NCBI RefSeq assembly: GCF_017356035.1
Contig: NZ_JAFIQX010000002.1
Span: forward strand, 806,001 to 870,000
Length of the DNA: 64,000 bases
Reading direction: 5' to 3'
Source of the DNA: Longitalea luteola
GTDB taxonomy: Bacteria > Bacteroidota > Bacteroidia > Chitinophagales > Chitinophagaceae
Shown: positions 1 to 64,000 of the stretch, in pieces
Layout of the letters: every line of letters starts with the position of its first letter
How positions within the stretch are numbered: position 1 is the first letter of the stretch
The notes under the pieces: generated by a model
Seen by the model: only the letters and a program-made list of their open reading frames with translations
Database searches by the model: none
Told to the model about the DNA's origin: nothing
Program-made: the position numbers and the translations under genes

Positions 1-1274
1 CAAAGTCTGACGATGATGATGAAGACGGTGGAACACCTCCTCCAAACACTACGCTTCAGGGAACCCTAACCGAAAACAGAACGTTGACCGCTGACAAAAA
101 GTGGACATTAAAAGGATATGTATATGTACCGGACGGTATTACCCTCACTATTGAGCCTGGTACTGTAATTGTAGGTGATGATTCAGTTAAAGCCGCTTTA
201 TGCGTTGAAAGAGGTGGTAAACTGATCGCGAATGGTACTGCCGAAAAACCAATCGTATTCACTTCTGAAAAACCTGCCGGCCAACGCGCTCCTGGCGACT
301 GGGGTGGTATTGTGCTGTTGGGTAAAGCAAAAACCAACCGTACTGCTACACCGGTAATTGAAGGAGGTCTCGACCGTCCTTACGGTGGTTCTAATGATGC
401 CGATAATTCCGGTTCCTTAAAATATGTTAGAATTGAATTTGCCGGTATTGCTGCCTTCCCCGGTAGTGAGATCAACGGCTTAACGCTGGGTGGTGTAGGT
501 AGCGGAACTACCCTGGAGAACATCCAGGTTTCTTATGGAAACGACGATGGTTATGAGTTCTTTGGCGGTACTGTAAACGGAAAACGCCTGATCTCTTACG
601 CCTGCTCTGATGATGATTTTGACTTTGACTTCGGCTTTACCGGAAAGATCCAGTACGGTGTAGTGATCAAAGATCCTAATACAGTGGATAACGGCGATGA
701 CAACAATGGTATTGAGTGCGATAACGACGGTAACAGCGGACTGCTGGAGCCTTTCACCCGTCCGAACCTGTCGAATTTCACTTTTGTTGGACCTAACAAC
801 GCTTCTACCAACGTACGTCATAAATATGGCAACCGCTTTAGAAGAGCTACCCGTTTTTCTTTGCGTAACTCCATCATCATGGGTTATAACCAGGGCGGTT
901 TTGTAGTAGAATCTGATGCAACCGTAACCGCTTATAAAGACAATCTTTCTGCATTTAAAAATAACCTGGTACACGCTGTTGCAAATCCTTACCTGAGCAC
1001 TTCAGCAGGTGTTATGACAAGTGCTGCCGTGCAGGCCAAAGCTGAATCAGAAGGTTCTGTTACTTATACCAACCCTGCTGATATCAAACTGAAAAGTCCG
1101 TTCACCATTGCCAATCCTGATCTAACGCCTGAAACAGGTTCACCTGCTCTTACCGGCGCAAGCTTTACCGACATGGATTCATTCTTTGAAACTGTTACAT
1201 TCAGAGGTGCTGTTGGTACAACCAACTGGTTAACCGGCTGGACAAGCTTCTCGCCCAAAACAAATAATTACTAA
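1..1274 (+). CDS. Surface lipoprotein with beta-helix fold, 5' end outside window
   Basis: The reading frame is open from base 3 to the TAA at 1272-1274, giving about 423 residues, and the true start lies upstream of the window. The first visible residues form an acidic, proline-containing linker (KSDDDDEDGGTPPP). Such linkers commonly follow the lipid-anchored Cys of Bacteroidota surface lipoproteins, but the Cys itself is not visible. The body is rich in Gly, Asn and short beta-strand steps such as GGVGSGTTLENIQVSYGNDD, which suggests a right-handed parallel beta-helix. This family is often misnamed multidrug transporter in databases. It is usually linked to TonB-dependent receptors, so a receptor gene just upstream is plausible but unseen. 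I cannot name a substrate. A strong terminator follows directly. Confidence 0.75.
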   Translation, partial: KSDDDDEDGGTPPPNTTLQGTLTENRTLTADKKWTLKGYVYVPDGITLTIEPGTVIVGDDSVKAALCVERGGKLIANGTAEKPIVFTSEKPAGQRAPGDWGGIVLLGKAKTNRTATPVIEGGLDRPYGGSNDADNSGSLKYVRIEFAGIAAFPGSEINGLTLGGVGSGTTLENIQVSYGNDDGYEFFGGTVNGKRLISYACSDDDFDFDFGFTGKIQYGVVIKDPNTVDNGDDNNGIECDNDGNSGLLEPFTRPNLSNFTFVGPNNASTNVRHKYGNRFRRATRFSLRNSIIMGYNQGGFVVESDATVTAYKDNLSAFKNNLVHAVANPYLSTSAGVMTSAAVQAKAESEGSVTYTNPADIKLKSPFTIANPDLTPETGSPALTGASFTDMDSFFETVTFRGAVGTTNWLTGWTSFSPKTNNY

Positions 1275-1294
1275 TAAAGAACTCTTTTGTTTGT

Positions 1295-1330
1295 ACAAAA
1301 ACCCGTTCAAAAGAGCGGGTTTTTGTATTT
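1295..1330 (+). terminator. Rho-independent terminator of the beta-helix lipoprotein gene
   Basis: A perfect 11-bp stem (1295-1305 with 1316-1326) encloses a 10-base loop. The descending arm itself holds a run of five T, and more T-rich sequence follows. The ascending arm begins with A-rich sequence, so it could also act from the other strand. Confidence 0.85.
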
Positions 1331-1350
1331 TTCAACCCTAATTATTTACT

Positions 1351-1800
1351 ATGCGAAGCGCATACCTGACATTTTTTTCTGTTGTCCTGATCGCCCTGGT
1401 TGCCTGTAATGCAGGCGCTGATGGCGAAAAAAAGCCAGCTGCTGCTGATACTACGCATACTGCGCCACCCCCGCGTATTGACCTTTCCAAAACCGATAGT
1501 ATCGAACTGTTACATTTTGCAGACCCCGCCAACCTAAAGATCTATTCGCGTTCGTTGATCACCGATACACATTTTATTGAGCAGATCCGCCGTAATGTAG
1601 AAGTAATGCCCGTAACGCATGGCGTTTGTGGTAATGACTTTAAACTGTTTTTCTTCAGGAATGGAGAGGTGTATAAAACAATTTATGCGGCTACTGCAGA
1701 TACCTGCCGGTATTTTGCCTATGTTATAAATGGGGAAACATTTTTCACCAATATGAATGATTCAGCCCGGGCAATGTTAAAGGCGCAGGTAAAGCCATAA
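1351..1800 (+). CDS. Small lipoprotein of unknown function
   Basis: The 149-residue product begins MRSAYLTFF and has a hydrophobic stretch ending in a lipobox (LVAC, Cys19), so export and lipid anchoring are expected. After the Cys comes a low-complexity linker rich in Ala, Asp, Lys and Pro, then a compact domain with two further Cys residues (in GVCGN and DTCRY) that could form a disulfide. I do not recognise the domain. It ends 15 bp before the end of the convergent gene on the other strand. Sequence between them is too short for a separate terminator and none is visible. Confidence 0.75.
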   Translation: MRSAYLTFFSVVLIALVACNAGADGEKKPAAADTTHTAPPPRIDLSKTDSIELLHFADPANLKIYSRSLITDTHFIEQIRRNVEVMPVTHGVCGNDFKLFFFRNGEVYKTIYAATADTCRYFAYVINGETFFTNMNDSARAMLKAQVKP

Positions 1801-1815
1801 TGGCCAGCAGCAGCA

Positions 1816-3033
1816 TTATTTTTGCCGGGGATTGTACACGTAAGTGATCTGGTACGATTCGCGGGATAATTCAGGGAGCAGCTGTCCGATCCGGAGATCA
1901 GTTCTTTGCGGACTAGGCTCGCAGATAGAATATTTTTGCCCGTTATAGATGATCGGTTTGCCGTACGGTTTGTCGAACTGCACCGCTATTGTTACATGCT
2001 TCGGGTACGACAGCACGATCATTGGCAGATCATAGATCTCTTTTACCAGGCAATAGAACAAGGCTACGCGATCTTCACAGTCGCTTTGGTCGTATAACAG
2101 CGTTTGTTCGGGTGACAATCTTTTTTCCCCGCCGTAAATTTCAGTATCAGGTTCAAACAGGAACGCATAACGGGTAAACCGCAACAGGTAATCAACCCCG
2201 TTTTTAACATTCATCCGCTTTACTTGTTTCTTCAATAAAGGGATGAGGCTATAATAGGTTTCCTTACTCAGCGGAATATTCAGATACAGGGCATAATCAA
2301 CCACCGGGTAATTCGTGAACAGTGTTTGAATTTGTGTATTGAGCTTGATTTTAAAAGAGTACTCAAAGTCATTATAATTATAGCGGAGGTCCTTTTCTTT
2401 ATAGTCAGTCGCCCTGAATTCGGGCAGGTGGGTGATCCTGTAAGAAAAATTGTTTTGAGCCCCGCGAACAGGCAGATCGATCACTGCAAATCTGTTCTTC
2501 AGAAAGTCGATATTATTGCCGTAGTCGTGGTAATTCAAACAAACATATTGTTTGTCATTGACCTCCCGGGTGGGAATATTATAAATATTCTCATCACAGC
2601 GGATATAGAACAACAGGTAATTGCCTGAGGTGGCCAGCAGGGCATCGTAACCGGACCGCGATAAAAAATACCATTTGTACAAAGTATACCGGTGATAATC
2701 GTTCTCCTTCGGACTTATTTGTTGTGCCGATTTGCGGATGAGCTGGTAATATAGCCAGTCGTCGGGTTTGAATTTGTTTTTATATGCCAGCAGGGCATTT
2801 ATTATGGGATCGTAATCTTCACTATCGAGTCGCTTGTAGAAGCTGATAATGGCGGCTGCTGTTGACAGGTCGGGTGCATTGGGAACGATGTTCTTCTCAA
2901 AATCAAAACTGATCATTTCGCCGCAAAAATCAAATTGAATGGCCTGGCCAAGTCCGGTTGTTGGACGAACAACTAAGGATATCAGCAGGATCAATATGGT
3001 AGCGTACCTTTTCACAGTATCATTTTCCACCAT
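1816..3033 (-). CDS. Secreted transglutaminase-like protein
   Basis: The 405-residue product is read from the ATG at 3031-3033; an in-frame start at 3054 would only add seven residues before a good signal peptide (KRYATILILLISLVV). The C-terminal third carries a transglutaminase/cysteine-protease-like signature: a Cys in DCEDRVALFYCLVKEI (about residue 319), a His in YPKHVTIAV (about 346) and an acidic residue in CEPS (about 372), in the spacing expected for a Cys-His-Asp/Glu triad. Many bacterial members of this superfamily act on periplasmic proteins or peptides, and some are inactive. The N-terminal two thirds are unrecognised. The substrate cannot be deduced. Confidence 0.7.
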   Translation of the reverse strand: MVENDTVKRYATILILLISLVVRPTTGLGQAIQFDFCGEMISFDFEKNIVPNAPDLSTAAAIISFYKRLDSEDYDPIINALLAYKNKFKPDDWLYYQLIRKSAQQISPKENDYHRYTLYKWYFLSRSGYDALLATSGNYLLFYIRCDENIYNIPTREVNDKQYVCLNYHDYGNNIDFLKNRFAVIDLPVRGAQNNFSYRITHLPEFRATDYKEKDLRYNYNDFEYSFKIKLNTQIQTLFTNYPVVDYALYLNIPLSKETYYSLIPLLKKQVKRMNVKNGVDYLLRFTRYAFLFEPDTEIYGGEKRLSPEQTLLYDQSDCEDRVALFYCLVKEIYDLPMIVLSYPKHVTIAVQFDKPYGKPIIYNGQKYSICEPSPQRTDLRIGQLLPELSRESYQITYVYNPRQK

Positions 3034-3065
3034 TAATATACGAAAACTTAACAATTACATCATAT

Positions 3066-3235
3066 TAAATCTCAGGAACCGAAATCACAGGAAGCAAAAT
3101 TTTAAGAACCGGAATCTCAAGACCCAAAAAATCCAACTAAATCACCAGCCTGAAGCAATGTTGACTGCTTGTAATTTGACCTTTGTTATTTGGTTCTTGT
3201 CTGGCTTTTGCGATTTGTGATTTGGGTTTTACCTT
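3066..3235. repeat. Heptamer-phased degenerate inverted repeat
   Basis: The left arm (about 3066-3145) contains words such as AAATCTC, AGGAACC and AAATCAC. The right arm (about 3172-3235) contains their complements, such as GGTTCTT, TTTGTGA and TTTGGGT, at roughly 7-bp steps. The vocabulary matches the block at 58001-58161. See the heptamer finding. Confidence 0.6.
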
Positions 3236-3335
3236 TTGGTAACACTGCTGTAACGGCCCGCTAATAGTGTTCTTGTACCTTGCGGTGATTCCATTTTTCA
3301 ATACCGTTCATGTACTTAACAGATGCAGTTATTGC

Positions 3336-3373
3336 AGCCGTTCCGTTCCGCTGTTTCGGAACGGGCGGCTTTT
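3336..3373 (+). terminator. Orphan terminator-like hairpin
   Basis: An 8-bp perfect stem (3343-3350 with 3357-3364) around a 6-base loop is extended by AGCCG/CGGCT outside a small bulge and followed by TTT. No coding gene lies upstream on this strand, so it may end a short non-coding RNA. Confidence 0.5.
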
Positions 3374-3652
3374 CAAAAAAAGATATGTTATAAAAATAGT
3401 GAATGAATGTTTGCAAATGGATTAGTGCGTATGATAGAAATAATTAAATGTAATTGGGTATTTTTTGGAAAATTGTAAGAAAAACGTAAAATTCTATAAA
3501 AAATTATGAATCTTTAAGTTGCCGGAAGTATCTTTAAGCATCTTATCCTCCCAAGAAAGCGATTACCAGAATATCCTGCTTAAAATAATCTCATTATAAA
3601 ATACTAAGATTCTCTATAAAGTGAGAGTTTTATTTTCTCTCATGTGACTGAC

Positions 3653-3683
3653 GCCGTTCGATTTCTATCGTGACGGCTTTTTT
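3653..3683 (+). terminator. Orphan terminator with T run
   Basis: Stem GCCGT...ACGGC (3653-3657 with 3672-3676), with inner TCGA/TCG pairing, is followed by seven T. Just upstream is a second small hairpin (TGAGAG 3622-3627 with CTCTCA 3637-3642). No annotated gene on this strand ends here. Confidence 0.6.
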
Positions 3684-3704
3684 GTTGCCGAACCTGTATA
3701 AATA

Positions 3705-3738
3705 CAAAAAGTGCCACCCTTATTGGAAGCGGTGGCAC
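3705..3738 (-). terminator. Terminator of the glycosyltransferase gene
   Basis: Read on the minus strand, the perfect 8-bp stem 3738-3731 with 3718-3711 is followed by five T (the AAAAA at 3706-3710). It lies 25 bp past the stop codon of the minus-strand gene. Confidence 0.8.
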
Positions 3739-3762
3739 GGGAAACGGAAGAACGAATGTTGG

Positions 3763-4797
3763 CTAATTAAAGATCAGATCGGGATACGGTATGTCCAGTT
3801 GTGATTTGAGATTGGTGCAGCGATACATCAATATGTTTATGATGGCTTCTGTGGAATACCGGTATTGCACCGTGGGCGTTAGCGGATCATTCACCCAGTT
3901 ATTGAAGGTGTCGGTGAAATCATCATCCAGTTTATCGAGGGTGGTGATGCCTATTTTTTTAAGCGCAGCCGCATTACATTGTTGTTCGTATTGGCCCTGA
4001 ATGGGGATAGCGATCATTTTCTTTTTCAGGTACAGCGCCTCGGCAGGCGTTTCGAAACCGGCACCGCATACAATGCCAAAACAGCTGATCAGGCTGCGGT
4101 TGAAATCCTTTGCATCAACCGGGTAGAAGGTCATATGATCGATGGTATACGGTTTTACGGCCTGGCGGGAGAACACCTCGAAGCGGTGGTCTTTAAAAGG
4201 CTTTAAAAGCGCTATTAATTCTTTATCGCAGTAGGAGGGGAGGTAAACGGTTATATGGCCTTTATTGCTCACCTCGGCTTTTAAGATCTCTTCTTTAATA
4301 ACCGGGGAGAAGATAAAGTTGTCATAGCTTTCAAAATGCAGGCCGATGTAATTGGTGGCACGGGCGTAGTTCTGCAGAATCCATTCGCCGGCTTTGCTGG
4401 GCTTGTCGGGCCGCGGTGTTTTGTCAGATACAAAGCTGGCCTGGTGGCCGAAGTTTACCGAAGGCACTTTTTTACGCGCGCAGGCTAAAGAGGTAATGCA
4501 TTCAAAATCGTTGATCACCAGGTCATATTTCTCAACCGGCAGGTCGCGCACTTCTTTCATTACCCGTAAAGGAGCAACGCGGCGAACGATCTTCCAGTAA
4601 TCGAGCCTGCCGTCGCAGGTATAAAAAAGGCTCAGCCCTTTGCTGCGGTATTTGATGGGGGCATTCAGGGGTAATGTACTGTTGGCTCCGCTCAAAAAAA
4701 TGTCAACGGTGCCATATTTTTGTAAATAAGGCAACAATTCCATGGCACGGCTTATATGTCCATTGCCGGTAGCCTGAATGGCGTAAAATATCTTCAT
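3763..4797 (-). CDS. MurG-like glycosyltransferase family protein
   Basis: The 344-residue protein starts MKIFYAIQATGNGHISRAME. Its Gly-rich, His-containing loop at residues 10-17 resembles the N-terminal loop of GT28/MurG-type (GT-B) enzymes. The C-terminal half has the matching nucleotide-sugar region at about 238-276 (VCGAGFETPAEAL...PIQGQYEQQCNA), where MurG homologues bind the UDP-sugar and end in Q-x-x-NA. The acceptor is unknown. It lies 78 bp downstream of the phosphoesterase gene on the same strand and is probably co-transcribed with it, which suggests a cell-envelope glycolipid role. No membrane segment is evident. Confidence 0.75.
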   Translation of the reverse strand: MKIFYAIQATGNGHISRAMELLPYLQKYGTVDIFLSGANSTLPLNAPIKYRSKGLSLFYTCDGRLDYWKIVRRVAPLRVMKEVRDLPVEKYDLVINDFECITSLACARKKVPSVNFGHQASFVSDKTPRPDKPSKAGEWILQNYARATNYIGLHFESYDNFIFSPVIKEEILKAEVSNKGHITVYLPSYCDKELIALLKPFKDHRFEVFSRQAVKPYTIDHMTFYPVDAKDFNRSLISCFGIVCGAGFETPAEALYLKKKMIAIPIQGQYEQQCNAAALKKIGITTLDKLDDDFTDTFNNWVNDPLTPTVQYRYSTEAIINILMYRCTNLKSQLDIPYPDLIFN

Positions 4798-4875
4798 GTT
4801 GTATGGTTCCTTCTCATCGGGTCTGCGCTGCTACTTCTGTTAAACTTCAGCGTACGCTATCGATGGCCGGAGATT

Positions 4876-5706
4876 TTATATTGCTAATGAATTAATATAA
4901 AAACTGATCTCGTCTGTAAGCACATTTACCTTTGCCGGGATGTCTATTGCCGTTTGTGGGAAATCCTTTTCGTTATATTCAAATATTCTCCATTCATTCT
5001 GCCGGTATTCCAGGGCGGTTAAATGTTCCACCCAGTCGCCTGAGTTGAGGTAGGTGACCTTACCTTTTTCGGTTTCTATCACTCTTTTCTGTGGCTGGTG
5101 AATATGTCCGCAGATCACATAATCGTATTTCTTTTCAATGGCCAGTTCGGCTGCGATGTGCTCAAAGTCATCGATCTTGGCCATTTTGTTTACGCCGGCC
5201 ATTACCTTTTTCGAGATCGACAGCTTTTCACGGCCGAAAGCTTTCAGTACAAAGTTTACGAGCCGGTTAAAGAGGATCAGGGCGCCATAACCATTGCTGC
5301 CCAGTTTGGCCAGTATCCTGGCGCCACCCCTCGTGGTATTGTCAAATACATCACCATGGAATATCCAGTGCATTTTATTGTCTATTTCAAGCACCAGCTT
5401 ATCGGTGAGGGTTAAATGACTAAGCTGGAAATCGCTGTAGCGGCGGAGTAATTCATCGTGATTACCGGTAATATAAAAAACGCGTGTACCCTTCATGATC
5501 AGGTTCAACACTTCTTTGATTACCGCCATATGGGAAGATGGGAAATAACGTTTAGAGAATTGCCACCCATCAATGATGTCACCGTTAAGGATAAGAATAT
5601 TGGGCAGAATACTTTTGAGGTATGCAACCAGCTCCTTTGCACGGCATCCGTATGTACCCAGGTGTACATCGGATATAACAACTACATCTACTGCTCGTTT
5701 TTCCAT
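4876..5706 (-). CDS. LpxH-like metallophosphoesterase
   Basis: The 276-residue protein is read from the ATG at 5704-5706 (MEKRAVDVVVISDVH); a start at 5733 would add nine unlikely residues. It shows the full calcineurin-like metal set: D-x-H (residues 13-15), GD (42-43), GNHD (81-84), a later HGD, and GHIH near residue 203. UDP-2,3-diacylglucosamine diphosphatases of lipid A synthesis (LpxH) belong to this family, and Bacteroidota often keep several paralogues, so the exact substrate is uncertain. It is followed on the same strand by a glycosyltransferase, consistent with envelope lipid metabolism. The region upstream of its start is filled by a long heptamer array. Confidence 0.8.
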   Translation of the reverse strand: MEKRAVDVVVISDVHLGTYGCRAKELVAYLKSILPNILILNGDIIDGWQFSKRYFPSSHMAVIKEVLNLIMKGTRVFYITGNHDELLRRYSDFQLSHLTLTDKLVLEIDNKMHWIFHGDVFDNTTRGGARILAKLGSNGYGALILFNRLVNFVLKAFGREKLSISKKVMAGVNKMAKIDDFEHIAAELAIEKKYDYVICGHIHQPQKRVIETEKGKVTYLNSGDWVEHLTALEYRQNEWRIFEYNEKDFPQTAIDIPAKVNVLTDEISFYINSLAI

Positions 5707-5797
5707 TGAGTTTGGGTTTATCAAAATTCCCATATATATATGACCGCATTGTTATAGCATTATTAAGCCGCCGTTAGGCTTATGTAAAGGAATTGTT

Positions 5798-5991
5798 ACG
5801 CTGAACGCAAAACGCAAAAACGCAAAACGCTGAACGCAAAACGCTGAAGGCTGAACGCAAAACGCTGAACGCAAAACGCAAAACGCAAAACGCAAAACGC
5901 AAAACGCAAAACGCTGAACGCTGAACGCTGAACGCAAAACGCTGAACGCTGAACGCTGAACGCAAAACGCTGAACGCAATACGAGTCAGGT
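5798..5991. repeat. Long heptamer array of two alternating words
   Basis: About 27 tandem 7-bp units are made almost only of ACGCTGA and ACGCAAA, with one AGGCTGA and one extra A near 5819. Because 7 is not a multiple of 3, all three minus-strand frames stay open and give false peptides rich in AFSV/AFCV/QRF. It lies between the phosphoesterase start and the DUF5690 gene. The word AACGCTG/AACGCAA recurs at 20531-20579. Confidence 0.95.
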
Positions 5992-6272
5992 TCAGGCGTA
6001 ACCATTTGTTCACACTGTCGTAAGAATGCGGTAATATAACGGCTGTATCTTAGAGGCCGTTTTATTGCTGTGTGTTATACATAAATAACAATCGTAGCAG
6101 TTTCTTAATGTTGACCGGCGGAGCTTTTTTAAGTTTCGCCCTTTTTTTTAGCGCTACCGTAAAGTGGGCGCTTTTTGTACCGGCATATTCCCGCAACCTG
6201 GCCGTCATTGCCTTTATTTACTTATTTTACAATAGAATCGTGTTCATCACATTTACTTAAAACTGCTCCGTT

Positions 6273-7565
6273 TTGTCAACAAAAACGCCCGTTGCCGCCC
6301 GCTTTTCAACAAGGCAGCTAACCGTAGCTTTATACGCAGCTACCGTAGCATTTTTAACGTACGCGTGCATTTTTGCCTATCGCAAAGCGTTTACCGTAGC
6401 CACTTTCGACGGACAATCCTTCTGGGGCATCAAGTATCAAACCCTATTGATCATCAGCCAGGGACTGGGCTATATGGCCAGCAAATTCTACGGGATCAAA
6501 TTCATTGCTGAATTGAAACGGTTGGGCCGTTGGAAAACCAGTGCTGTGCTCATTGGCATTGCATGGCTTTGTTTGCTGCTCTTTGCTCTGTCGCCGGCCC
6601 CCTGGGGTATGCTGTTCTTATTCGGCAATGGCTTTATGCTGGGGTTCATGTGGGGAATCATTTTCAGTTATGCCGAAGGCCGCCGGGCTACGGATTTTAT
6701 AGGAGCTGCCATGGCCATCAGCTTTGTATTTGCCGGTGGTTTCAGCCGGTCGGTTGCCGTTTGGTTACGCGACAGCTGGCAGGTGCCCGAACAATGGCTT
6801 GGCTTTGCCACCGGGTTGGTGTTTGCCTTACCGCTCATCGTTTTTATGTTCCTGTTAGAAAGAGTGCCGCAGCCAGATGCCGACGATATCCAGGAAAGAA
6901 GCATTAGGCTTCCGATGACCCGGCACGACCGGAAAAACTTTTTACGGCTTTTTGGTGGTGGAGTGGTGGCCGTGGTGATCACTTATTTGTTCCTGAGCAT
7001 CATGCGCGACATACGCGACAATTTTATGGCGAATATGTGGAACGAGTTGGGCTATGGCCAACGGCCGGCCATCTTTACCAAAACGGAGACCATCACTTCT
7101 GTTGTGGTGTTGGTGGTAATGAGCCTGCTGGTCATCATCCGGAAGAATATTAAGGCGTTCCGTTTGATCCACTGGGTGATCGTGGCCGGCTTTTTAACCG
7201 CCGGTATTTCATCAGCGCTTTTTTTAACAGGCGCTATTCCCGGCGCCCTGTGGATGCAACTGGCCGGCCTTGGGTTGTATATGGGGTATATCCCTTTTAA
7301 CTGTATCTATTTCGAAAGACTGATCGCGACGTTCAAAATAGCAGGCAATGTAGGTTTCCTTATTTACATCGCCGATGCGTGGGGATACCTGGGCAGTATG
7401 TCGGTGATGTTAACGAAGGAGCTGGCTGGTCTACAATTGACCTGGACGGAATTTTATCCAACTGCTGTGGTGATATTTTCAGGGATCGGTGCGGTTACTA
7501 CCCTTTTTTCGCTGGTATATTTTAACCGGAAATTTGAAGAGAAAGGTCCATTGAATGATCGCTAA
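6273..7565 (+). CDS. DUF5690 family membrane protein (MFS-like)
   Basis: The 430-residue protein has about twelve hydrophobic segments and matches the Bacteroidota DUF5690 family as I know it, which resembles major facilitator transporters. A stop codon at 6258-6260 blocks upstream extension and the first usable start is the TTG at 6273. The next ATG would delete the first membrane segment, so TTG is chosen. Charged loops (ERVPQPDADDIQERS, SIMRDIRDNFMANMWNELGY) separate the two halves. No substrate is known. The family is sometimes found near phosphatase or sugar-phosphate genes, but nothing here tests this. It is apparently a single-gene unit convergent with the T9SS gene. Confidence 0.75.
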   Translation: MSTKTPVAARFSTRQLTVALYAATVAFLTYACIFAYRKAFTVATFDGQSFWGIKYQTLLIISQGLGYMASKFYGIKFIAELKRLGRWKTSAVLIGIAWLCLLLFALSPAPWGMLFLFGNGFMLGFMWGIIFSYAEGRRATDFIGAAMAISFVFAGGFSRSVAVWLRDSWQVPEQWLGFATGLVFALPLIVFMFLLERVPQPDADDIQERSIRLPMTRHDRKNFLRLFGGGVVAVVITYLFLSIMRDIRDNFMANMWNELGYGQRPAIFTKTETITSVVVLVVMSLLVIIRKNIKAFRLIHWVIVAGFLTAGISSALFLTGAIPGALWMQLAGLGLYMGYIPFNCIYFERLIATFKIAGNVGFLIYIADAWGYLGSMSVMLTKELAGLQLTWTEFYPTAVVIFSGIGAVTTLFSLVYFNRKFEEKGPLNDR

Positions 7566-7569
7566 AAAA

Positions 7570-7612
7570 AATGTTGAAGTAAGCCGGTTGTACCCTGACC
7601 TACCTCAACATT
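7570..7612 (-). terminator. Terminator of the T9SS protein gene
   Basis: AATGTTGA (7570-7577) pairs with TCAACATT (7605-7612), extended inward by GTA/TAC after one mismatch. On the minus strand the stem is followed by seven T (AAAAAAA at 7564-7570). It lies between two convergent stop codons. Confidence 0.65.
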
Positions 7613-7644
7613 CATTATTGAGTATTTGCTATTCGTTATTGAAT
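7610..7644. repeat. Heptamer block, five exact 7-bp steps
   Basis: Units ATTCATT, ATTGAGT, ATTTGCT, ATTCGTT and ATTGAAT follow without a gap. The last unit overlaps the stop codon and final codons of the minus-strand T9SS gene. Confidence 0.75.
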
Positions 7645-8805
7645 GATGAGCTGTTGAACAAATTTCTCTGACGAGCCCTTGTTAACTGCCCTTATCATAT
7701 AGATACCTTTTCCAAATTCATTACCGGTATTGATCTTACCGGTGAGGGCATTGTTAAAAAGATAGCGCTTTAATAATTGTCCGCTTACCGTATAAACACT
7801 CACTTCCCAGTTGCCTCGCTTTGTATTGTGAAAAAGAACACTGGTGGCGCCTTTGGCAGGGTTAGGATATATTCTGGTCTGTTCGTTGGCATTAGCTGCT
7901 AGCCGCACCGCCTGAACGGGTGAATATTTCGTTGTGCCGTCAGCTTCTATTTGCTTGATCCTGAATAAAAGGGTTTTGCTGTGATCTGTTGGTTGAACCT
8001 GGTACGAATAACTATAGGAGCCGGTTTGCGAACCGGTCGTTGTAGTAAACCGAGCAACGCTTCCAAAAAATTTCCCATCACTACTTTTCTGTAATTCATA
8101 ATTGTGGTTGTTTTTTTCGTTTTTAGTGATCCATTTAATGTCAATTGCAGACTCACCCAGCCTGTTTGCTGAAAATGAGATGATGTCTGCTGCCAGAATT
8201 ATCTGGGGGCAATACGTATATGTGATCTCAAAATTCACTGCATCTTCTGCAGAACCATCCAGTATATTGTTGATACTGCCCTGGGCTGCGGAATAGGTGG
8301 ATGTTGTATAATCGAACATAACATTGCCTGTTCCCATAAAATCAGCCGTATTATAAACAGTATACGCTATGTTTTGTTGATTCATAACGTATAAAGGGCC
8401 CTGTGAAGTATAATCGGGTCCGGTACCCGGATTACCATCTGAGCCAGCGAGGGAGTAATATCCGTATTGTTTCTGGTAAGAATTTGTTAAAGGTGATAAC
8501 AAAGACGTACTGCTGACCTCATCATCCCGGAAAACCCGCACCCGGTAGTTGGTCACCGGATTAGATTCGCCGTTTTCCAGACTGAAATTATACACCAGGG
8601 TAACCTTGGTTTTGATCTTCACGTCAGTCAATGTTCCCAGCGCAGGGTTAAATTTGGGGAAGGTGAATGTATAAAGGGAGTTGCCCAGGGCATTCACCGT
8701 AGTATCATAGGATAGCGTAGTAACAGCGTTGCTGCATTGGGCCTGCCCGAAATAGGCCATGAATATAAAAACGGATAGGGTAACCGTCTTCTTCAGGTTT
8801 TTCAT
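7636..8805 (-). CDS. Secreted protein with T9SS type A sorting domain
   Basis: The 389-residue product is read from the ATG at 8803-8805 (MKNLKKTVTLSVFIFMAYFGQAQ), which gives a clean signal peptide; the longer frame from 8829 would bury it. The C-terminal 75 residues are a type IX sorting domain: IYPNPAKG, then VSVYTVSGQLLKRY and GKGIYMIRAVNKG, ending in a short beta strand and LIIQ. The protein is therefore expected to be exported to the periplasm by Sec and then passed across the outer membrane by T9SS. The N-terminal domain is an unrecognised beta-rich module with few Cys. The region around 215-300 (ADIISFSANRLGESAIDIKW...) looks like a fibronectin-type spacer common in these proteins. 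Confidence 0.8.
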   Translation of the reverse strand: MKNLKKTVTLSVFIFMAYFGQAQCSNAVTTLSYDTTVNALGNSLYTFTFPKFNPALGTLTDVKIKTKVTLVYNFSLENGESNPVTNYRVRVFRDDEVSSTSLLSPLTNSYQKQYGYYSLAGSDGNPGTGPDYTSQGPLYVMNQQNIAYTVYNTADFMGTGNVMFDYTTSTYSAAQGSINNILDGSAEDAVNFEITYTYCPQIILAADIISFSANRLGESAIDIKWITKNEKNNHNYELQKSSDGKFFGSVARFTTTTGSQTGSYSYSYQVQPTDHSKTLLFRIKQIEADGTTKYSPVQAVRLAANANEQTRIYPNPAKGATSVLFHNTKRGNWEVSVYTVSGQLLKRYLFNNALTGKINTGNEFGKGIYMIRAVNKGSSEKFVQQLIIQ

Positions 8806-8899
8806 AGTCAGGGATATTAGGATTTGCACAAAGAAACGGCGGGAATGGGAGAATGAGCGCCCCGGCGAAGGTGAAATCGCGGCAATTAAAGAATTCTAT

Positions 8900-8984
8900 T
8901 TATTAACGGGTAAGTTTACAATTAACAGGTTGACAGTTGGGAGTGTTAATAAAGGCAAGTAGGAAGTGCGAGTGGTCAGAGGGA
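8900..8984. repeat. Weak heptamer-phased block
   Basis: Words such as ATTAACG, GGTAAGT, TAACAGG and TTGGGAG recur at about 7-bp steps and resemble those at 52248-52296. It is more degraded than the other blocks and is listed with low confidence. Confidence 0.35.
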
Positions 8985-8986
8985 AA

Positions 8987-10036
8987 TCAGTCCCTCTTCG
9001 ATTCCACTGTAAACCCGATAGTAGTGCCTACATCGGGGGTACTGCGTACATGAATGCTTTGACCGTGTGCTTCAATAATGTGTTTGCAGATGGCGAGGCC
9101 CAGACCGGTTCCGCCCTTATCGCGGCTGCGGGCTGTGTCGGTTCGGTAGAAGCGTTCAAATATGCGGGGGAGGTGTTCTTCTTCGATTCCAATGCCATCG
9201 TCGCTGATCTCAACCAGCACATGCTGATCGTCGGTGTCGTATATGCTGGCTGTAATATGGCCGTTGTGTTTGCCATATTTGGTGGCGTTTTCAACGAGGT
9301 TGATCAAAACCTGTTTGATCTTTTCTTTGTCGGCGAATACGGTGATCGGCGCTTCGCAGCCTTTTTTGATAAGTGTGCGAATGTTCTTTGCCTGGGTTTT
9401 AATGGAGAGCGAATCGTAAATTTCCCGAATGAGGTCCTGGATAATGAAGTTTTGCTTTGCGAGTAATTGTTCGCCCCTTTCGAGCCGGGAAATTTCATCC
9501 AGGTCGTTCATGAGGTTCACCAGGCGGTCCACATTTTTCGCCGTATTCTCCAGAAATCTTTTGCGAATGGCTTCTTCTTCCATGGCGCCCCCGAGCAGGG
9601 TATCTACATAACCCTGGATGGCGAATATGGGGGTCTTGAACTCATGGGCCAGGTTTTGTAGGAACTCTTTGCGGTAGGCTTCATTCTGGCGTAACAACTC
9701 AATTTCGCGCATGCGGCGCTCGCCCCATTCTTCCACATCGGCCCGCACTTCATCGATGCTTTTTTGCGGCAGGATGTACTTGAAATACATCTCTTCTTTT
9801 TTGGTGGCCTTGGTTTGATAAATGAGCTTATAGATCAGTTTGATCTTGCGATAGATAAACCTTTCCATGGTAACCAGGATCAACCAGTAACCACCGGCAA
9901 AGATCACAATGAGCGAGGCCAGGCCTATCTGCCAGTTAAGGGTGAGAATGAGAATGCCAATGGCTATGGGAATAGCTAAGATGCCTGCTGTGAATGCAGC
10001 TAACTGCCGGGGTGTAAGGTTCTTTGCTGAAGACAT
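8987..10036 (-). CDS. Sensor histidine kinase, PhoR-like
   Basis: The 349-residue protein has two membrane helices close together (about 14-33 and 38-56) with almost no periplasmic loop. A coiled linker leads to the dimerisation/phosphoacceptor motif LAHEFKTPI with His131. The ATPase domain shows the N box (NLVENATKYG), G1 (DDGIGIEE), F box (FERFYR) and G2 (GGTGLGLAI). The lack of a sensing domain outside the membrane suggests a signal read within or beneath the membrane. It is downstream of a PhoB-like regulator on the same strand, so the two form a two-component pair. The gap between them is filled by a heptamer inverted repeat. A link to phosphate is only by family resemblance. Confidence 0.85.
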   Translation of the reverse strand: MSSAKNLTPRQLAAFTAGILAIPIAIGILILTLNWQIGLASLIVIFAGGYWLILVTMERFIYRKIKLIYKLIYQTKATKKEEMYFKYILPQKSIDEVRADVEEWGERRMREIELLRQNEAYRKEFLQNLAHEFKTPIFAIQGYVDTLLGGAMEEEAIRKRFLENTAKNVDRLVNLMNDLDEISRLERGEQLLAKQNFIIQDLIREIYDSLSIKTQAKNIRTLIKKGCEAPITVFADKEKIKQVLINLVENATKYGKHNGHITASIYDTDDQHVLVEISDDGIGIEEEHLPRIFERFYRTDTARSRDKGGTGLGLAICKHIIEAHGQSIHVRSTPDVGTTIGFTVESKRD

Positions 10037-10049
10037 AAAAAACCAATGT

Positions 10050-10149
10050 GATAATTAGCTAACCAGCTAATGCGATAATGAAAGACCAATATAAGTGAAA
10101 TTAGCAAATTTGCTAGTTATCACATTATCCCATTATCACATTGTCACAT
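10050..10149. repeat. Heptamer inverted repeat between regulator and kinase genes
   Basis: The left arm carries AATGTGA, TAATTAG and GCTAATG; the right arm carries the complements (ATTAGCA, TTATCAC, CATTATC, TCACATT) at 7-bp steps. The TGA stop codon of the response-regulator gene lies inside the right arm. The same words occur at 18065-18240 and 20646-20681. Confidence 0.75.
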
Positions 10150-10821
10150 GGTGAATTTGTAGCCTACTCCTTTAACGGTGGTGATACAATCGATACCGAG
10201 CTTTTGACGGATCTTTCTAATATGTACATCGATAGTGCGGTCGCCCACAATTACATCATTACCCCAAATTTGATTGAGGATCTCATTGCGCAGGAAAACA
10301 CGTCCGGGTTTTGAGGCCAGCAGGTAAAGCAGTTCGAATTCTTTTTTTGCTAATACGACCGCTTTGCTGTCGACCTTCGCTTCAAATTTAACCGGGTCAA
10401 TTTCCAGGTTGTCGATCTTGATCACCTTTTCTTCCGGTTCTTTGTTGATGCGGCGGAAGATGGCATGAATGCGGCTAACAAGGATCTTGGGGCTAACGGG
10501 TTTGCTGATATAATCATCAGCGCCCGTTTCAAGGCCCTTTACATGGGAGCTTTCATCGCTGAGGGCGGTGAGGAAAACAATGACCGTATCTTTGAAGGCC
10601 GGCTGGGCGCGTAAAATTTCGCATACTTCAACCCCGTTTTTGCGGGGCATCATGATATCGAGGATGATCAGGTCGGGCTGACTCAACTTCGCTTTTTGAA
10701 TGGCATCATCCCCATTATTAGCTGTTACTATCTCGTATCCCTCTTTAGTAAGATTATACCGGATAATTTCCACTATATCAGGCTCGTCGTCTGCAATCAG
10801 GATCTTGCCTTTAGCATTCAT
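10144..10821 (-). CDS. Response regulator, PhoB/OmpR type
   Basis: The 225-residue protein is read from the ATG at 10819-10821 (MNAKGKILIADDEPD); the open frame runs to 11025, but that extension has no homology and lies upstream of a promoter match. The receiver domain has the acidic pocket (DDE at 11-13), phosphoacceptor Asp55 in LIILDIMMP, and Lys in ISKPV (about 105). The C-terminal winged helix includes LAKKEFELLYLLASKPGRVFLR and ends TTVKGVGYKF, typical of PhoB-like DNA-binding domains. It is cotranscribed with the kinase gene downstream. The stop codon is supplied by the adjoining heptamer block. Confidence 0.88.
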   Translation of the reverse strand: MNAKGKILIADDEPDIVEIIRYNLTKEGYEIVTANNGDDAIQKAKLSQPDLIILDIMMPRKNGVEVCEILRAQPAFKDTVIVFLTALSDESSHVKGLETGADDYISKPVSPKILVSRIHAIFRRINKEPEEKVIKIDNLEIDPVKFEAKVDSKAVVLAKKEFELLYLLASKPGRVFLRNEILNQIWGNDVIVGDRTIDVHIRKIRQKLGIDCITTVKGVGYKFTM

Positions 10822-10836
10822 TAACAAAAATTTTGG

Positions 10837-10844
10837 CAAACCTA
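10837..10844 (-). promoter_or_regulatory. Bacteroidota -7 element of the response-regulator gene
   Basis: On the minus strand the sequence TAGGTTTG fits TAnnTTTG exactly and lies 15 bp before the ATG, predicting a leader of about ten bases. No clear -33 TTTG is seen. It supports the shorter start. Confidence 0.45.
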
Positions 10845-11080
10845 CTTGAATTGGGGCTTTCCTGTAAATGATAATATTGAGTTCACAATTTCTTAATATA
10901 TCGACCCTGTTAACTAAATGATTAACAGGTTGGCGGGGAAATATGTTCACAGTTTGATAAGGTTGAAAAGGGGAAAGAACATCCGGTGCAAGCTTGCTAA
11001 AAGCTCTGAGCACAACGGTTTGCAACTGCAGTTTTGGAGATTGGTGGAGGAAACAAGGTTTGAGCCAAAAAACGGAGGCC

Positions 11081-11343
11081 GGGAGGTCGGACGTCGGAGG
11101 TCGGAAGTCGGAGCGTCGGAGGCCCGAAGTTCGGAAGCCGGAGGTCAGAGGTCAAAGGCTCGAGGTCGGAAGTCGGAGGTCAGAATTCGGAGGTCGGAGG
11201 CTCGAGGTGGGAACTGGAGGTCGGAGGTCAGAGGTCAGACGATCTTCCGATTTCAGACTTCAGACATCGGACTTCAGACTTCCGACTTCAGATTTCAGGC
11301 TTCCGACTTCGGATTTCAGACCTCAGATGTCAGATTTCTGACT
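11081..11343. repeat. Large heptamer inverted repeat, about 260 bp
   Basis: The left arm (11081-11240) is a chain of AGGTCGG, AAGTCGG, AGGTCAG, AGGCTCG and similar words. The right arm (about 11243-11343) is a chain of the complementary words ACTTCAG, ACTTCCG, ATTTCAG and ACCTCAG. Most neighbours keep a 7-bp step with occasional insertions. It fills the divergent gap between the response-regulator gene and the large secreted-protein gene. Confidence 0.93.
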
Positions 11344-11565
11344 ACCTTACGCCTGTAATTAAAGTTTTATAATAGAGTCCCGGGTCAACCCGGCCGGCTA
11401 TGGGGACCTGGCAGGCAGCAGTTTCAGACCATTCTAACCCATTTGTACAGGGTAAGGACAAAATGGCGGATTTCATCGCGGTCATTAAAGGTGGGAAATT
11501 CAAACTGTCTTATACAACCCTTTGGTCATATTTTTGCTCTATTCCATACAGATGTGCAGCATATT

Positions 11566-13776
11566 ATGAGGATACATATACATTTCATTGTTATCTGTCT
11601 ACTGGCCTGGCAAACGGGCCTTGCGCAGACTTCTTATTCTATAAAAGTGCCCATGGAACGTGAGTTATGGCACGGCAATATCGATAAGCAGCAAAAAAAG
11701 ATCAATCAGTTAAATAACCAGGGTAAGATCTCAGCCGATACCACCATCAGCCTCCATGTAATGGATGCGCTGACCCGTGGTGTGGATGAACTGCAGAACC
11801 AGATTGAACTGGATTCTACCCTGAACAGTAATAGCAAGATCAAATACCTGCGCAGCATTGACTTTCTGCTGCAGGGTTATCTGGCCAATGTAAATCGCCG
11901 GGATTTTCCTGCTTCCCTGGCGCCGGCCCTCATCAAGGCATTTGACGAGTGCATGTCGCTGGACAAGCAGCGCAAAAGTTTCGCTCCTGTCATAGATGCC
12001 AATCATTATGGAGTGGCAAAGATCCTCGTTGATGCGTTGAGTAAGTATTTAAATGATAACCCGGGTATGGCCGGTGCGCGCATTATGCTGATGCGTAAGT
12101 ACCTGACCATGCATCCGGATCAGATAATGCCTGAACTTGTCAAGAATCCCAACGCCTATTTTGCCGATAGCTTGATAAAAGTTGCCCTTAGCTACGATGT
12201 TGGGCGGGTGTACGATTACGCACAGGCTAATAATGCGCTCGGAAGCCGCATCAGGCATCACAGTGATTCGGCGGTGCAATTGGTGGCGCGCATTGCCACC
12301 AGTAAAAGCGGTCAGTTGTATTTTCCTTTCCTCGACAACCTGATGCGCAATAAAATAACCCTGGAAGCTATTGACAGTGTCAAGGGAAACGACCTCAGCT
12401 ATTTCAAACTGCTGGTAAAGACCAGGATAGAATACGTACAGCGTTCATTGCCTCCCTACAATGATACGGCCAACCAGATGCAGGCCCTCACGGAGATGAT
12501 GTCGCGTAAGGCAAGAGAATATTTTATCCGCGAAATAAATGCCTTGCACAGCGTGGCCAATCCCAACGTTCGTTTTCGCCGCCTCGATGGTTTAACAGCG
12601 CAGGAATTATATTATCTGGCAGTATTGGGTGAAGACGAAATTTATACATCCAGTTATGTAAATGGTGTATATCCGCGTATTTTTCAACGGATGGCCAACC
12701 CGCGGAGCGACAGTCTGATCATGAGCGTACATGGCGATTATTTCAGGAAGTTCATTAAAATGGCCGCCGGTTATAACGAGCTGGATGATTTTCTGAACAG
12801 AATGGACAAGCAGAATGCAGAGACCATGATGAAAGCATTTGTAATAGGATTGGAGAAACCCCGTAAGACCAATGATCTGGAGGATGCGGTAGACGTAGCC
12901 GATTCTTACAGCAGCATCATGGATAAAAACAAAGAGCTGGCTGCTTTTATCCTCAATGAAGTGAACGTTAGCTATACGAAAAATGTACAGGAGAATAACA
13001 AAAGAGGTCAGGTCATTTATAACCTGTTGCGCATTTTGTTTGAATCGGCGGATACTACGAAAAAAGTTGACCTCAGCGCCTTACTGGGCATTCCTTCCAT
13101 TTATGGTAAAGACTACAATAACCTGACCGACGATAGCGGCCGGGTTGTACAGCAGGTTTTCTTTTATGGCGATGACGATAAAGACGGTCAAAACTCCTAT
13201 ATCAATTTCATGGCCATGTTCCGGGGCAGGCCCGGATGGCGTATTGATGAAAGAAGGCCTGAATGGGTGACCATCACTTCAACCAAAGGCAAACCGGTGG
13301 TGATCTTTGCCAACAAGCCATTGTATGGTGAAGATGATCCAGATGATAAAGCGCAGAATAAACTGATCGAATATCTGCAGGAGCGCAATTTAACGCCCTC
13401 TGTTGTGGTGCATCGCGGCCATAGCTATCACCTGCAAACCACCCTGCGTAAATTGCCGGCCAGTGCGCGCATAGTAGTGCTGGGTTCGTGCGGTGGTTAT
13501 AATAACCTGAACGAAGTGTTGACGGCATGTCCCGATGCACATATCATTTCTTCAAAACAGGTAGGAACGAAGACCGTTAATGAACCGATCATTCAGGCGA
13601 TCAATGACCGGTTATTAGTGGGTAAGAATATTGACTGGATAAGTATGTGGCGTGAATTAAAGACAAAGAAGTTTGCTACCGGTGATGCCAAGGAAAAGTT
13701 CGACGATTATATTCCTCCATATAAGAACCTCGGCGCTATTTTTATTAAAGCTTATCGTAAAGCGATGGGAGAATAA
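11566..13776 (+). CDS. Large secreted protein with possible caspase-like C-terminal domain
   Basis: The 736-residue product is read from the ATG at 11566 (MRIHIHFIVICLLAWQTGLAQ), which gives a signal peptide; the longer open frame from 11443 would mask it. Residues 25-560 are mainly helical and I do not recognise them. The C-terminal 170 residues look like an alpha/beta domain: a strand at VVIFANKPLYG, then VVVHRGHSYH with His616 and His619, then ARIVVLGSCGGYNN with Cys642. A His-Gly-type strand followed 20-30 residues later by a hydrophobic strand ending in a Cys is the layout of clan CD peptidases (caspase, gingipain, clostripain). Activity is inferred, not shown. It has its own transcription unit and ends at a palindrome. 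Confidence 0.7.
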   Translation: MRIHIHFIVICLLAWQTGLAQTSYSIKVPMERELWHGNIDKQQKKINQLNNQGKISADTTISLHVMDALTRGVDELQNQIELDSTLNSNSKIKYLRSIDFLLQGYLANVNRRDFPASLAPALIKAFDECMSLDKQRKSFAPVIDANHYGVAKILVDALSKYLNDNPGMAGARIMLMRKYLTMHPDQIMPELVKNPNAYFADSLIKVALSYDVGRVYDYAQANNALGSRIRHHSDSAVQLVARIATSKSGQLYFPFLDNLMRNKITLEAIDSVKGNDLSYFKLLVKTRIEYVQRSLPPYNDTANQMQALTEMMSRKAREYFIREINALHSVANPNVRFRRLDGLTAQELYYLAVLGEDEIYTSSYVNGVYPRIFQRMANPRSDSLIMSVHGDYFRKFIKMAAGYNELDDFLNRMDKQNAETMMKAFVIGLEKPRKTNDLEDAVDVADSYSSIMDKNKELAAFILNEVNVSYTKNVQENNKRGQVIYNLLRILFESADTTKKVDLSALLGIPSIYGKDYNNLTDDSGRVVQQVFFYGDDDKDGQNSYINFMAMFRGRPGWRIDERRPEWVTITSTKGKPVVIFANKPLYGEDDPDDKAQNKLIEYLQERNLTPSVVVHRGHSYHLQTTLRKLPASARIVVLGSCGGYNNLNEVLTACPDAHIISSKQVGTKTVNEPIIQAINDRLLVGKNIDWISMWRELKTKKFATGDAKEKFDDYIPPYKNLGAIFIKAYRKAMGE

Positions 13777-13830
13777 TTAGTTTGTGGTTTGTGATAACAA
13801 CAAACCACAAACAGCAAACCACAAACTAAT
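13776..13830. repeat. Perfect 16-bp inverted repeat of heptamer type
   Basis: Arms 13776-13791 and 13815-13830 are exact complements. A further unit at 13801-13811 repeats AAACCAC, so the right side reads as 7-bp steps AAACCAC, AAACAGC, AAACCAC, AAACTAA. It starts at the last base of the upstream stop codon. No T run follows, so it is not a standard terminator. Confidence 0.85.
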
Positions 13831-13836
13831 ATTGCC

Positions 13837-13844
13837 TATTTTTG
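13837..13844 (+). promoter_or_regulatory. Bacteroidota -7 element of the ABC exporter gene
   Basis: TATTTTTG fits TAnnTTTG exactly and ends 10 bp before the ATG, so the mRNA leader would be only a few bases. No clear -33 TTTG is seen because the palindrome occupies that position. Confidence 0.45.
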
Positions 13845-13854
13845 CAAACTCGTT

Positions 13855-15669
13855 ATGGCAGGAAAAAGTACGGGGAAGATCATATTTGATTTGAGTTTAC
13901 TGAAGCGGGTATTTCAGTACGCCAGGCCCTATAAAACGAAATTCATCCTTTCGGTTATAATGGCTATCCTGCTGGCCGTTGTTTCTCCCATACGTCCCTG
14001 GCTTATTCAGGTTACGATCAATGATTATGTACACCAGGGTGTTACCGGTGATGCTGCTGTAAAGATTTCCATGGAAGAAGTGATCATCTGGATCACCGTC
14101 ATTCAGATCGGGCTCTTATTGCTGGAAACTGCCTTCCGGTTTTATTTCTCCTATTTAACGGCCTGGTTAGGGCAGACGGTAGTTAAGGACCTGCGGGTGA
14201 ATGTATACCGCAAAATACTCAGATTAAATCTATCGCAGTTTGATACCACACCCATAGGAACGTTAACCACGCGCACCATCAACGATATTGAAGCCATCAA
14301 TGATATCTTTTCCGATGGATTGATCCCCATTATTGCCGATCTGTTATCGATCATTGCTGTGCTGGTCTTTATGTTTGCAGTAGACTGGCGGCTCACGCTT
14401 ATCAGTCTGGCTTCATTTCCCATCTTATTGGTAGCTACCTGGTTATTTAAGGAAAGCGTAAATAAATCTTTCATCAGGGTGCGAAATGCCGTGGCGCATC
14501 TGAATGCGTTTGTGCAGGAGCATATTACCGGTATGGCCATTGTGCAGGCCTTTGCTGCAGAGGATAAAGAGTTCAACAAGTTCAGGACCATTAATAAAGA
14601 GCACCGGAACGCCAATATCAATGCCATCTTCGCTTATTCGGTATTTTTTCCGGTAGTGGAAATTGTGCTGGCAGTGGGCACCGGTTTAATGGTATGGTGG
14701 GCAGCCACCCATGCCATGAATTTACCCGAGGAAGAAGGCCGTGCGCTGATCGGTAAAATGTTCTCGTTTTTCCTGTGTTTGAACCTGCTGTTCAGGCCGC
14801 TGCGGGTAATTGCCGATAAGTTCAATGTATTGCAAATGGGAATGGTGGCCAGCGACCGGGTGTTCAAGGTGCTGGATAATGAGGATGTAATAAAAACGGA
14901 AGGCAGTTATGCACCAGACCTCGTAAAAGGGAAGATCACTTTTGAAAATGTTTCCTTTGCCTATGTAGGCGATCGCTATGTGTTGAAAGATCTTACTTTC
15001 ACTGTAAATCCCGGCGATACTATAGCCATAGTAGGGCATACAGGTAGCGGTAAAACCTCTATTATCAGTCTGTTGAACCGGTTATATCATATACAACATG
15101 GCGCAATTAAAATAGATGATGTAAAAATTGAAGAGTACAGGCTGGACGCCCTGCGCAAAAGTGTAGGCGTGGTGTTACAGGATGTGTTCCTGTTTTCAGG
15201 ATCGGTGATGGATAATATCACGTTACGCAACCCGGCTATAACAAAAGAGCAGGTAATTGCGGCTGCCAAAATGATCGATATGCATGATTTCATCATGCAG
15301 CTGCCGGGCGGTTACGATTACAATGTGATGGAAAGAGGGGGCAGCCTGTCATTGGGGCAGCGCCAGCTGTTGTCTTTCATCCGGGCCCTGCTGTACAATC
15401 CTTCTATATTAATACTAGACGAAGCAACTTCTTCAGTAGATACTGAAAGTGAGCTGCTTATACAAAAGGCCATCGATAAGCTCATTGCGGGCCGCACTTC
15501 GATTGTGATCGCTCACCGTTTATCTACCATTCGCAAGGCCAGCAAGATCATTGTGCTGGATAAAGGGGAAATAAAAGAAATGGGCACCCATGAGGAACTG
15601 ATCGCCCACCAGGGTTTTTATTACAAATTGCATCAGATGCAGTTTGAAAAGCACGTCACGGTGCCCTAA
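13855..15669 (+). CDS. ABC exporter, MsbA-like permease/ATPase fusion
   Basis: The 604-residue protein has an N-terminal six-helix exporter domain (about 20-320) fused to an ATPase domain. The ATPase shows Walker A GHTGSGKTS (from residue 394), Q loop VVLQDVFLF, signature LSLGQRQL, Walker B ILILDEATSS and H loop IAHRLST, so it should be active as a homodimer or as one half of a heterodimer. Half-transporters of this type export lipids, peptides or drugs from the inner membrane; MsbA flips lipid A. Substrate cannot be assigned. No partner half-transporter is adjacent, which favours a homodimer. Confidence 0.9.
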   Translation: MAGKSTGKIIFDLSLLKRVFQYARPYKTKFILSVIMAILLAVVSPIRPWLIQVTINDYVHQGVTGDAAVKISMEEVIIWITVIQIGLLLLETAFRFYFSYLTAWLGQTVVKDLRVNVYRKILRLNLSQFDTTPIGTLTTRTINDIEAINDIFSDGLIPIIADLLSIIAVLVFMFAVDWRLTLISLASFPILLVATWLFKESVNKSFIRVRNAVAHLNAFVQEHITGMAIVQAFAAEDKEFNKFRTINKEHRNANINAIFAYSVFFPVVEIVLAVGTGLMVWWAATHAMNLPEEEGRALIGKMFSFFLCLNLLFRPLRVIADKFNVLQMGMVASDRVFKVLDNEDVIKTEGSYAPDLVKGKITFENVSFAYVGDRYVLKDLTFTVNPGDTIAIVGHTGSGKTSIISLLNRLYHIQHGAIKIDDVKIEEYRLDALRKSVGVVLQDVFLFSGSVMDNITLRNPAITKEQVIAAAKMIDMHDFIMQLPGGYDYNVMERGGSLSLGQRQLLSFIRALLYNPSILILDEATSSVDTESELLIQKAIDKLIAGRTSIVIAHRLSTIRKASKIIVLDKGEIKEMGTHEELIAHQGFYYKLHQMQFEKHVTVP

Positions 15670-15996
15670 AGTTGATTTTTTCCACTATTTACGGCGTAAC
15701 TCACTAATCTTTTGGGTTAACATGATATATGTAATTAATTTTCATGCGAAAGTCGGTTGAACAAATCGGCTGGCGCCGATGGAAATGCCTGAGCAGATGA
15801 CTTTTAATAAAAGCAAATAAGTAAAGAATACTGTTTTTTGCCTGGATTTAGTCGGTTAAATGGCCAAAATCAATACATATGTTAAATATTAATATGACGT
15901 TGAAGGCTGTGCAGAATACTATAGAATAAATACTTTGATTATCCGTTCGTTTTTGACTTGCGCCTGCTTATCTTTGCGCAAAATTTAAAAACAGGT
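15670..15996. other. Intergenic region upstream of the ATP synthase genes
   Basis: About 330 bp without a gene. No clear terminator for the ABC exporter is seen. The only interpretable signal is the -7 element described next. Confidence 0.5.
15969..15976 (+). promoter_or_regulatory. Possible -7 element of the atp cluster
   Basis: TATCTTTG fits TAnnTTTG and lies 20 bp before the ATG at 15997. It lies downstream of the alternative TTG start at 15958, so it favours the shorter atpB. The upstream TTG at 15953-15955 is too close for an ideal -33 box. Confidence 0.4.
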
Positions 15997-17470
<1,474 letters not shown>

Positions 17471-17491
17471 TAGGTGCGCACGTAAAAACAG

Positions 17492-17531
17492 TACTGCATT
17501 CAATGCAAAGGGCGGCGAATGCAGTATTTTT
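17492..17531 (+). terminator. Intra-operon hairpin between atpE and atpF
   Basis: A perfect 10-bp stem (17492-17501 with 17517-17526) encloses a 15-base loop and runs into TTTT then TCTCT. It looks like a weak or leaky terminator, or a 3' stabilising hairpin, placed 21 bp after the atpE stop and 45 bp before the atpF start. Confidence 0.65.
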
Positions 17532-17571
17532 CTCTGAAAAAGCAATACAATACCATAAATATTAATTTAAA

Positions 17572-18066
17572 ATGGAATTACTTACCCCGGATTTAGGCTT
17601 ATTGGTGTGGAACTTTATCGCATTTTTGATCCTGCTGATCATCCTGAGAAAATTTGCCTGGAAGCCGATTTTGAAATCACTGAAAGAGCGTGAAACCGGT
17701 ATTGCCGATTCACTGGCTACAGCTGAAAGGGTAAAAGCTGAAATGGCGCAATTGAAAAGTGAGAATGAAGCATTGCTTGCCAAAGCCCGTGAAGAAAGAG
17801 CGCAATTGCTGAAAGAGGCTCGTGACACAAAGGACAGGATCATTGCAGAAGCCAAGGAGCAGGCAAAGGTTGAAGCCAATAAGATCATTGCTGATGCCAA
17901 TGCGGCTATTCAACAGCAAAAGATGGCTGCTTTAACTGATGTTAAGAATCAGGTTGGTACGCTGGTAATTGAGGTAGCAGAGAAAGTGTTGCGTCGTGAG
18001 CTGACTGATAAATCTCAGCAGGAAAAGTACATCAAGCAACTGGCTGAAGAAGTAAAACTCAATTAG
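17572..18066 (+). CDS. atpF: ATP synthase F0 subunit b
   Basis: The 164-residue protein has one N-terminal membrane helix (about 9-28, WNFIAFLILLIIL) followed by the Arg/Lys flank and a long charged coiled coil rich in Ala, Glu, Lys and Gln to residue 130. This is the classic subunit b stalk, expected as a homodimer; no b' gene is present. The C-terminal part (LVIEVAEKVLRRELTDKSQQ) is the delta-binding end. It is third in the cluster; its TAG stop abuts a heptamer block, and the gap to atpH is unusually long (174 bp). Confidence 0.95.
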   Translation: MELLTPDLGLLVWNFIAFLILLIILRKFAWKPILKSLKERETGIADSLATAERVKAEMAQLKSENEALLAKAREERAQLLKEARDTKDRIIAEAKEQAKVEANKIIADANAAIQQQKMAALTDVKNQVGTLVIEVAEKVLRRELTDKSQQEKYIKQLAEEVKLN

Positions 18067-18240
18067 ATAATGTGATAATTCGATAATGTTATAATGAATC
18101 ATCTTTCGTTTGGCACATTACGAGTTTCACAGGTGAGTATAAAAACAGTTATAATAATAGCGAAATGTGCTGATTGTTAGGAGACCAGATATTAGGGTCA
18201 TTATCAAATTGCCACATTAGCAAATTATCACATTAAGTTT
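18065..18240. repeat. Heptamer inverted repeat inside the atp cluster (atpF-atpH)
   Basis: The left arm (18065-18100) reads GATAATG, TGATAAT, TCGATAA and so on. The right arm (18196-18236) reads CATTATC, AAATTGC, CACATTA, GCAAATT, ATCACAT. About 95 bp of unrepeated sequence lies between the arms. The block reaches from the atpF stop to the atpH start. Confidence 0.75.
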
Positions 18241-18804
18241 ATGCCCAATCCACGTTTAGCGGCACGCTATGCAAAAAGTTTGATCGACCTGGCAAACGAA
18301 AAGAACCAGGTAGAATCAGTGTATAACGATATGCTGTTTTTGCAATCGCTTTGCAAGGAAAGTCGCGACTTTTTAGTGCTGCTGCGGAGCCCGGTTGTAA
18401 AAGCCGATAAAAAAGGAGCTATTGTTGAAGCGGTTACCAAAGGCAAGATCAGCGAACTCACTGCCGGTTTTAACCGCTTATTGATCAATAAAGGCCGTGA
18501 ATCGAACCTGCCCGAGATCATTGTTTCTTTTATCGATCAGTATAAACAGCAAAAAGGTATTCATACCGTTAAGCTTACCACCGCTGTTCCTATTACCGAG
18601 GATGTGAAAAAGCAGATCATTGGTCAGGTGCAAAAACAGACCAGCATGAATAATATCGACCTGAAAGCAACGGTTGATGAAGATATCATTGGTGGTTTTG
18701 TACTGGAAATAGGCGATCAGCTGGTAGATGCCAGCATTGCGTATGATCTGAACAAGATCAAATCGCAATTCATGAATAATGACTTTATTTATAAAATTCG
18801 CTAG
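18241..18804 (+). CDS. atpH: ATP synthase F1 subunit delta
   Basis: The 187-residue protein starts MPNPRLAARYAKSLIDLA, the conserved N-terminal motif of delta/OSCP, whose helical bundle caps the alpha3beta3 head. The C-terminal region holds the conserved DEDIIGGFVLEIGDQLVDASI motif, which contacts subunit b. Length is normal for the family. It lies between atpF and atpA as expected. Its stop TAG is the start of a second heptamer block. Confidence 0.95.
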   Translation: MPNPRLAARYAKSLIDLANEKNQVESVYNDMLFLQSLCKESRDFLVLLRSPVVKADKKGAIVEAVTKGKISELTAGFNRLLINKGRESNLPEIIVSFIDQYKQQKGIHTVKLTTAVPITEDVKKQIIGQVQKQTSMNNIDLKATVDEDIIGGFVLEIGDQLVDASIAYDLNKIKSQFMNNDFIYKIR

Positions 18805-18867
18805 TAGTAAATAACAGGTAGCGAGTAGGGCTGTTCCTACTGCTGCTCACCACTAGCCACTAACTAA
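18802..18867. repeat. Heptamer inverted repeat inside the atp cluster (atpH-atpA)
   Basis: Left words CTAGTAG, TAAATAA, CAGGTAG, CGAGTAG face right words CACTAGC, CACTAAC and TAATAAA across GTTCCTACTGCTG. The stop codon of atpH is within the first unit. Confidence 0.7.
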
Positions 18868-18890
18868 TAAAAAACTATAAACGGTTATAT

Positions 18891-20471
18891 ATGGTAGAGA
18901 TTAAACCCGATGAGATATCTGCGATATTGCGTCAGCAATTGAGCAACTTTAACGCAGCTGCCGACCTGGAGGAAGTGGGTACTGTACTGCAGGTGGGTGA
19001 CGGTATCGCCCGCGTGTACGGTTTGAATAACGTACGTTCTGGTGAACTGGTTGAGTTTGAGAATGGTGTACGTGCAATTGCCCTTAACCTCGAAGAGGAT
19101 AATGTGGGTGTGGTATTGATGGGTGAAAGCGGTGATATTAAAGAAGGCGCTAAAGTACGCCGTACCGGCAAGATCGCTTCTATTAACGTAGGCGAAGGCA
19201 TGCTGGGCCGCGTGGTAAATACATTGGGTGAACCCATAGATGGAAAAGGGCCCATCGCCGGCGATAGATTCGAAATGCCCCTGGAGCGTAAAGCCCCTGG
19301 TGTTATTTATCGTGAGCCGGTAAAAGAACCCCTGCAAACAGGTTTGAAAGCGATCGACGCCATGATCCCCATCGGCCGCGGACAACGTGAGCTGATCATC
19401 GGCGACCGCCAGACTGGTAAAACAGCCATCGCTGTTGATACCATCATCAACCAGAAAGAATTTTATGCAGCCGGCAAACCGGTTTATTGTATATATGTTG
19501 CCATTGGTCAGAAAGCATCAACTATTGCCGGTGTGATGAAGACCCTGGAAGACAATGGCGCTATGGCTTATACAACCATCGTAGCTGCGTCGGCTTCTGA
19601 TCCGGCTCCGTTACAGTTCTATGCGCCATTCGCCGGAGCTGCCATTGGTGAGTACTTCCGTGATACCGGACGTCCTGCCCTGATCATTTATGATGACCTG
19701 TCGAAACAGGCCGTAGCTTATCGTGAAGTGTCATTGTTGCTTCGTCGTCCGCCCGGTCGTGAGGCTTACCCTGGTGATGTATTCTACCTGCACAGCCGTT
19801 TGCTCGAGCGTGCTGCGAAAGTGATCAACGATGATTCTGTGGCAAAGAACATGAACGATTTGCCCGACTCAATAAAGCACCTGGTTAAAGGCGGCGGTTC
19901 ACTGACTGCCTTGCCGATCATTGAAACACAGGCCGGTGACGTATCTGCCTACATTCCTACAAACGTGATCTCGATCACCGATGGCCAGATATTCCTGGAA
20001 TCGAACCTGTTCAACGCAGGTATTCGCCCGGCCATCAACGTAGGTATCTCCGTAAGCCGCGTGGGTGGTAATGCGCAGATCAAATCAATGAAGAAAGTGG
20101 CCGGTACGCTGAAGCTCGACCAGGCCCTGTACCGTGAAATGGAAGCCTTCTCTAAATTCGGTGGTGACCTGGATGCTGCTACGAAACTGGTACTTGATAA
20201 AGGTGCCCGTAACGTGGAGATCCTGAAACAAACTCAATACACACCATTCCCTGTTGAAAAACAGGTAGCGATCATTTACCTGGGTACACAAGGTTTGCTG
20301 CGTGAAGTGCCTGTTAAGAGAATGAAAGAGTTTGAAGAGCACTTCCTGATGGAAATGGAGAACAAGCTGCCTGAAGTACTGGGTGAATTCAAAAAAGGTA
20401 ACTTACCCGATGATGGTATTAAGAAGATGGTTAATCTGGCCAACACCCTGATACCTCAATACAAAGCATAA
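18891..20471 (+). CDS. atpA: ATP synthase F1 subunit alpha
   Basis: The 526-residue protein has the full three-domain alpha structure. The P-loop is GDRQTGKT at 171-178, the visible Walker B-like strand is [12 protein letters not shown], and the conserved SRLLERAAK and arginine-finger region ([19 protein letters not shown]) are present. Alpha subunits bind but do not hydrolyse nucleotide and alternate with beta in the head. The next expected gene, atpG for gamma, is absent; a strong terminator follows 24 bp after the stop codon. atpD and atpC are not in the window, as is common in Bacteroidota. Confidence 0.97.
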
Positions 20472-20494
20472 CATACTTTCTTAAACGATATGGT

Positions 20495-20524
20495 AGCCAT
20501 CCCGGTTTCGGGGTGGCTTTTTTT
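20495..20524 (+). terminator. Terminator of the atp cluster
   Basis: A 9-bp stem with one T:G pair (20495-20503 with 20510-20518) and a 6-base loop is followed by a run of seven T ending at 20524. This is a strong intrinsic terminator directly behind atpA. Confidence 0.9.
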
Positions 20525-20530
20525 ATGCGG

Positions 20531-20579
20531 AACGCTGAACGCAAAACGCTAAACGCCGAACGCTAAACGCCGAACGCAA
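20531..20579. repeat. Heptamer block, seven exact units
   Basis: Seven uninterrupted 7-bp units: AACGCTG, AACGCAA, AACGCTA, AACGCCG, AACGCTA, AACGCCG, AACGCAA. The words match the long array at 5798-5991. Confidence 0.92.
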
Positions 20580-20583
20580 AACC

Positions 20584-20624
20584 GGCCTGCCGGCTTGCTT
20601 CGCGAAGACGCAGCAGGCAGGCGC
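20584..20624. repeat. GC-rich extragenic palindrome (REP-like)
   Basis: GCCTGCCGGC at the left and GCAGGCAGGC at the right flank the palindrome CTTCGCGAAG. Related CCTGCCGGCAGG-type palindromes are at 41809-41827 and 52235-52250. Confidence 0.55.
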
Positions 20625-20645
20625 CAAACGCTTCGCTCAAAAGGC

Positions 20646-20681
20646 ATTATCACATTAGCAAATCATCACATTAGCACATTG
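20646..20681. repeat. Heptamer block of the TTATCAC/ATTAGCA type
   Basis: Units ATTATCA, CATTAGC, AAATCAT, CACATTA and GCACATT follow in phase. The vocabulary is that of 10050-10149 and 18065-18240. Confidence 0.7.
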
Positions 20682-20931
20682 AGGTTCGCGTTTTCCCCGG
20701 TGTAAAAAAAATTGCAAAAAAGTAATATTACTATTGCACAATCAAAATTCAGTTTAGATATTTGTACCTGATCAGTGAAGCTGGTCAATCTCACCCAATC
20801 TCCTTTTAGAACCGTACCTGTTACTCCTGATGTTATTATTTCCCCAATGTTCCGTGAAAACTACCTGATCTTTTACCAATTCTCCTGTGAATTACTGTAT
20901 TCCGGTCCCTTAAAATGTATCTGTGCCAAGC

Positions 20932-21177
20932 ATGTACCTTTTGAAACACATATGTGGGGTTAATTCGGTTATATGTGAACTGATTGTAGCGCTGATTCTT
21001 GTAATATCTGCATGTTTGTCTTCTTTTACTGCTAACGCCGGTGCCATTCATCAACTACCGGTAACGCAAGGGCCCGTAATAACTGCCAGTAACGGCAATG
21101 TAAACACTAATTTATTTTTTTCTGATATAGCTAAATGCAACAATGCAGTTGCCGGTATGCAACTAATGGCTTTATAA
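20932..21177 (+). CDS. Doubtful small lipoprotein-like ORF
   Basis: An 81-residue frame starting MYLLKHICGVNSVICE has a hydrophobic stretch ending in a lipobox-like ISAC, then a Thr/Asn/Val-rich tail. No homologue is known to me and no promoter fits the Bacteroidota consensus exactly. It could equally be a chance frame in a gene-poor region. Confidence 0.25.
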   Translation: MYLLKHICGVNSVICELIVALILVISACLSSFTANAGAIHQLPVTQGPVITASNGNVNTNLFFSDIAKCNNAVAGMQLMAL

Positions 21178-21427
21178 AGCCGGTTGCGCATACCCAACCA
21201 GGGGTAAGTGAGTTACGTATTAAAGTAGTGTGCAGGTTGTTGGCATTGACAAATAGGGTAATAAGGAGGGATTGTAAATCAATAAAGTATAGCATTTGAA
21301 GCAGTTTAAAACGGGGATGAAATGTAGTGCATGATGCAACAATCCACATTCAAATGGTGTAATAAGTGTTATGTATGTATAAAGTACCCTGATGGATAAT
21401 TGTCCCTTAAGGAAAGAGATTAAAGTG

Positions 21428-21483
21428 TTTATTTTAAAGGGTACGATCAACAACGCCGTCCCGTTTCTACGGGAGGGTTTTTT
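21428..21483 (+). repeat. Terminator-like repeat unit, copy 1
   Basis: The unit runs TTTATTTTAAAGGGTACG, ATCAACAACGCC, then hairpin TCCCGT-TTCT-ACGGGA and six T. It shares almost every base with copies 2 and 3. Confidence 0.9.
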
Positions 21484-21688
21484 CTAAAATTCACTCCATT
21501 CCTATCAGAATACCTCAACCGAAATTCAATCATCTTAAGGCAAGTCATAACTGGCGACGAACAGGGCTAGCGTCAAAATCACAAGAAACGGATTACAAGT
21601 AGCAAGCATCAAGGTGCTGAGCCAATGCAGGCGGAATTGAAAATAAGGCTTATGGCTGCACCCTCGATCTTGCATCTTCGATAAACAG

Positions 21689-21745
21689 TTTATTTTAAAG
21701 GGTACGATCAACAACACCGTCCCGTTTCTACGGGAGGGCTTTTTT
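21689..21745 (+). repeat. Terminator-like repeat unit, copy 2
   Basis: It is identical to copy 1 except for G to A in the linker (CAACACCG) and an added C before the T run. It lies 261 bp after copy 1. Confidence 0.9.
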
Positions 21746-21830
21746 AAGGCTACATTGTATAATTAACATTTTGCCCGAACCAGGATAGCTTGTGCTTGTG
21801 CGCTTGCGTCCCCGGGGTCAATATAAAGAT

Positions 21831-21885
21831 TTTATTTAAAGGGTACGATCAACAACGCCCTCCCGTTTCTACGGGAGGGTTTTTT
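21831..21885 (+). repeat. Terminator-like repeat unit, copy 3
   Basis: It has one T fewer at the 5' end and a C in place of G in the stem, which makes a perfect 9-bp hairpin (CCCTCCCGT with ACGGGAGGG) before six T. It lies 142 bp after copy 2. Confidence 0.9.
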
Positions 21886-21939
21886 AGTATGTATCCCGTA
21901 CCTGAGGTGGGTTGGAGATGAAAATGTATTAAAAGAAGA

Positions 21940-21986
21940 AGTCCGAAAGCGGCTTTCAGGGAAAGCCACTTTCGGACTCTTTTTAT
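21940..21986. terminator. Strong bidirectional terminator
   Basis: An 18-bp stem with one mismatch (21940-21957 with 21961-21978) is followed by CTTTTTATT on the + strand and by a T-rich run on the minus strand. It ends the T9SS gene on the minus strand and stops any reading from the left. Confidence 0.9.
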
Positions 21987-22009
21987 TATTCAATCTTCCG
22001 GAATCTCGA

Positions 22010-24382
22010 TTAGTTCTTGATCATTTTCTTCTGGAAGATCTGTTCATTGCCAGCTTTCACATCCAGCACATAAATGCCTTTCACAAGACCAGCCGGCAGA
22101 TTAATGCTGATCGAATGGCTGCCGACACTCAGCTTTTCGGTTGTTGTGTACACTTCTCTGCCGGAGAAATCTACGAGGCGGATGCGAACAGTCTCAGCCG
22201 ATTTTAACCGCACCTGCACATTGATATTCCGGTCGAAAGGATTCGGCACCGCTTCAACATCCAGTTCCTTGGCATTTAACCTGATAATACCTGAATAGCT
22301 ATAGCTGCCACCTTTTTGTACAACCTTCAGGCGATAGTACCTAACGGTAGCAAAAGTATGTTCTGCATCAGTATACTGGTAGGCGTTGGCCGATTGATTA
22401 TTACCCTTGCCTGCTACTTTGCCGATAGTACCGAACGCTGTTCCATTACTGGAGAATTCTACTTCATAATAAGCAACATTTTCATCGCCGTTCATGGTCC
22501 AGTTCAACACAGACTTGTCCTCATTGAGACTGCCTTTGAATTTCAGGTTTGTTAAAGGCAATACACCATCTGAATAGAAGCAGGTAGGCGTTTGACCGAT
22601 ATTGCCGGGATCGCTTGAGTTAACAAACATTACGTTGCCATCTGCATCATACAGGGTGATCCTTGACTGGTTACAAACCTGTCTGTTGGGTTCGGTAACT
22701 ACCCGGAATGTTACCACGGCGGCGTTTACACCACCTGGTCTTACAATGCCAGGGTCTTCACCCACACTATTAACGAGTCTTCCGCCCGAAACTGCAAACG
22801 GCATAGTGCCACTCACATCAGGAACAAACGTGCCATTTAAACGGGTGGTATTGGCCAGATAGGTTGTGCTGGGTGGAATATAATCATACATGTATACGCC
22901 CGCCGCATTGATGTTACCGATGTTGGTTACGGTAATGATATATTCAACCGTGTCGCCGCCAACCACTGTGCTGCTGCCATTGATGTTCCGGTATGTTTTG
23001 TCGGCAATGATCGAGCTTGCCAGTACAGGGAAACCACAAGCGGTGTAATCACCACTGGTATACACATCGGTGTTAGATGAATTGATCCTCGTTGCCTCCA
23101 TTGTTTGCAGATCGAGCCTGTATACATCATGATATGCTCCATTGATGTATACATTACCATTCGCATCTATCGCCAATGACTGCGAAGTACCGGGGAATGG
23201 GTTTACCCGGCCCATAAAGGTGGCAACCCGGGTAGTGGGGTTGATCTTGTACATGTTACTGCTGTTGGCGATCAGGTACAATTTACCAGAGCCATCGGCA
23301 AAGAGGTCTCCACCAGCTTCGTCCCTTACGTTTCTGCTGCCGTTTGTCGACGCATTGTTCAATTGCCCCAGCCGCACGATCTCCGGAATGTTTCCGGGTA
23401 GGATCCTGAACCGGATAAGATCCCGGGCATTAGAGGTCAGCGCGTAGAAATAGCCATCAGAGCCCTTACCCATACGGTTTATATTCCAGCCGTCATTGGT
23501 ATTTGTTTCCAATTGATAGCCTGTATATCTGTAAATGGTATCAGTGTCCAGATCATAATAACAAAGCGGTGGTTGGGGATCACTGCTATTATTAACAAAA
23601 TAGATCCTGTTGCTATCCCTGTCATAGGCTATGGCGGCAGAACCGTTCAGTAATTGTACTCTCTCTCCGCCTGGAGGATCTGTAGGCCGTTTAATTCTGG
23701 CTTTGGTAAATGCGTCAGCCTGCGGGGGAGCACCAAAACCACCAGGCCCCTGGGCAAGGATAGGCCCACCTGTACCATCATCGGTATTTACAATTCTCAA
23801 ATAACTGTACGTGGTACTATTACTGGCACCATCAACAGGGGTCACCTGATAAACCACATTACAGGCATCGTCTTCCGTAATGTCGGTATACACCGTATTC
23901 GTAGCCTGAATGGTAGCCACCATGTTCTGGGTGGCTTCAATGGTGGCATTGTTGAAGATCCTTCCTCCATTGGCGGTTACGATCACCCTAAACCTGATCG
24001 TGGCTGTTGCATTAGGCGCCAGAATGCCCGAACCGTACGTGGGCGAATTAATGTACCGGCCGCTTCCTGCAAAAGGCATAACACCACTATTGTCAGCTAT
24101 TGCTGCACCATTTAAAGTAGTGGAGCCTGGTACATACCTTACACCCGCGGGTACGTTATCGTATAGCCGGGATGCGACAAAGTTTTGTGAAGTAAGGTTC
24201 CTTACGGTGATGGTATATATCAAAACGTTACCAACCATGGCGGTAGTACCATCGCCTCCCGTAGAGAAATTCTCCATCGTTTTAACAAAATCCAGCACTG
24301 CTTGTGCCTGCGTACGCGCCTTAAAGCCCAATAGCAATAAGGCTAAGAGCAACGCTCTCATTGGGTAGAATTTTAAGTTCAT
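22010..24382 (-). CDS. Large secreted DUF11/T9SS sorting-domain protein
   Basis: The 790-residue protein begins MNLKFYPMRALLLALLLLGF with a signal peptide ending near TQAQ. Two DUF11-type (conserved repeat) beta modules, each with YTITV or YIITV strands and a PAGVRYVPGSTTLNG or PPSTTYLANTTRLNG motif, lie near residues 28-165 and about 460-590. Between them is a beta-propeller-like region with DLDTDTIYRYTGYQ and repeated NG(S/N) loops. The C-terminal 75 residues are a T9SS type A sorting domain (VEAVPNPFDRNINVQV...GIYVLDVKAG). It is expected on the cell surface or outside the cell, perhaps in adhesion. Its propeller may bind a ligand, which cannot be named. Confidence 0.85.
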   Translation of the reverse strand: MNLKFYPMRALLLALLLLGFKARTQAQAVLDFVKTMENFSTGGDGTTAMVGNVLIYTITVRNLTSQNFVASRLYDNVPAGVRYVPGSTTLNGAAIADNSGVMPFAGSGRYINSPTYGSGILAPNATATIRFRVIVTANGGRIFNNATIEATQNMVATIQATNTVYTDITEDDACNVVYQVTPVDGASNSTTYSYLRIVNTDDGTGGPILAQGPGGFGAPPQADAFTKARIKRPTDPPGGERVQLLNGSAAIAYDRDSNRIYFVNNSSDPQPPLCYYDLDTDTIYRYTGYQLETNTNDGWNINRMGKGSDGYFYALTSNARDLIRFRILPGNIPEIVRLGQLNNASTNGSRNVRDEAGGDLFADGSGKLYLIANSSNMYKINPTTRVATFMGRVNPFPGTSQSLAIDANGNVYINGAYHDVYRLDLQTMEATRINSSNTDVYTSGDYTACGFPVLASSIIADKTYRNINGSSTVVGGDTVEYIITVTNIGNINAAGVYMYDYIPPSTTYLANTTRLNGTFVPDVSGTMPFAVSGGRLVNSVGEDPGIVRPGGVNAAVVTFRVVTEPNRQVCNQSRITLYDADGNVMFVNSSDPGNIGQTPTCFYSDGVLPLTNLKFKGSLNEDKSVLNWTMNGDENVAYYEVEFSSNGTAFGTIGKVAGKGNNQSANAYQYTDAEHTFATVRYYRLKVVQKGGSYSYSGIIRLNAKELDVEAVPNPFDRNINVQVRLKSAETVRIRLVDFSGREVYTTTEKLSVGSHSISINLPAGLVKGIYVLDVKAGNEQIFQKKMIKN

Positions 24383-24410
24383 AGGTTCCGGATTTACACA
24401 TGAAAGTTTT

Positions 24411-24418
24411 CAAAATTA
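24411..24418 (-). promoter_or_regulatory. Possible -7 element of the DUF11 protein gene
   Basis: On the minus strand TAATTTTG fits TAnnTTTG and lies 28 bp before the ATG. No good -33 box is seen. Confidence 0.4.
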
Positions 24419-24506
24419 AATTCAGTCATTAATTATGAAACAGGCCTCGCTCTGCTTCTTTAATTATAACCTTATAATCAAATTGTATTTACGTTTTTAC
24501 TTTTGA

Positions 24507-24761
24507 TTGCATTGGCCACAGGTTTTTAAGTTAATATCTATAGTTATCGTATCCATTGTCTTAAGATCTGTCTACAGTTTATTGTTTTCTATCAAAGGTT
24601 TAAAGGTGAACACTAATACTTCAGCCACTAATGATTTTGACCAGATGATCATATCCGATAAAACAGTAGTGAAAAAGGAAAATGTAAGAAAGGGTAGCAG
24701 TTTGGCTATACAGGAAGGTGTTTCCTGCACCATGGCGGGTAATGGTACTTGCAGTGCATAA
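24507..24761 (+). CDS. Doubtful small ORF with Cys-rich tail
   Basis: An 84-residue frame from a TTG start has a hydrophobic N-terminal segment (VFKLISIVIVSIVL) and a charged middle, and ends GVSCTMAGNGTCSA. The last part resembles a precursor-peptide core with Cys, Ser and Thr. No modification enzyme is encoded nearby, and the frame may be chance. Confidence 0.25.
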   Translation: MHWPQVFKLISIVIVSIVLRSVYSLLFSIKGLKVNTNTSATNDFDQMIISDKTVVKKENVRKGSSLAIQEGVSCTMAGNGTCSA

Positions 24762-25125
24762 TTACCTGCTAGGGTAATCGGGCAGCTAATTGCATCTAAA
24801 AGAATAGATGCCTGTAAAGGAGTTCCGATCCTTTTCATAGTTTTCAATACGGATATAACATTTAAAGGCGATAGTTAGCGCTTTTTCGCCAATCGTACAA
24901 CGCAAAAGCCACATCGATATTTTACATGGAACCACTTAAGTGGTTTACGGATAATATATTAGTATCAATTAATTATCAAAATAGGCTAGTAATCAAATCC
25001 CAATAAATTGTTGCCAATTATATATAAATGGAAAAACGACTCAAAAGTATGGCAGTCAATCACTTATAAACAAATTGCTGGTTTTTCCTGATTTTGGACG
25101 AATGTGGAAAAGTTCTTAAAAGTAA
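24762..25125. other. Gene-free stretch upstream of the TonB receptor
   Basis: About 360 bp with no coding signal and no clear repeat. It is AT-rich near 24940-25080. Confidence 0.5.
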
Positions 25126-25157
25126 TTTGGTTTATAAATTAAACCAGTTTACGTTTG
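25126..25157 (+). promoter_or_regulatory. Consensus Bacteroidota promoter of the TonB receptor operon
   Basis: TTTG at 25126-25129 and TACGTTTG at 25150-25157 are separated by 20 bp, close to the known -33/-7 consensus of the Bacteroidota primary sigma factor. The start site should be near 25162, which makes the ATG at 25174 the natural start codon. Confidence 0.75.
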
Positions 25158-25173
25158 GGTGCAAATCTACACC

Positions 25174-27444
25174 ATGCTACCGCTTTTGCCATTACTGGTT
25201 TTACTCTTATCCTTCCTCGCCGGTTCATCACAAACTGTCGTTTCAGGGAAAGTGAAAGACAACAGAGGGCGCCCGATACAGGGAGCCAGTATTACCATTA
25301 AAGATACCTATGATGGCGCCACTACCGACTCTTTAGGCGCCTATCACTTTAAAACAACCGAAAAGGGCGAGCAGATAATCCTGACGACTTCCATCGGCTA
25401 CAAAATACAGGAACAAAAACTAACTATCTCAGGCGCTGCCATGCAGCTTGACATCGTGTTAAAGCAGGAGCCCAATGAATTAACCGCTGTTACCATCACG
25501 GCCGGTTCCTTTGAGGCAAGTGATACCAAACGCGCCACTGTTTTAAACCCCATTGATATTGTAACCACTGCCAGCGCTAATGCCGATGTTACCGGCGCCA
25601 TACGAACATTACCAGGCGCCCAGCAGGTAGGCGAGAGCGAAGGTTTATTTGTGCGCGGAGGTACAGCCCAGGAAACAAAAGTATTTATAGACGGAACCCT
25701 GGTAAACAATTTCTTTTTCAGCAGTGTGCCTGACATCGCCCAACGCGGCCGCTTTTCTCCTTTTATATTTAAAGGAACCGTTTTCAGCGCAGGCGGGTAT
25801 TCTGCCTTATACGGTCAGGCGCTTTCTTCGGCCCTGATTCTGGAATCGGTTGACCTGCCCGAGCAATCTTCAGCCAGTGTAGGTATTTCAACGGTTGGAC
25901 TGAATGCCGGCTTTCAGCAGTTGTCGAAAAAAAAGAATGCGAGCTGGGGCGTCAATTACAGCTATGTAAACCTGATTGCCTACTTCGCAGCTGTTAAACA
26001 ACGTCCTGACAATTTCAAGATCCCTGCCTTTCACAACGGCGAAGTGAATTTCCGCATAAAGACATCTAAAACCGGTATGCTGAAATTTTATGGGTACTTC
26101 AACTTTAATAAGCTCGGTTTGCGCAGGCCTGATATTGATTCCATTGATCTGAAAAATGCTTTTAGACTTACCAACTTCAATATATATGGGAATTTGTCGT
26201 GGAAAGAAAAGCTGACCAATAAATGGCATTTGTACATGGGCGCCTCCTATAGCACCAATACCGATAAGATCGGCAACGAACTGCAGGACCAGTACAATGC
26301 GCCCGTGATGCTATCAGTTGAACCATATGACACCAAAAGCTTTCAGCTGAAAACGAATGGAGATCTTGCCCAAATTAAAACCGTGCTGGAAAGGCGACTG
26401 TATGGTTTAAGCGCCATTCGCTTTGGCGGCGAGTATATGTACTTTACCGATAAAAATATTTTTTTAAACGAATATGCAACGAACGATATTTCAACCGCCG
26501 ACGATCACTTCAAAGCTGCGTTTGCTGAAGCAGACCTTTATGTGACCAACGACCTGGCAGCTAAACTCGGTGGCCGTTTTGAGCATAGCTCCCTACTCGA
26601 AAAATCAAATTTGGTGCCCCGCGTGTCACTGGCCTATAAGGTAGGTAATAAAGCGCAGGCATCGCTGGCCTATGGCATTTTTTATCAAAAACCGGAAAAG
26701 GATTATTTCCTGCGTGGGTATGCCTATAACGACCTGTTATACACAAAAGCAACGCATTATATTGCCAACTACCAAAAGATAAGTAAAGATTACACCTTAC
26801 GTATTGAAGCGTTTTACAAGAAATACCATGACCTGATAAAGACCTACGGAAACAATAATAACGGTATGATTGACAGCATCGGTAATGGCGGCTTTGGCGA
26901 TGCCAAAGGCATAGAGCTGTTCTGGCGCGATCGTAAAACTTTTAAGGAAGTTGACTACTGGATCTCTTATTCATACCTGGATACCAAACGGGATTACCTG
27001 AATTATCCTTACGCCATTCAGCCAAATTTTGCTGCCAACCATACCGCCAACCTGGTAGTGAAAAAGTTTGTCGCCAAATGGAAAACGCAGTTTAACGGTT
27101 CCTATACATTCGCCACTGGCCGTCCTTATTACAATATCCGGTACAACAACAGCAGCGGCAAGTACCAGATTGCCGACCAGGGAAAAACCATTGCCTACAA
27201 TAACCTCAGTATTAGCGTAAACTATCTGCCAACCATTGGCAATACAAAAGCCAGGAAATTTGTAGTATGGGTCTTTTCCGTCAATAATGTATTAGGCAGC
27301 GACCAGGTATTTGGTTATAATTATTCTTACAATGGTTTGAGAAAAGATCCTATTCTGCCCACTGCCCGGCGATTCTTTTTCCTGGGGTGTTTCCTGAGCT
27401 TTGGTGTTGACAGAAGTGATGATGTGATCAACAGTAATTTATAA
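25174..27444 (+). CDS. TonB-dependent outer-membrane receptor
   Basis: The 756-residue protein is read from the ATG at 25174 (MLPLLPLLVLLLSFLAGSSQ), which gives a signal peptide; the GTG at 25159 lies at the predicted transcription start. Residues about 24-105 form the carboxypeptidase-regulatory-like domain (VSGKVKDNRGRPIQGASITIKD). A plug domain follows (about 120-230, with the GAQQVGESEGLFVRGG motif), then a beta barrel rich in Tyr, Asn and Lys. There is no SusD partner, so this is not a SusCD pair. The ligand is unknown. The two genes downstream are closely spaced and probably in the same operon. Confidence 0.88.
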   Translation: MLPLLPLLVLLLSFLAGSSQTVVSGKVKDNRGRPIQGASITIKDTYDGATTDSLGAYHFKTTEKGEQIILTTSIGYKIQEQKLTISGAAMQLDIVLKQEPNELTAVTITAGSFEASDTKRATVLNPIDIVTTASANADVTGAIRTLPGAQQVGESEGLFVRGGTAQETKVFIDGTLVNNFFFSSVPDIAQRGRFSPFIFKGTVFSAGGYSALYGQALSSALILESVDLPEQSSASVGISTVGLNAGFQQLSKKKNASWGVNYSYVNLIAYFAAVKQRPDNFKIPAFHNGEVNFRIKTSKTGMLKFYGYFNFNKLGLRRPDIDSIDLKNAFRLTNFNIYGNLSWKEKLTNKWHLYMGASYSTNTDKIGNELQDQYNAPVMLSVEPYDTKSFQLKTNGDLAQIKTVLERRLYGLSAIRFGGEYMYFTDKNIFLNEYATNDISTADDHFKAAFAEADLYVTNDLAAKLGGRFEHSSLLEKSNLVPRVSLAYKVGNKAQASLAYGIFYQKPEKDYFLRGYAYNDLLYTKATHYIANYQKISKDYTLRIEAFYKKYHDLIKTYGNNNNGMIDSIGNGGFGDAKGIELFWRDRKTFKEVDYWISYSYLDTKRDYLNYPYAIQPNFAANHTANLVVKKFVAKWKTQFNGSYTFATGRPYYNIRYNNSSGKYQIADQGKTIAYNNLSISVNYLPTIGNTKARKFVVWVFSVNNVLGSDQVFGYNYSYNGLRKDPILPTARRFFFLGCFLSFGVDRSDDVINSNL

Positions 27445-27469
27445 TGCTAACAAATAAAAATTAACCATC

Positions 27470-28108
27470 ATGACAAAAATGTTCTTTGTACTGCTGTCGC
27501 TTGCTATAGCTTCGCAGGGGATTGCACAAAGCGAAAAGTTCACTAAAGCAATGACCACCACCATTACACAAATGGATTCGGCCAAAACCGCCGATGATAT
27601 GCTGGCCGCATCGGCTGCCTTTGAACGTATTGGCGACGCCGAAAAAAATCAATGGCTGCCGTATTACTATGCATCATTGAGCCAGGTCATTTATGCGTTC
27701 ATGAAGAACGATATGAGCAATAATGACGCCTTAGCCGGTAAAGCAGCACAATTACTGGACAAAGCCGATGGCCTGCAGCCGAATAACTCTGAAATAAGCT
27801 GTGTAAAATCGATGATCGCCACTTTGCGTATGCTGGTAAATCCGCAACAGCGCTGGCAGCAGTATGGCGCAACGATACAGCAGGAACTGGACAATGCCAA
27901 AAAGCAGGATCCAACCAATCCAAGGCCGTATTACCTGCAGGGTCAGAATTTACGCAATACACCTGAACAGTTTGGCGGCGGCTGCAACAGTGCGAAACCC
28001 CTGCTCGAAGAAGCTAAGAAGAAATATGAAGCGTTTAAACCTGCATCAACCATAGCACCTAACTGGGGCAGGGATCAGGTTGAAAAAACGTTGGCTTCCT
28101 GCAAATAA
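27470..28108 (+). CDS. Secreted helical protein in the TonB receptor operon
   Basis: The 212-residue protein begins MTKMFFVLLSLAIASQGIAQ, a signal peptide. The mature part is all helical, with TPR-like pairs (DDMLAASAAFERIGDAEKNQWLPYYYAS, then about 75-105) and a Pro/Tyr turn TNPRPYYLQGQNLRNTP. It has no known catalytic motif. A start 25 bp after the receptor stop argues for co-expression. A role as a periplasmic partner of the receptor is an inference from position only. Confidence 0.7.
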   Translation: MTKMFFVLLSLAIASQGIAQSEKFTKAMTTTITQMDSAKTADDMLAASAAFERIGDAEKNQWLPYYYASLSQVIYAFMKNDMSNNDALAGKAAQLLDKADGLQPNNSEISCVKSMIATLRMLVNPQQRWQQYGATIQQELDNAKKQDPTNPRPYYLQGQNLRNTPEQFGGGCNSAKPLLEEAKKKYEAFKPASTIAPNWGRDQVEKTLASCK

Positions 28109-28116
28109 GCGGGATC

Positions 28117-28155
28117 GTCCACGCGTTTATTTGCAAATGCGTGGACAATTTTTTT
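28117..28155 (+). terminator. Terminator-like hairpin after the helical protein gene
   Basis: A perfect 8-bp stem (28117-28124 with 28139-28146) with a 14-base loop is followed by AA and seven T. It suggests that the regulator gene downstream is only partly co-transcribed. Confidence 0.8.
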
Positions 28156-28264
28156 CTGGTAAAATTTCATTATTTCTGGTAGCCCAGGGGCTGTAGAAAT
28201 TTAAAAGATCGAACCTTTAGCAGGTGTCAGGTTGTTTTAATTAATAGGTTTGAAAGCAATTGCA

Positions 28265-28558
28265 ATGGAGTTTAAAGATCTGGATCCCATATTACATTCC
28301 CAGCTGCGGTTGGCAGTTGTTTCACTTCTTATTAGTGTGAAGGAGGCCGAGTTTACTTTTATCCGGGAAAAAACGAATGCAACCGCCGGCAATCTGAGTG
28401 TGCAGATCAATAAATTAAAAGAGGCCGGCTATATTGAAGTTGTAAAGCAGTTCAAAGATAATTACCCGCAAACCATGTGTAAAATAACATCAGCGGGTAT
28501 CGCTGCTTTTGAAGAATATGTAAAGAATCTGCAGGCCTATCTGGGCGTAAAAAAATAA
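28265..28558 (+). CDS. Winged-helix transcriptional regulator
   Basis: The 97-residue protein is read from the ATG at 28265 (MEFKDLDPILHSQLRLAV). It is a single winged helix of the small MarR/ArsR-like kind. The recognition helix is probably ATAGNLSVQINKLKEAGYIEV, followed by a wing strand and a C-terminal helix. It has no sensor domain. Such small regulators act as dimers on nearby promoters. It follows a terminator-like hairpin behind the TonB receptor operon, so control of that operon is plausible but not shown. Confidence 0.75.
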   Translation: MEFKDLDPILHSQLRLAVVSLLISVKEAEFTFIREKTNATAGNLSVQINKLKEAGYIEVVKQFKDNYPQTMCKITSAGIAAFEEYVKNLQAYLGVKK

Positions 28559-28561
28559 ATA

Positions 28562-28589
28562 ACCCCCACCTTTTGTAAGGCAGGGGTGT
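28562..28589. terminator. Weak bidirectional terminator
   Basis: ACCCC/GGGGT and inner CCTT/AAGG pair around TTGT, with a small internal loop. It lies between the regulator gene and the convergent T9SS gene. Confidence 0.45.
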
Positions 28590-28611
28590 TTATACCTGTG
28601 AAACTACAATA

Positions 28612-30027
28612 TTATTCCTTGATCAGCTTTACCATCATTCGCTCTTTACTGTTTACCGTAACGTCGAGCGTGTAGGCGCCGGGTTGCAGGTTGCTGCTTC
28701 CTTCCATGATAAAGTTATGTGCGCCCGCATCTGCTTTTGAGGTTTTGTTCATCACAATGGCCCCATTGGCGTTTAAGATCTTCAATGCAACATAGCTGCT
28801 TTCATTTAATTGGGTGGTAACGGAAATATCGTTTTTTGCGGGGTTAGGCGTAACGCTCACCATTTTCACGGCAGGGGTGTTTAACACGCGTACTACCAGT
28901 AACCTGCTCGTGGCCACTTTGCCCATGTTATCATACTGCTTCAGGCGATAATATAGGTCTTTTTTAAGTGCAGTGTTCTTGCCTACTTCGTCGTAAAATG
29001 AGTAGATGTTTCTTTCCGTTGATCTGCCCTGGGCTTTCACTGTTCCGGCAGTTTGCCATTTGCGCCCATCGATGCTTCTTTCAATTTCGAACCTGTTGCT
29101 GTTGAATTCATAACCGGTTGCCCATTTCAGCAGCACCTGTCCGCCGTCGTTGTACAGGCCCGCAAAATCATTCAGGCTTATCGGTTCATCAGGGAAGATC
29201 AGTTTAACTGTAGCGTTTTCTGAACATAGGCGTCCATAGCCATTGTCGCACACTTTATAAGTGAACGAGGTGGTATTTCCGGTAAAATCAGCATTGGGCG
29301 TAAACGTGAAGCTGCCGTCACCCCGAAGTTCCACCTTGCCATCCGGTGAAGTGGCTATCAGGTATGCATTGATATGGTCGCTGTCGGCATCTGCGTCATT
29401 CACGGTAACCATACCAGTGGCTGTATGATCGGGTAGTCCGGTTATATGATCATTGACAGCTACGGGTGAGGTATTGCATCCATCTGCATAATGTAATGGT
29501 GCGGAAACTGCAAACTCATCTATGGCGATGCGACTGGTGCCGCCCGTACCCTGGTAGTTGAGATATACTTTATAAATGCCGGGTTGTGAAAGCGTGAAAG
29601 TTCTTTCGTAGTTGTATAAAGAACCTGGAGTGATCTGCGTGCAGCTCAGGCTGTCAAGTTGTTTTACGACAATGTTATTGGGATCGGTTAAATAAATTTT
29701 GACCCATCTGCGGGTGCCTTTTTCAAAGGCCTTGTCGAATTGATAGGTGAAAGAAATTTTGATCTTATCGGCCACATCCAGGACGGGTGTATAAACACCG
29801 GTATGTTGGTTGGCTGTAATGGTTGATTTTGGTACCAGCCAGCCATTGGTTTGAGTGTTGGCGCCGGTTATGTCCAGATCCGGCAATGTCCAGCAATGAT
29901 TTTGCAGGTATCCTTTCAATTGCGAGAGGGCGACCCCGTTCCTGGAGTTGAAGTTTTCAGTAACCTGCGCCTGGTTGGCGGTGCCCAACAGGCAGGTTAC
30001 TACCAATAGGCAAAATATGCGCTTCAT
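28612..30027 (-). CDS. Secreted T9SS protein with cadherin-like repeat
   Basis: The 471-residue protein begins MKRIFCLLVVTCLLGTANQAQ, a signal peptide. The first 160 residues resemble a jelly-roll carbohydrate- or protein-binding domain. Around 170-285 is an Ig/cadherin-like repeat (SPVAVNDHITGL, VNDADADSD, GSFTFTPNADFTGNTTSFTY). A spacer with a WATGYEFNSNRFEIERS fibronectin-like signature leads to the T9SS type A sorting domain at the C-terminus (VSVTPNPAKNDISV...LQPGAYTLDVTVN). It is expected on the outer surface. No catalytic motif is seen. Confidence 0.82.
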   Translation of the reverse strand: MKRIFCLLVVTCLLGTANQAQVTENFNSRNGVALSQLKGYLQNHCWTLPDLDITGANTQTNGWLVPKSTITANQHTGVYTPVLDVADKIKISFTYQFDKAFEKGTRRWVKIYLTDPNNIVVKQLDSLSCTQITPGSLYNYERTFTLSQPGIYKVYLNYQGTGGTSRIAIDEFAVSAPLHYADGCNTSPVAVNDHITGLPDHTATGMVTVNDADADSDHINAYLIATSPDGKVELRGDGSFTFTPNADFTGNTTSFTYKVCDNGYGRLCSENATVKLIFPDEPISLNDFAGLYNDGGQVLLKWATGYEFNSNRFEIERSIDGRKWQTAGTVKAQGRSTERNIYSFYDEVGKNTALKKDLYYRLKQYDNMGKVATSRLLVVRVLNTPAVKMVSVTPNPAKNDISVTTQLNESSYVALKILNANGAIVMNKTSKADAGAHNFIMEGSSNLQPGAYTLDVTVNSKERMMVKLIKE

Positions 30028-30469
30028 TGTTTAAGTTTCAGCGATTAATAAATAAATACGCCGATGATGGATGCGGTGATCCCTCAAGGGTATTCAAAGG
30101 CAAAAGCATTGTTTAAAGGATACAAAACGATCTGGGGAGGGTTTTACGAATTATGTGGAGCTTACGTAGGAATTGGAAGTATTTATACGAAAATGGCAGA
30201 TTTCGTGAAGATATTAAACCGGCGACTTTTATGCTGAACTCTGCTATCATTCAAATAGTCAGCGGCTTATGTAGGTTTTTGGAATTTCGGTATTACGGAA
30301 TTATCAGAGGATGTAGAGGAACCTTACAAATGTAACTAACGGTTTTGTCTTTTGCAAGGAGCGGTTCATAAAAATATATTTTGGTTAAATCGATCTTAAT
30401 AATCGTTCTGTGCGAATAATTTTCAGTGCCGAACCATTTCGGGTTGTAATTTGTACATTTTAATAGGAT
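30028..30469. other. Divergent intergenic region, no gene seen
   Basis: About 440 bp between the T9SS gene and the ABC transporter. It contains no exact TAnnTTTG next to either start and no clear repeat. A short frame at 30153-30335 looks like chance. Confidence 0.5.
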
Positions 30470-31405
30470 ATGTCTGCGATCATACAGGTTAATAATTTAA
30501 GCAAGGAATATCGCGAGGTGAAAGCCGTGAATGATATCTCATTCACGGTGAACAGGGGTGATATCTATGGTTTCCTGGGCCAGAACGGGGCAGGAAAATC
30601 AACCACCATCCGCATGTTGCTCACACTCATAACACCCACATCAGGAACCATTGAACTGTTCGGGAAAAATTTATATGCTCATCGTAAAGAGGTGTTGCAG
30701 CAAATCGGGGCTGTTATTGAAAAGCCTGATCTGTATAAATACCTCACGGCTTATGAAAATCTTTCCCTGTTTGCAAAAATGAGCGGTGTGCCGGTCACCG
30801 AAAAGAAATTAAAGGACCAGTTGGAACAGGTAGGGCTTACCGAGCGGGCGCACAGTAAAGTGCGCACCTTTTCGCAGGGGATGAAACAACGCCTGGGAAT
30901 AGCCATTGCCCTCATACACGATCCGCAACTCATTATACTCGATGAGCCAACGAATGGCCTGGATCCCCAGGGTATAGCCGACATCCGTAATCTTATTTTA
31001 CATTTGAGCCGCCACCTCGGTAAGACAATACTGGTATCATCGCACCTGTTGCATGAAATTGAATTGATAGCCAACCGCATGCTCATTATTGACAAGGGCA
31101 AAAAAATAATGGAAGGAACTGTTGCCGAACTGGTTGATCCCGCACGCACAATGGTGCATTTGGAAGTCACCAATCCGCAGGAGGTAGTGACCTGGTTGCG
31201 AAACAGCCGCTGGAGCAGTTGCCTGCAGGAGCAGCATAATAATATCATACAGCTGCAAGTGAATAAACCGCAGGTTCCGGAATTAACGGCTGAACTGGTA
31301 AGCGCCGGCGCTAACATTATGGCGCTGCAACCGCAAAACTCCCTGGAATCTTATTTTCTGTCATTAACAACCGAAAACCGGCATGTGGACACTTTTACAA
31401 ATTGA
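30470..31405 (+). CDS. ABC transporter ATP-binding protein (ABC-2 type)
   Basis: The 311-residue protein has all ATPase motifs: Walker A GQNGAGKST, Q loop with EKPDLYKYLTAYENL, signature FSQGMKQRL, Walker B LIILDEPTNGLDP and H loop SSHLLHEIE. The final 90 residues form the C-terminal extension seen in BcrA/DrrA-type subunits. Its 3' end overlaps the permease gene by 23 bp, so translation is coupled. The pair exports an unknown substrate, in the family often peptides or lipids. Confidence 0.88.
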   Translation: MSAIIQVNNLSKEYREVKAVNDISFTVNRGDIYGFLGQNGAGKSTTIRMLLTLITPTSGTIELFGKNLYAHRKEVLQQIGAVIEKPDLYKYLTAYENLSLFAKMSGVPVTEKKLKDQLEQVGLTERAHSKVRTFSQGMKQRLGIAIALIHDPQLIILDEPTNGLDPQGIADIRNLILHLSRHLGKTILVSSHLLHEIELIANRMLIIDKGKKIMEGTVAELVDPARTMVHLEVTNPQEVVTWLRNSRWSSCLQEQHNNIIQLQVNKPQVPELTAELVSAGANIMALQPQNSLESYFLSLTTENRHVDTFTN

Positions 31406-32255
31406 GCTGTTCAAAATATTTAAACGGCCCCGTACCTATATCGCATTTATTGCCATTGCTGCTATAGTTATTTTGATTCAGCTTGCGCTGTACCTGGATG
31501 GTTATACCTATATTGGTTTTCTGTTACAAAGTATTGAACGGTTTAATGTGGAAGGTAAGATCCTGAACGGTTACTTTGTGTGTTATTTCATTCTGCAAAC
31601 CCTGCTTATTCATGTGCCTTTGCTGATTGCGCTGGTGGGCGGCGATATGATCGCTGGTGAAGCCAATATGGGCACCTTGCGTTTGTTGATCAGCAAACCC
31701 ATCAGCCGCAGCACCTTATTGATCAGTAAATTTTTGGCTGCTACCATTTACACCTTGTTGTTATTGATCTGGATGGCCATCCTGTCATTAATGTTTTCCC
31801 TGTTGGTATTTGGCTCGGGCGACCTCATGGTCTTTCAAAGCCAGGTGATCATTCAGATACCGCAGTCGGATGTGTTCTGGCGTTACCTGGCGGCGTTTGC
31901 ATTTGCCGCTATTGCCATGACAACGGTAGCCGCCCTGTCATTTTTTCTTTCGCTGTTTGCCGAGAATTCAATTGGTCCCATAGTGGCGGCAATGAGCATT
32001 GTGATCGTTTGTACCATTCTCACGACCATGGACCTGCCTCTGTTCTTATCGATGAAACCTTATTTGTTCACTTCACACATGTTGGGGTGGAAAGGTTTTT
32101 TTGATATTCAGGCAACCACGGGCAATAGCGCCGTGCCGGGCAGCATTCAAAACCTGCCAGGCATACTTCGTTCGGCAGTTATCCTAATGGTTCATATTGT
32201 TGGTTTTGTAACTGCTGCCGTTGTGATCTTCAGAAGGAAGGACGTTCTATCGTGA
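31383..32255 (+). CDS. ABC-2 type transporter permease
   Basis: The 290-residue protein has six hydrophobic segments. The N-terminal MWTLLQIELFKIFKRPRTY, with a membrane segment right after, is typical of ABC-2 permeases. A loop with ANMGTLRLLISKPISRSTLLISKF matches the family signature. It overlaps the ATPase gene and works as its partner. A heptamer block lies between its stop codon and the convergent kinase gene. Confidence 0.88.
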   Translation: MWTLLQIELFKIFKRPRTYIAFIAIAAIVILIQLALYLDGYTYIGFLLQSIERFNVEGKILNGYFVCYFILQTLLIHVPLLIALVGGDMIAGEANMGTLRLLISKPISRSTLLISKFLAATIYTLLLLIWMAILSLMFSLLVFGSGDLMVFQSQVIIQIPQSDVFWRYLAAFAFAAIAMTTVAALSFFLSLFAENSIGPIVAAMSIVIVCTILTTMDLPLFLSMKPYLFTSHMLGWKGFFDIQATTGNSAVPGSIQNLPGILRSAVILMVHIVGFVTAAVVIFRRKDVLS

Positions 32256-32305
32256 ACGAGGTAAGAAGTAGAGGTAGGTGTTCATGCTTCCTACTTCCGA
32301 CTTCG
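32256..32305. repeat. Short heptamer inverted block
   Basis: GAGGTAA, GAAGTAG and AGGTAGG on the left face CTTCCTACTTCCGACTTCG on the right. The words resemble the block at 11081-11343. The kinase stop codon is next to the right arm. Confidence 0.6.
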
Positions 32306-32307
32306 TT

Positions 32308-34296
32308 TCAGTCAGCCAACGTAAAATGGAAAGTGCTGCCTTTGCCGGCTTCCGACTCTACCCAGATCGTGCCGCCGTGCAGCTCAACAATTTTTTTGCA
32401 GTGCGCCAGCCCAATGCCCGATCCTTCATACAACGAGCGGTTGTGCAGGCGTTGAAAAATGATGAATATGCGTTGCTGGTACTGTTTTTCTATACCTATG
32501 CCATTGTCGCGGAATTGAAAATGCCAGTGCCCGTTTTCTTTGGTGGTAGCTATCTCAATACGGGGGGCGATGCCCGGTTTTTGAAATTTAATGGAATTAC
32601 TGATGAGGTTTTGGAACAGCAGTTTTAATTCTGTTCGAAACGCGTTCACCACCGGCAGGTCACCTGCGGTGATCTCTGCCTTGTTCTCTTTGATCACTTC
32701 GGCCAGGTCGGCCAGTACTTCGGCAAGTGCTACGCTACAGTCAACCGGTTCAAATTGTTTTTCGCGGCCAATGCGTGAATAATCAAGCAGGTCTTTGATC
32801 AGTGTTTTCATTCTGTCGGATGCCTGGATAACATAGTCGATGTATTTGTCGGCATTTTCATCGATCTTACCACGGTATTGTTTGCGAAGCAATTCTACAA
32901 AGCTGGAAGTGGTGCGCAGGGGTTCCTGCAGATCGTGGGAAGCCACATAAGCGAATTGTTCCAGTTCTTTGTTCTTGATCTCCAATTCAGCCGTACGTTG
33001 TTGTACTTTTTTCTCCAGCGTAATATTCGCTTCCCTGATCTCTTTCTCCAATCGCTTTTTTTCTGAAATGTCGCGAATGGCGGTCGTTATCAGCACGCCT
33101 TCTTCTGTTTCCAGCGGACTGATACTTAATTCCACCGGGAACTCTTCGCCGTTCTTCCGGCGGCCTAACAACTCAAGGCCTACGCCTGTGGAGCGAACGC
33201 CGGGGTTATCATAAAACAGTTTCTGGTTCTCAAGCGGCCCTGTACGAAACCGTTCAGGTAATAATAATTCCACGTTACAGCCGATCAGTTCATTTTTATG
33301 GTAGCCGAAAATATTTTCACATTGATTATTCACCAGGTGAATGATCCCTTTTTCACTCACGATCACGATAGCATCGGGCGCCGATTCAAGCAACCCTTTG
33401 AATTTCTGTTGTGCCTGCTCAATGACGCTGATGCTGCGGGCAAGTTCCTCGGCCATGGTGTTGAAATTATTGGCCAGTATGCCGATCTCATCTTTTGAAA
33501 ATGCCTGTGCCTTGCGGGTAAAATCATTTTTGGCAACCGCTTTGGCCGATTGCAGAATTTCGTTCAGGCCTTTTTGAATATTGCGGCTAACCACGATAGC
33601 CAGTGTTAAACCGGTTACTTCAACGGTGAGGGCAATAGCAAATAATAATTTCAGCACCAGGTTTTCAAGCCACCGCGATCCTTCACCTAACACGTAAGAA
33701 AATTCATCTTCCAGTTTTGTAAGGCGGGCATTTAAAGGGTCTACCGCCTGAATGATCCTGTTGATATTTTCCTGTGAAGGATTGCCAGAGTTGATCTCTT
33801 TGTGCAATTGCTCGCCAATTGGAATGAACTCGGCCACCAGCGGATCGGCTGCTGTCCATGCCTTGATGGCTTTATTGATATATGAAATGCTATTGAAGCG
33901 GGTGAACAGGGTGATCATGCCGTCTACATCATCTTTGTGATTGCGGCCTTCAATAAAGCCCTGGCGGGCGGTATCCATATTGGGATTCTTCTTGCTTAGT
34001 TCAACCAGGGTCTTATGATCGCCCCTGGGCACTTTCATAAATTCTTTAAATTTCTCATAATCGGCTTCGTCGTGTGTACGGCTGTAACGCAGTAACTGGT
34101 ACATGGCGTCTTTCTGTGCTTTTGACCAAAGACCTTCACCGCTTACATATGCCCGTACCGAGGAAAGGGTATGAATGGAAAACACCAGCGCCCCTAATTC
34201 AATAGCTATCAGGGTAGCCATGATGCCTACCGTGAAGTATAACTTTTTGGCAATGGATACGTTCTTAAACCACTTGAAAAGCGAAACACCTTTCAT
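32308..34296 (-). CDS. PAS-domain sensor histidine kinase
   Basis: The 662-residue protein has a membrane helix at about 20-40, an extracytoplasmic helical bundle (about 41-210, CHASE3-like in look), a second helix at about 213-236 and a HAMP linker to about 290. A PAS domain follows (SAPDAIVIVSEKGIIHLVNNQ). A coiled coil leads to the phosphoacceptor motif VASHDLQEPLR with His454. The ATPase domain shows N box (FQNLISNSIKF), G1 (DNGIGIE) and G2 (SGIGLAHCKK). The motif HDLQEP places it in the HWE-related/HisKA-2-like bacteriophytochrome-type group. No cognate regulator is adjacent, so it is an orphan kinase. Confidence 0.85.
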   Translation of the reverse strand: MKGVSLFKWFKNVSIAKKLYFTVGIMATLIAIELGALVFSIHTLSSVRAYVSGEGLWSKAQKDAMYQLLRYSRTHDEADYEKFKEFMKVPRGDHKTLVELSKKNPNMDTARQGFIEGRNHKDDVDGMITLFTRFNSISYINKAIKAWTAADPLVAEFIPIGEQLHKEINSGNPSQENINRIIQAVDPLNARLTKLEDEFSYVLGEGSRWLENLVLKLLFAIALTVEVTGLTLAIVVSRNIQKGLNEILQSAKAVAKNDFTRKAQAFSKDEIGILANNFNTMAEELARSISVIEQAQQKFKGLLESAPDAIVIVSEKGIIHLVNNQCENIFGYHKNELIGCNVELLLPERFRTGPLENQKLFYDNPGVRSTGVGLELLGRRKNGEEFPVELSISPLETEEGVLITTAIRDISEKKRLEKEIREANITLEKKVQQRTAELEIKNKELEQFAYVASHDLQEPLRTTSSFVELLRKQYRGKIDENADKYIDYVIQASDRMKTLIKDLLDYSRIGREKQFEPVDCSVALAEVLADLAEVIKENKAEITAGDLPVVNAFRTELKLLFQNLISNSIKFQKPGIAPRIEIATTKENGHWHFQFRDNGIGIEKQYQQRIFIIFQRLHNRSLYEGSGIGLAHCKKIVELHGGTIWVESEAGKGSTFHFTLAD

Positions 34297-34623
34297 CTAA
34301 AATTATTTAATTTTTCTTTGGGCCGGATGCCCGCCCGGGTGCCCGGCTGTGGGTCGCTGTTTTTGGCAAAATCAATATGTTATCTTAAGGGCTCCAGCGC
34401 TGGAATGATCTCACAGGCAGCCATTGCCTGCCTACTATGATTGGTTGAACGTTAGCCTGGGAATACATTTTTGCTACTAAACGGGCCGGAGGCAGCGAAG
34501 CTGGCTGCCAATACGCGGAAGATAGTAAAATTTTTAACGATTGTAAGCAGCCGTAGAAAAATAAAGCCCGAAAGAATACATGGTGGTGTAGTTCTTTCAG
34601 GCTCAATTAATTTTTCCTTCCGC
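34297..34623. other. Intergenic region, no gene seen
   Basis: About 330 bp between two minus-strand genes. Apart from the terminator at 34566-34602 nothing functional is evident; the short frames here look like chance. Confidence 0.5.
34553..34602 (-). terminator. Terminator of the oxidoreductase gene
   Basis: Stem GCC-GAAAGAA with TTCTTTC-GGC (34566-34576 with 34592-34602, one mismatch). On the minus strand it is followed by TTTATTTTT. Confidence 0.75.
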
Positions 34624-35979
34624 TTAGAAACCATACTTGGTTACTCCCGGGATGGGAACGGGGTAGTACCCTTCGTCATTTGGTAATACCGGCGGCATAG
34701 CATTGAAGTCATATGCCTTGGGTTGCAGGTCCAGCCCCGAGTTCAATGCTTTATCCCATTCTACCACCTGGCCGGTGTAGGTGGCCATACGGCCAAGAAT
34801 GGAGGTCATGGTGCTTTTAGCGCCCATTTCTGCATCAGCGAATTTGAATTCACCTTTGGCTATAGCCGCAAACAACTCATCATGTTCGGTTTGATATGGA
34901 TTGTTCTCACTTTGTTTATCAAACTGGAACAGTACTTTTCCTTTATAATCGGTGATGCTGCCTTCACCGCACTGGATCTTTCCTTTGGTGCCAATAAGCA
35001 GTTCATCAACCTTGCTCATGGTTCCAGGTATATGGCGGCACTGGCTGTTCAACACAGAACCATCGGCATAGGTGAATTCTACATAATGATGATCGAATAT
35101 TTCACCATGGTCTTTGCCCTTGCGAACCTGGCGGCCACCCATGCCCTGGGCTTTTACTGGGTAACCTTCCTTGAACCAGTTCACTACATCAATATTATGA
35201 ATATGTTGTTCGCAAATATGATCGCCGCATAACCATACAAAATAGTACCAGTTGCGCATCTGGTATTCCATTTCGGTTTGTGCATACTGGCGTTTACGTA
35301 CCCAAACCCCATCGTTATTCCACCAGGCCTGTGCCGAGGTAATATCGCCAATCAGCTTTTTGCGTTTGAATAATTCGCGGTATGAGTTCTGGTAATGGCG
35401 TTGCAAACCTACCACTACATTTAATTTTTTTTGTTTCGCAGTTTCGGCGGCATCCAGCACCTTTTTTACACCGGCGGGGTCGGTGGCCACCGGCTTTTCC
35501 ATAAATACGTGTTTGTTTTGTTTAATGGCCTCCTCGAAGTGAATGGGACGAAAGCCGGGCGGTGTTGCAAGAATCACAACATCTGCAAGAGGAATAGCTT
35601 TCTGGTAGGCGTCGAAACCGGTAAATTTTCTTTCTTCAGGAACATCAATGCGCTCGGTTAAATTTATGCCTGGGTTGTTTTTGGCAGTTTCGGGTGAGGT
35701 TAAGCGTTTATAGCTGCGGTCGAGATTATCGCGAAAAGCATCGGCCATAGCCACCAGCTTTACGTTTTGTTTACTCAGCAAAGCCTGCAAAGCAGCGCCG
35801 GTTCCCCGGCCGCCGCAACCGATCAGTGCTACTTTTATGGTATCATCTGCTCCGGAAAAATAGTTGGCTTTTGTAATAAATGGGGCTGCGAGTATTCCTC
35901 CGGCCAGCCAGGTAGATTGTTTTACAAATCGGCGGCGCGAAGCGGCAAGGTTGTTAGATTGTTCAGTGCTCATTTGCAT
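34624..35979 (-). CDS. Gfo/Idh/MocA family oxidoreductase with Tat signal
   Basis: The 451-residue protein has a twin-arginine signal (SRRRFVKQSTWLAGGILAAP), so the folded enzyme is exported to the periplasm. A Rossmann fold follows (VALIGCGGRGTG) and the family motif EKPVATDPAGVKKVLDAAE. The second half is the C-terminal alpha/beta domain, with HIHNIDVVNWFKEG containing the catalytic His/Asp pair. Substrates in the family are sugars, inositols or similar. It is encoded next to a SUMF1-domain protein, and a Tat-signal TIM-barrel protein lies divergently, suggesting a small periplasmic carbohydrate-modifying set. A second ATG at 35973 is equally possible. Confidence 0.85.
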   Translation of the reverse strand: MQMSTEQSNNLAASRRRFVKQSTWLAGGILAAPFITKANYFSGADDTIKVALIGCGGRGTGAALQALLSKQNVKLVAMADAFRDNLDRSYKRLTSPETAKNNPGINLTERIDVPEERKFTGFDAYQKAIPLADVVILATPPGFRPIHFEEAIKQNKHVFMEKPVATDPAGVKKVLDAAETAKQKKLNVVVGLQRHYQNSYRELFKRKKLIGDITSAQAWWNNDGVWVRKRQYAQTEMEYQMRNWYYFVWLCGDHICEQHIHNIDVVNWFKEGYPVKAQGMGGRQVRKGKDHGEIFDHHYVEFTYADGSVLNSQCRHIPGTMSKVDELLIGTKGKIQCGEGSITDYKGKVLFQFDKQSENNPYQTEHDELFAAIAKGEFKFADAEMGAKSTMTSILGRMATYTGQVVEWDKALNSGLDLQPKAYDFNAMPPVLPNDEGYYPVPIPGVTKYGF

Positions 35980-36035
35980 CAGTTTTAGTATAACAAAATC
36001 AGGAACCCTATATCAGATTGACCCGGTAACGCAGG

Positions 36036-36995
36036 TTACTCATGGCAATATTTTGCATAAAACGCCTCTGCTTCTTCAGCTGTTGGCGCCTTCAGCGGAC
36101 GAACCACCCGGAAGCCAACGGCCATGGCATCGGTTAACCACCATTTGCTTTTGGGCATCTGGGGATCGCGTTTATTCCAAGAAGGATCTGATGGCACACG
36201 GCTGGCACAACGCAGCGCATCAGGTTTATCAAGGTACCCACCCCCACGTACAGCCCGGGGATAAGTAACAGTAGGCGCTACCATCGGGTTATGGGCCGTA
36301 TCGGTAAGCGCTGAAAAATAATCTTCCCGGTACTCATCCAGCGTCCATTCACTTACGTTGCCCAGCATATCATATAAGCCCCAGGCATTCGCTTTTTTCT
36401 GCCCTGTTTTCTGGTATTTCTTATTGCTGTTATCGGCGAACCAGGCATATTCTTTCAATTGCTTTAAATCATCGCCAAAATAATAAGCGCTGGTGCTGCC
36501 GGCGCGGCAGGCGTATTCCCATTCTGCTTCGGTTGGCAGCCGGTAAAAGATACCGGTCTTTTTATACAACCAGCGGCAATACATCATAGCTGTATATTGC
36601 GACATACTGTTAACCGGAAATCCGCCCTGTTTGCCCATGCCCCAGCTGAGATCGATGTACTGCGGCGTAGGGCGGGTAACTGCATCTACTTCAGAATCAC
36701 GCGGTGTATTTTCATCGTTGAAGAACAACAAAAATTCATCATAGGTCACTTCTTTGGCGCCCATCCAGAAAGCATCGAGTTTGACCTTTTTGGCAGGTCC
36801 TTCTGCGGGCTTGCGGCCTGGTTCAGCGGCCGGACTACCCATCGTAAAACTGCCAGCCTGTACAGGAACCATATTAAAATTTACGGTGCTGCCTGGTATG
36901 TTTTGATCGTAGGGTATGAATTCGGTTGACGTACTGGATTGGGCCATGGCACTGACAATCGCAAACAAAAAAGAAATTATGAATACTGATTTCAC
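36036..36995 (-). CDS. SUMF1/formylglycine-generating-like secreted protein
   Basis: The 319-residue protein has a signal peptide (MKSVFIISFLFAIVSAMAQ) and a full SUMF1 domain: FTMGSP, GAKEVTYDEFLLF, YRLPTEAEWEYACRAG, NVSEWTLD and AVRGGGYLDKPDALRCASR. True formylglycine-generating enzymes need two Cys near the last motif; here the first is replaced (GGGYLD) and only the Cys in LRCASR stays, so sulfatase activation is unlikely. The domain probably binds or scaffolds a partner, as in GldJ/GldK-type proteins. The oxidoreductase gene lies 56 bp downstream, so the two are likely in one operon. Confidence 0.82.
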   Translation of the reverse strand: MKSVFIISFLFAIVSAMAQSSTSTEFIPYDQNIPGSTVNFNMVPVQAGSFTMGSPAAEPGRKPAEGPAKKVKLDAFWMGAKEVTYDEFLLFFNDENTPRDSEVDAVTRPTPQYIDLSWGMGKQGGFPVNSMSQYTAMMYCRWLYKKTGIFYRLPTEAEWEYACRAGSTSAYYFGDDLKQLKEYAWFADNSNKKYQKTGQKKANAWGLYDMLGNVSEWTLDEYREDYFSALTDTAHNPMVAPTVTYPRAVRGGGYLDKPDALRCASRVPSDPSWNKRDPQMPKSKWWLTDAMAVGFRVVRPLKAPTAEEAEAFYAKYCHE

Positions 36996-37376
36996 AAGGC
37001 TGTTCTTTTGGTGAGAAAGTGGAAATTAAGAAATTAAAACATTTGAACTACATCAAAACCCGGATTAAGTTCTGAAAACGTTTTTACCGGACTGAAACCG
37101 CACACCTGCGAATGACGCGATCAGCCTGCGTTTGGTTGCAACTGCCTGGCTCATTCGGCCAAAGAAAAAATGCTTAATAAGTTTAGCTTTATGCAAGTTT
37201 GATATAACCTTCCATATATGAAATACCCTTTATTTGTTTCTTACCCATGCTCTCTTATAAGTCGTACAGCGATGACAGAACCCTAAACCATTATGCACCT
37301 GTTTATTTTTTGTTTTACAGCGGGTGAAGTTGATCGCTTACTATTATTATCCATAATTTTAAAAAAACGGCACTAT
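36996..37376. other. Divergent intergenic region, no gene seen
   Basis: About 380 bp between divergent genes. It should hold both promoters, but I see no exact TAnnTTTG match with a good -33 box and no repeat. Confidence 0.5.
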
Positions 37377-38306
37377 ATGAAAAGACGATCCTTTCTGCAG
37401 CAATCTGCCCTGGCCGGCGCTTCTTTATTTACTGCTTCCCGCATAAGTGCTGGTACCCCGGGCTACCGGCCAGCAGTAGCTGATGCCAACAAGCCTTTCA
37501 ATTTAAATTATGCTTTTCATGACGGTATGTTCAGGAACCATGCGGGCAACGATATTATTGACCAGATAAAATTTGGCTACGATCAGGGCTTCCGGTCTAT
37601 TGAAGACAATGGCATGATGAAGCGTACGGCGGAACAACAAAAGAAAATAGGAGAAACATTACAAAAGCTGGGCATGAACATGGGCGTATTCGTGATAACG
37701 TCAGATAACTGGCACTGGAATACCACTCTCACCACCGGCAAGCAGGAATGGATCGATAAAATGCTCAACGATTGCAAAACAGCGGTGGAAGTGGCCAAAC
37801 GCTGCGGGGCCAAATGGATGACGGTGGTACCAGGGAATTTTGACAGATCATTGCCTTACGATTACCAGACAGCCAATGTAATTACCGCTTTACGAAAAGC
37901 GAGTGCCATTCTGGAACCGCATGGTCTGGTAATGGTGCTTGAAATGTTGAGCGACAATCCCGACCTGTTCCTGCGTCACTCCGCTCAGGCTTATATGATC
38001 TGTAAAGCGGTGAACAGCCCTTCGTGCAAGATGTTGTTCGATATGTACCATATGCAGCGCAATGAAGGCGATATCATTAACAACCTTAATAAATCCTGGG
38101 ATGAGATAGGTTACCTGCAGATAGGCGATAATCCCGGCCGAAAAGAACCCGGAACCGGTGAAATGAACTACAGGAATATTTTCAAACATATTCATAGCAA
38201 AGGATTTAAAGGCATTTTAGGGATGGAGCACGGAAACTTTCAAAAAGGGCGGGAGGGCGAGCTGGCATTGATCAAAGCCTACCGCGAGGCAGATAGTTTT
38301 CTGTAA
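37377..38306 (+). CDS. TIM-barrel protein, hydroxypyruvate-isomerase-like, Tat signal
   Basis: The 309-residue protein is read from the ATG at 37377 (MKRRSFLQQSALAGASLF), a twin-arginine signal; the open frame from 37293 would add an unlikely segment. The barrel has the xylose-isomerase-like pattern: FGYDQGFRSIED, WMTVVPG, MVLEMLSD, KMLFDMYHMQ with the metal-binding Asp and His, YLQIGDNPG and ILGMEHG. These residues could bind a divalent metal for ketose/aldose isomerisation. It lies divergent from the SUMF1/oxidoreductase pair; linkage in one sugar pathway is plausible, but the substrate is unknown. Confidence 0.82.
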   Translation: MKRRSFLQQSALAGASLFTASRISAGTPGYRPAVADANKPFNLNYAFHDGMFRNHAGNDIIDQIKFGYDQGFRSIEDNGMMKRTAEQQKKIGETLQKLGMNMGVFVITSDNWHWNTTLTTGKQEWIDKMLNDCKTAVEVAKRCGAKWMTVVPGNFDRSLPYDYQTANVITALRKASAILEPHGLVMVLEMLSDNPDLFLRHSAQAYMICKAVNSPSCKMLFDMYHMQRNEGDIINNLNKSWDEIGYLQIGDNPGRKEPGTGEMNYRNIFKHIHSKGFKGILGMEHGNFQKGREGELALIKAYREADSFL

Positions 38307-38344
38307 GGCTTCGTTAAAAATGTAACCGGCAGAACAGCGAGTGT

Positions 38345-38352
38345 TAAATTTG
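38345..38352 (+). promoter_or_regulatory. Possible -7 element of the LolA-like gene
   Basis: TAAATTTG fits TAnnTTTG exactly. It lies 4 bp before the ATG at 38357 and 19 bp before the ATG at 38372, which favours the second start. No -33 TTTG is evident. Confidence 0.4.
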
Positions 38353-38371
38353 CATCATGAATATCTTCAGG

Positions 38372-39073
38372 ATGAAATCAGTTGTTCCCGGCTGTTTACT
38401 GATGCTGTTTTTATTGTCTGGATTGGTAAGCCGGGCACAGGATGCTCATGAGCTTATAAAAAAAGTCAAGGATAGGCTGGCGCTCGTGAAGGACTACCAG
38501 GCTGAAGGCGTTATGAAAACAGACGTCTCTTTCATGAAAGTACCTGAGTCGAAGGTGACGATCTATTATAAGAAACCTGATAAGTTCAAGATCAAAAAGC
38601 AGGACGGGATCTCTATTGTACCCAAGGGTGGTGGTAATATTAATCTGGCAGCTCTTTTTGAAGGGGATAACTATACAGCTGTTCCGGCCGGAAAAGGCAC
38701 TACCAGTGGCGCCCCGGTTGCCATTGTAAAGTTGCTGCCATTGGATGAAAAAAGCGACGTGGTAGTTTCTACCCTGTATATAGATGAAAAAGATGCCCTG
38801 GTGAAAAAAGCTATAATCACTACCCGGGAGAACGGCACCTACGAAATGGAAATGCAATACGGCAAGTATACCAGCCGCGGCCTGCCCGATTTCATTACTT
38901 TTTTATTTGCTACCAAAGATTATAAACTGCCTAAAGGACTTGCATTTGATTACGATGCCGGCGAGCAGCAGCCAAAAACAAATGCGGCAGCCGCCAATCA
39001 AAAGGGTAAGATCCAGATAGCCTACACCAACTACATTATCAATAAAGGCATCGGTAATGAGATCTTTAAGTAA
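38372..39073 (+). CDS. LolA-like periplasmic protein
   Basis: The 233-residue protein is read from the ATG at 38372 (MKSVVPGCLLMLFLLSGLVSRAQ), a better signal peptide than from 38357. The mature part resembles the LolA/LppX fold: a half-open beta barrel with DYQAEGVMKTDVSFMKVP, VTIYYKKPDKFKIKKQDGI and a repeat of amphipathic strands up to about residue 200. LolA-fold proteins carry lipoproteins or lipids across the periplasm. The usual LolA is likely elsewhere, so this may be a paralogue. It follows the TIM-barrel gene by 65 bp, but a promoter match upstream suggests separate control. Confidence 0.7.
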   Translation: MKSVVPGCLLMLFLLSGLVSRAQDAHELIKKVKDRLALVKDYQAEGVMKTDVSFMKVPESKVTIYYKKPDKFKIKKQDGISIVPKGGGNINLAALFEGDNYTAVPAGKGTTSGAPVAIVKLLPLDEKSDVVVSTLYIDEKDALVKKAIITTRENGTYEMEMQYGKYTSRGLPDFITFLFATKDYKLPKGLAFDYDAGEQQPKTNAAAANQKGKIQIAYTNYIINKGIGNEIFK

Positions 39074-39544
39074 CGTTAGTTAGTAATGGTGTACAACATG
39101 GATGTTGCAGCATTTCATTGATGCTGTATTTAGACAGGTTTCTTTTTTATAATTTCACTTAGGTGATAATCAATATTTTGATGGGTAGATACAAATCTTT
39201 ATTACCCGTAAGAGAAATAATATATTCAATACATGCGTTATATATGCGCACATTAATTGTGAAGATTACACCCGAAAACTGAAAACATGTCTTTATTCCT
39301 GCGATTAACCAATTTACCTGCCGGTTATTTATTTTCTTCCGGAACCATAGCTGTTGTATTACGAAACGACCTGGTGAGGAAAGACGACAAACGCAACACT
39401 AATTCTTAGCTAAATATATTGTTTCTATCGCGGCATGCATTCGGGCATACCAGCATATACATAATATAGCTGCATGGCTATACAACGATATTTTTTACAC
39501 CTTACCTTACGGTTGTCTTGCTCTGATGTGTGACCTTTTTGCTG

Positions 39545-39755
39545 AACCTTAACTTATGCTTCGCATGAAATGAGTGCCCCTACAAAGGGGAGGCTATGCC
39601 TGCTAACACATTTCATAAACCTTGGCCTATGCTTTTGCTGAAATAGTTGCAATGACTGGCATCTTATTTCTTAAACCTTAGCTTATGTGGGATAGTGCCC
39701 CGGCTCATGGGGTCAGCCTTACAAGGCCAAACTATTTCTTAAACCTTAGCCTACT
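39545..39755. repeat. Two tandem composite modules, about 129 bp
   Basis: Each module has the motif AACCTTARCTTATG, then AGTGCCCC facing GGGG as a small hairpin, then AACCTTRGCCTA. The AACCTT motifs start at 39545, 39618, 39674 and 39742, so the module period is about 129 bp with imperfect copies. Confidence 0.65.
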
Positions 39756-39770
39756 TGTCCTATCTAAATA

Positions 39771-39802
39771 AAAGATCCTCCCGATCATACAGGAGGATCT
39801 TT
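39771..39802. terminator. Bidirectional terminator of pdxA
   Basis: An 11-bp perfect stem (39771-39781 with 39792-39802) and a 10-base loop. On the minus strand the stem ends in TTT and is followed by TATTTAG, so it can end the pdxA message. Confidence 0.85.
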
Positions 39803-39822
39803 GTTTATGTGCTCAATTCAGT

Positions 39823-40923
39823 TCATTCGTTGGTGTTATCTTCCTCGATCTTTTCATCTTCTACATTGGCCAGAATAGCCGGCGTTACTTTCTTCACGGG
39901 ATTGCGATGGCTTTCAACATAACCACTGCGGCGGTTAATGATATCGATGCACTCGAATATAGCCGTTAGAAAAGAGGAATGGTCTGCTTTATTTTTTCCT
40001 GCAATATCAAAAGCGGTACCATGATCGGGCGATGTGCGAACTGCTGGTAAGCCGGCAGTATAGTTCACCCCTTCACCAATAGCCAGCGATTTAAAGGGTA
40101 TCAATCCCTGGTCGTGATACATGGCCAGTACGGCATCGAATTTTTCATATTGCCTGCGGGCAAAAAATCCATCGGCGCTATAGGGTCCCATCGCCAGCAT
40201 AAAATGACGTGCGTCTTTAATGGCTGGTTTAATGATCTCTTCTTCTTCCCGGCCAATCAAACCTTCGTCGCCGGCATGGGGATTGAGGCCCAGCACAGCC
40301 ACTTTGGGTTTATCAATGCCAAAATCTTTTATGAGTGAATTGTTGATGATGCTGAGTTTTGAAAGAATGTTGTCGCGGGTAACATATTTAGCAGCTTCGC
40401 TTACCGGAACGTGTTCGCTCAATACACCCACTCTGAAGTTGCCCGCCACCATCAGCATGGCAACATCCTGTACACCAAAAACATGTTTCAGGTAAGGCGT
40501 ATGACCAGTGTAGTTGAATTCGTTGCTGTGGGTGTTCTTTTTATGGATCGGCGCTGTAACCAATCCATGAATTTTACCTTCTTTCAAGGCCTGTACAGCA
40601 GTGGTCAATGATTTGATGGCATACTTACCACCTACATCAGAGAGCTGTCCGGGGGTTATACCCACTTCTTCTTCCCAGCAATTGAAAATATTGATCTGTT
40701 TAAAGTTAACGCGGTTCAGTTCCTTAATGCTTTGATAGCTGAAATTGATATCAGGTACTGATTTGCGATAAAAATTGATCACTTTATTGGAGGCGAAAAT
40801 GACGGGGGTACAAAGCTCGAGCAGGCGGTGATCGTTCAGGGTCTTTATGATCAGTTCAGCCCCGATACCGTTCAAATCGCCGATCGAGATGCCTATTATA
40901 GGTTTTTGTTGTTGTGCGTTCAT
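39823..40923 (-). CDS. pdxA: 4-hydroxythreonine-4-phosphate dehydrogenase
   Basis: The 366-residue protein makes 3-amino-1-hydroxyacetone 1-phosphate (after decarboxylation) in the DXP-dependent pathway for pyridoxal phosphate. It has GISIGDLNGIGAELI at the N-terminus and the divalent-metal ligands in GHTPYLKHVFG, GLNPHAGDEGLIG and AMYHDQGLIPFK. The TSPDHGTAFDIAGKNKA motif near the C-terminus is diagnostic. Length is normal apart from a short C-terminal acidic tail (EDEKIEEDNTNE). pdxJ is not nearby, so it is a stand-alone gene. It ends at a strong terminator. Confidence 0.95.
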   Translation of the reverse strand: MNAQQQKPIIGISIGDLNGIGAELIIKTLNDHRLLELCTPVIFASNKVINFYRKSVPDINFSYQSIKELNRVNFKQINIFNCWEEEVGITPGQLSDVGGKYAIKSLTTAVQALKEGKIHGLVTAPIHKKNTHSNEFNYTGHTPYLKHVFGVQDVAMLMVAGNFRVGVLSEHVPVSEAAKYVTRDNILSKLSIINNSLIKDFGIDKPKVAVLGLNPHAGDEGLIGREEEEIIKPAIKDARHFMLAMGPYSADGFFARRQYEKFDAVLAMYHDQGLIPFKSLAIGEGVNYTAGLPAVRTSPDHGTAFDIAGKNKADHSSFLTAIFECIDIINRRSGYVESHRNPVKKVTPAILANVEDEKIEEDNTNE

Positions 40924-41305
40924 TGTGAGTTTACTATTGAAGCGGCTAATTTACGATATAATGTTCAAGGTGTGATTTTTATGCTGCCGGCAATATCGGC
41001 CGCCACGAGCTGGCCCATATACCGGTTGGCTGATGCAGTCAGCCGCGGTTTGTGCATGTCCTATTTGATTGATATGTAATTACTTATACCCAATGATCCT
41101 TTTGTTGAAAAAAGGTGCTGATTAAGATACTATTAAGGTTGCTGTGGATTTTTACAAGCCACCGGTTAGTCGGAGCATTTATGCATGTATTAGGTTGTTA
41201 TCCCATTCAAGGCAGGTAAGGTGAAACGATAAGGGTTTATTTTAGCGCAGCACCACCAATAATTTTTACAAACAATCGTTTATAGCTTGCGAAGAATCCG
41301 TATTT
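40924..41305. other. Divergent intergenic region, no gene seen
   Basis: About 380 bp between pdxA and the repeat protein gene. It should hold both promoters, but none matches the consensus well. Confidence 0.45.
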
Positions 41306-41704
41306 ATGAAAAACACCCTACTCGCTGTGTTGATCACAACAGTGTGTTATGATCACATGCATGCACAACGTATAACTCCGCAGGTTATCGATAATACTGT
41401 TACTCGCGGCACGGTAACCGATGGCTCTAATTCAGCAGATAGGCTGGCGAGTGATATTTTAACAACCAATAAGCTGGTAGATGGTGTGCTTACGAGTAAC
41501 AAGCTGGCTGATGATATCCTCCATTCACAAATAATACCTGATGACGTTGCATTGCCCCAAAGGGGGCAAACGGCGCCAACCACATTAATGAAGAATAGCA
41601 CTATGGGCGAACAATGGTCATATGCCCGTTATGTGCAACAACAGTTATTCCCGATAAAAATAGTAAAAAAGCCCCGGCCTTTTAATTCAAAGAGGACCGG
41701 CTGA
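41306..41704 (+). CDS. Secreted protein with decapeptide repeats
   Basis: The 132-residue protein begins MKNTLLAVLITTVCYDHMHA, a signal peptide. Residues 27-76 consist of five 10-residue steps, the last three being LASDILTTNK, LVDGVLTSNK and LADDILHSQI, and the first two weaker (VIDNTVTRGT, VTDGSNSADR). Such short beta-type periods occur in solenoid or trimeric-adhesin shafts. The tail is basic (KIVKKPRPFNSKRTG). I do not recognise the family. It may be the remnant or a short member of a larger surface protein. Confidence 0.6.
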   Translation: MKNTLLAVLITTVCYDHMHAQRITPQVIDNTVTRGTVTDGSNSADRLASDILTTNKLVDGVLTSNKLADDILHSQIIPDDVALPQRGQTAPTTLMKNSTMGEQWSYARYVQQQLFPIKIVKKPRPFNSKRTG

Positions 41705-41808
41705 AAAGAATAAAGGTTGAACTAAGGTTTAAGTTTCATGCGGATCAAAAGAGGTCCGGTTGTTTTTCATTCATGAATGATGCAACCCTGCCTCTTTTTT
41801 AATTGGCA

Positions 41809-41827
41809 ACCTGCCTGCTGGCAGGCA
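41809..41827. repeat. Extragenic palindrome of the CCTGCC type
   Basis: ACCTGCCTGCTGGCAGGCA is a near-perfect palindrome in the gap before rsmA. Similar sequences occur at 20584-20624 and 52235-52250. Confidence 0.5.
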
Positions 41828-41922
41828 AAAAGCATTGACTGTTGCAGAACAGGCCTTTTGGGCCTGCCTGCAGCGATTTCGCGCGGTTCAGAGGAGCGGG
41901 AAGCGCTGGCAGTTTGCCAGTA

Positions 41923-41954
41923 TTGTCTATTGCCTGTTGATTTCCGTATTTTTG
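41923..41954 (+). promoter_or_regulatory. Candidate promoter of rsmA
   Basis: TTG at 41923-41925 and TATTTTTG at 41947-41954 are 21 bp apart. The expected start site is at or next to the rsmA start codon, so the message may be leaderless. The TTG is inside a heptamer-type word shared with 45022-45039. Confidence 0.55.
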
Positions 41955-41958
41955 CCAT

Positions 41959-42711
41959 GTGTACACACTAAAAAAATCGCTGGGACAGCATTTTCTTAAG
42001 GACGAGAATGTATGTCGTAAAATAGTACAGGCGTTACAGGAGCATCCATTTGAGCGGCTGCTGGAAGTGGGGCCGGGCGGCGGTGCCCTCACCAAATATT
42101 TACTTGACCTTTCTGGCATTGACTTCAAATGCGTTGAGGTGGACGAGGAGAAAGTGAACTGGTTACTGCAGCAGTACCCTGCTTTGCAATCAAAGATCAT
42201 TCACCAGGATTTTCTCACCGTTGATCAGCCATTCAGCGAGCCCTTTACACTCGTCGGAAATTTTCCCTATAACATTTCTTCCCAAATTCTATTTAAAGTG
42301 TTGGAGTGGAAAGGCAGTGTACAAACCGTGATCGGTATGTTCCAGAAGGAAGTAGCACAGCGGGTGGTGGCCAGGGAAGGCAATAAGGTGTATGGCATCC
42401 TGAGCGTATTGGTACAGGCGTTTTATGAGGTGGAATATTTGTTTGAAGTGCATGAGAATGCGTTCAATCCGCCCCCGAAAGTTAAAAGCGCGGTGATCCG
42501 GTTAACACCCAAACAAACAGTTCCGGAAATGAAAAGTGAACGGCAGTTCTTTGTATTGGTGAAAACGGCTTTTAACCAGCGGCGTAAGACACTACGTAAT
42601 GCAGTGAAAAGTTTATACACACCCGAAGCATTAACAGATACCATATTCGACAAAAGGGCCGAACAATTGACGGTGAATGATTTTGCCCGGCTTACTTTTA
42701 CCATGAAATAA
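41959..42711 (+). CDS. rsmA: 16S rRNA dimethyladenosine transferase
   Basis: The 250-residue protein (KsgA) dimethylates A1518 and A1519 in helix 45 of 16S rRNA in late 30S assembly. It starts MYTLKKSLGQHFLKDENV, the conserved N-terminal motif, and has the SAM-binding motif LEVGPGGGALTKYL, acidic ECVEVDEE and catalytic NFPYNIS. The C-terminal helical domain (NPPPKVKSAVIRL) is complete. The GTG at 41959 is the only start that keeps the N-terminal motif; the ATG two bases upstream is in another frame. It is followed by the dehydrogenase gene 34 bp downstream. Confidence 0.95.
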   Translation: MYTLKKSLGQHFLKDENVCRKIVQALQEHPFERLLEVGPGGGALTKYLLDLSGIDFKCVEVDEEKVNWLLQQYPALQSKIIHQDFLTVDQPFSEPFTLVGNFPYNISSQILFKVLEWKGSVQTVIGMFQKEVAQRVVAREGNKVYGILSVLVQAFYEVEYLFEVHENAFNPPPKVKSAVIRLTPKQTVPEMKSERQFFVLVKTAFNQRRKTLRNAVKSLYTPEALTDTIFDKRAEQLTVNDFARLTFTMK

Positions 42712-42745
42712 ATTGTAATTACCCCGATACTGGAAAAGAAGGAAG

Positions 42746-43669
42746 ATGAAGAAAGTCATTATTACCGCCAAAGTGCACGACTGGCTTATAGAACAGTTAC
42801 AAAAGAAAGAGTTTATCGTAGAATATGTTCCCGCGGTTAGCTATGAAGAGCTCTTAAACACTATTCATGAAGCAGAAGGTTTGATTGTTACCACCCGCAT
42901 AAAGATCGATAAAACGTTACTCGACAAGGCGACCCGGCTCAGATGGATTGGCCGGCTGGGCAGTGGTATGGAATTAATAGATGTGGCATATGCGGAAAGC
43001 AAGGGAATTAAATGTGTAAGCAGTCCTGAGGGCAACCGCAATGCCGTTGCCGAGCATGCCCTGGGCATGTTGTTGAACCTCATGAACAAGATGAGCAGCA
43101 GCATGCAGGAGATCAGGGAAGGCAAATGGATCCGCGATGCCAATCGCGGCATAGAGCTTACCGGTAAAACGGTAGGTATCATTGGCTATGGCAATACCGG
43201 TAGCGCTTTTGCCCGGTTGCTGGCGCCTTTTGATGTTACGGTACTGGCCCATGATAAATTTAAATATGACTTTGCAAAGGGGTATGTACGGGAGGCCAAT
43301 CCCGAACAGATTGCGCGCTATGCCGACGTGATAAGTATGCACCTGCCATTGACTGACGATACATTTCATTACGCCAATGACGCCTTTTTCGACGCTCTCG
43401 AACGTAAGCCATTTTTCCTGAATACGTCACGCGGAAAGGTACAGGAGACTGGCGCCATCATTAGAGCCCTGCAAAATGGCAAAATTGCGGGGGCCGGACT
43501 GGATGTATTGGAAAATGAAAAGCTGGAAACCTATTCTGAAGCCGAAAAAAAGGAGCTCGATTGGCTTTTGCATCAGCCCAACGTGCTCATAACACCCCAT
43601 ACCGCCGGTTACAGCCATGAAGCATTTCATAAAATGGCCAGCGTTGTATTAGAGAAACTTGGCATATAA
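42746..43669 (+). CDS. D-isomer-specific 2-hydroxyacid dehydrogenase
   Basis: The 307-residue NAD-dependent enzyme has the full family layout: substrate domain (1-100), then the Rossmann motif [13 protein letters not shown] (about residue 148-160), the catalytic Arg in [13 protein letters not shown], the Glu in GLDVLENE and the His in TPHTAGYS. It resembles phosphoglycerate dehydrogenases without the ACT domain, so serA-like activity is possible, but the substrate is open. The 34 bp gap to rsmA suggests one transcript. A GAAGG Shine-Dalgarno-like sequence precedes the ATG, which is rare here. Confidence 0.85.
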
Positions 43670-43899
43670 TGCTTTGCTTTAATGAAATTCTAATCCCGTG
43701 GGAGCAGTTCCCGGCTTTGTGTAAGTTTGTTAAAAGCGGCTTATTGGAAACCCATTGTAAGCCCATTAAAGGCAGATTAAGACAGATTTACAGGCAGCTT
43801 CAACCTACTGATAATTATCAACAGCCTATGGTTGCCAACAAAGAGCATGATTCCTGTTAAAAAATCGAACGGGGAACTTAATGATTCTGAAAAAAACTT

Positions 43900-43907
43900 T
43901 ATTTTTG
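43900..43907 (+). promoter_or_regulatory. -7 element of the greA leader
   Basis: TATTTTTG fits TAnnTTTG exactly. It predicts a start near 43914, ten bases before the leader hairpin. No -33 TTTG is clear. Confidence 0.5.
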
Positions 43908-43923
43908 TTTTATAACAGTAGTG

Positions 43924-43958
43924 CAACGCTTCAGCCCTGAGGCGTTGTTCTTTTTTTC
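43924..43958 (+). terminator. Leader terminator ahead of greA
   Basis: CAACGC with GCGTTG (43924-43929, 43942-43947), plus inner TCAG/CTGA, is followed by TTC and seven T. It lies about 50 bp before the greA start and between the promoter match and the gene. Confidence 0.8.
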
Positions 43959-43995
43959 TGTTTATAGTAGAAGCCAATTATATCTGGTTAAAAAA

Positions 43996-44002
43996 GGAGG
44001 TT
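43996..44002 (+). promoter_or_regulatory. Strong Shine-Dalgarno sequence of greA
   Basis: AAGGAGG lies just before the ATG at 44006. Bacteroidota rarely use such a sequence, so its presence here marks greA as unusual among its neighbours. Confidence 0.6.
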
Positions 44003-44005
44003 TTT

Positions 44006-44479
44006 ATGAGTAGTGTTCTTTACGTTACAAAGGAAACGCTTGAGCAAATGAAAGAAGAACTGCTTCGGATGCGCACAGTCGATCGTCCGGCTGCGGCCAG
44101 GGCAATTGCAGAAGCACGGGAAAAAGGTGATTTGAAGGAAAATGCCGAGTACGATGCCGCCAAGGAAGCCCAGGGCATACTTGAAGCTAAAATAAAGAAG
44201 CTGGAAAGCGATATTGCCAGCGTTCGTATACTGGATACAGAAAATGTAGATACCAGTAAAGTATCAATTCTTACAAAAGTTACTATCCTCAATCTTGCCA
44301 ACAAGAAAAGGATTACCTACACTATAGTTTCTGAAAAAGAAGCTGATCTGAAACAAGGAAAGATCTCGGTGACCTCGCCCATAGGTCAGGGTCTGCTTGG
44401 TAAAGTTGTTGGCGACGTGGCGGAAGTTCAGGTTCCTGCCGGTTTGCTCAAATTTAAAATTGAAGAGATCACCGTTTAA
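44006..44479 (+). CDS. greA: Transcription elongation factor GreA
   Basis: The 157-residue protein rescues backtracked RNA polymerase by entering its secondary channel. It has the N-terminal coiled coil with the acidic tip (GDLKENAEYDAAKEAQ, about 43-58; the two tip acids hold the second Mg ion) and the C-terminal globular domain ending VPAGLLKFKIEEI. Length and motifs are normal. A promoter, hairpin with U tract and strong Shine-Dalgarno sequence precede it. Its expression may be set in the leader. Confidence 0.95.
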   Translation: MSSVLYVTKETLEQMKEELLRMRTVDRPAAARAIAEAREKGDLKENAEYDAAKEAQGILEAKIKKLESDIASVRILDTENVDTSKVSILTKVTILNLANKKRITYTIVSEKEADLKQGKISVTSPIGQGLLGKVVGDVAEVQVPAGLLKFKIEEITV

Positions 44480-44581
44480 CAACGGTGCTGTTTCCCCGAT
44501 TCCCGGATACTTCATTACTATTTTCATAAGGCTGGTGCTGCGATTTACCTACATTTATATTATATATAAATAACCGGGCGT

Positions 44582-44977
44582 ATGACAATATTTTCAAAGA
44601 TCATTGCTGGTGAAATACCGGCCTATAAGATTGCAGAAGATGAACAGTTTTTTGCATTCCTTGATATTTTTCCTTTGGTGGAAGGGCATGTGCTGGTGAT
44701 ACCGAAACTGGAGATAGATAAGTTCTTTGATGTGCCGGATGACTACCTGGCCCGCATGCTCGTATTTGCGAAACCAATAGCCAAGGCCATTGAAAAAGTG
44801 TTTCCGTGCAACCGGTGCGGACTGGCTGTAGTTGGCCTGGAAGTGCCACATGCACATTTGCACCTCGTGCCCATTAACGGAATAAATGATCTTAATTTTA
44901 CACGCGGAAAACTGAAGCTTTCCGCTGAGCAGTTAAAAGCCGCGCAGGAGAAAATAGTAGCTGAGTTAAAAAGTTAG
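44582..44977 (+). CDS. HIT family nucleotide hydrolase
   Basis: The 131-residue protein starts MTIFSKIIAGEIPAYKIAED, typical of the Hint/HinT branch, and carries the histidine triad VPHAHLHLVPI (about 98-108). Such enzymes hydrolyse AMP-linked substrates such as AMP-lysine or adenosine phosphoramidates. It lies 102 bp behind greA, a neighbour pair that is common in Bacteroidota, and may share its message. Convergent ruvC follows after a heptamer block. Confidence 0.92.
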   Translation: MTIFSKIIAGEIPAYKIAEDEQFFAFLDIFPLVEGHVLVIPKLEIDKFFDVPDDYLARMLVFAKPIAKAIEKVFPCNRCGLAVVGLEVPHAHLHLVPINGINDLNFTRGKLKLSAEQLKAAQEKIVAELKS

Positions 44978-44996
44978 CAGGTTTTACGAAGCACCA

Positions 44997-45043
44997 ATTG
45001 CGTATTGATTATTGTATTGAATTGTCTATTGCCTGTTGGTTAT
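44997..45043. repeat. Heptamer block at the 3' end of ruvC
   Basis: Units ATTGCGT, ATTGATT, ATTGTAT, TGAATTG, TCTATTG and CCTGTTG follow at 7-bp steps. The ruvC stop codon and last codons are inside. The 18-mer ATTGTCTATTGCCTGTTG is identical to 41922-41939. Confidence 0.72.
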
Positions 45044-45601
45044 TCTGTCAGGATTTTTCGCAATAAAATCCTCCCAGCCTTTTAATTTTTTATTGGTGAT
45101 CTTCTGCAGCGAATTATCCTGAAAATGATGGCAAACCGCTACGGCCAGGGCATCTGAAGCATCGAGGTATTTAAGATCTGTGTTATTCTGAATGGAAAGG
45201 ATGCGTTGCAGCATTTGCCAAACCTGTTCTTTAGCAGCATTACCATTGCCCGTAATAGACTGCTTTATTTTTTTAGGAGAATATTCAAAAACTTCCACGC
45301 CGGCGTTCATGGCAGCAGCAATGGCCACGCCCTGCGCGCGTCCCAGTTTCAGCATACTTTGTACGTTCTTTCCAAAAAAAGGTGCTTCGATGGCAAAGCT
45401 GGCGGGTTTATATTGCTTAATAAGGTCACTCACCTTTTGATGAATAAGCTGCAGCCGTTCATAATGTTCTTTACGTGCACTTAGCTTTAGCGTGCTCATC
45501 TCCATGAGTTTTAGTTTTTGCGGCGATACCACTATAATGCTGTATCCCATGAATAAGGTACCGGGATCAATACCAAGAATTATTTTTGAAGGTGTTTGCA
45601 A
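45026..45601 (-). CDS. ruvC: Holliday junction resolvase RuvC
   Basis: The 191-residue endonuclease resolves Holliday junctions with RuvAB. The four acidic catalytic residues are seen: Asp in LGIDPGT (residue 12), Glu in AIEAPFFGKN, and Asp residues in YLDASDALAVAVCHH. Length is slightly above E. coli RuvC because of a tail, the end of which (ITNRQ) is encoded by the heptamer block. It is divergent from the flippase-like gene. ruvB is in this window at 61.5 kb; ruvA is not seen. Confidence 0.95.
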   Translation of the reverse strand: MQTPSKIILGIDPGTLFMGYSIIVVSPQKLKLMEMSTLKLSARKEHYERLQLIHQKVSDLIKQYKPASFAIEAPFFGKNVQSMLKLGRAQGVAIAAAMNAGVEVFEYSPKKIKQSITGNGNAAKEQVWQMLQRILSIQNNTDLKYLDASDALAVAVCHHFQDNSLQKITNKKLKGWEDFIAKNPDRITNRQ

Positions 45602-45639
45602 GGAGCGTTGGGATTGGATTACTTTGTGAACATATTTTG

Positions 45640-46635
45640 GTGACGTCGAACAAAAATATCAAAATTCTTCTCAACTACGTGATTGGGCCGCTGGTGTTTT
45701 GCCTGCTCGCCTGGTCAATTTACCAGCAATTATTACGGCAGAACAACTGGAAGACCTCATTACAGCACGCCTGGCAGGTATTATCAGGTGCCGAATGGTG
45801 GAAAGTTTTTTTGGCAATGGCGCTTATGCTGGTCAACTGGGGGTTGGAATCGCGTAAGTGGCAGCTGGTGATCAGGCGGGTTCAGGACCTTTCATTTATG
45901 CAGTCTGCCAAAGCGGTATTTACAGGAACCACCTTGGGATTTTTTACACCTAACCGCATCGGCGAATACGTAGGCCGAATATTATATCTTGATGAAGGCA
46001 AGCGAATACAGGCAATTTCACTTACTATTGTATGCAGTATGGGGCAGCTGCTGGTAACCTGGTGGGCAGGAATTGGCGGAATTTTATATTTACAGGCTTA
46101 TGGGAATACAGAATTGCTTCATACGTTTGCAGGGCTTTGGATGAAATTGGTGTTATATATTGCAATAGTTGCCGCTGTAATTTTAACACTGTTTTATTTT
46201 CGTTTGGCGGGCCTTGTGAGATGGGTGGAAAAGATCCCACGATTACGAAAGCCTGTGTCTTATGTACGGGTTTTAGATAGTCTTAACGCAACCATCTTAT
46301 TCAGGATATTGTCTTTATCTGTGTTGAGGTACAGCGTTTTTATGGGGCAATATTACCTGCTGTTCGATGTATTTGATGTGCATGTAACTGCTGCCCAGGT
46401 TGTGGGTGCTGTAAGTGTTATTTTTCTTGTTTTATCTATAGTACCGAGTATTGCGGTGATCACAGATCTGGGGGTTCGATGGAAGGTGGGCATTGAAGTG
46501 GTACAAATTTTTGATAACAATATTACTGGAATTCTGGCTACCTCCCTGGCTATATGGATCATCAACCTGGTGATACCCGCATTAATCGGGAGTTTGCTAA
46601 TTTTGGGCATTAAATTATTCAATAGTAGAAAATAA
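45640..46635 (+). CDS. Lysylphosphatidylglycerol-synthase-like membrane protein
   Basis: The 331-residue protein is read from the GTG at 45640 (MTSNKNIKILLNYVIG), because longer frames from 45586 overlap the ruvC start. It has eight to nine membrane helices and matches the flippase-like domain of MprF/UPF0104 without the synthetase part. The family motif is TTLGFFTPNRIGEYVGRI. Such proteins are inferred to move lipids. A DUF3108 gene follows 51 bp later and is likely co-transcribed. The start codon is uncertain. Confidence 0.78.
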   Translation: MTSNKNIKILLNYVIGPLVFCLLAWSIYQQLLRQNNWKTSLQHAWQVLSGAEWWKVFLAMALMLVNWGLESRKWQLVIRRVQDLSFMQSAKAVFTGTTLGFFTPNRIGEYVGRILYLDEGKRIQAISLTIVCSMGQLLVTWWAGIGGILYLQAYGNTELLHTFAGLWMKLVLYIAIVAAVILTLFYFRLAGLVRWVEKIPRLRKPVSYVRVLDSLNATILFRILSLSVLRYSVFMGQYYLLFDVFDVHVTAAQVVGAVSVIFLVLSIVPSIAVITDLGVRWKVGIEVVQIFDNNITGILATSLAIWIINLVIPALIGSLLILGIKLFNSRK

Positions 46636-46686
46636 TACACTGGCCCGGACGTCAACCTTATTAAATGGATTAATTGATAGCGTTAC

Positions 46687-47481
46687 ATGAAATTAAACCG
46701 ACCACTTGTCTTCCTTCTGTTTCTGATCATGTATTTTCCGCTAAAAGCAGGGGACGGCTTTTGCAATATCCGTAATTCCGCTTTTTCGAATGGCGAAATG
46801 ATCACCCTGAAGGTGTTTTATACGGTCGTGGGCGCCTATTTTGGGGCCGGCGAAGCCACTTTTAACACTACCCTGGAGAAGATGGCCGGTAAACCGGTAT
46901 ATCATATTGTAGGGGACGGTAAAACCTATAGCTTTTACGATAACTTTTTCAAGGTTCGGGATAAATACGAAACTTATATTGATACGGCTACCTTACAGCC
47001 ATACCGGTTTATTCGCAATGTATACGAGGGTGGCTATAAAAAATATGAGAATGTAACGTTCAATAAAACCACTAACTCGGCCGTGACCAACCAGGGAGTA
47101 TATAAAGTTCCTGAATGTGTGCAGGATGTATTGAGTGCCGTTTACTATTCCCGGAATATTGATTTTAATAAATACAAGGTAGGCGACAGGATCAATTTTT
47201 CCATGTTCCTCGATAATGAGGTGTATGAGATGTATATCCGGTACCTGGGTAAGGAAACCATCAAGACCAAGTACGGAAAGTTCAAAGCCATCAAATTCAA
47301 ACCGCTTCTGATCAAAGGGACCATTTTTGAAGGGGGTGAGAAAATGACTGTTTGGGTGAGTGATGACAGAAACCATATTCCGGTGCGCATCGAAAGCCCG
47401 ATTTCGGTTGGCAGCGTAAAGATAGACATGATCAGTTATCGCAATCTGCGCTATCCGCTCACTTCCCTGGTGAGCCTGTAA
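46687..47481 (+). CDS. DUF3108 domain protein, secreted
   Basis: The 264-residue protein has a signal peptide (MKLNRPLVFLLFLIMYFPLKA). It fits DUF3108: NGEMITLKVFYTVVGAYFGAGEATF near the start, then YHIVGDGKTYSFYDNFFKVRDKYETYID and a GKFKAIKFKP strand pair. The fold is LolA-like (half-open beta barrel), so lipid or lipoprotein binding is an inference. The neighbouring membrane protein may be its partner. Cys residues at FCNIRN and VPECVQD may form a disulfide. Confidence 0.8.
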   Translation: MKLNRPLVFLLFLIMYFPLKAGDGFCNIRNSAFSNGEMITLKVFYTVVGAYFGAGEATFNTTLEKMAGKPVYHIVGDGKTYSFYDNFFKVRDKYETYIDTATLQPYRFIRNVYEGGYKKYENVTFNKTTNSAVTNQGVYKVPECVQDVLSAVYYSRNIDFNKYKVGDRINFSMFLDNEVYEMYIRYLGKETIKTKYGKFKAIKFKPLLIKGTIFEGGEKMTVWVSDDRNHIPVRIESPISVGSVKIDMISYRNLRYPLTSLVSL

Positions 47482-47794
47482 GGTAATTGCCGGTTGGCAA
47501 CTTGTAGATTGATAGGATCAACCGGGGCTACCTGCACTATTTGCGAGTCTCCGGAAGCAGCCGATAATAACCTCGCGTTGTTCCTTGGTGCCGTGTAAAT
47601 AATTAAAAGTCAATCAACATTATCCGTTGCTTGCATATATGCGCCTTTCGATTAGTTATTTACAGGTTTAAATTCTCAAAGTCTCACCGATCCGGTAATT
47701 AAGTGGCAATTTGTTAAAACGTTTTAAGAATCTACTGGAATCACCCCCTTTTGTCTGGTAATTGGCGATTCCGTATAACCACATTCTTTGACGT

Positions 47795-48110
47795 GGCAAC
47801 TCATCCACGCCGGCATACACCGGGCCGAATCACTTAAATAATGGCTCCCTCATTTTTCGGCAACTGGCTAGCGCGCAAAATCGCATTTTGTGGCTTGTCG
47901 GCAACTCATCCACACACTGCACCCGTCGGCCTAACCGCCCACTCAATGCCATTAAATTGCAAACCAGTGATTTAAAAATGCGGAATAACCGCTTACACCG
48001 GGCAGCTGATTCAACCGCTACGCCAAGACCGGCCCCCGAATATATTGCAAACCAGTCAATTAAAAATTGGACTTGCCCGTTTGCACCGGAAACTGATTAA
48101 CCGGCGAAGC
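47795..48110. repeat. Degenerate repeats in the gene desert
   Basis: GGCAACTCATCCAC occurs exactly at 47795-47808 and 47900-47913. TTGCAAACCAGT starts at 47957 and again at 48045, and both copies continue with similar text (TTAAAAAT, then CACCGG and CTGATT). The two motif pairs have periods of about 105 and 88 bp. Confidence 0.65.
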
Positions 48111-48406
48111 CTGTCCTGTGCACCGGGCTTATTCAATAAATCAATTACAAAGAGTCGAAGGGTACTGAAACTGAGATCGCTTTTCAATTGGTGGCACCGG
48201 TTTAAGTGGGCAAACTCAAAACCTTTGCAATCGTAAAAAGACGAAATCAGAAAATGTCTGTTTCTGCATCTCGAATGATCCCGAAAAAAATAAATACGTG
48301 GTTGCTATGATCGGCTAAGTAGAAATTTAGAAAAACCGGTTTTTAATGATTAGCGATCTCAAAAAAACTTAAAATTTAAAAATGCATTTTTTCATCAAAC
48401 CCGATC

Positions 48407-48471
48407 AAAACGAATCTTAGAATTGAAAAAATTGTAATAAAATAATATATAAATAAAAATATATTCGTTTT
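48407..48471. repeat. 9-bp inverted repeat around an AT-rich loop
   Basis: AAAACGAAT (48407-48415) is the complement of ATTCGTTTT (48463-48471). The 47 bases between are almost only A and T. Confidence 0.6.
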
Positions 48472-48930
48472 GTGTAAGTAAGACCTGTTTTTCGATCAAA
48501 ACGACAATAGCGTCAAAAGCGCCAAAAGCGAAATTGAAATTTAAGGGAACATCGACTTGTTTTGTCGTTGTTTAAACACTAACGTTAACCCTGATCAATA
48601 AGTGATTTTTCTACGTTTGGGTATTACATTTAGAATGAGTTCATATAAAAATGCATCCGCCCGAACAGCAGCCCAAGTTATCTTTTGCGAGATGGGGTTG
48701 TTTCGGTGTTAAAATAATTTGTAGGTAATGAATTCTTAATCAAATGATGCAGGTAAAAGACTGGGTTTTAACTGCGTTGAGCAACGCATTTAACATGCAG
48801 CAATAATATAGATTGAATTTACAGGCCGGGTCATGAATGTTTATGATATAGGATTGACAACCATTTATAGGGTAGTTAATATTAGATGTAAACAATCAAT
48901 CAGTTAGTCACCTGATACAGGCGAGCTTAA

Positions 48931-49770
48931 TTACAACGCATCCAGCTTAAACACTTCTTTATGCCTGATACCTCTATCGGTTTGTTGCAACGAACAACAT
49001 TCATTAACAGGATCATGTTCAAAAAATAAGATGTAATTGTTCGCCACTGCTTCTGTTAGAAATTGTTTTTTCTCCTGCAGTGTAGTGAGTGGGAACATGT
49101 CGTACGCCATTACATACGGAATAGGCAGGTGCGCTACAGCAGGAAACAGGTCTGCTGCATATACAACGGTATGTCCTTTGTAATTGATCTGCGGCAACAT
49201 CATGGCCTCCGTGTGTCCATAAGCAAAACGTACCTTCATGGAATCTGAAAATTCAACGCCATCTGTAGGCTCTACAAATTTCAATTGACCGCTTTCCTGT
49301 ATAGGTAATATATTTTCTTTTAAGAAAGAAGCTTTTTCCCGGTCATTAGGCTGCGTGGCGGCCTCCCAATGCCTGAGGTTGCTCCAGTATGTTGCATTTT
49401 TAAAGGCAGGGACCAACTTATCACCCGACCTGATGATGCTGCCACCGCAATGATCAAAATGCAGATGGGTTAGAAATACATCAGTTATATCATCAGCATG
49501 AAAGCCATATTTTGCGAGGGACTTGTTCAGCGAATCATCACCATTCAAATAATAGTGACGCATGAATTTATCATCCTGTTTATCACCAATGCCATTATCA
49601 ATCAATATCAGCCGGTTCTCCTCCTGAATGAGCATACTGCGCATAGCCCAGTTGCAAAGGTTGTTTTCATCGGCAGGATTCAGTTTATTCCAAATAGATT
49701 TGGGTACCACGCCAAACATGGCGCCGCCATCTAGCCGGAAGTATCCTGTATTTATCGAGTATAATTGCAT
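48931..49770 (-). CDS. MBL-fold metallohydrolase
   Basis: The 279-residue protein is read from the ATG at 49768-49770 (MQLYSINTGYF); the frame from 49845 adds an improbable segment. It has the metallo-beta-lactamase zinc signature THLHFDHCGG (about residues 105-114), the later His in FAYGHTEAM, the Asp in VYAADLFP and the final His in FFEHDP. No signal peptide is present, so it is cytosolic. It resembles quorum-quenching lactonases and glyoxalase II-type hydrolases; the substrate is open. It is 131 bp downstream of the UMF1 transporter gene on the same strand and could be part of its message. Confidence 0.88.
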   Translation of the reverse strand: MQLYSINTGYFRLDGGAMFGVVPKSIWNKLNPADENNLCNWAMRSMLIQEENRLILIDNGIGDKQDDKFMRHYYLNGDDSLNKSLAKYGFHADDITDVFLTHLHFDHCGGSIIRSGDKLVPAFKNATYWSNLRHWEAATQPNDREKASFLKENILPIQESGQLKFVEPTDGVEFSDSMKVRFAYGHTEAMMLPQINYKGHTVVYAADLFPAVAHLPIPYVMAYDMFPLTTLQEKKQFLTEAVANNYILFFEHDPVNECCSLQQTDRGIRHKEVFKLDAL

Positions 49771-49888
49771 GGTGATAATTATGTAATGATTTATTAATCG
49801 TGAATACATTAAAGAGCTAATCCTTAAGCTAAGCGTAAAGTACAAAAAAGCATTCGGCCGGATGCCGTTCTTGGCGGATTTTGTTTTC

Positions 49889-49921
49889 CGCTTTAAGCCT
49901 TTAGCGTTCTGCGTTAAGCGC
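49889..49921. repeat. Heptamer block at the 3' end of the UMF1 transporter gene
   Basis: CGCTTTA, AGCCTTT, AGCGTTC and TGCGTTA follow in 7-bp phase. The end of the minus-strand protein (DALNAER) is encoded here. Words match 52672-52706. Confidence 0.65.
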
Positions 49922-51292
49922 GTCCCTGCCGAGAGGCACGTTCAGGTTTAAACGTTTTACCTTCCTCATAGTTAATCCGAGCCACACAAAGCCCAACATA
50001 AAAAATACCATCAGGGCCAATACCGAATTACGCATGCCACCGAACTTAATGGTGCGTTCTTCTATATACGCAAATGTGAACATGCCCATCACCAGGGCGA
50101 TTTTCTCCGTAACATCATAAAAGCTAAAGAACGAAGCTGTGTCTTTTGTATCGGGCATCAGGTTGGAGTAAGTGGAACGGCTAAGCGATTGTATGCCTCC
50201 CATCACGAGTCCGACAATAGCGCCCAAAATATAAAATTGTATATCCGTATAAGTGAAGTAAGCACCAATACAGGCGCCTATCCAAACGAGTACAACAGCC
50301 ATCAGGGTTTGAATATTCCCAAACCGTTCAGACGCTCTCGAGATGAAAATAGCACCCGGAATAGCCACCAGCTGAATGATCATAATAGTGATGATGAGTT
50401 TATCGGTAGGCAGGTGCAGTTCCTTGGCCCCAAACTGGGTTGCTGCCAGGAAAACAGTTTGTATGCCGGCGCTGTACCAAAAGAACGACACAAGGAACAG
50501 TTTGAGTACAGGCATATGCTTCAACTGGCTCCACACTTTCCTGAGTTCGAGGAAACCGTTGGTAAATACATTTTTTCGTTCATGCCGTTCTTTAACTGTA
50601 CTGATGGGCAGGTAGCGGAAAGGGATCTGTGCAAAGCCGAACCACCACAAACCTACCAGCACAAACGAAACACGGGCAGGCATATAATTTCTTTCATATA
50701 GTGTGTTAAACCCGAAGGATGTTGGAAAGAACACCACAATAAAGCATAGGATCTGTAAAATAACGCTGCCGATATAGCCCCAGGTATAACCGCGGGCACT
50801 GATGCGGTCACGCAGGCGATGCGGCACCAGGTCGGGCAGGAAGGAATTATAGAACACCAGGCTGGCCCAGAAACCAATACAGGAAATGACCATGCAGAAG
50901 ATACCAATGTCAAGGCTTCTGGCGCTTAATGTAGTGGTTCCGTCAGCATTTGGCTGTGGTGCAAAGAAATAAAGCAGCGAACAGAAGATGGCACCGAGGG
51001 TGCAGAAAAAACGCATAAAATTGCGCTTGTTGCCGCGATAATCAGCTATAGATGTTAGTATCGGGGAAATGAATGCAACAATTATAAATGCCGATCCCAG
51101 GGCGTAATTATATAAGGCGGTATTTACATACTTTCTTCCCAGGAATTCCACTTCATTATCCGGCAACCTGTTTTTAGTGATGGCTTCATAATAAGCAGGA
51201 AATATGGTGGAGGTAATGACCAGGTTGTACGCTGAGTTAGCCCAGTCGTACATACACCAGGCGTTAATTACTTTTCTGGAAGCTATCTGCAT
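49901..51292 (-). CDS. UMF1-family MFS transporter
   Basis: The 463-residue protein has about eleven to twelve membrane helices. The N-terminal motif INAWCMYDWANSAYNLVI is the signature of the UMF1/Atg22-like branch of the major facilitator superfamily. The central loop with RLRDRISARGYTWGYIGS is also conserved there. Substrates are poorly known; some members are implied in amino acid or solute efflux. Its last residues (RDALNAER) are encoded in a heptamer block, so the C-terminus may vary between strains. Confidence 0.88.
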   Translation of the reverse strand: MQIASRKVINAWCMYDWANSAYNLVITSTIFPAYYEAITKNRLPDNEVEFLGRKYVNTALYNYALGSAFIIVAFISPILTSIADYRGNKRNFMRFFCTLGAIFCSLLYFFAPQPNADGTTTLSARSLDIGIFCMVISCIGFWASLVFYNSFLPDLVPHRLRDRISARGYTWGYIGSVILQILCFIVVFFPTSFGFNTLYERNYMPARVSFVLVGLWWFGFAQIPFRYLPISTVKERHERKNVFTNGFLELRKVWSQLKHMPVLKLFLVSFFWYSAGIQTVFLAATQFGAKELHLPTDKLIITIMIIQLVAIPGAIFISRASERFGNIQTLMAVVLVWIGACIGAYFTYTDIQFYILGAIVGLVMGGIQSLSRSTYSNLMPDTKDTASFFSFYDVTEKIALVMGMFTFAYIEERTIKFGGMRNSVLALMVFFMLGFVWLGLTMRKVKRLNLNVPLGRDALNAER

Positions 51293-51348
51293 TGTAGAAG
51301 CTTTGGTTAAGGTTATGAGTCTTGGAGATAGGATAAAGGTACAAGTTA

Positions 51349-51401
51349 CGGGTTACAAGTTCAACGAATGCCTGTAAGCTGCAATTTGAAACCTGTAAAG
51401 C
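51349..51401. repeat. Heptamer inverted block upstream of the UMF1 gene
   Basis: TACAAGT, TACGGGT, TACAAGT on the left face GCCTGTA, AGCTGCA, ATTTGAA, ACCTGTA on the right. The words are complementary in 7-bp phase. It lies between the UMF1 and uppP genes. Confidence 0.7.
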
Positions 51402-51409
51402 ACGAAAGG

Positions 51410-52207
51410 TTAACTTCCAATTACACCGGTATAGAACAGGATCAATAATACCAATCCAACGATGATCCGGTACCAGCCGAATAAACGGAAGCCATATTTC
51501 TGCAAAAAGCCAATGAAGAAGCGGATGGCCAGTATGGCTACAACAAAAGCAACAGCGCAGCCCAGTAATAGCGTGCTTAAGTTATCAGTGTTCATCAATT
51601 CGGGCTGTTCTCTATATATATCGTACAGGCTCTTGACAGTAGCCGCCATCATGGTTGGTACGGCCAGAAAGAACGAGAATTCAGCTGCCAGCCGTCTGCT
51701 TAATTTTTGTTGCATACCGCCGATAATGGTGGCGGCGCTCCGGCTTAAACCTGGAAGCAGGATAGACAAAACCTGGTAACAGCCAATGATGAAAGCTGTT
51801 TTATTGGAGACCTGCTCTTCCTTATCGATCGCAGGCTTTTGAAACCATTTGTCAACAAACAGCAGCACAACACCTCCCAGTAGCATGATCAAAGCAATGA
51901 TCATCGGTTTTTCCAGCATGGCATCGATATGTTTTTTGAACAGGGCGCCAAAAACCAGGGCAGGGATGATAGCAATGACAAGTTTTATATAAAATGAGAT
52001 CTTTTTAAAGTCGAAGAATTTTCGCCAGTAAAGTACAACGACCGATAAAATGGCGCCGAACTGGATCACGATCTCAAACAGTTTGGCAAAATCGCCATGA
52101 GCGCCCATAATGGCGGAGGCAATAGCCATATGACCGGTTGATGAAATAGGCAGGAATTCGGTAAGACCTTCGATGATTGCTATAATAATTGCGTGTAACG
52201 TGTTCAT
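51410..52207 (-). CDS. uppP: Undecaprenyl-diphosphate phosphatase
   Basis: The 265-residue integral membrane enzyme (BacA) removes a phosphate from undecaprenyl diphosphate to recycle the carrier lipid of peptidoglycan synthesis. Both family signatures are present: [15 protein letters not shown] near the N-terminus and [14 protein letters not shown] near the middle, with eight helices. It is last in a minus-strand run ftsX, DUF3098, uppP, a gene order typical of Bacteroidota, in which truB often follows. The gap to the DUF3098 gene is 174 bp and holds a palindrome and a heptamer block. Confidence 0.95.
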
Positions 52208-52234
52208 TAGTTGGATTATTGATCAATTCAAAAG

Positions 52235-52296
52235 CCTGCCTGCCGGCAGGTTAACGAGTGGGCAAGTTAATGACTTGGTAACTTACCGGTAATTAA
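52235..52296. repeat. Palindrome plus heptamer block upstream of uppP
   Basis: The palindrome CCTGCCGGCAGG (52239-52250) is followed by AGGTTAA, CGAGTGG, GCAAGTT, AATGACT, TGGTAAC and TTACCGG in 7-bp phase. Confidence 0.65.
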
Positions 52297-52381
52297 AAAG
52301 TATATAAATAAAAGAAGCGATACTGACTAGGCATCGCTTTTAATAAGTTTGTATAACTTATAATTGAAAACGTATTAATTA

Positions 52382-52636
52382 TCAACTTGCCTTCGGCTTC
52401 TTGAAAATGGCATACACTTCAATGCCGAGGCCCAGTAAAATCAGAATCGGGGCAATCGTGATGCGACGAACGCTGTATACTTCATTTTCCTTGAAAACGT
52501 TGGGGTCATCACTTTTACCACCCGCCATCAGAATAATGCCGATGGCTACAAGGATAATTCCTGCGATCATCCAGATATAGTTGTCTTTGGTGAACAGGCT
52601 GGTAGCAGGAGTGGTTTGTTTTTTTGTTTCCTTCAT
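52382..52636 (-). CDS. DUF3098 membrane protein
   Basis: The 84-residue protein is read from the ATG at 52634-52636 (MKETKKQTTPATSLFTKDNY). It has two membrane helices (about 21-42 and 62-80) and the family signature KDNYIWMIAGIILVAIGI...LMAGGKSDDP. DUF3098 genes lie next to ftsX in many Bacteroidota, which suggests a link to cell division. The function is not known. Confidence 0.88.
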   Translation of the reverse strand: MKETKKQTTPATSLFTKDNYIWMIAGIILVAIGIILMAGGKSDDPNVFKENEVYSVRRITIAPILILLGLGIEVYAIFKKPKAS

Positions 52637-52671
52637 TGGGCCAATTATTAGGTGCGCAATATAGGTAATTT

Positions 52672-52735
52672 TAACGCTCAAAGCTAAAGGCGTGAGGCTT
52701 AAAGCTGTTTTTCGGGACGGGCAAGCGTTTGACGT
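52672..52735. repeat. Heptamer block between ftsX and the DUF3098 gene
   Basis: TAACGCT, CAAAGCT, AAAGGCG, TGAGGCT and TAAAGCT (52672-52706) follow in phase. GCAAGCG, TTTGACG then lead into the ftsX stop codon. Confidence 0.68.
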
Positions 52736-53611
52736 TTAATACAGGTCGTCGAGTTTCATTTTCAGGTATTTTACCACGCTGCGGTAGGTACTGAACAGGG
52801 TAATGCTGATGCCCAGTACGATCAGGAAGATGAACAGGATGGCCACCTTGCTATTATCGCGCAGGTCGCGCAGGTAGGGCAGAAAATACTCCGACAGCAA
52901 CATCAATCCGTAGATCAGAAAAATGGCTACCAGGGCAGCAATGGCGCCGTTCAATACGGCCCGCATGTTCAGCGGCCGGGCAATGAAACCACGGGTAGCG
53001 CCCACCATTTGCATGGTTTTTATCAAAAACCGGTTGCTGTACATGGCCAACCGGATGGTATTATCGATAAGTATGATCGATAAGATGCAGAACAGGGCGG
53101 CCAGCGCTGCGAAAACGATCAGTCCGACCCGAACCGACGAACCCATTTTTTCCACCACGAAAGCGGGGTATTTAACACTTTCTACAACCAGCTGCCGTTG
53201 TTCCAGGTCGGCTGTTATGGCGGCGATAGTGTCTTTCTGCACATAACTGTTCTTCAGGTTGAAGTCGATGGATGCGGGCAACGGGTTTTCATCCAGCAGT
53301 TCCTGGAAATCGGTTTCCCCTTTTTCCATCCACTGTTTTTTGGCCGTTTCTTTATCGATGAATTCAATGGTTTTGGTGTAGGGACGCGATTTGATGTATT
53401 GCATCAGCGAATCCACATCAGCCTGGGTAGCGCTTCTGCGCAGGTATACCTGCAGCTTGATGTCTTCTTTAAGCTCTTCGGTATACCGGCTGGCATTAAG
53501 TAACAGCCATCCGAAAACACCTACAAAAAAGAGTACAATGGTAACCCCTAAAATGGCCATGAAGTAAGATGGTTTGGAACGCTTGGCCGATGCTTTTCCG
53601 AATTGCGCCAT
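52736..53611 (-). CDS. ftsX: Cell division protein FtsX
   Basis: The 291-residue protein has an N-terminal membrane helix (about 18-40), an extracytoplasmic domain (about 41-165, VYLRRSATQADVDSLMQYIKS and so on) and three C-terminal helices ending in the FtsX permease core. With the ATPase FtsE, encoded elsewhere, it controls septal peptidoglycan hydrolases. Bacteroidota FtsX has this form. It is divergent from leuS, which is the common order. Confidence 0.92.
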   Translation of the reverse strand: MAQFGKASAKRSKPSYFMAILGVTIVLFFVGVFGWLLLNASRYTEELKEDIKLQVYLRRSATQADVDSLMQYIKSRPYTKTIEFIDKETAKKQWMEKGETDFQELLDENPLPASIDFNLKNSYVQKDTIAAITADLEQRQLVVESVKYPAFVVEKMGSSVRVGLIVFAALAALFCILSIILIDNTIRLAMYSNRFLIKTMQMVGATRGFIARPLNMRAVLNGAIAALVAIFLIYGLMLLSEYFLPYLRDLRDNSKVAILFIFLIVLGISITLFSTYRSVVKYLKMKLDDLY

Positions 53612-53657
53612 GAAATTTTATTTTTTGAAGGGATAATAATGCCTCTAAAAGAGCGGC

Positions 53658-53665
53658 AAAAATAA
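53658..53665 (-). promoter_or_regulatory. Possible -7 element of ftsX
   Basis: On the minus strand TATTTTTG fits TAnnTTTG and gives a leader of about 40 bases. No clear -33 box. Confidence 0.45.
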
Positions 53666-53698
53666 CGGTTTTATCCCGGTAAAACGGTTATTATCCGT

Positions 53699-53706
53699 AT
53701 TTTTGA
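53699..53706 (+). promoter_or_regulatory. Possible -7 element of leuS
   Basis: TATTTTTG fits TAnnTTTG on the + strand and lies 34 bp from the ftsX element, back to back. It would give leuS a leader of about 265 bases. Confidence 0.45.
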
Positions 53707-53928
53707 CATCCTTCTTAACGATCGAATTGACATAAAAATTTCAGGCGTGAATTACTTTTTAACGTTTCCTCAACGTTTGATTCTCAATAAGAACGGAATC
53801 AGCGTTTAAAAGTACCGGCACAGTGAGGCAAAAAGAAGGCAGCCCCAAAAAGCGGCAAAAAGGCAGAAAAGTTTTGCGGCAACAGGGCCCTGATGAGGCC
53901 AGGGATCCGTAATGAGGCAGCCCGATAA

Positions 53929-53977
53929 CTTTGAACCATGAACCTTGAAACTATAAACTAAGAACTAAGGATTAAGA
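53929..53977. repeat. Heptamer block touching the leuS start codon
   Basis: Seven exact 7-bp steps: CTTTGAA, CCATGAA, CCTTGAA, ACTATAA, ACTAAGA, ACTAAGG and ATTAAGA. The block ends one base before the ATG at 53979 and therefore occupies the ribosome-binding region. Confidence 0.85.
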
Positions 53978-53978
53978 T

Positions 53979-56753
53979 ATGGAATACAACTTCCGGGATA
54001 TTGAAAAAAAATGGCAGGCACAGTGGAATGCGTCAGGCTCCTATAAAGTGAGCAATGATTCCCCGAAACCCAAGTTTTACGTACTGGATATGTTCCCTTA
54101 CCCAAGCGGAGCCGGCTTGCACGTGGGCCATCCGCTGGGCTATATCGCCAGTGATATTTACAGCCGGTTCAAACGTTTGAAAGGCTTCAACGTACTACAC
54201 CCCATGGGGTACGATGCCTTTGGATTGCCGGCTGAACAATACGCCATCGATCATGGCGTGCATCCGGCCGTGAGCACCGACCAGAACATAAAAACGTTCC
54301 GCCGTCAGCTCGATAATATTGGATTCTGCTACGACTGGGACCGCGAGATCCGGACCAGCGACCCCTCCTACTATAAATGGACCCAATGGATCTTCCTTCA
54401 ATTGTTCAATAGCTGGTACAACCGCCAGGAAAAAAAGGCCGTTCCCATCGATAGCCTGATCAGCATCTTTGAAAAGGAAGGGAATGCCGGGCATGAGATC
54501 CCGCATGACAAATACCAGATCGCCAAAACCGGCAAACGGGTATTCACTGCAGCAGAATGGGGTTCTTTTTCAGAAAAAGAGCAGCAGGATATTTTGATGG
54601 AATACCGACTTGCCTACTGCGGTTATGGCGAAGTGAACTGGTGCGAAGCACTGGGTACGGTGCTGGCGAACGACGAAGTGATCAATGGCGTAAGCGAAAG
54701 AGGCGGCTACCCCGTGGTGAAAAAGAAATTACGGCAATGGTACTTACGCATTACAGAATACGCCGACCGGTTACTGGAAGGCCTTGACCGCATCGATTTC
54801 AGCGAGTCGATGAAGGAAATGCAAACCAATTGGATCGGAAAAAGTTATGGCGCAGAGATCAGTTTCAAACTGAAAGGCCCCGGCGATGAGCAATTGACAG
54901 TTTATACAACAAGACCGGATACCATTTTCGGGGTTGACTTCATGGTAATTGCCCCTGAACATGACCTGATAACATCCATTACCACCCCTGACCAAAAACA
55001 GGCGGTGGAAGATTATATCGCTTACGTAAAAAGCCGCAGTGAGCGCGAGCGGATGGCGGAGAAAAAGATCACCGGCGTCTTTACGGGGGCCTATGCATTG
55101 AATCCGTTCAATGGCCGCGAGATCCCGGTATGGATCAGTGAGTATGTGCTGGCGGGTTATGGAACCGGCGCCATCATGGCTGTTCCCTGTGGCGATGAAC
55201 GGGATCATAAATTCGCACAGCATTTCAATATTCCCATTACCAATATCATTGGCAGCCATTACGACGGCAATGAAGCCAATGCAACAAAGGATGCCAAACT
55301 GGAGAATTCCGATTTTCTGAATGGTATGGTAATGCGCGATGCCATGGAAGTGGTAATTAAAAAAGTGGAAGAAATGGGCATTGGCGTTCGCAAGGTGAAT
55401 TATAAAATGCGGGATGCGGCTTTCAGCCGGCAACGCTATTGGGGCGAACCATTCCCCATAACCTGGAAAAATGGCATTGCCTACCCGTTATCAGAAAACG
55501 AATTGCCACTGGAATTACCCCATGTGGATAGTTATAAACCGGGACCGGAAGGGGAGGGACCCCTGGCTAATATTGCCGAATGGACCTCGCGTGACCTGGA
55601 AACGAATACGATGCCAGGTTATGCCGGCAGCAGCTGGTATTTTCTGCGCTATATGGATCCGAAAAATGACGGCGAGTTCTGCAGCCGTAAAGCCAGCGAT
55701 TACTGGGGGCAGGTTGACCTGTACATTGGAGGAACAGAACATGCTGTTGGCCATTTGTTGTACAGCCGTATGTGGACTAAAGTCCTGTTTGATCTGGGGC
55801 ATATCGGCCATGACGAGCCGTATAAAAAACTCGTGAACCAGGGAATGATCCAGGGCAGCAGCCGGTTCGTGTACAGGATCCATGGCGCTAATAAATTCGT
55901 ATCCTACGGGTTGAAAGATCAGTATTCAACCGATGCCATACACGTAGATGTTAATATTGTTGATGGTGTAGAGCTGGATATACCAGCGTTCAAAAAGTGG
56001 CGCACTGAATATGAAACGGCTGAATTCATTCTGGAAGATGGCAAATACATTTGCGGAACTGAAATAGAGAAAATGAGTAAGCGCCTGTATAATACCGTTA
56101 ACCCGGATGATGTAGTAAATAAATATGGAGCCGATACTTTCCGCATGTATGAAATGTTCTTGGGCCCTGTAGAGCAAAGCAAGCCCTGGGAAACCAAAGG
56201 CATTGAAGGGGTGCATCGCTTCCTGAAAAAGTTGTGGCGTTTATTTTATGACGAGGTGAAAGGAAAAGTATGGACCGAAGGAAAAGCCACTCCGGCTGAA
56301 TTAAAAGTGCTGCACAAGACCATCAAGAAGATTGAAGAAGATACAGAACGTTTTTCGTTTAATACCAGTGTGAGCGGATTCATGGTGTGTGTAAATGAGT
56401 TGATCGAATTGAAATGCCATAAAAAAGAGATACTCGAAAAATTACTGATCTTACTTACGCCTTATGCGCCCCATATCAGTGAAGAGTTATGGCATTTGCT
56501 GGGTAACGACAGCTGCATCCTGGATGCTGAGTTCCCAAAGCTGAATGAGATCTATCTTGTAGAAAGCAGCAAGGAATATCCTGTTTCGGTAAATGGAAAA
56601 TTACGTACAACCATTGAAATACAAATGGATGCACAGCAGGAAGAAGTAGAGAAGATCGTGTTGGAGAACGATGTGGTGAAGAAATGGATGGAAGGCAAGC
56701 CGCACAAAAGAATCATTTATGTGAAGGGCAAGATGGTGAATGTGGTTGTTTAA
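53979..56753 (+). CDS. leuS: Leucyl-tRNA synthetase
   Basis: The 924-residue class I enzyme charges tRNA-Leu. It has the HIGH-type motif in PYPSGAGLHVGHPLGY (about 47-57), a large CP1 editing domain with YTTRPDTIFGVDFMV and the catalytic Asp site YVLAGYGTGAIMAVP, and the second ATP motif KMSKR at 698-702 (KMSKS in most homologues). The anticodon-binding and C-terminal domains are complete, ending KIVLENDVVKKWMEGKPHKRIIYVKG. A heptamer block lies right before the ATG and the leader seems long. Confidence 0.96.
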   Translation: MEYNFRDIEKKWQAQWNASGSYKVSNDSPKPKFYVLDMFPYPSGAGLHVGHPLGYIASDIYSRFKRLKGFNVLHPMGYDAFGLPAEQYAIDHGVHPAVSTDQNIKTFRRQLDNIGFCYDWDREIRTSDPSYYKWTQWIFLQLFNSWYNRQEKKAVPIDSLISIFEKEGNAGHEIPHDKYQIAKTGKRVFTAAEWGSFSEKEQQDILMEYRLAYCGYGEVNWCEALGTVLANDEVINGVSERGGYPVVKKKLRQWYLRITEYADRLLEGLDRIDFSESMKEMQTNWIGKSYGAEISFKLKGPGDEQLTVYTTRPDTIFGVDFMVIAPEHDLITSITTPDQKQAVEDYIAYVKSRSERERMAEKKITGVFTGAYALNPFNGREIPVWISEYVLAGYGTGAIMAVPCGDERDHKFAQHFNIPITNIIGSHYDGNEANATKDAKLENSDFLNGMVMRDAMEVVIKKVEEMGIGVRKVNYKMRDAAFSRQRYWGEPFPITWKNGIAYPLSENELPLELPHVDSYKPGPEGEGPLANIAEWTSRDLETNTMPGYAGSSWYFLRYMDPKNDGEFCSRKASDYWGQVDLYIGGTEHAVGHLLYSRMWTKVLFDLGHIGHDEPYKKLVNQGMIQGSSRFVYRIHGANKFVSYGLKDQYSTDAIHVDVNIVDGVELDIPAFKKWRTEYETAEFILEDGKYICGTEIEKMSKRLYNTVNPDDVVNKYGADTFRMYEMFLGPVEQSKPWETKGIEGVHRFLKKLWRLFYDEVKGKVWTEGKATPAELKVLHKTIKKIEEDTERFSFNTSVSGFMVCVNELIELKCHKKEILEKLLILLTPYAPHISEELWHLLGNDSCILDAEFPKLNEIYLVESSKEYPVSVNGKLRTTIEIQMDAQQEEVEKIVLENDVVKKWMEGKPHKRIIYVKGKMVNVVV

Positions 56754-56787
56754 TCAATTGGCACGTCACGATCGATGATTCACAAAA

Positions 56788-56832
56788 ATAAATATTAGGA
56801 GTCTCTGGTATACCGGAGGCTCCTTATATTTA
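56788..56832. terminator. Bidirectional terminator after leuS
   Basis: A long palindrome, AGGAGTCTCTGGTA facing CCGGAGGCTCCT, with few mismatches, is flanked by AAATA on the left and TATATTT on the right, so it can end both convergent genes. Confidence 0.8.
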
Positions 56833-56836
56833 TAGC

Positions 56837-57874
56837 CTATCGTTTCTTCCTTTGTTTTATAAATCTGATCAGCGCACTGCTGTTCTCCGTACTTTCCAAA
56901 CGCACTTCAAAACGTTTACCATCGATCATACAAACCATCGTGGACGTATTAGGCGGAATAGTTCCCAGGTTTTCGGCGACCATCACCATCTCATTATCTT
57001 CCAACAGATCATTTACCGATAGTTTCAGCGTATAGGGTTTGTTGTTCAACCGAACATGTTCAAATACCATTTTGTCGTTCAGGAAAACTGCAATGGAATC
57101 GCCATCTACCACTGCATTATCGTAGAACCGCAATTCAATGCTATCGCCGGCAATAGGAATTACTGTAGCCAGTTTCTTTTCGCGGCTGGAATATTTTTGC
57201 TCTGCCGTGGTGGCCGGAACCGGAGCTGGTTTTTTCTTCTCAACCATCGGAGGCGCAGTAACAGCTATGGACCGGTCGTCCTTTTGAACCGGTTTTACAA
57301 TAGCGCTTTCCAGGGTGGTTTCTTTTTCTTCAGTTACCTCATTGCTTACCAAATGCAGCCGGGCTATGCTGTCGATGATGTCAGGATCATTGGCTCCATA
57401 GATATAGTTCTCTAATACAAAATCCCATTCATCATGAAAGCCTGCGGAAGGAATTTTTTGCAGCGCCACCGTGCCGGTGGTTTTGTTTTTGTTATCGCGT
57501 TTGGTACTCTCACCATCGAGGCGCATGGTCTTTTCACCCGGGCAATTAAAATCAGCCACTGATAATAAGGCTTCTTTATCTCCGCCAAAAATTTTACCCG
57601 ACAGGCGGTCTTCCAATATGGCGTCATCCCACCATACTACGCTGTTGTTGTTGGGATCGAAATAGCCTTTAACTGCATAACGAATATAATTGCTACGCGA
57701 TGTATAGTAGTAAGATGTGCCCAGCAGGCTATCGCCTTTTTTAATGAGTTTTAACTCGGCATTGGCCGAACCGATCTTGCCTTTCCAGGCACCGGTAATG
57801 GTTTGAGCCTGCGTTGAAAGTTGAAAGAAGCCACCAAACAGCAGGCCCATTAGCAGGATGATACGTGTCTCCAA
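56837..57874 (-). CDS. Secreted protein of unknown function, two beta domains
   Basis: The 345-residue protein begins METRIILLMGLLFGGFFQLSTQAQ, a signal peptide. Residues about 25-135 (ITGAWKGKIGSANAELKLIKKGDSLLGTSYYY) look like a small lipocalin-type or beta-sandwich domain. A linker with Glu/Lys and Pro/Ala (about 180-230) leads to a C-terminal beta domain (IELRFYDNAVVDGDSIAVFLNDKMVFEHVRL) that resembles the lipid/sugar-binding domain of many Bacteroidota secreted proteins. No catalytic site is seen. It is a monocistronic unit convergent with leuS. Confidence 0.7.
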   Translation of the reverse strand: METRIILLMGLLFGGFFQLSTQAQTITGAWKGKIGSANAELKLIKKGDSLLGTSYYYTSRSNYIRYAVKGYFDPNNNSVVWWDDAILEDRLSGKIFGGDKEALLSVADFNCPGEKTMRLDGESTKRDNKNKTTGTVALQKIPSAGFHDEWDFVLENYIYGANDPDIIDSIARLHLVSNEVTEEKETTLESAIVKPVQKDDRSIAVTAPPMVEKKKPAPVPATTAEQKYSSREKKLATVIPIAGDSIELRFYDNAVVDGDSIAVFLNDKMVFEHVRLNNKPYTLKLSVNDLLEDNEMVMVAENLGTIPPNTSTMVCMIDGKRFEVRLESTENSSALIRFIKQRKKR

Positions 57875-58209
57875 GGCGATTAATTTAGCTTATTAAAAAT
57901 GTACAACGCCCGGTAAAGGGTAATATTTTGCCTCGATTTTCATTTAACGATTCCACTAGAATTTCCTTTCACGCTGATTTTTAACCATTTCCTGGCCAAA
58001 TGCCAAATCACAAGACCTAGGAAGCAAAGAAATTAAAAATATCAGGTATCAAGTCCAAATTGCTCCAGCATTTCCCGTGGGATTTTTGGATTCGAGTTTG
58101 TTTTTTGGTTCTTGTGATTTGGTTCTTGTGATTGGTGTTTGTGATTTGGTTCTTGTGATTTATATGAACTAATCTTTTTCCTTAGCTGTTTTATTAGGAA
58201 ATTAGCAAT
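57875..58209. other. Divergent intergenic region, mostly heptamer repeat
   Basis: About 335 bp. Nearly half is the heptamer block at 58001-58161. No exact TAnnTTTG match is next to either gene. Confidence 0.55.
58001..58161. repeat. Heptamer inverted block
   Basis: On the right (58107-58161) GGTTCTT and GTGATTT alternate: GGTTCTT, GTGATTT, GGTTCTT, GTGATT, GGTGTTT, GTGATTT, GGTTCTT, GTGATTT. The left arm (58001-58030) has the complement AAATCACAAGACC. Words match 3066-3235. Confidence 0.85.
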
Positions 58210-58698
58210 ATGGCACATCCAAATTCAGCGTTGATCGAAGGTCTGCGAACAGCTGCCGCCGGCCTGGTTAAGGGCAATTATTATGCCTGGGGACATCATG
58301 GCGCCTGCAATTGCGGACATTTATTACAGGCAACCACTCAATTGACGAAAGAAGAGATAGTTACCTACGCACATACAGGTATCGGTGAGTGGACGGAGCT
58401 GGCACAGGAACATTGCCCAGTTACCAATGCGCCAATTAATTTATTGCTTACGAAGTTGCAGCAACTGGGACTTACGCCTACGGATATACATAACATTGAG
58501 TACCTCGAAGACCGCGAAGTTTTAAACCGCTTACCCGGCGGCTTCAGATGGCTGAAACGAAATCTCCGTGCAGACGTTATCCTGTACTTTGAAACTATGG
58601 CGAATATGCTGGAAGAAAAATTGATCAGTGATGTTGAGATCAATTACAGTGAGATAATGTCAACTGAAGAAGTGATGGTTTCCCATGTATTCGAATAA
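58210..58698 (+). CDS. Conserved hypothetical protein
   Basis: The 162-residue protein has no signal peptide or membrane helix. The N-terminal motif YYAWGHHGACNCGHLLQ contains two His and two Cys close together (about 25-37), suggesting a metal site or a redox pair. The middle (ELAQEHCPVTNAPINLLLTKLQQLGLTPTDIHNIEYLEDREVL) is helical. It is familiar as a Bacteroidota protein, but I cannot name a family. It is cytosolic by sequence. Confidence 0.68.
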   Translation: MAHPNSALIEGLRTAAAGLVKGNYYAWGHHGACNCGHLLQATTQLTKEEIVTYAHTGIGEWTELAQEHCPVTNAPINLLLTKLQQLGLTPTDIHNIEYLEDREVLNRLPGGFRWLKRNLRADVILYFETMANMLEEKLISDVEINYSEIMSTEEVMVSHVFE

Positions 58699-58708
58699 TG
58701 GATTTTTG

Positions 58709-58849
58709 TCACTTTTTCACATCATCCTGGTCACCGGTTTCCATATACTCATTCCGATCCTTTTTGTAATTCATCAGAATGGTATAGGACACAATCGTGA
58801 CAGCCAGTATTAAATAAAATATAATCATCCACGTATCCATACCCTGCAT
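58709..58849 (-). CDS. 46-residue single-pass membrane protein
   Basis: On the minus strand an ATG (58847-58849) opens a 46-codon frame with a TGA at 58709-58711. The product starts MQGMDTWMIIFYLILAVTIV, then has YTILMNYKKDRNE and an acidic-basic tail ending GDQDDVKK. One clear helix (about 7-28) is followed by positive residues, so the N-terminus is outside and the tail inside. The frame has normal codon use for this window. I do not know a homologue. It is opposite and convergent to the conserved hypothetical gene. Confidence 0.55.
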   Translation of the reverse strand: MQGMDTWMIIFYLILAVTIVSYTILMNYKKDRNEYMETGDQDDVKK

Positions 58850-59052
58850 TGTTTTAATTTATTTAGTCAGAAATTATGCCATTTTGTAATTTGTGTTGAA
58901 AAGTTCAGCGCTGCTACGTATTTGTCTGTATCAAAGCACCTGTTACTGATTGATTATTAAGGAGATGATCGTATCTTAGCATACAGCATTTTCTGATAAA
59001 AAGTTAATTGAATCAGAAGCCTGATTATTAGTGTATTATAATTCCCCTTTTC

Positions 59053-59760
59053 GTGGAGCCAGCCAGTTTTGAAAATATCATCCGAAAATATCAGTTTAGT
59101 TTTCACCGCGTAGTTGATTTCGTGCCGGAGACAGATCGCTTATTACCAATGGATTTCACTGCGCAGAATAAAGAACTGACGCCTGAAACGCTGGGCAATG
59201 AGCATGTTTTCAGTGAATATATCCGGCAGAAACTGAGATCGACCAACTCCCGGTATGGCATAGGCGGTTATGCCGAACACAGAACCATTTATAGCATAAG
59301 CCCCGTATTTGATGGCGCACAAGCGGGTGAAGAACCCCGCCGCCTGCATTTAGGCGTCGATATCTGGGGCCTCGCCGGTACACCTGTATATGCTTTTATG
59401 GGCGGCATGGTGCATAGCTTTGCTTTTAATGCGCCGTTTGGCGATTATGGTGCAACGTTAATTCTGCTGCATCAATTAGATGGTTTCCCGTTTTATACAT
59501 TGTACGGGCATTTAAGTCTTCGCGACATTCAATCAATAGCTGCGGGTCAATACATTTCTGTTGGGCAAACCATTGGCCATTTCGGGGAATTGCATGAAAA
59601 CGGACACTGGCCGCCGCATCTGCACTGCCAGATCATTCTTGATATGGAATTGAAAGAAGGTGATTATCCAGGCGTTTGTAAATTTTCAGAAAGAGAGAAA
59701 TACTTAGCCAATTGTCCCGATCCCGATCTTATTCTGCAATTGAACAGGTATCTTAAATGA
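59053..59760 (+). CDS. M23 family metallopeptidase
   Basis: The 235-residue protein has the LytM/M23 zinc motifs: HLGVDIWG (His and Asp), YTLYGHLSL and PPHLHCQI (HxH). Such enzymes cut peptidoglycan cross-links. There is no signal peptide, and the start is a GTG at 59053 (MEPASFENIIRKYQF) with no ATG nearby. Either it is cytosolic or it uses a non-classical exit. Possibly it is a regulatory or degenerate member, but the motif residues are intact. Confidence 0.85.
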   Translation: MEPASFENIIRKYQFSFHRVVDFVPETDRLLPMDFTAQNKELTPETLGNEHVFSEYIRQKLRSTNSRYGIGGYAEHRTIYSISPVFDGAQAGEEPRRLHLGVDIWGLAGTPVYAFMGGMVHSFAFNAPFGDYGATLILLHQLDGFPFYTLYGHLSLRDIQSIAAGQYISVGQTIGHFGELHENGHWPPHLHCQIILDMELKEGDYPGVCKFSEREKYLANCPDPDLILQLNRYLK

Positions 59761-59846
59761 TTCATTGAAGCCGGCATTTATAGCAATAAACGGGTTGACG
59801 TGTACAATTGATCCTGGCAATTTTGTGTTTCAAAATGTACAGCAAT

Positions 59847-60329
59847 ATGAAATTTAAAATTGTGCCGTTGTCAAAGGAGTATGCCGCCCAGATCAGATCA
59901 ACCGGCAAAGATGCATTTGATCATCCTGCTATTGAACAGGTGGCTACAGGGTCAGGGCCTTGCAGAGTATCGCTTAAACCATTTAAAAAAGGAATTGACA
60001 GAAGGCTGTTGATCAGCCACAGTCCCTTTGAGATTGATAATGCCTATAACCAACCGGGTCCGGTCTTTATCAATAAGGAAGAAGTGGAACCATATGCAGA
60101 CATTCATCGTTTTCCGCCTGAGATAAAAGCTAATAAAAAAAGTTTTCCATTATCACTTATAGGGTACAGTCATGATCAGCAGATGATCTTTACGCAATTG
60201 GTTGGCGACGATGATGTGGATGAACTGATAACCCGTATATTTATTCAGCGACCGGAAGTAGCCTATCTTCATGCCCGCAATGCACAGGCATGTTGCTACA
60301 TCTGCAAAATTGAAAGAGTTCACGAATAA
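59847..60329 (+). CDS. DUF1203 domain protein
   Basis: The 160-residue protein is read from the ATG at 59847 (MKFKIVPLSKEYAAQIR); ATG 59835 is an alternative. It matches DUF1203: GSGPCRVSLKPFKKGIDRRLLISHSPFE near the middle and VAYLHARNAQACCYICKIERV at the end, with conserved Cys residues in both. Function is unknown. It is 86 bp downstream of the M23 gene. Confidence 0.8.
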   Translation: MKFKIVPLSKEYAAQIRSTGKDAFDHPAIEQVATGSGPCRVSLKPFKKGIDRRLLISHSPFEIDNAYNQPGPVFINKEEVEPYADIHRFPPEIKANKKSFPLSLIGYSHDQQMIFTQLVGDDDVDELITRIFIQRPEVAYLHARNAQACCYICKIERVHE

Positions 60330-60338
60330 AGCGTATGC

Positions 60339-60623
60339 CTACAGCATAGCTTTCACCAGTTCTTCCCATTCCTGATCGAGGGTATAACCGGGCATGCGTT
60401 TACCGGCTTTTGTGTACCAGTAATTGGCATTCCAAACATCACCTTCCTTGCGGTGCAGATATGCATGGATCCAGGCGGCTGATTTATCAGGCACATCCTG
60501 TATTAATGTATGGGCATGTTCCCAGTCGCCTTTGGCATCATGCCACAATGATTGAAGGTATACATTGCTGTTGGCAGGCGGCGTATTGGTCGTAAGGCTT
60601 TGTTGAAAGATTTCGAAGTTCAT
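60339..60623 (-). CDS. Conserved small protein
   Basis: The 94-residue protein is read from the ATG at 60621-60623 (MNFEIFQQSL). It contains WHDAKGDWEHAHTLIQDV and WNANYWYTKAGKRMPGY, with many Trp, His and Tyr, a composition seen in a small Bacteroidota family of unknown function. The helical content and repeated motifs are TPR-like. It is convergent with the DUF1203 gene. Confidence 0.65.
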   Translation of the reverse strand: MNFEIFQQSLTTNTPPANSNVYLQSLWHDAKGDWEHAHTLIQDVPDKSAAWIHAYLHRKEGDVWNANYWYTKAGKRMPGYTLDQEWEELVKAML

Positions 60624-60650
60624 ACCCAAAGTTAGCCTTATTCACTATGT

Positions 60651-60699
60651 TTTTAACTGTGAACTATAAACTTTTGGCCTTTAAACTTTCAACAGCTTA
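60651..60699. repeat. Heptamer block covering the oxidoreductase 3' end
   Basis: Seven exact units: TTTTAAC, TGTGAAC, TATAAAC, TTTTGGC, CTTTAAA, CTTTCAA and CAGCTTA. The last six codons and the stop of the minus-strand gene lie inside. Confidence 0.82.
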
Positions 60700-61328
60700 A
60701 ATGCATGTGTCCATTGGTTTTCCCTGAATCCCGGAATGCACCAGAGGATGCATAAAGGCTCGATGGCGCGGGCTGCTACGGCCTTGCCCATATCGGCTGT
60801 TTCCCAGCCAAAAGCGGTTAATATTTCCGTTACAGTCCGCTTCGCATTTGCATCATTACCGCAAATGAACATGGTTGGTGGACCGCCTTTCACCGTTGGC
60901 TTATACATTTGTGCATTACCTACAGTGTTAAACGCTTTTACCATTCTGGCTTCCGGCAGCAGCTGCTGCAGCTTTTCCATCAGGGATTCATTAGAGTCGG
61001 TAAAGAGGGAGAGTACTCCGTCTTTGGGTGGGGCAGCAGCTATGGGGTTGGTGGCATCGATAAGTACTTTGTTATTGAAATGAGAAGTGCCCGATAATTT
61101 GATGGCCGATTCTGCAACCGAGCCGGCAACAGCGAGTACCAGGATCTCGCCAAATTGGGCGGTTACGCCAAACGTACTGCATAGCCCTTTGGGATTGTCT
61201 TTCTTCCATTTCTTTACCTCTTCTTTACCAGGGTTACGTGTGCCCAGCATAACTTCATGTCCTTCCGTTAAAAAGGCGGTGCCCAGTTTCTGGCCAACAG
61301 CGCCGGAGCCAATAATGCCAATTTTCAT
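60681..61328 (-). CDS. NADP oxidoreductase, coenzyme F420-dependent family
   Basis: The 215-residue protein has a Rossmann fold (GIIGSGAVGQKLGTAF at the N-terminus) and the GTRNPGKEEV motif for the NADP phosphate. Later motifs IDATNPIA and VKAFNTVG match the NADPH-dependent F420 reductase-like family. F420 is not expected in Bacteroidota, so the protein probably uses another acceptor. The end of the protein (FKLLKV) is encoded by a heptamer block. Confidence 0.82.
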   Translation of the reverse strand: MKIGIIGSGAVGQKLGTAFLTEGHEVMLGTRNPGKEEVKKWKKDNPKGLCSTFGVTAQFGEILVLAVAGSVAESAIKLSGTSHFNNKVLIDATNPIAAAPPKDGVLSLFTDSNESLMEKLQQLLPEARMVKAFNTVGNAQMYKPTVKGGPPTMFICGNDANAKRTVTEILTAFGWETADMGKAVAARAIEPLCILWCIPGFRENQWTHAFKLLKV

Positions 61329-61416
61329 AATCTGGTCATTTTAATGGTATAAGTGTAAGTGATCATATATGATTTTTATTCGGAACCGCTGGTTGGTTGC
61401 TATTAAGTTAGTGAAT

Positions 61417-61449
61417 TTTGTGTTTGCCTGGTTAACTCGCTTACATTTG
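61417..61449 (+). promoter_or_regulatory. Candidate promoter of ruvB
   Basis: TTTG at 61417-61420 and TACATTTG at 61442-61449 are 21 bp apart. The leader to the ATG at 61478 would be about 22 bases. Confidence 0.6.
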
Positions 61450-61477
61450 TGTAGTTTTACAAATAGGTGTATAACAG

Positions 61478-62515
61478 ATGGCCAATCCGAATTTAAATAA
61501 CAACAGAGAGTCGCTGAGTGCAGCGGATAAAGAGTTTGAGAATAATATCCGGCCCCAGGAAATAAACGATTTCTCGGGGCAGGGACAGATCATCGAGAAC
61601 CTGACCGTATTCATCAAAGCGGCTAAAATGCGTGATGAAGCCCTGGATCATATCCTGTTCCATGGCCCGCCCGGCTTGGGTAAAACCACCCTGAGCCGCA
61701 TCGTAGCCAATGAGCTGGGAGTAAATATCAAGGAAACGAGCGGACCGGTCATTGAAAAGCCCGGCGACCTGGCAGGGTTGCTTACGAACCTGGAGCCGCG
61801 GGATGTGTTGTTTATTGATGAGATACACCGCCTGAGCACGGTGGTAGAAGAATATCTGTATGCGGCTATGGAAGATTACCGTATCGATATTATGATCGAT
61901 AGCGGTCCCAATGCCCGCAGCATACAACTAACGTTGAACCCTTTTACTTTAATTGGAGCTACCACCCGCAGCGGATTGCTGACTGCTCCGTTATTATCGC
62001 GCTTTGGAATTAAATCTCGCCTCGAATACTATACGGCCGATACATTGCAGAAGATCATCCAGCGTTCAGCCGGCATTCTGGGCACAAAAATAACGTCTGA
62101 TGCAGCCGCTGAAATTGCGCGGCGCAGCCGCGGCACGCCACGTATTGCCAATGGCCTCTTGCGCCGCATGCGCGATTTTGCGCAGGTATTGGGAAATGGC
62201 GTTATTGACCTGGGCATAACGCAACATGGTTTAAAGGCATTGAATGTTGATGAGCATGGACTGGATGAAATGGATAACCGCATCCTGCTTACCATCGTTG
62301 ATAAGTTCAAGGGCGGACCCGTTGGCATTACCACGATTGCTACGGCCGTAGGTGAAGAAACCGGCACGTTGGAAGAAGTGTATGAGCCTTTTTTGATTCA
62401 GGAGGGCTTTTTAAAACGCACACCGCGTGGCCGTGAGGCAACCCATAAAGCGTATGCTCATTTGGGCAGAATAGCACCCGGAGCCGGAGGAGCCAATTTG
62501 TTGTTTGAAGGCTGA
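61478..62515 (+). CDS. ruvB: Holliday junction branch migration ATPase RuvB
   Basis: The 345-residue AAA+ motor drives branch migration with RuvA. It has Walker [10 protein letters not shown], Walker [10 protein letters not shown], sensor 1 LIGATTRSG and the arginine finger in [14 protein letters not shown], followed by the winged-helix domain ending [22 protein letters not shown]. The gene ends GAAGGC-TGA, where the stop codon is part of a perfect (GAAGGCT)6 repeat. ruvC is 16 kb away. Confidence 0.96.
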
Positions 62516-62548
62516 AGGCTGAAGGCTGAAGGCTGAAGGCTGAAGGCT
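62507..62548. repeat. Perfect (GAAGGCT)6 tandem repeat
   Basis: Six identical 7-bp units without error begin inside the last codons of ruvB and supply its stop codon. The identity suggests recent expansion, unlike the degraded blocks. Confidence 0.97.
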
Positions 62549-62600
62549 GAAAAATTTCGGGTTTGCAAGATAGGTTGTTAATCTTAAAGTTCGCGAGCTG

Positions 62601-62660
62601 TTCACGATTGTCGATTCACGATTGTCGATTGATTGCCGATTGTCGATTGACGATTCACGA
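62601..62660. repeat. Heptamer block TTnnCGA
   Basis: TTCACGA, TTGTCGA, TTCACGA, TTGTCGA, an extra TTGA, then TTGCCGA, TTGTCGA, TTGACGA and TTCACGA. Confidence 0.9.
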
Positions 62661-62665
62661 TAATG

Positions 62666-62697
62666 AAAAAGCTGTGTATTGAAATACACAGCTTTTT
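62666..62697. terminator. Bidirectional terminator of ruvB and the response regulator
   Basis: A 14-bp stem (AAAAAGCTGTGTAT with its complement) and tetraloop TGAA carry A5 and T6 at the ends. It lies between convergent genes. Confidence 0.93.
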
Positions 62698-62739
62698 TAT
62701 TAAAACGGTATGATGTAAAACTGTAAACGGTTCTGAGGG

Positions 62740-63441
62740 TTACGCCACCGGAACTACCAGGCGGAAGCCATTACCGTGAATGTTCACGATCTCAATGCTG
62801 TCATCGTCTTTCAGGTATTTGCGTAGTTTGGCAATATACACATCCATACTGCGGCCATTGAAATACGTATCGCTGCCCCAGATCTTTTTGAGGGCCTGCT
62901 CACGGGGTAACAGGTCGTTCATATGCTCGCAGAGCATCTTCAACAACTCGTTTTCCTTGGGCGATAATGTTTGTGTTTTACCGCTGTGGCTCAGTTCGCG
63001 TAATTTGGGGTTGAAGTGATAATCGCCCAGGTCGTATTCCTTGTTCTCCTGTTCTTTATTCACTTCTTCATTCCTTTTCAAAATAGCTTTTATTTTCAGC
63101 AACAGTACCTCGCTGTCAAAAGGCTTGGTAATGTAATCATCGGCGCCGAGTTTATAACCCTGAATGATATCTTCCTTCATGGTTTTGGCGCTGAGGAAAA
63201 ATAATGGGATATCGGGATCCACATCACGGATCTCTTCCGCCAGGGTGAACCCATCCATATGGGGCATCATTATATCCAGCAGGCAAAGATCAAATCTTTC
63301 GCGTTGAAAAGCGGCGAGGCCAAGGCGACCGTCACGTTCCAGCGTCACATCAAAATCATTCAATTCCAGGTAATTCTTCAACACCATTCCCAGGTTCTGG
63401 TCGTCCTCGCATAATAAAATTTTGGGTTTCTTTCCTTCCAT
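62740..63441 (-). CDS. OmpR-family response regulator, RprY-like
   Basis: The 233-residue protein has the receiver domain with Asp56 in LCLLDIMMP, an acidic pocket CEDD (11-14) and Lys in YITKPF (about 106). The C-terminal winged helix starts near 135 (YHFNPKLRELSHSG) and includes TLSPKENELLKMLCEHMNDLL, ending IVNIHGNGFRLVVP. Sequence style matches RprY of Bacteroides. No histidine kinase lies next to it. It is convergent with ruvB. Confidence 0.88.
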   Translation of the reverse strand: MEGKKPKILLCEDDQNLGMVLKNYLELNDFDVTLERDGRLGLAAFQRERFDLCLLDIMMPHMDGFTLAEEIRDVDPDIPLFFLSAKTMKEDIIQGYKLGADDYITKPFDSEVLLLKIKAILKRNEEVNKEQENKEYDLGDYHFNPKLRELSHSGKTQTLSPKENELLKMLCEHMNDLLPREQALKKIWGSDTYFNGRSMDVYIAKLRKYLKDDDSIEIVNIHGNGFRLVVPVA

Positions 63442-63604
63442 TGTGATGTAGATTTAGTTCGATAGTGTAAATAAAGTTAAATCATTTGCTATAACCGGCA
63501 ATAACCGTGTAATTTTTTGTTAATAATCCCTGTTAACAGGTTGAAAGGCAAATAAACAGTATGAACAGTTAATTGGTTAATTTTACATCTTTAATTATGG
63601 TCAT

Positions 63605-63976
63605 ATGCGTTTGACAACTGATAACAAATTCAAGAAACTTATTGTCATTGGTGACAGAGTACTGATCCGCCCAGCTAAACCAAATGAACGTACAGAAACC
63701 GGCTTGTACCTGCCGCCCGGCGTAGGGGAACGGGAAAAAGTGCAACAGGGTTATGTAATTAAAACCGGCCCTGGTTACGCCATTCCGCTGCCGGTAGAAG
63801 ATGAATCCTGGAAAAGCAGCGAAGAACAGGTTAAATATGTTCCGTTACAGGCTAAAGAAGGCGATCTGGCGATCTTTTTATTAAGCGGGGCTACTGAAGT
63901 GCTGTACGAAAATGACAAGTATTACATCGTTCCGCAAAGTGCTATTTTGATGCTGGAAAGGGAAGAGGACATCTAG
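63605..63976 (+). CDS. GroES-like co-chaperone family protein
   Basis: The 123-residue protein has the chaperonin-10 fold signs: VIGDRVLIRPAKPNERTETGLYLPPGVGE in the first part and KEGDLAIFLLSGATEVLYENDKYYIVPQSAILML at the end. It has an inserted middle segment (about 58-85, with PVEDESWKSSEE) compared with true GroES, and is not next to groEL. The family is common in Bacteroidota and its partner is unknown. The window ends soon after the stop codon. Confidence 0.85.
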   Translation: MRLTTDNKFKKLIVIGDRVLIRPAKPNERTETGLYLPPGVGEREKVQQGYVIKTGPGYAIPLPVEDESWKSSEEQVKYVPLQAKEGDLAIFLLSGATEVLYENDKYYIVPQSAILMLEREEDI

Positions 63977-64000
63977 GGTCAATGTGGTAATCCTGCAAAG

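Follow-up and report, generated by a model that had tools for sequence, protein, structure and literature searches.

The question raised by this locus is which process builds the short, phased repeats lying between the genes of Longitalea luteola (Chitinophagaceae, Bacteroidota). Heptameric repeats of bacteria have been noted for decades, and we know of no accepted origin for them. The window, the whole stretch of 64,000 nt analyzed here (GCF_017356035.1, NZ_JAFIQX010000002.1, 806,001-870,000), supplies all positions quoted below unless a contig is named. It belongs to a sample of 864 kb out of 7.3 Mb, consisting of three contiguous blocks plus the window, and is compared with nine congeners (ten species with the L. 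luteola genome) and with 98 family genomes, among them G029 from another genus. Blocks were called by segment score at a given lag, with a threshold of 12 in the window, and also with Tandem Repeats Finder (TRF). Gene calls are simple ORF scans, and chance is modeled by five 120-kb replicates of an order-3 Markov simulation of the noncoding DNA.

Excess of period 7 and period 8

A sequence-only reading of the window had described about twenty intergenic blocks with a unit of always 7 bp and a word differing by locus. The period-7 intergenic blocks are real; their number, unit length and locus specificity had to be revised. About a dozen blocks are found:

3207-3237: weak lag-7 block (score 12)
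5798-5983, plus strand: single-arm heptad array of AACGC-TG and AACGC-AA units, AAnGC family (TRF; lag-7 score 113 at 5798-5977)
10045-10152: octad hairpin TAATGTG, 5' arm 10045-10080, 3' arm 10098-10152 (lag-8 score 23 over the 3' arm; hairpin list)
11082-11341: ARTCnG heptads with GGAGGTCGGA in the 5' arm (reaching to near 11236) and TCAGACTTC in the 3' arm (from near 11240 onward) (TRF; lag-7 score 83)
13796-13826, plus strand: AAACCAC heptad array (TRF; lag-7 score 14)
18061-18096, plus strand: octad 5' arm of the GATAATGT family (lag-8 score 14)
18200-18235, minus strand: octad 3' arm, hairpin partner of 18061-18096 (lag-8 score 12)
20527-20582, plus strand: AACGC-NN heptad array (TRF; lag-7 score 25)
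20645-20680, minus strand: ATTAGCAC/ATTATCAC octad array (TRF; lag-8 score 14)
53927-53976, plus strand: AACTAAG-type heptads, the array end adjoining the leuS start codon at 53979 (lag-7 score 23)
58104-58161, plus strand: array of the 14-nt dimer GGTTCTT-GTGATTT with one shortened unit (TRF; lag scoring)
62497-62551, plus strand: TGAAGGC heptads beginning inside the last ruvB codons (lag-7 score 40)
62605-62661, minus strand: CGATTGT/CGATTGA/CGATTCA heptads, the CAATnG family on the reverse strand (TRF; lag-7 score 24)

The TGAAGGC array, perfect at 62506-62551 (TRF), extends RuvB by one residue, with FEG-stop compared to FE-stop in G007. TRF assigns a period of 15 to 3067-3100. The previously listed heptad block at 60651-60699 scores below 12 at lag 7, its likeness to the AACTTTG family being visible by eye only. 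The unit is not always 7 bp, because the TTATCAC/ATTAGCA blocks score at lag 8 and not at lag 7.

Across the 864 kb, 65 blocks with a score of at least 20 show period 7, 26 period 8, one period 9 and none period 6 or 10; simulated noncoding DNA contains no such period-7 blocks, and 59 of the 65 lie mostly outside ORFs of at least 100 aa. With a score of at least 14 and coding DNA included, lag 7 yields 128 blocks and lag 8 yields 68, compared to 4 for lag 6 and 5 for lag 9. In the Markov simulations, lag-7 blocks average 1.2 at score 12 and 0.4 at score 13, with none from 14 upward, and lags 6, 8 and 9 produce no blocks. In 115 kb of intergenic DNA, non-homopolymer 5-mers recur with observed/expected ratios of 9.2 at spacing 7 and 5.4 at spacing 8, together with 7.1 and 4.6 at the multiples 14 and 16; the remaining spacings from 5 to 15 give 1.0 to 2.0. 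An equal excess at periods 6 and 8, named beforehand as a result that would speak against a 7-bp register, is not what is found: there is none at 6, and that at 8 is real but smaller. Like the bacterial heptanucleotide repeats termed LSSR, the arrays contain 7-nt tandem units in excess over chance; perfect or near-perfect iteration of one unit is not their pattern, most arrays having variable linker letters, with the perfect TGAAGGC array as an exception.

Cores, linkers and facing arms

At the genome scale the word does not differ by locus, as had been supposed. Linking the 210 arrays gives 11 groups, including 3 singletons, and joins the arrays into a few genome-wide families; one group, formed by chaining, takes in 128 heptad arrays, with 51 of 705 links sign-inconsistent. 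The sequence AACGCNNAACGCNNAACGC occurs 568 times in the L. luteola genome and 1 to 117 times in the nine congeners, and is present in 7 of the 98 family genomes including its own; the window array at 5798-5983 has 42 BLAST matches within its genome. The units comprise a short conserved core and variable linker letters, and the spacing is specific to the core: AACGC is repeated at 7 nt in 76 pairs and at 8 in one, TAATG at 8 in 24 and at 7 in one, and AAATC at 7 in 40 and at 8 in 84. In period-7 arrays, two adjacent columns hold 63% of the mismatches compared to 51% expected (51 filter-passing arrays; combined p 7e-11), an effect absent from 28 period-8 arrays (p 0.75).

The linkers of the AAnGC family are identical in adjacent units with a frequency of 0.23, compared to 0.26-0.37 at larger unit distances in the same array. 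In 14 of 18 long AAnGC arrays, the linkers are as diverse as if sampled at random from the pool of the whole genome. The other four are poor in variants, including the 24-unit array of the window with only 2, which indicates that slippage-like events occur. The pool of L. luteola (214 linkers, weighted by a few long arrays) differs from that of G029 (49 linkers; p 5e-16), whose 200 kb of stretches were picked around known AACGC matches with an upward bias in density; G003 (13 linkers) and G005 (9) show no significant difference from it. The correlated linker pool disfavors neutral drift of linkers under selection on the core.

Replication slippage acting purely locally, each locus having a register of 7 or 8 nt, as proposed for bacterial heptanucleotide repeats, would account for the sharp register and for clearly expanded arrays such as those at 5798 and 62497 and a 700-bp AACTGTG array in G001. 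A polymerase register is already in print (Mrazek and co-workers 2007, as cited in passages of PMC4692102 and PMC4679880), and the sequence-only reading, which favored slippage or a polymerase process in a 7-base register, is right about the register for 7, other words using 8. Plain local slippage is insufficient, because the words are shared genome-wide, their polarity is fixed, and neighboring units are not the most alike; as the sole origin, this already weakened explanation is very unlikely.

The complementary arms seen earlier obey a stricter rule than was claimed. Among the 50 hairpins in 864 kb, arm orientation is fixed for each word, with 149 hairpin pairs agreeing and 9 disagreeing, all nine via one hairpin. 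Some 60 nt separate the arms, the median spacer being 34-59 nt across five data sets. Complementarity within a hairpin is no higher than between hairpins that share a word (six families, 40 of 43 hairpins, mean ranks 0.33-0.54): the arms have the word in common but not its letters. Letter-by-letter copying from arm to arm is therefore unsupported. Template switching at quasipalindromes (PMC8794818, PMC7202029) likewise uses imperfect inverted repeats as switch places, but makes the arms identical letter by letter. Spacers acting as terminators are not supported either, their fold z being -0.52 (37 hairpins) compared to -0.50 in 111 controls.

Each family could alternatively descend from a mobile or copied hairpin (REPIN- or MITE-like), followed by slippage and decay. 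Shared words, fixed polarity and the median spacer of 34-59 nt fit such dispersal, as do a GGAATACAG tail recurring beside octad arrays, including one 69-nt stretch with matches at four sites (C11 145 kb, 438 kb and 909 kb; C22 548 kb), and the low array density in divergent gaps (0.59 per kb, compared to 1.40 in tandem and 1.59 in convergent gaps). REP/REPIN elements, as described in parts of PMC3733652 and PMC3116915, also form inverted pairs and favor convergent and tandem gaps; in the present arrays, by contrast, no conserved fixed-sequence palindrome is seen and no link to a RAYT-like gene. In 7 of 9 congeners, arms do lie at most 150 bp upstream of a RAYT-like Y1 transposase gene, but this link is rejected because the gene is a single syntenic copy per genome beside aroB, hence one inherited gap, and because none of 30 other family loci of the gene carries an array, compared to 3 of 19 ruvB control loci. 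Moreover, most spacers are unique, and only 57 of 152 arrays with a score of at least 16 lie in detected hairpins. Origin from dispersed hairpins is decidedly unlikely.

A templated, telomerase-like enzyme might instead write the repeats, comparable to DRT10, a reverse transcriptase producing tandem-repeat DNA according to the cited part of PMC12632851. Irregular repeats whose alignment core is constant, together with one word common to the two facing arms, would fit repeat addition at a pair of 3' ends. In 124 of 155 hairpins the 5' arm contains more G than C (28 opposite, 3 ties), but a G-rich 5' arm is only suggestive as a rule, because the families are not independent and G029 has AACGC words that violate it. 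With so many words in each genome, a large number of templates would be required, and a unique spacer separates the arms. The genus-wide reverse transcriptase, present in the congeners, is a type XIII retron, and is not supported as the cause: G029, array-rich in the sampled stretches, has only a weak RT-domain match instead of a full-length one, and G097 has none. Such an enzyme is an extremely improbable source of the arrays.

The same gaps in related species

Arrays recur in the same gaps of related species, with 47 co-occupied genome pairs compared to 27 expected, a value reached in none of 1000 permutations; of 39 occupied gaps in L. luteola, 15 are also occupied in G007 and 17 in G003. 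In 13 of the 47 pairs the words do not match, and another word occupies the gap. Among the gaps listed, orthologous gaps mostly differ along their whole length. Both patterns appear in the window. The gap of 11082-11341 carries another word, AACYGG, in G007, and the array at 5798-5983 takes the place of a variable stretch of ∼60 bp between flanks conserved in at least G007, G004 and G002 (by eye). The arms of 10045-10152 are found in the same gap of at least G007, G003, G005 and G002, the AAACCAC word of 13796-13826 in that of at least G003 and G004, and the octad arm 18061-18096 nearly letter for letter in at least G007, G005 and G002. The family of the leuS array is scored in G007, G003 and G005 and recognized by eye in G004 and G002. 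Elsewhere, comparison with G007 shows reordered units in an orthologous array (G000:C22:612988), and another orthologous array (611856) contains an expanded 16-nt dimer.

This recurrence bears on a further explanation, in which the cores are binding words, for a protein or as RNA structure, maintained by selection with unread linkers, and facing arrays form a site, for example near gene 3' ends. Between species, 62 of 593 core sites differ, compared to 117 of 358 linker sites and 161 of 932 other aligned sites, a contrast that a one-unit register misalignment can inflate; a first attempt at two octad loci was weak (51/482 versus 93/586). The excess of co-occupied gaps, the near letter-for-letter conservation of some arms (18061-18235) and the fixed polarity agree with selection on cores. 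All three hairpins folded as RNA give z values from -3.2 to -7.7 (-5.15 for 10045-10152 and -3.19 for 11250-11343), and arrays in tandem gaps lean toward the upstream stop codon (quartiles 30, 20, 18 and 13). Against binding words stand about a dozen cores per genome with other cores in the relatives, replacement of whole words within one gap, and linkers that do not vary freely in composition but come from a correlated pool particular to the genome. In tandem gaps, no orientation is preferred by single arrays (28 sense, 21 antisense), spacers are no more structured than controls, and the window contains no Rfam match. Binding words are rather unlikely as the origin.

A proposed origin and its relation to known repeats

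The best reading, to which we assign a probability of roughly 0.4, is core-directed copying, by which units would pass both inside one array and from array to array. While DNA is being synthesized, the nascent strand would slip or switch template and re-anneal through a core match with another unit of its own array, with the opposite arm or with a like-worded array elsewhere, leading to the addition or exchange of whole units. The units, made up of a core of about 4-6 nt plus linker letters, repeat every 7 or 8 nt; the linker letters would be carried along and reshuffled from the genome-wide pool. Since re-annealing requires the core, units with a damaged core would drop out. The facing arms may form imperfect hairpins, which might favor switches and would be tolerated between genes. 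The data show the period, the common vocabulary, the core with its linkers, the polarity, arms alike in word but not in letters and, between species, reordered units and replaced words; the copying step, the reason for 7 and 8 nt and the cause of the polarity are inferred. Besides the vocabulary, core-directed copying is favored by the core-specific spacings, the two mismatch-rich columns of period-7 arrays, the linkers drawn from a genome-wide pool, the low similarity of neighboring units, the equal complementarity within and between hairpins, the reordered and expanded orthologous arrays and the lower divergence of cores than of linkers between species. A few spacers also recur at distant loci. 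Against it count the lack of the two-column effect at period 8, the possible inflation of the core-linker contrast, the uneven weighting of the L. luteola linker pool and the small number of same-spacer copies at different loci (32 alignments joining different gaps).

Copying of units by itself explains neither the fixed polarity nor a step of 7 rather than 6 or 9.

A more far-reaching proposal is a genome-encoded copying process distinct from local slippage, which would write and reshuffle core-plus-linker units throughout the genome, with cores as replicators, fixed 7- or 8-nt steps, one polarity around a spacer and competing word populations that differ between species; taken as a whole, it is unlikely.

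Degenerate dispersed heptamers are known from cyanobacteria as STRR. The GGGGA(C/T)T heptamers of Nostoc resemble the present arrays in this respect, but consist of other words, with few facing pairs reported in the relevant passages of PMC4692102. The same source describes the GGGAATC heptamers of Xanthomonas as intergenic, dispersed and rarer between divergent genes, with facing pairs (70 in one species, 75 in another) and large variation in length and sequence between related species. The 7-nt unit, intergenic dispersal, scarcity in divergent gaps, facing pairs (here the 50 hairpins in 864 kb) and between-species variation are common to both systems. Xanthomonas, as portrayed there, has one G-rich word able to form G-quadruplexes, in contrast to many words and a period of 8 besides 7 in L. 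luteola, whose leading words lack GGG, rare cases excepted, judged from the letters alone.

Contrary to what the sequence-only reading held, Bacteroidota do have a described counterpart: the pertinent parts of PMC4679880 report TAACTGA direct repeats in Beggiatoaceae, cyanobacteria and five Bacteroidetes, the latter with larger heptamer assemblages. These repeats are intergenic heptamers, some just before start codons as in the leuS array, but that study, as far as those parts extend, followed one word, whereas L. luteola has a large set of words, arms that face each other and units built of core and linker. Among the open-licence papers searched, no account of multi-word heptad arrays in Chitinophagaceae was found. 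The present arrays are a richer version of the heptamers known from cyanobacteria, Xanthomonas, Beggiatoaceae and some Bacteroidetes. New are the core with a variable linker, the polarity of each word, arms sharing the word and not the letters, and the occupation of the same gaps in relatives, sometimes with another word.

For annotation, the arrays call for caution, as they generate spurious repetitive ORFs and shift stop codons. For the origin of heptameric repeats, the genus offers many words, 7- and 8-nt registers, facing arms whose polarity is known and ten species with orthologous gaps, material on which slippage, selection, dispersal and templated synthesis make different, decidable predictions.

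Periodicity and vocabulary

The arrays are composed of heptads or octads, in which core letters are kept and linker letters vary, and appear as blocks of self-match at lag 7 or lag 8. The window shows seven blocks at lag 7 and three at lag 8 with a segment score of at least 14, besides one 3' arm at lag 8 with a score of 12; simulation gave no blocks with a score of at least 14. An 864-kb sample of the same genome (the window, contig stretches C11:1-200k and C33:1-200k, and C22:400-800k) contains 65 blocks at lag 7 and 26 at lag 8 with a score of at least 20, with 0, 1, 0, and 3 at lags 6, 9, 10, and 11, respectively, while multiples of 7 and 8 are also populated. Simulated noncoding DNA yielded 0 such blocks at each lag from 2 to 40. 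Arrays make up ∼7.5% of the noncoding DNA (9,000 of 120,172 bases). At a score of at least 13, the 864 kb hold 210 arrays (138 heptad and 72 octad), which fall into 11 linked groups, the three biggest comprising 128, 40, and 21 arrays.

Main families by core
7 nt: AAnGC, CAATnG, ARTCnG, AACYTG, AACYGG, AAACCA
8 nt: TAATGTG, AAATCYC, GTTAACC

AACGC triplets number 568 in the genome of L. luteola and 19, 65, 61, 117, 9, 8, 15, 1, and 2 in nine congeners. They are present in 7 of the 98 genomes of the family sample, reaching 130 in G029 (another genus) and 12 in G097 (family sample). Period-7 arrays occur in all eight congeners sampled for them, often with words other than those of L. luteola; the congener G001 carries an AACTGTG/AACTGTA heptad array of ∼700 bp (C46:174112-174813, as located in the pooled stretches L239-L242). 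In a set of 80 named Bacteroidota loci picked as ruvB relatives, 17 carry 30 lag-7 blocks, the counts at lags 8, 6, 9, and 10 being 7, 4, 3, and 2. Most of the closest named relatives belong to Chitinophagaceae, which places the genome in that family.

Core, linker, and history between species

In 51 period-7 arrays, 63% of the mismatches lie in two adjacent columns, compared to 51% expected, with 13 arrays individually below 0.05. The same test shows no such concentration in 28 period-8 arrays (1 below 0.05). Each core keeps one spacing, with the sole exception of AAATC, which occurs at both 7 and 8 and alternates between heptads and octads in a single gap, C22:486417-486834 (86417 within the C22 block). 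This gap and the adjacent C22:483827-484279 contain an AAATC-word element in repeated copies of opposite orientation with a common 40-nt spacer. The chance of identical linkers in AAnGC arrays is 0.23 for neighbors, 0.26 to 0.37 for units two to eight apart, and 0.14 for units from different arrays. The AAnGC linker pool is strongly nonrandom and unlike that of G029; counts for the congeners G003 and G005 are too low to tell.

Per kb, convergent gaps hold 1.59 arrays, tandem gaps 1.40, and divergent gaps 0.59. Synteny with the congeners G007, G003, G005, G004, and G002 permits a gap-by-gap comparison, in which 22 of 49 window gaps are occupied in one or more of the six genomes. Co-occupied gaps give 47 genome pairs, compared to 27 expected (standard deviation, 4; 0/1000 length-matched permutations), although these pairs, drawn from ∼15 gaps, are not independent. 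Words match in 34 of the 47, compared to 88 of 926 unrelated gap pairs. In C22:400-800k, 15 gaps hold arrays in both L. luteola and G007 and 24 in L. luteola only; for G003, the figures are 17 and 22. Words are also swapped: arms at window positions 56753-56837 are of the CAATAGA type in G005, G002, and G007 and of the AAGCTAC type in G003, and C22:606102 has AAATC words in L. luteola and G007 and GAAGTAG words in G003. Where words are kept, differences between species are lowest in the core (62/593), intermediate at other sites (161/932), and highest in the linker (117/358, a figure that out-of-register alignment can inflate). Selection on the cores would yield slowly changing cores and recurrent gap occupancy but fails on word replacement and the genome-specific linker pool.

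AACTAAG heptads at window positions 53927-53979 abut the leuS start codon, are retained in the genus, and resemble the TAACTGA repeats ahead of start codons in Beggiatoaceae. A TGAAGGC array (62497-62551) starts in the ruvB stop codon, with RuvB one residue longer. Open reading frames of 146 and 115 aa (10918-11358 and 10994-11341) consist of heptad repeats throughout and are probably spurious genes. A GGAATACAGTTCCGATAATC tail recurs after some octad arrays, both in local tandem and at four widely separated sites.

Octad arrays with a GGAATACAGTTCCGATAATC tail
C11:145095-145507
C11:438.6 kb
C11:909.8-910.3 kb
C22:548.4 kb

Facing arms and polarity

Arms facing each other within 300 bp keep a single order in most families of L. 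luteola: TAATGTG (9/9), AAnGC (7/8), CAATnG (4/4), AACYTG (5/5), AACYGG (3/3), and AAATCYC (4/4); of the small groups, CAAT[AT]G shows 1 versus 1 and GTTAACC one pair. In congeners, the single order holds for 5/6 AAnGC, 5/5 TAATGTG, and 2/3 CAAT[AT]G cases. A family-free test of like-worded hairpin pairs in L. luteola (50 hairpins) shows agreement in polarity in 149, disagreement in 9, all involving the hairpin C22:415282, and ambiguity in 3. Corresponding values are 92, 1, and 2 in congeners (39 hairpins) and 162, 5, and 1 in G029 (46 hairpins). Two arms of the same hairpin resemble each other no more than arms taken from different hairpins do. Spacers, with medians of 34 to 59 nt across five data sets, are mostly unique and no more structured than controls.

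Slippage would provide the 7/8 register but fails on the common words, the polarity, and the unlike neighboring units. The preferred explanation, at a confidence of 0.4, is copying between like-worded arrays that would be guided by the core. Such copying would account for most of the observations at once; neither the polarity nor the step lengths of 7 and 8 follow from it.

Two enzymes were tested, and neither array mobility by a RAYT-like transposase nor array synthesis by a conserved retron is supported. The single-copy IS200/RAYT-like Y1 transposase gene (sampled stretch L171:7213-7668, contig C39) lies between a DAHP-synthase-like ORF, judged by eye, and aroB; its locus is syntenic in the congeners examined, and the gene appears as if domesticated. 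The retron reverse transcriptase (L233:5349-6860; C1:225349-226860; PADLOC type RT_XIII; E value, 5e-188), downstream of an ORF resembling a SWIM zinc-finger protein by eye, has a close match in the congeners G001 and G009, and six further congeners have reverse transcriptases of 507 to 529 aa.

Relation to known heptamer repeats

According to work cited in PMC4692102 and PMC4679880, heptanucleotide repeats are the commonest long simple repeats in many bacteria, and a polymerase register has already been proposed for them. PMC4692102 describes Xanthomonas GGGAATC repeats as facing pairs, scarce in divergent gaps and varying between species, and PMC4679880 describes Bacteroidetes with TAACTGA and other heptamers. 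The open-licence literature searched revealed neither a multiword vocabulary with polarity for each word nor octads beside heptads or a core-and-linker pattern.
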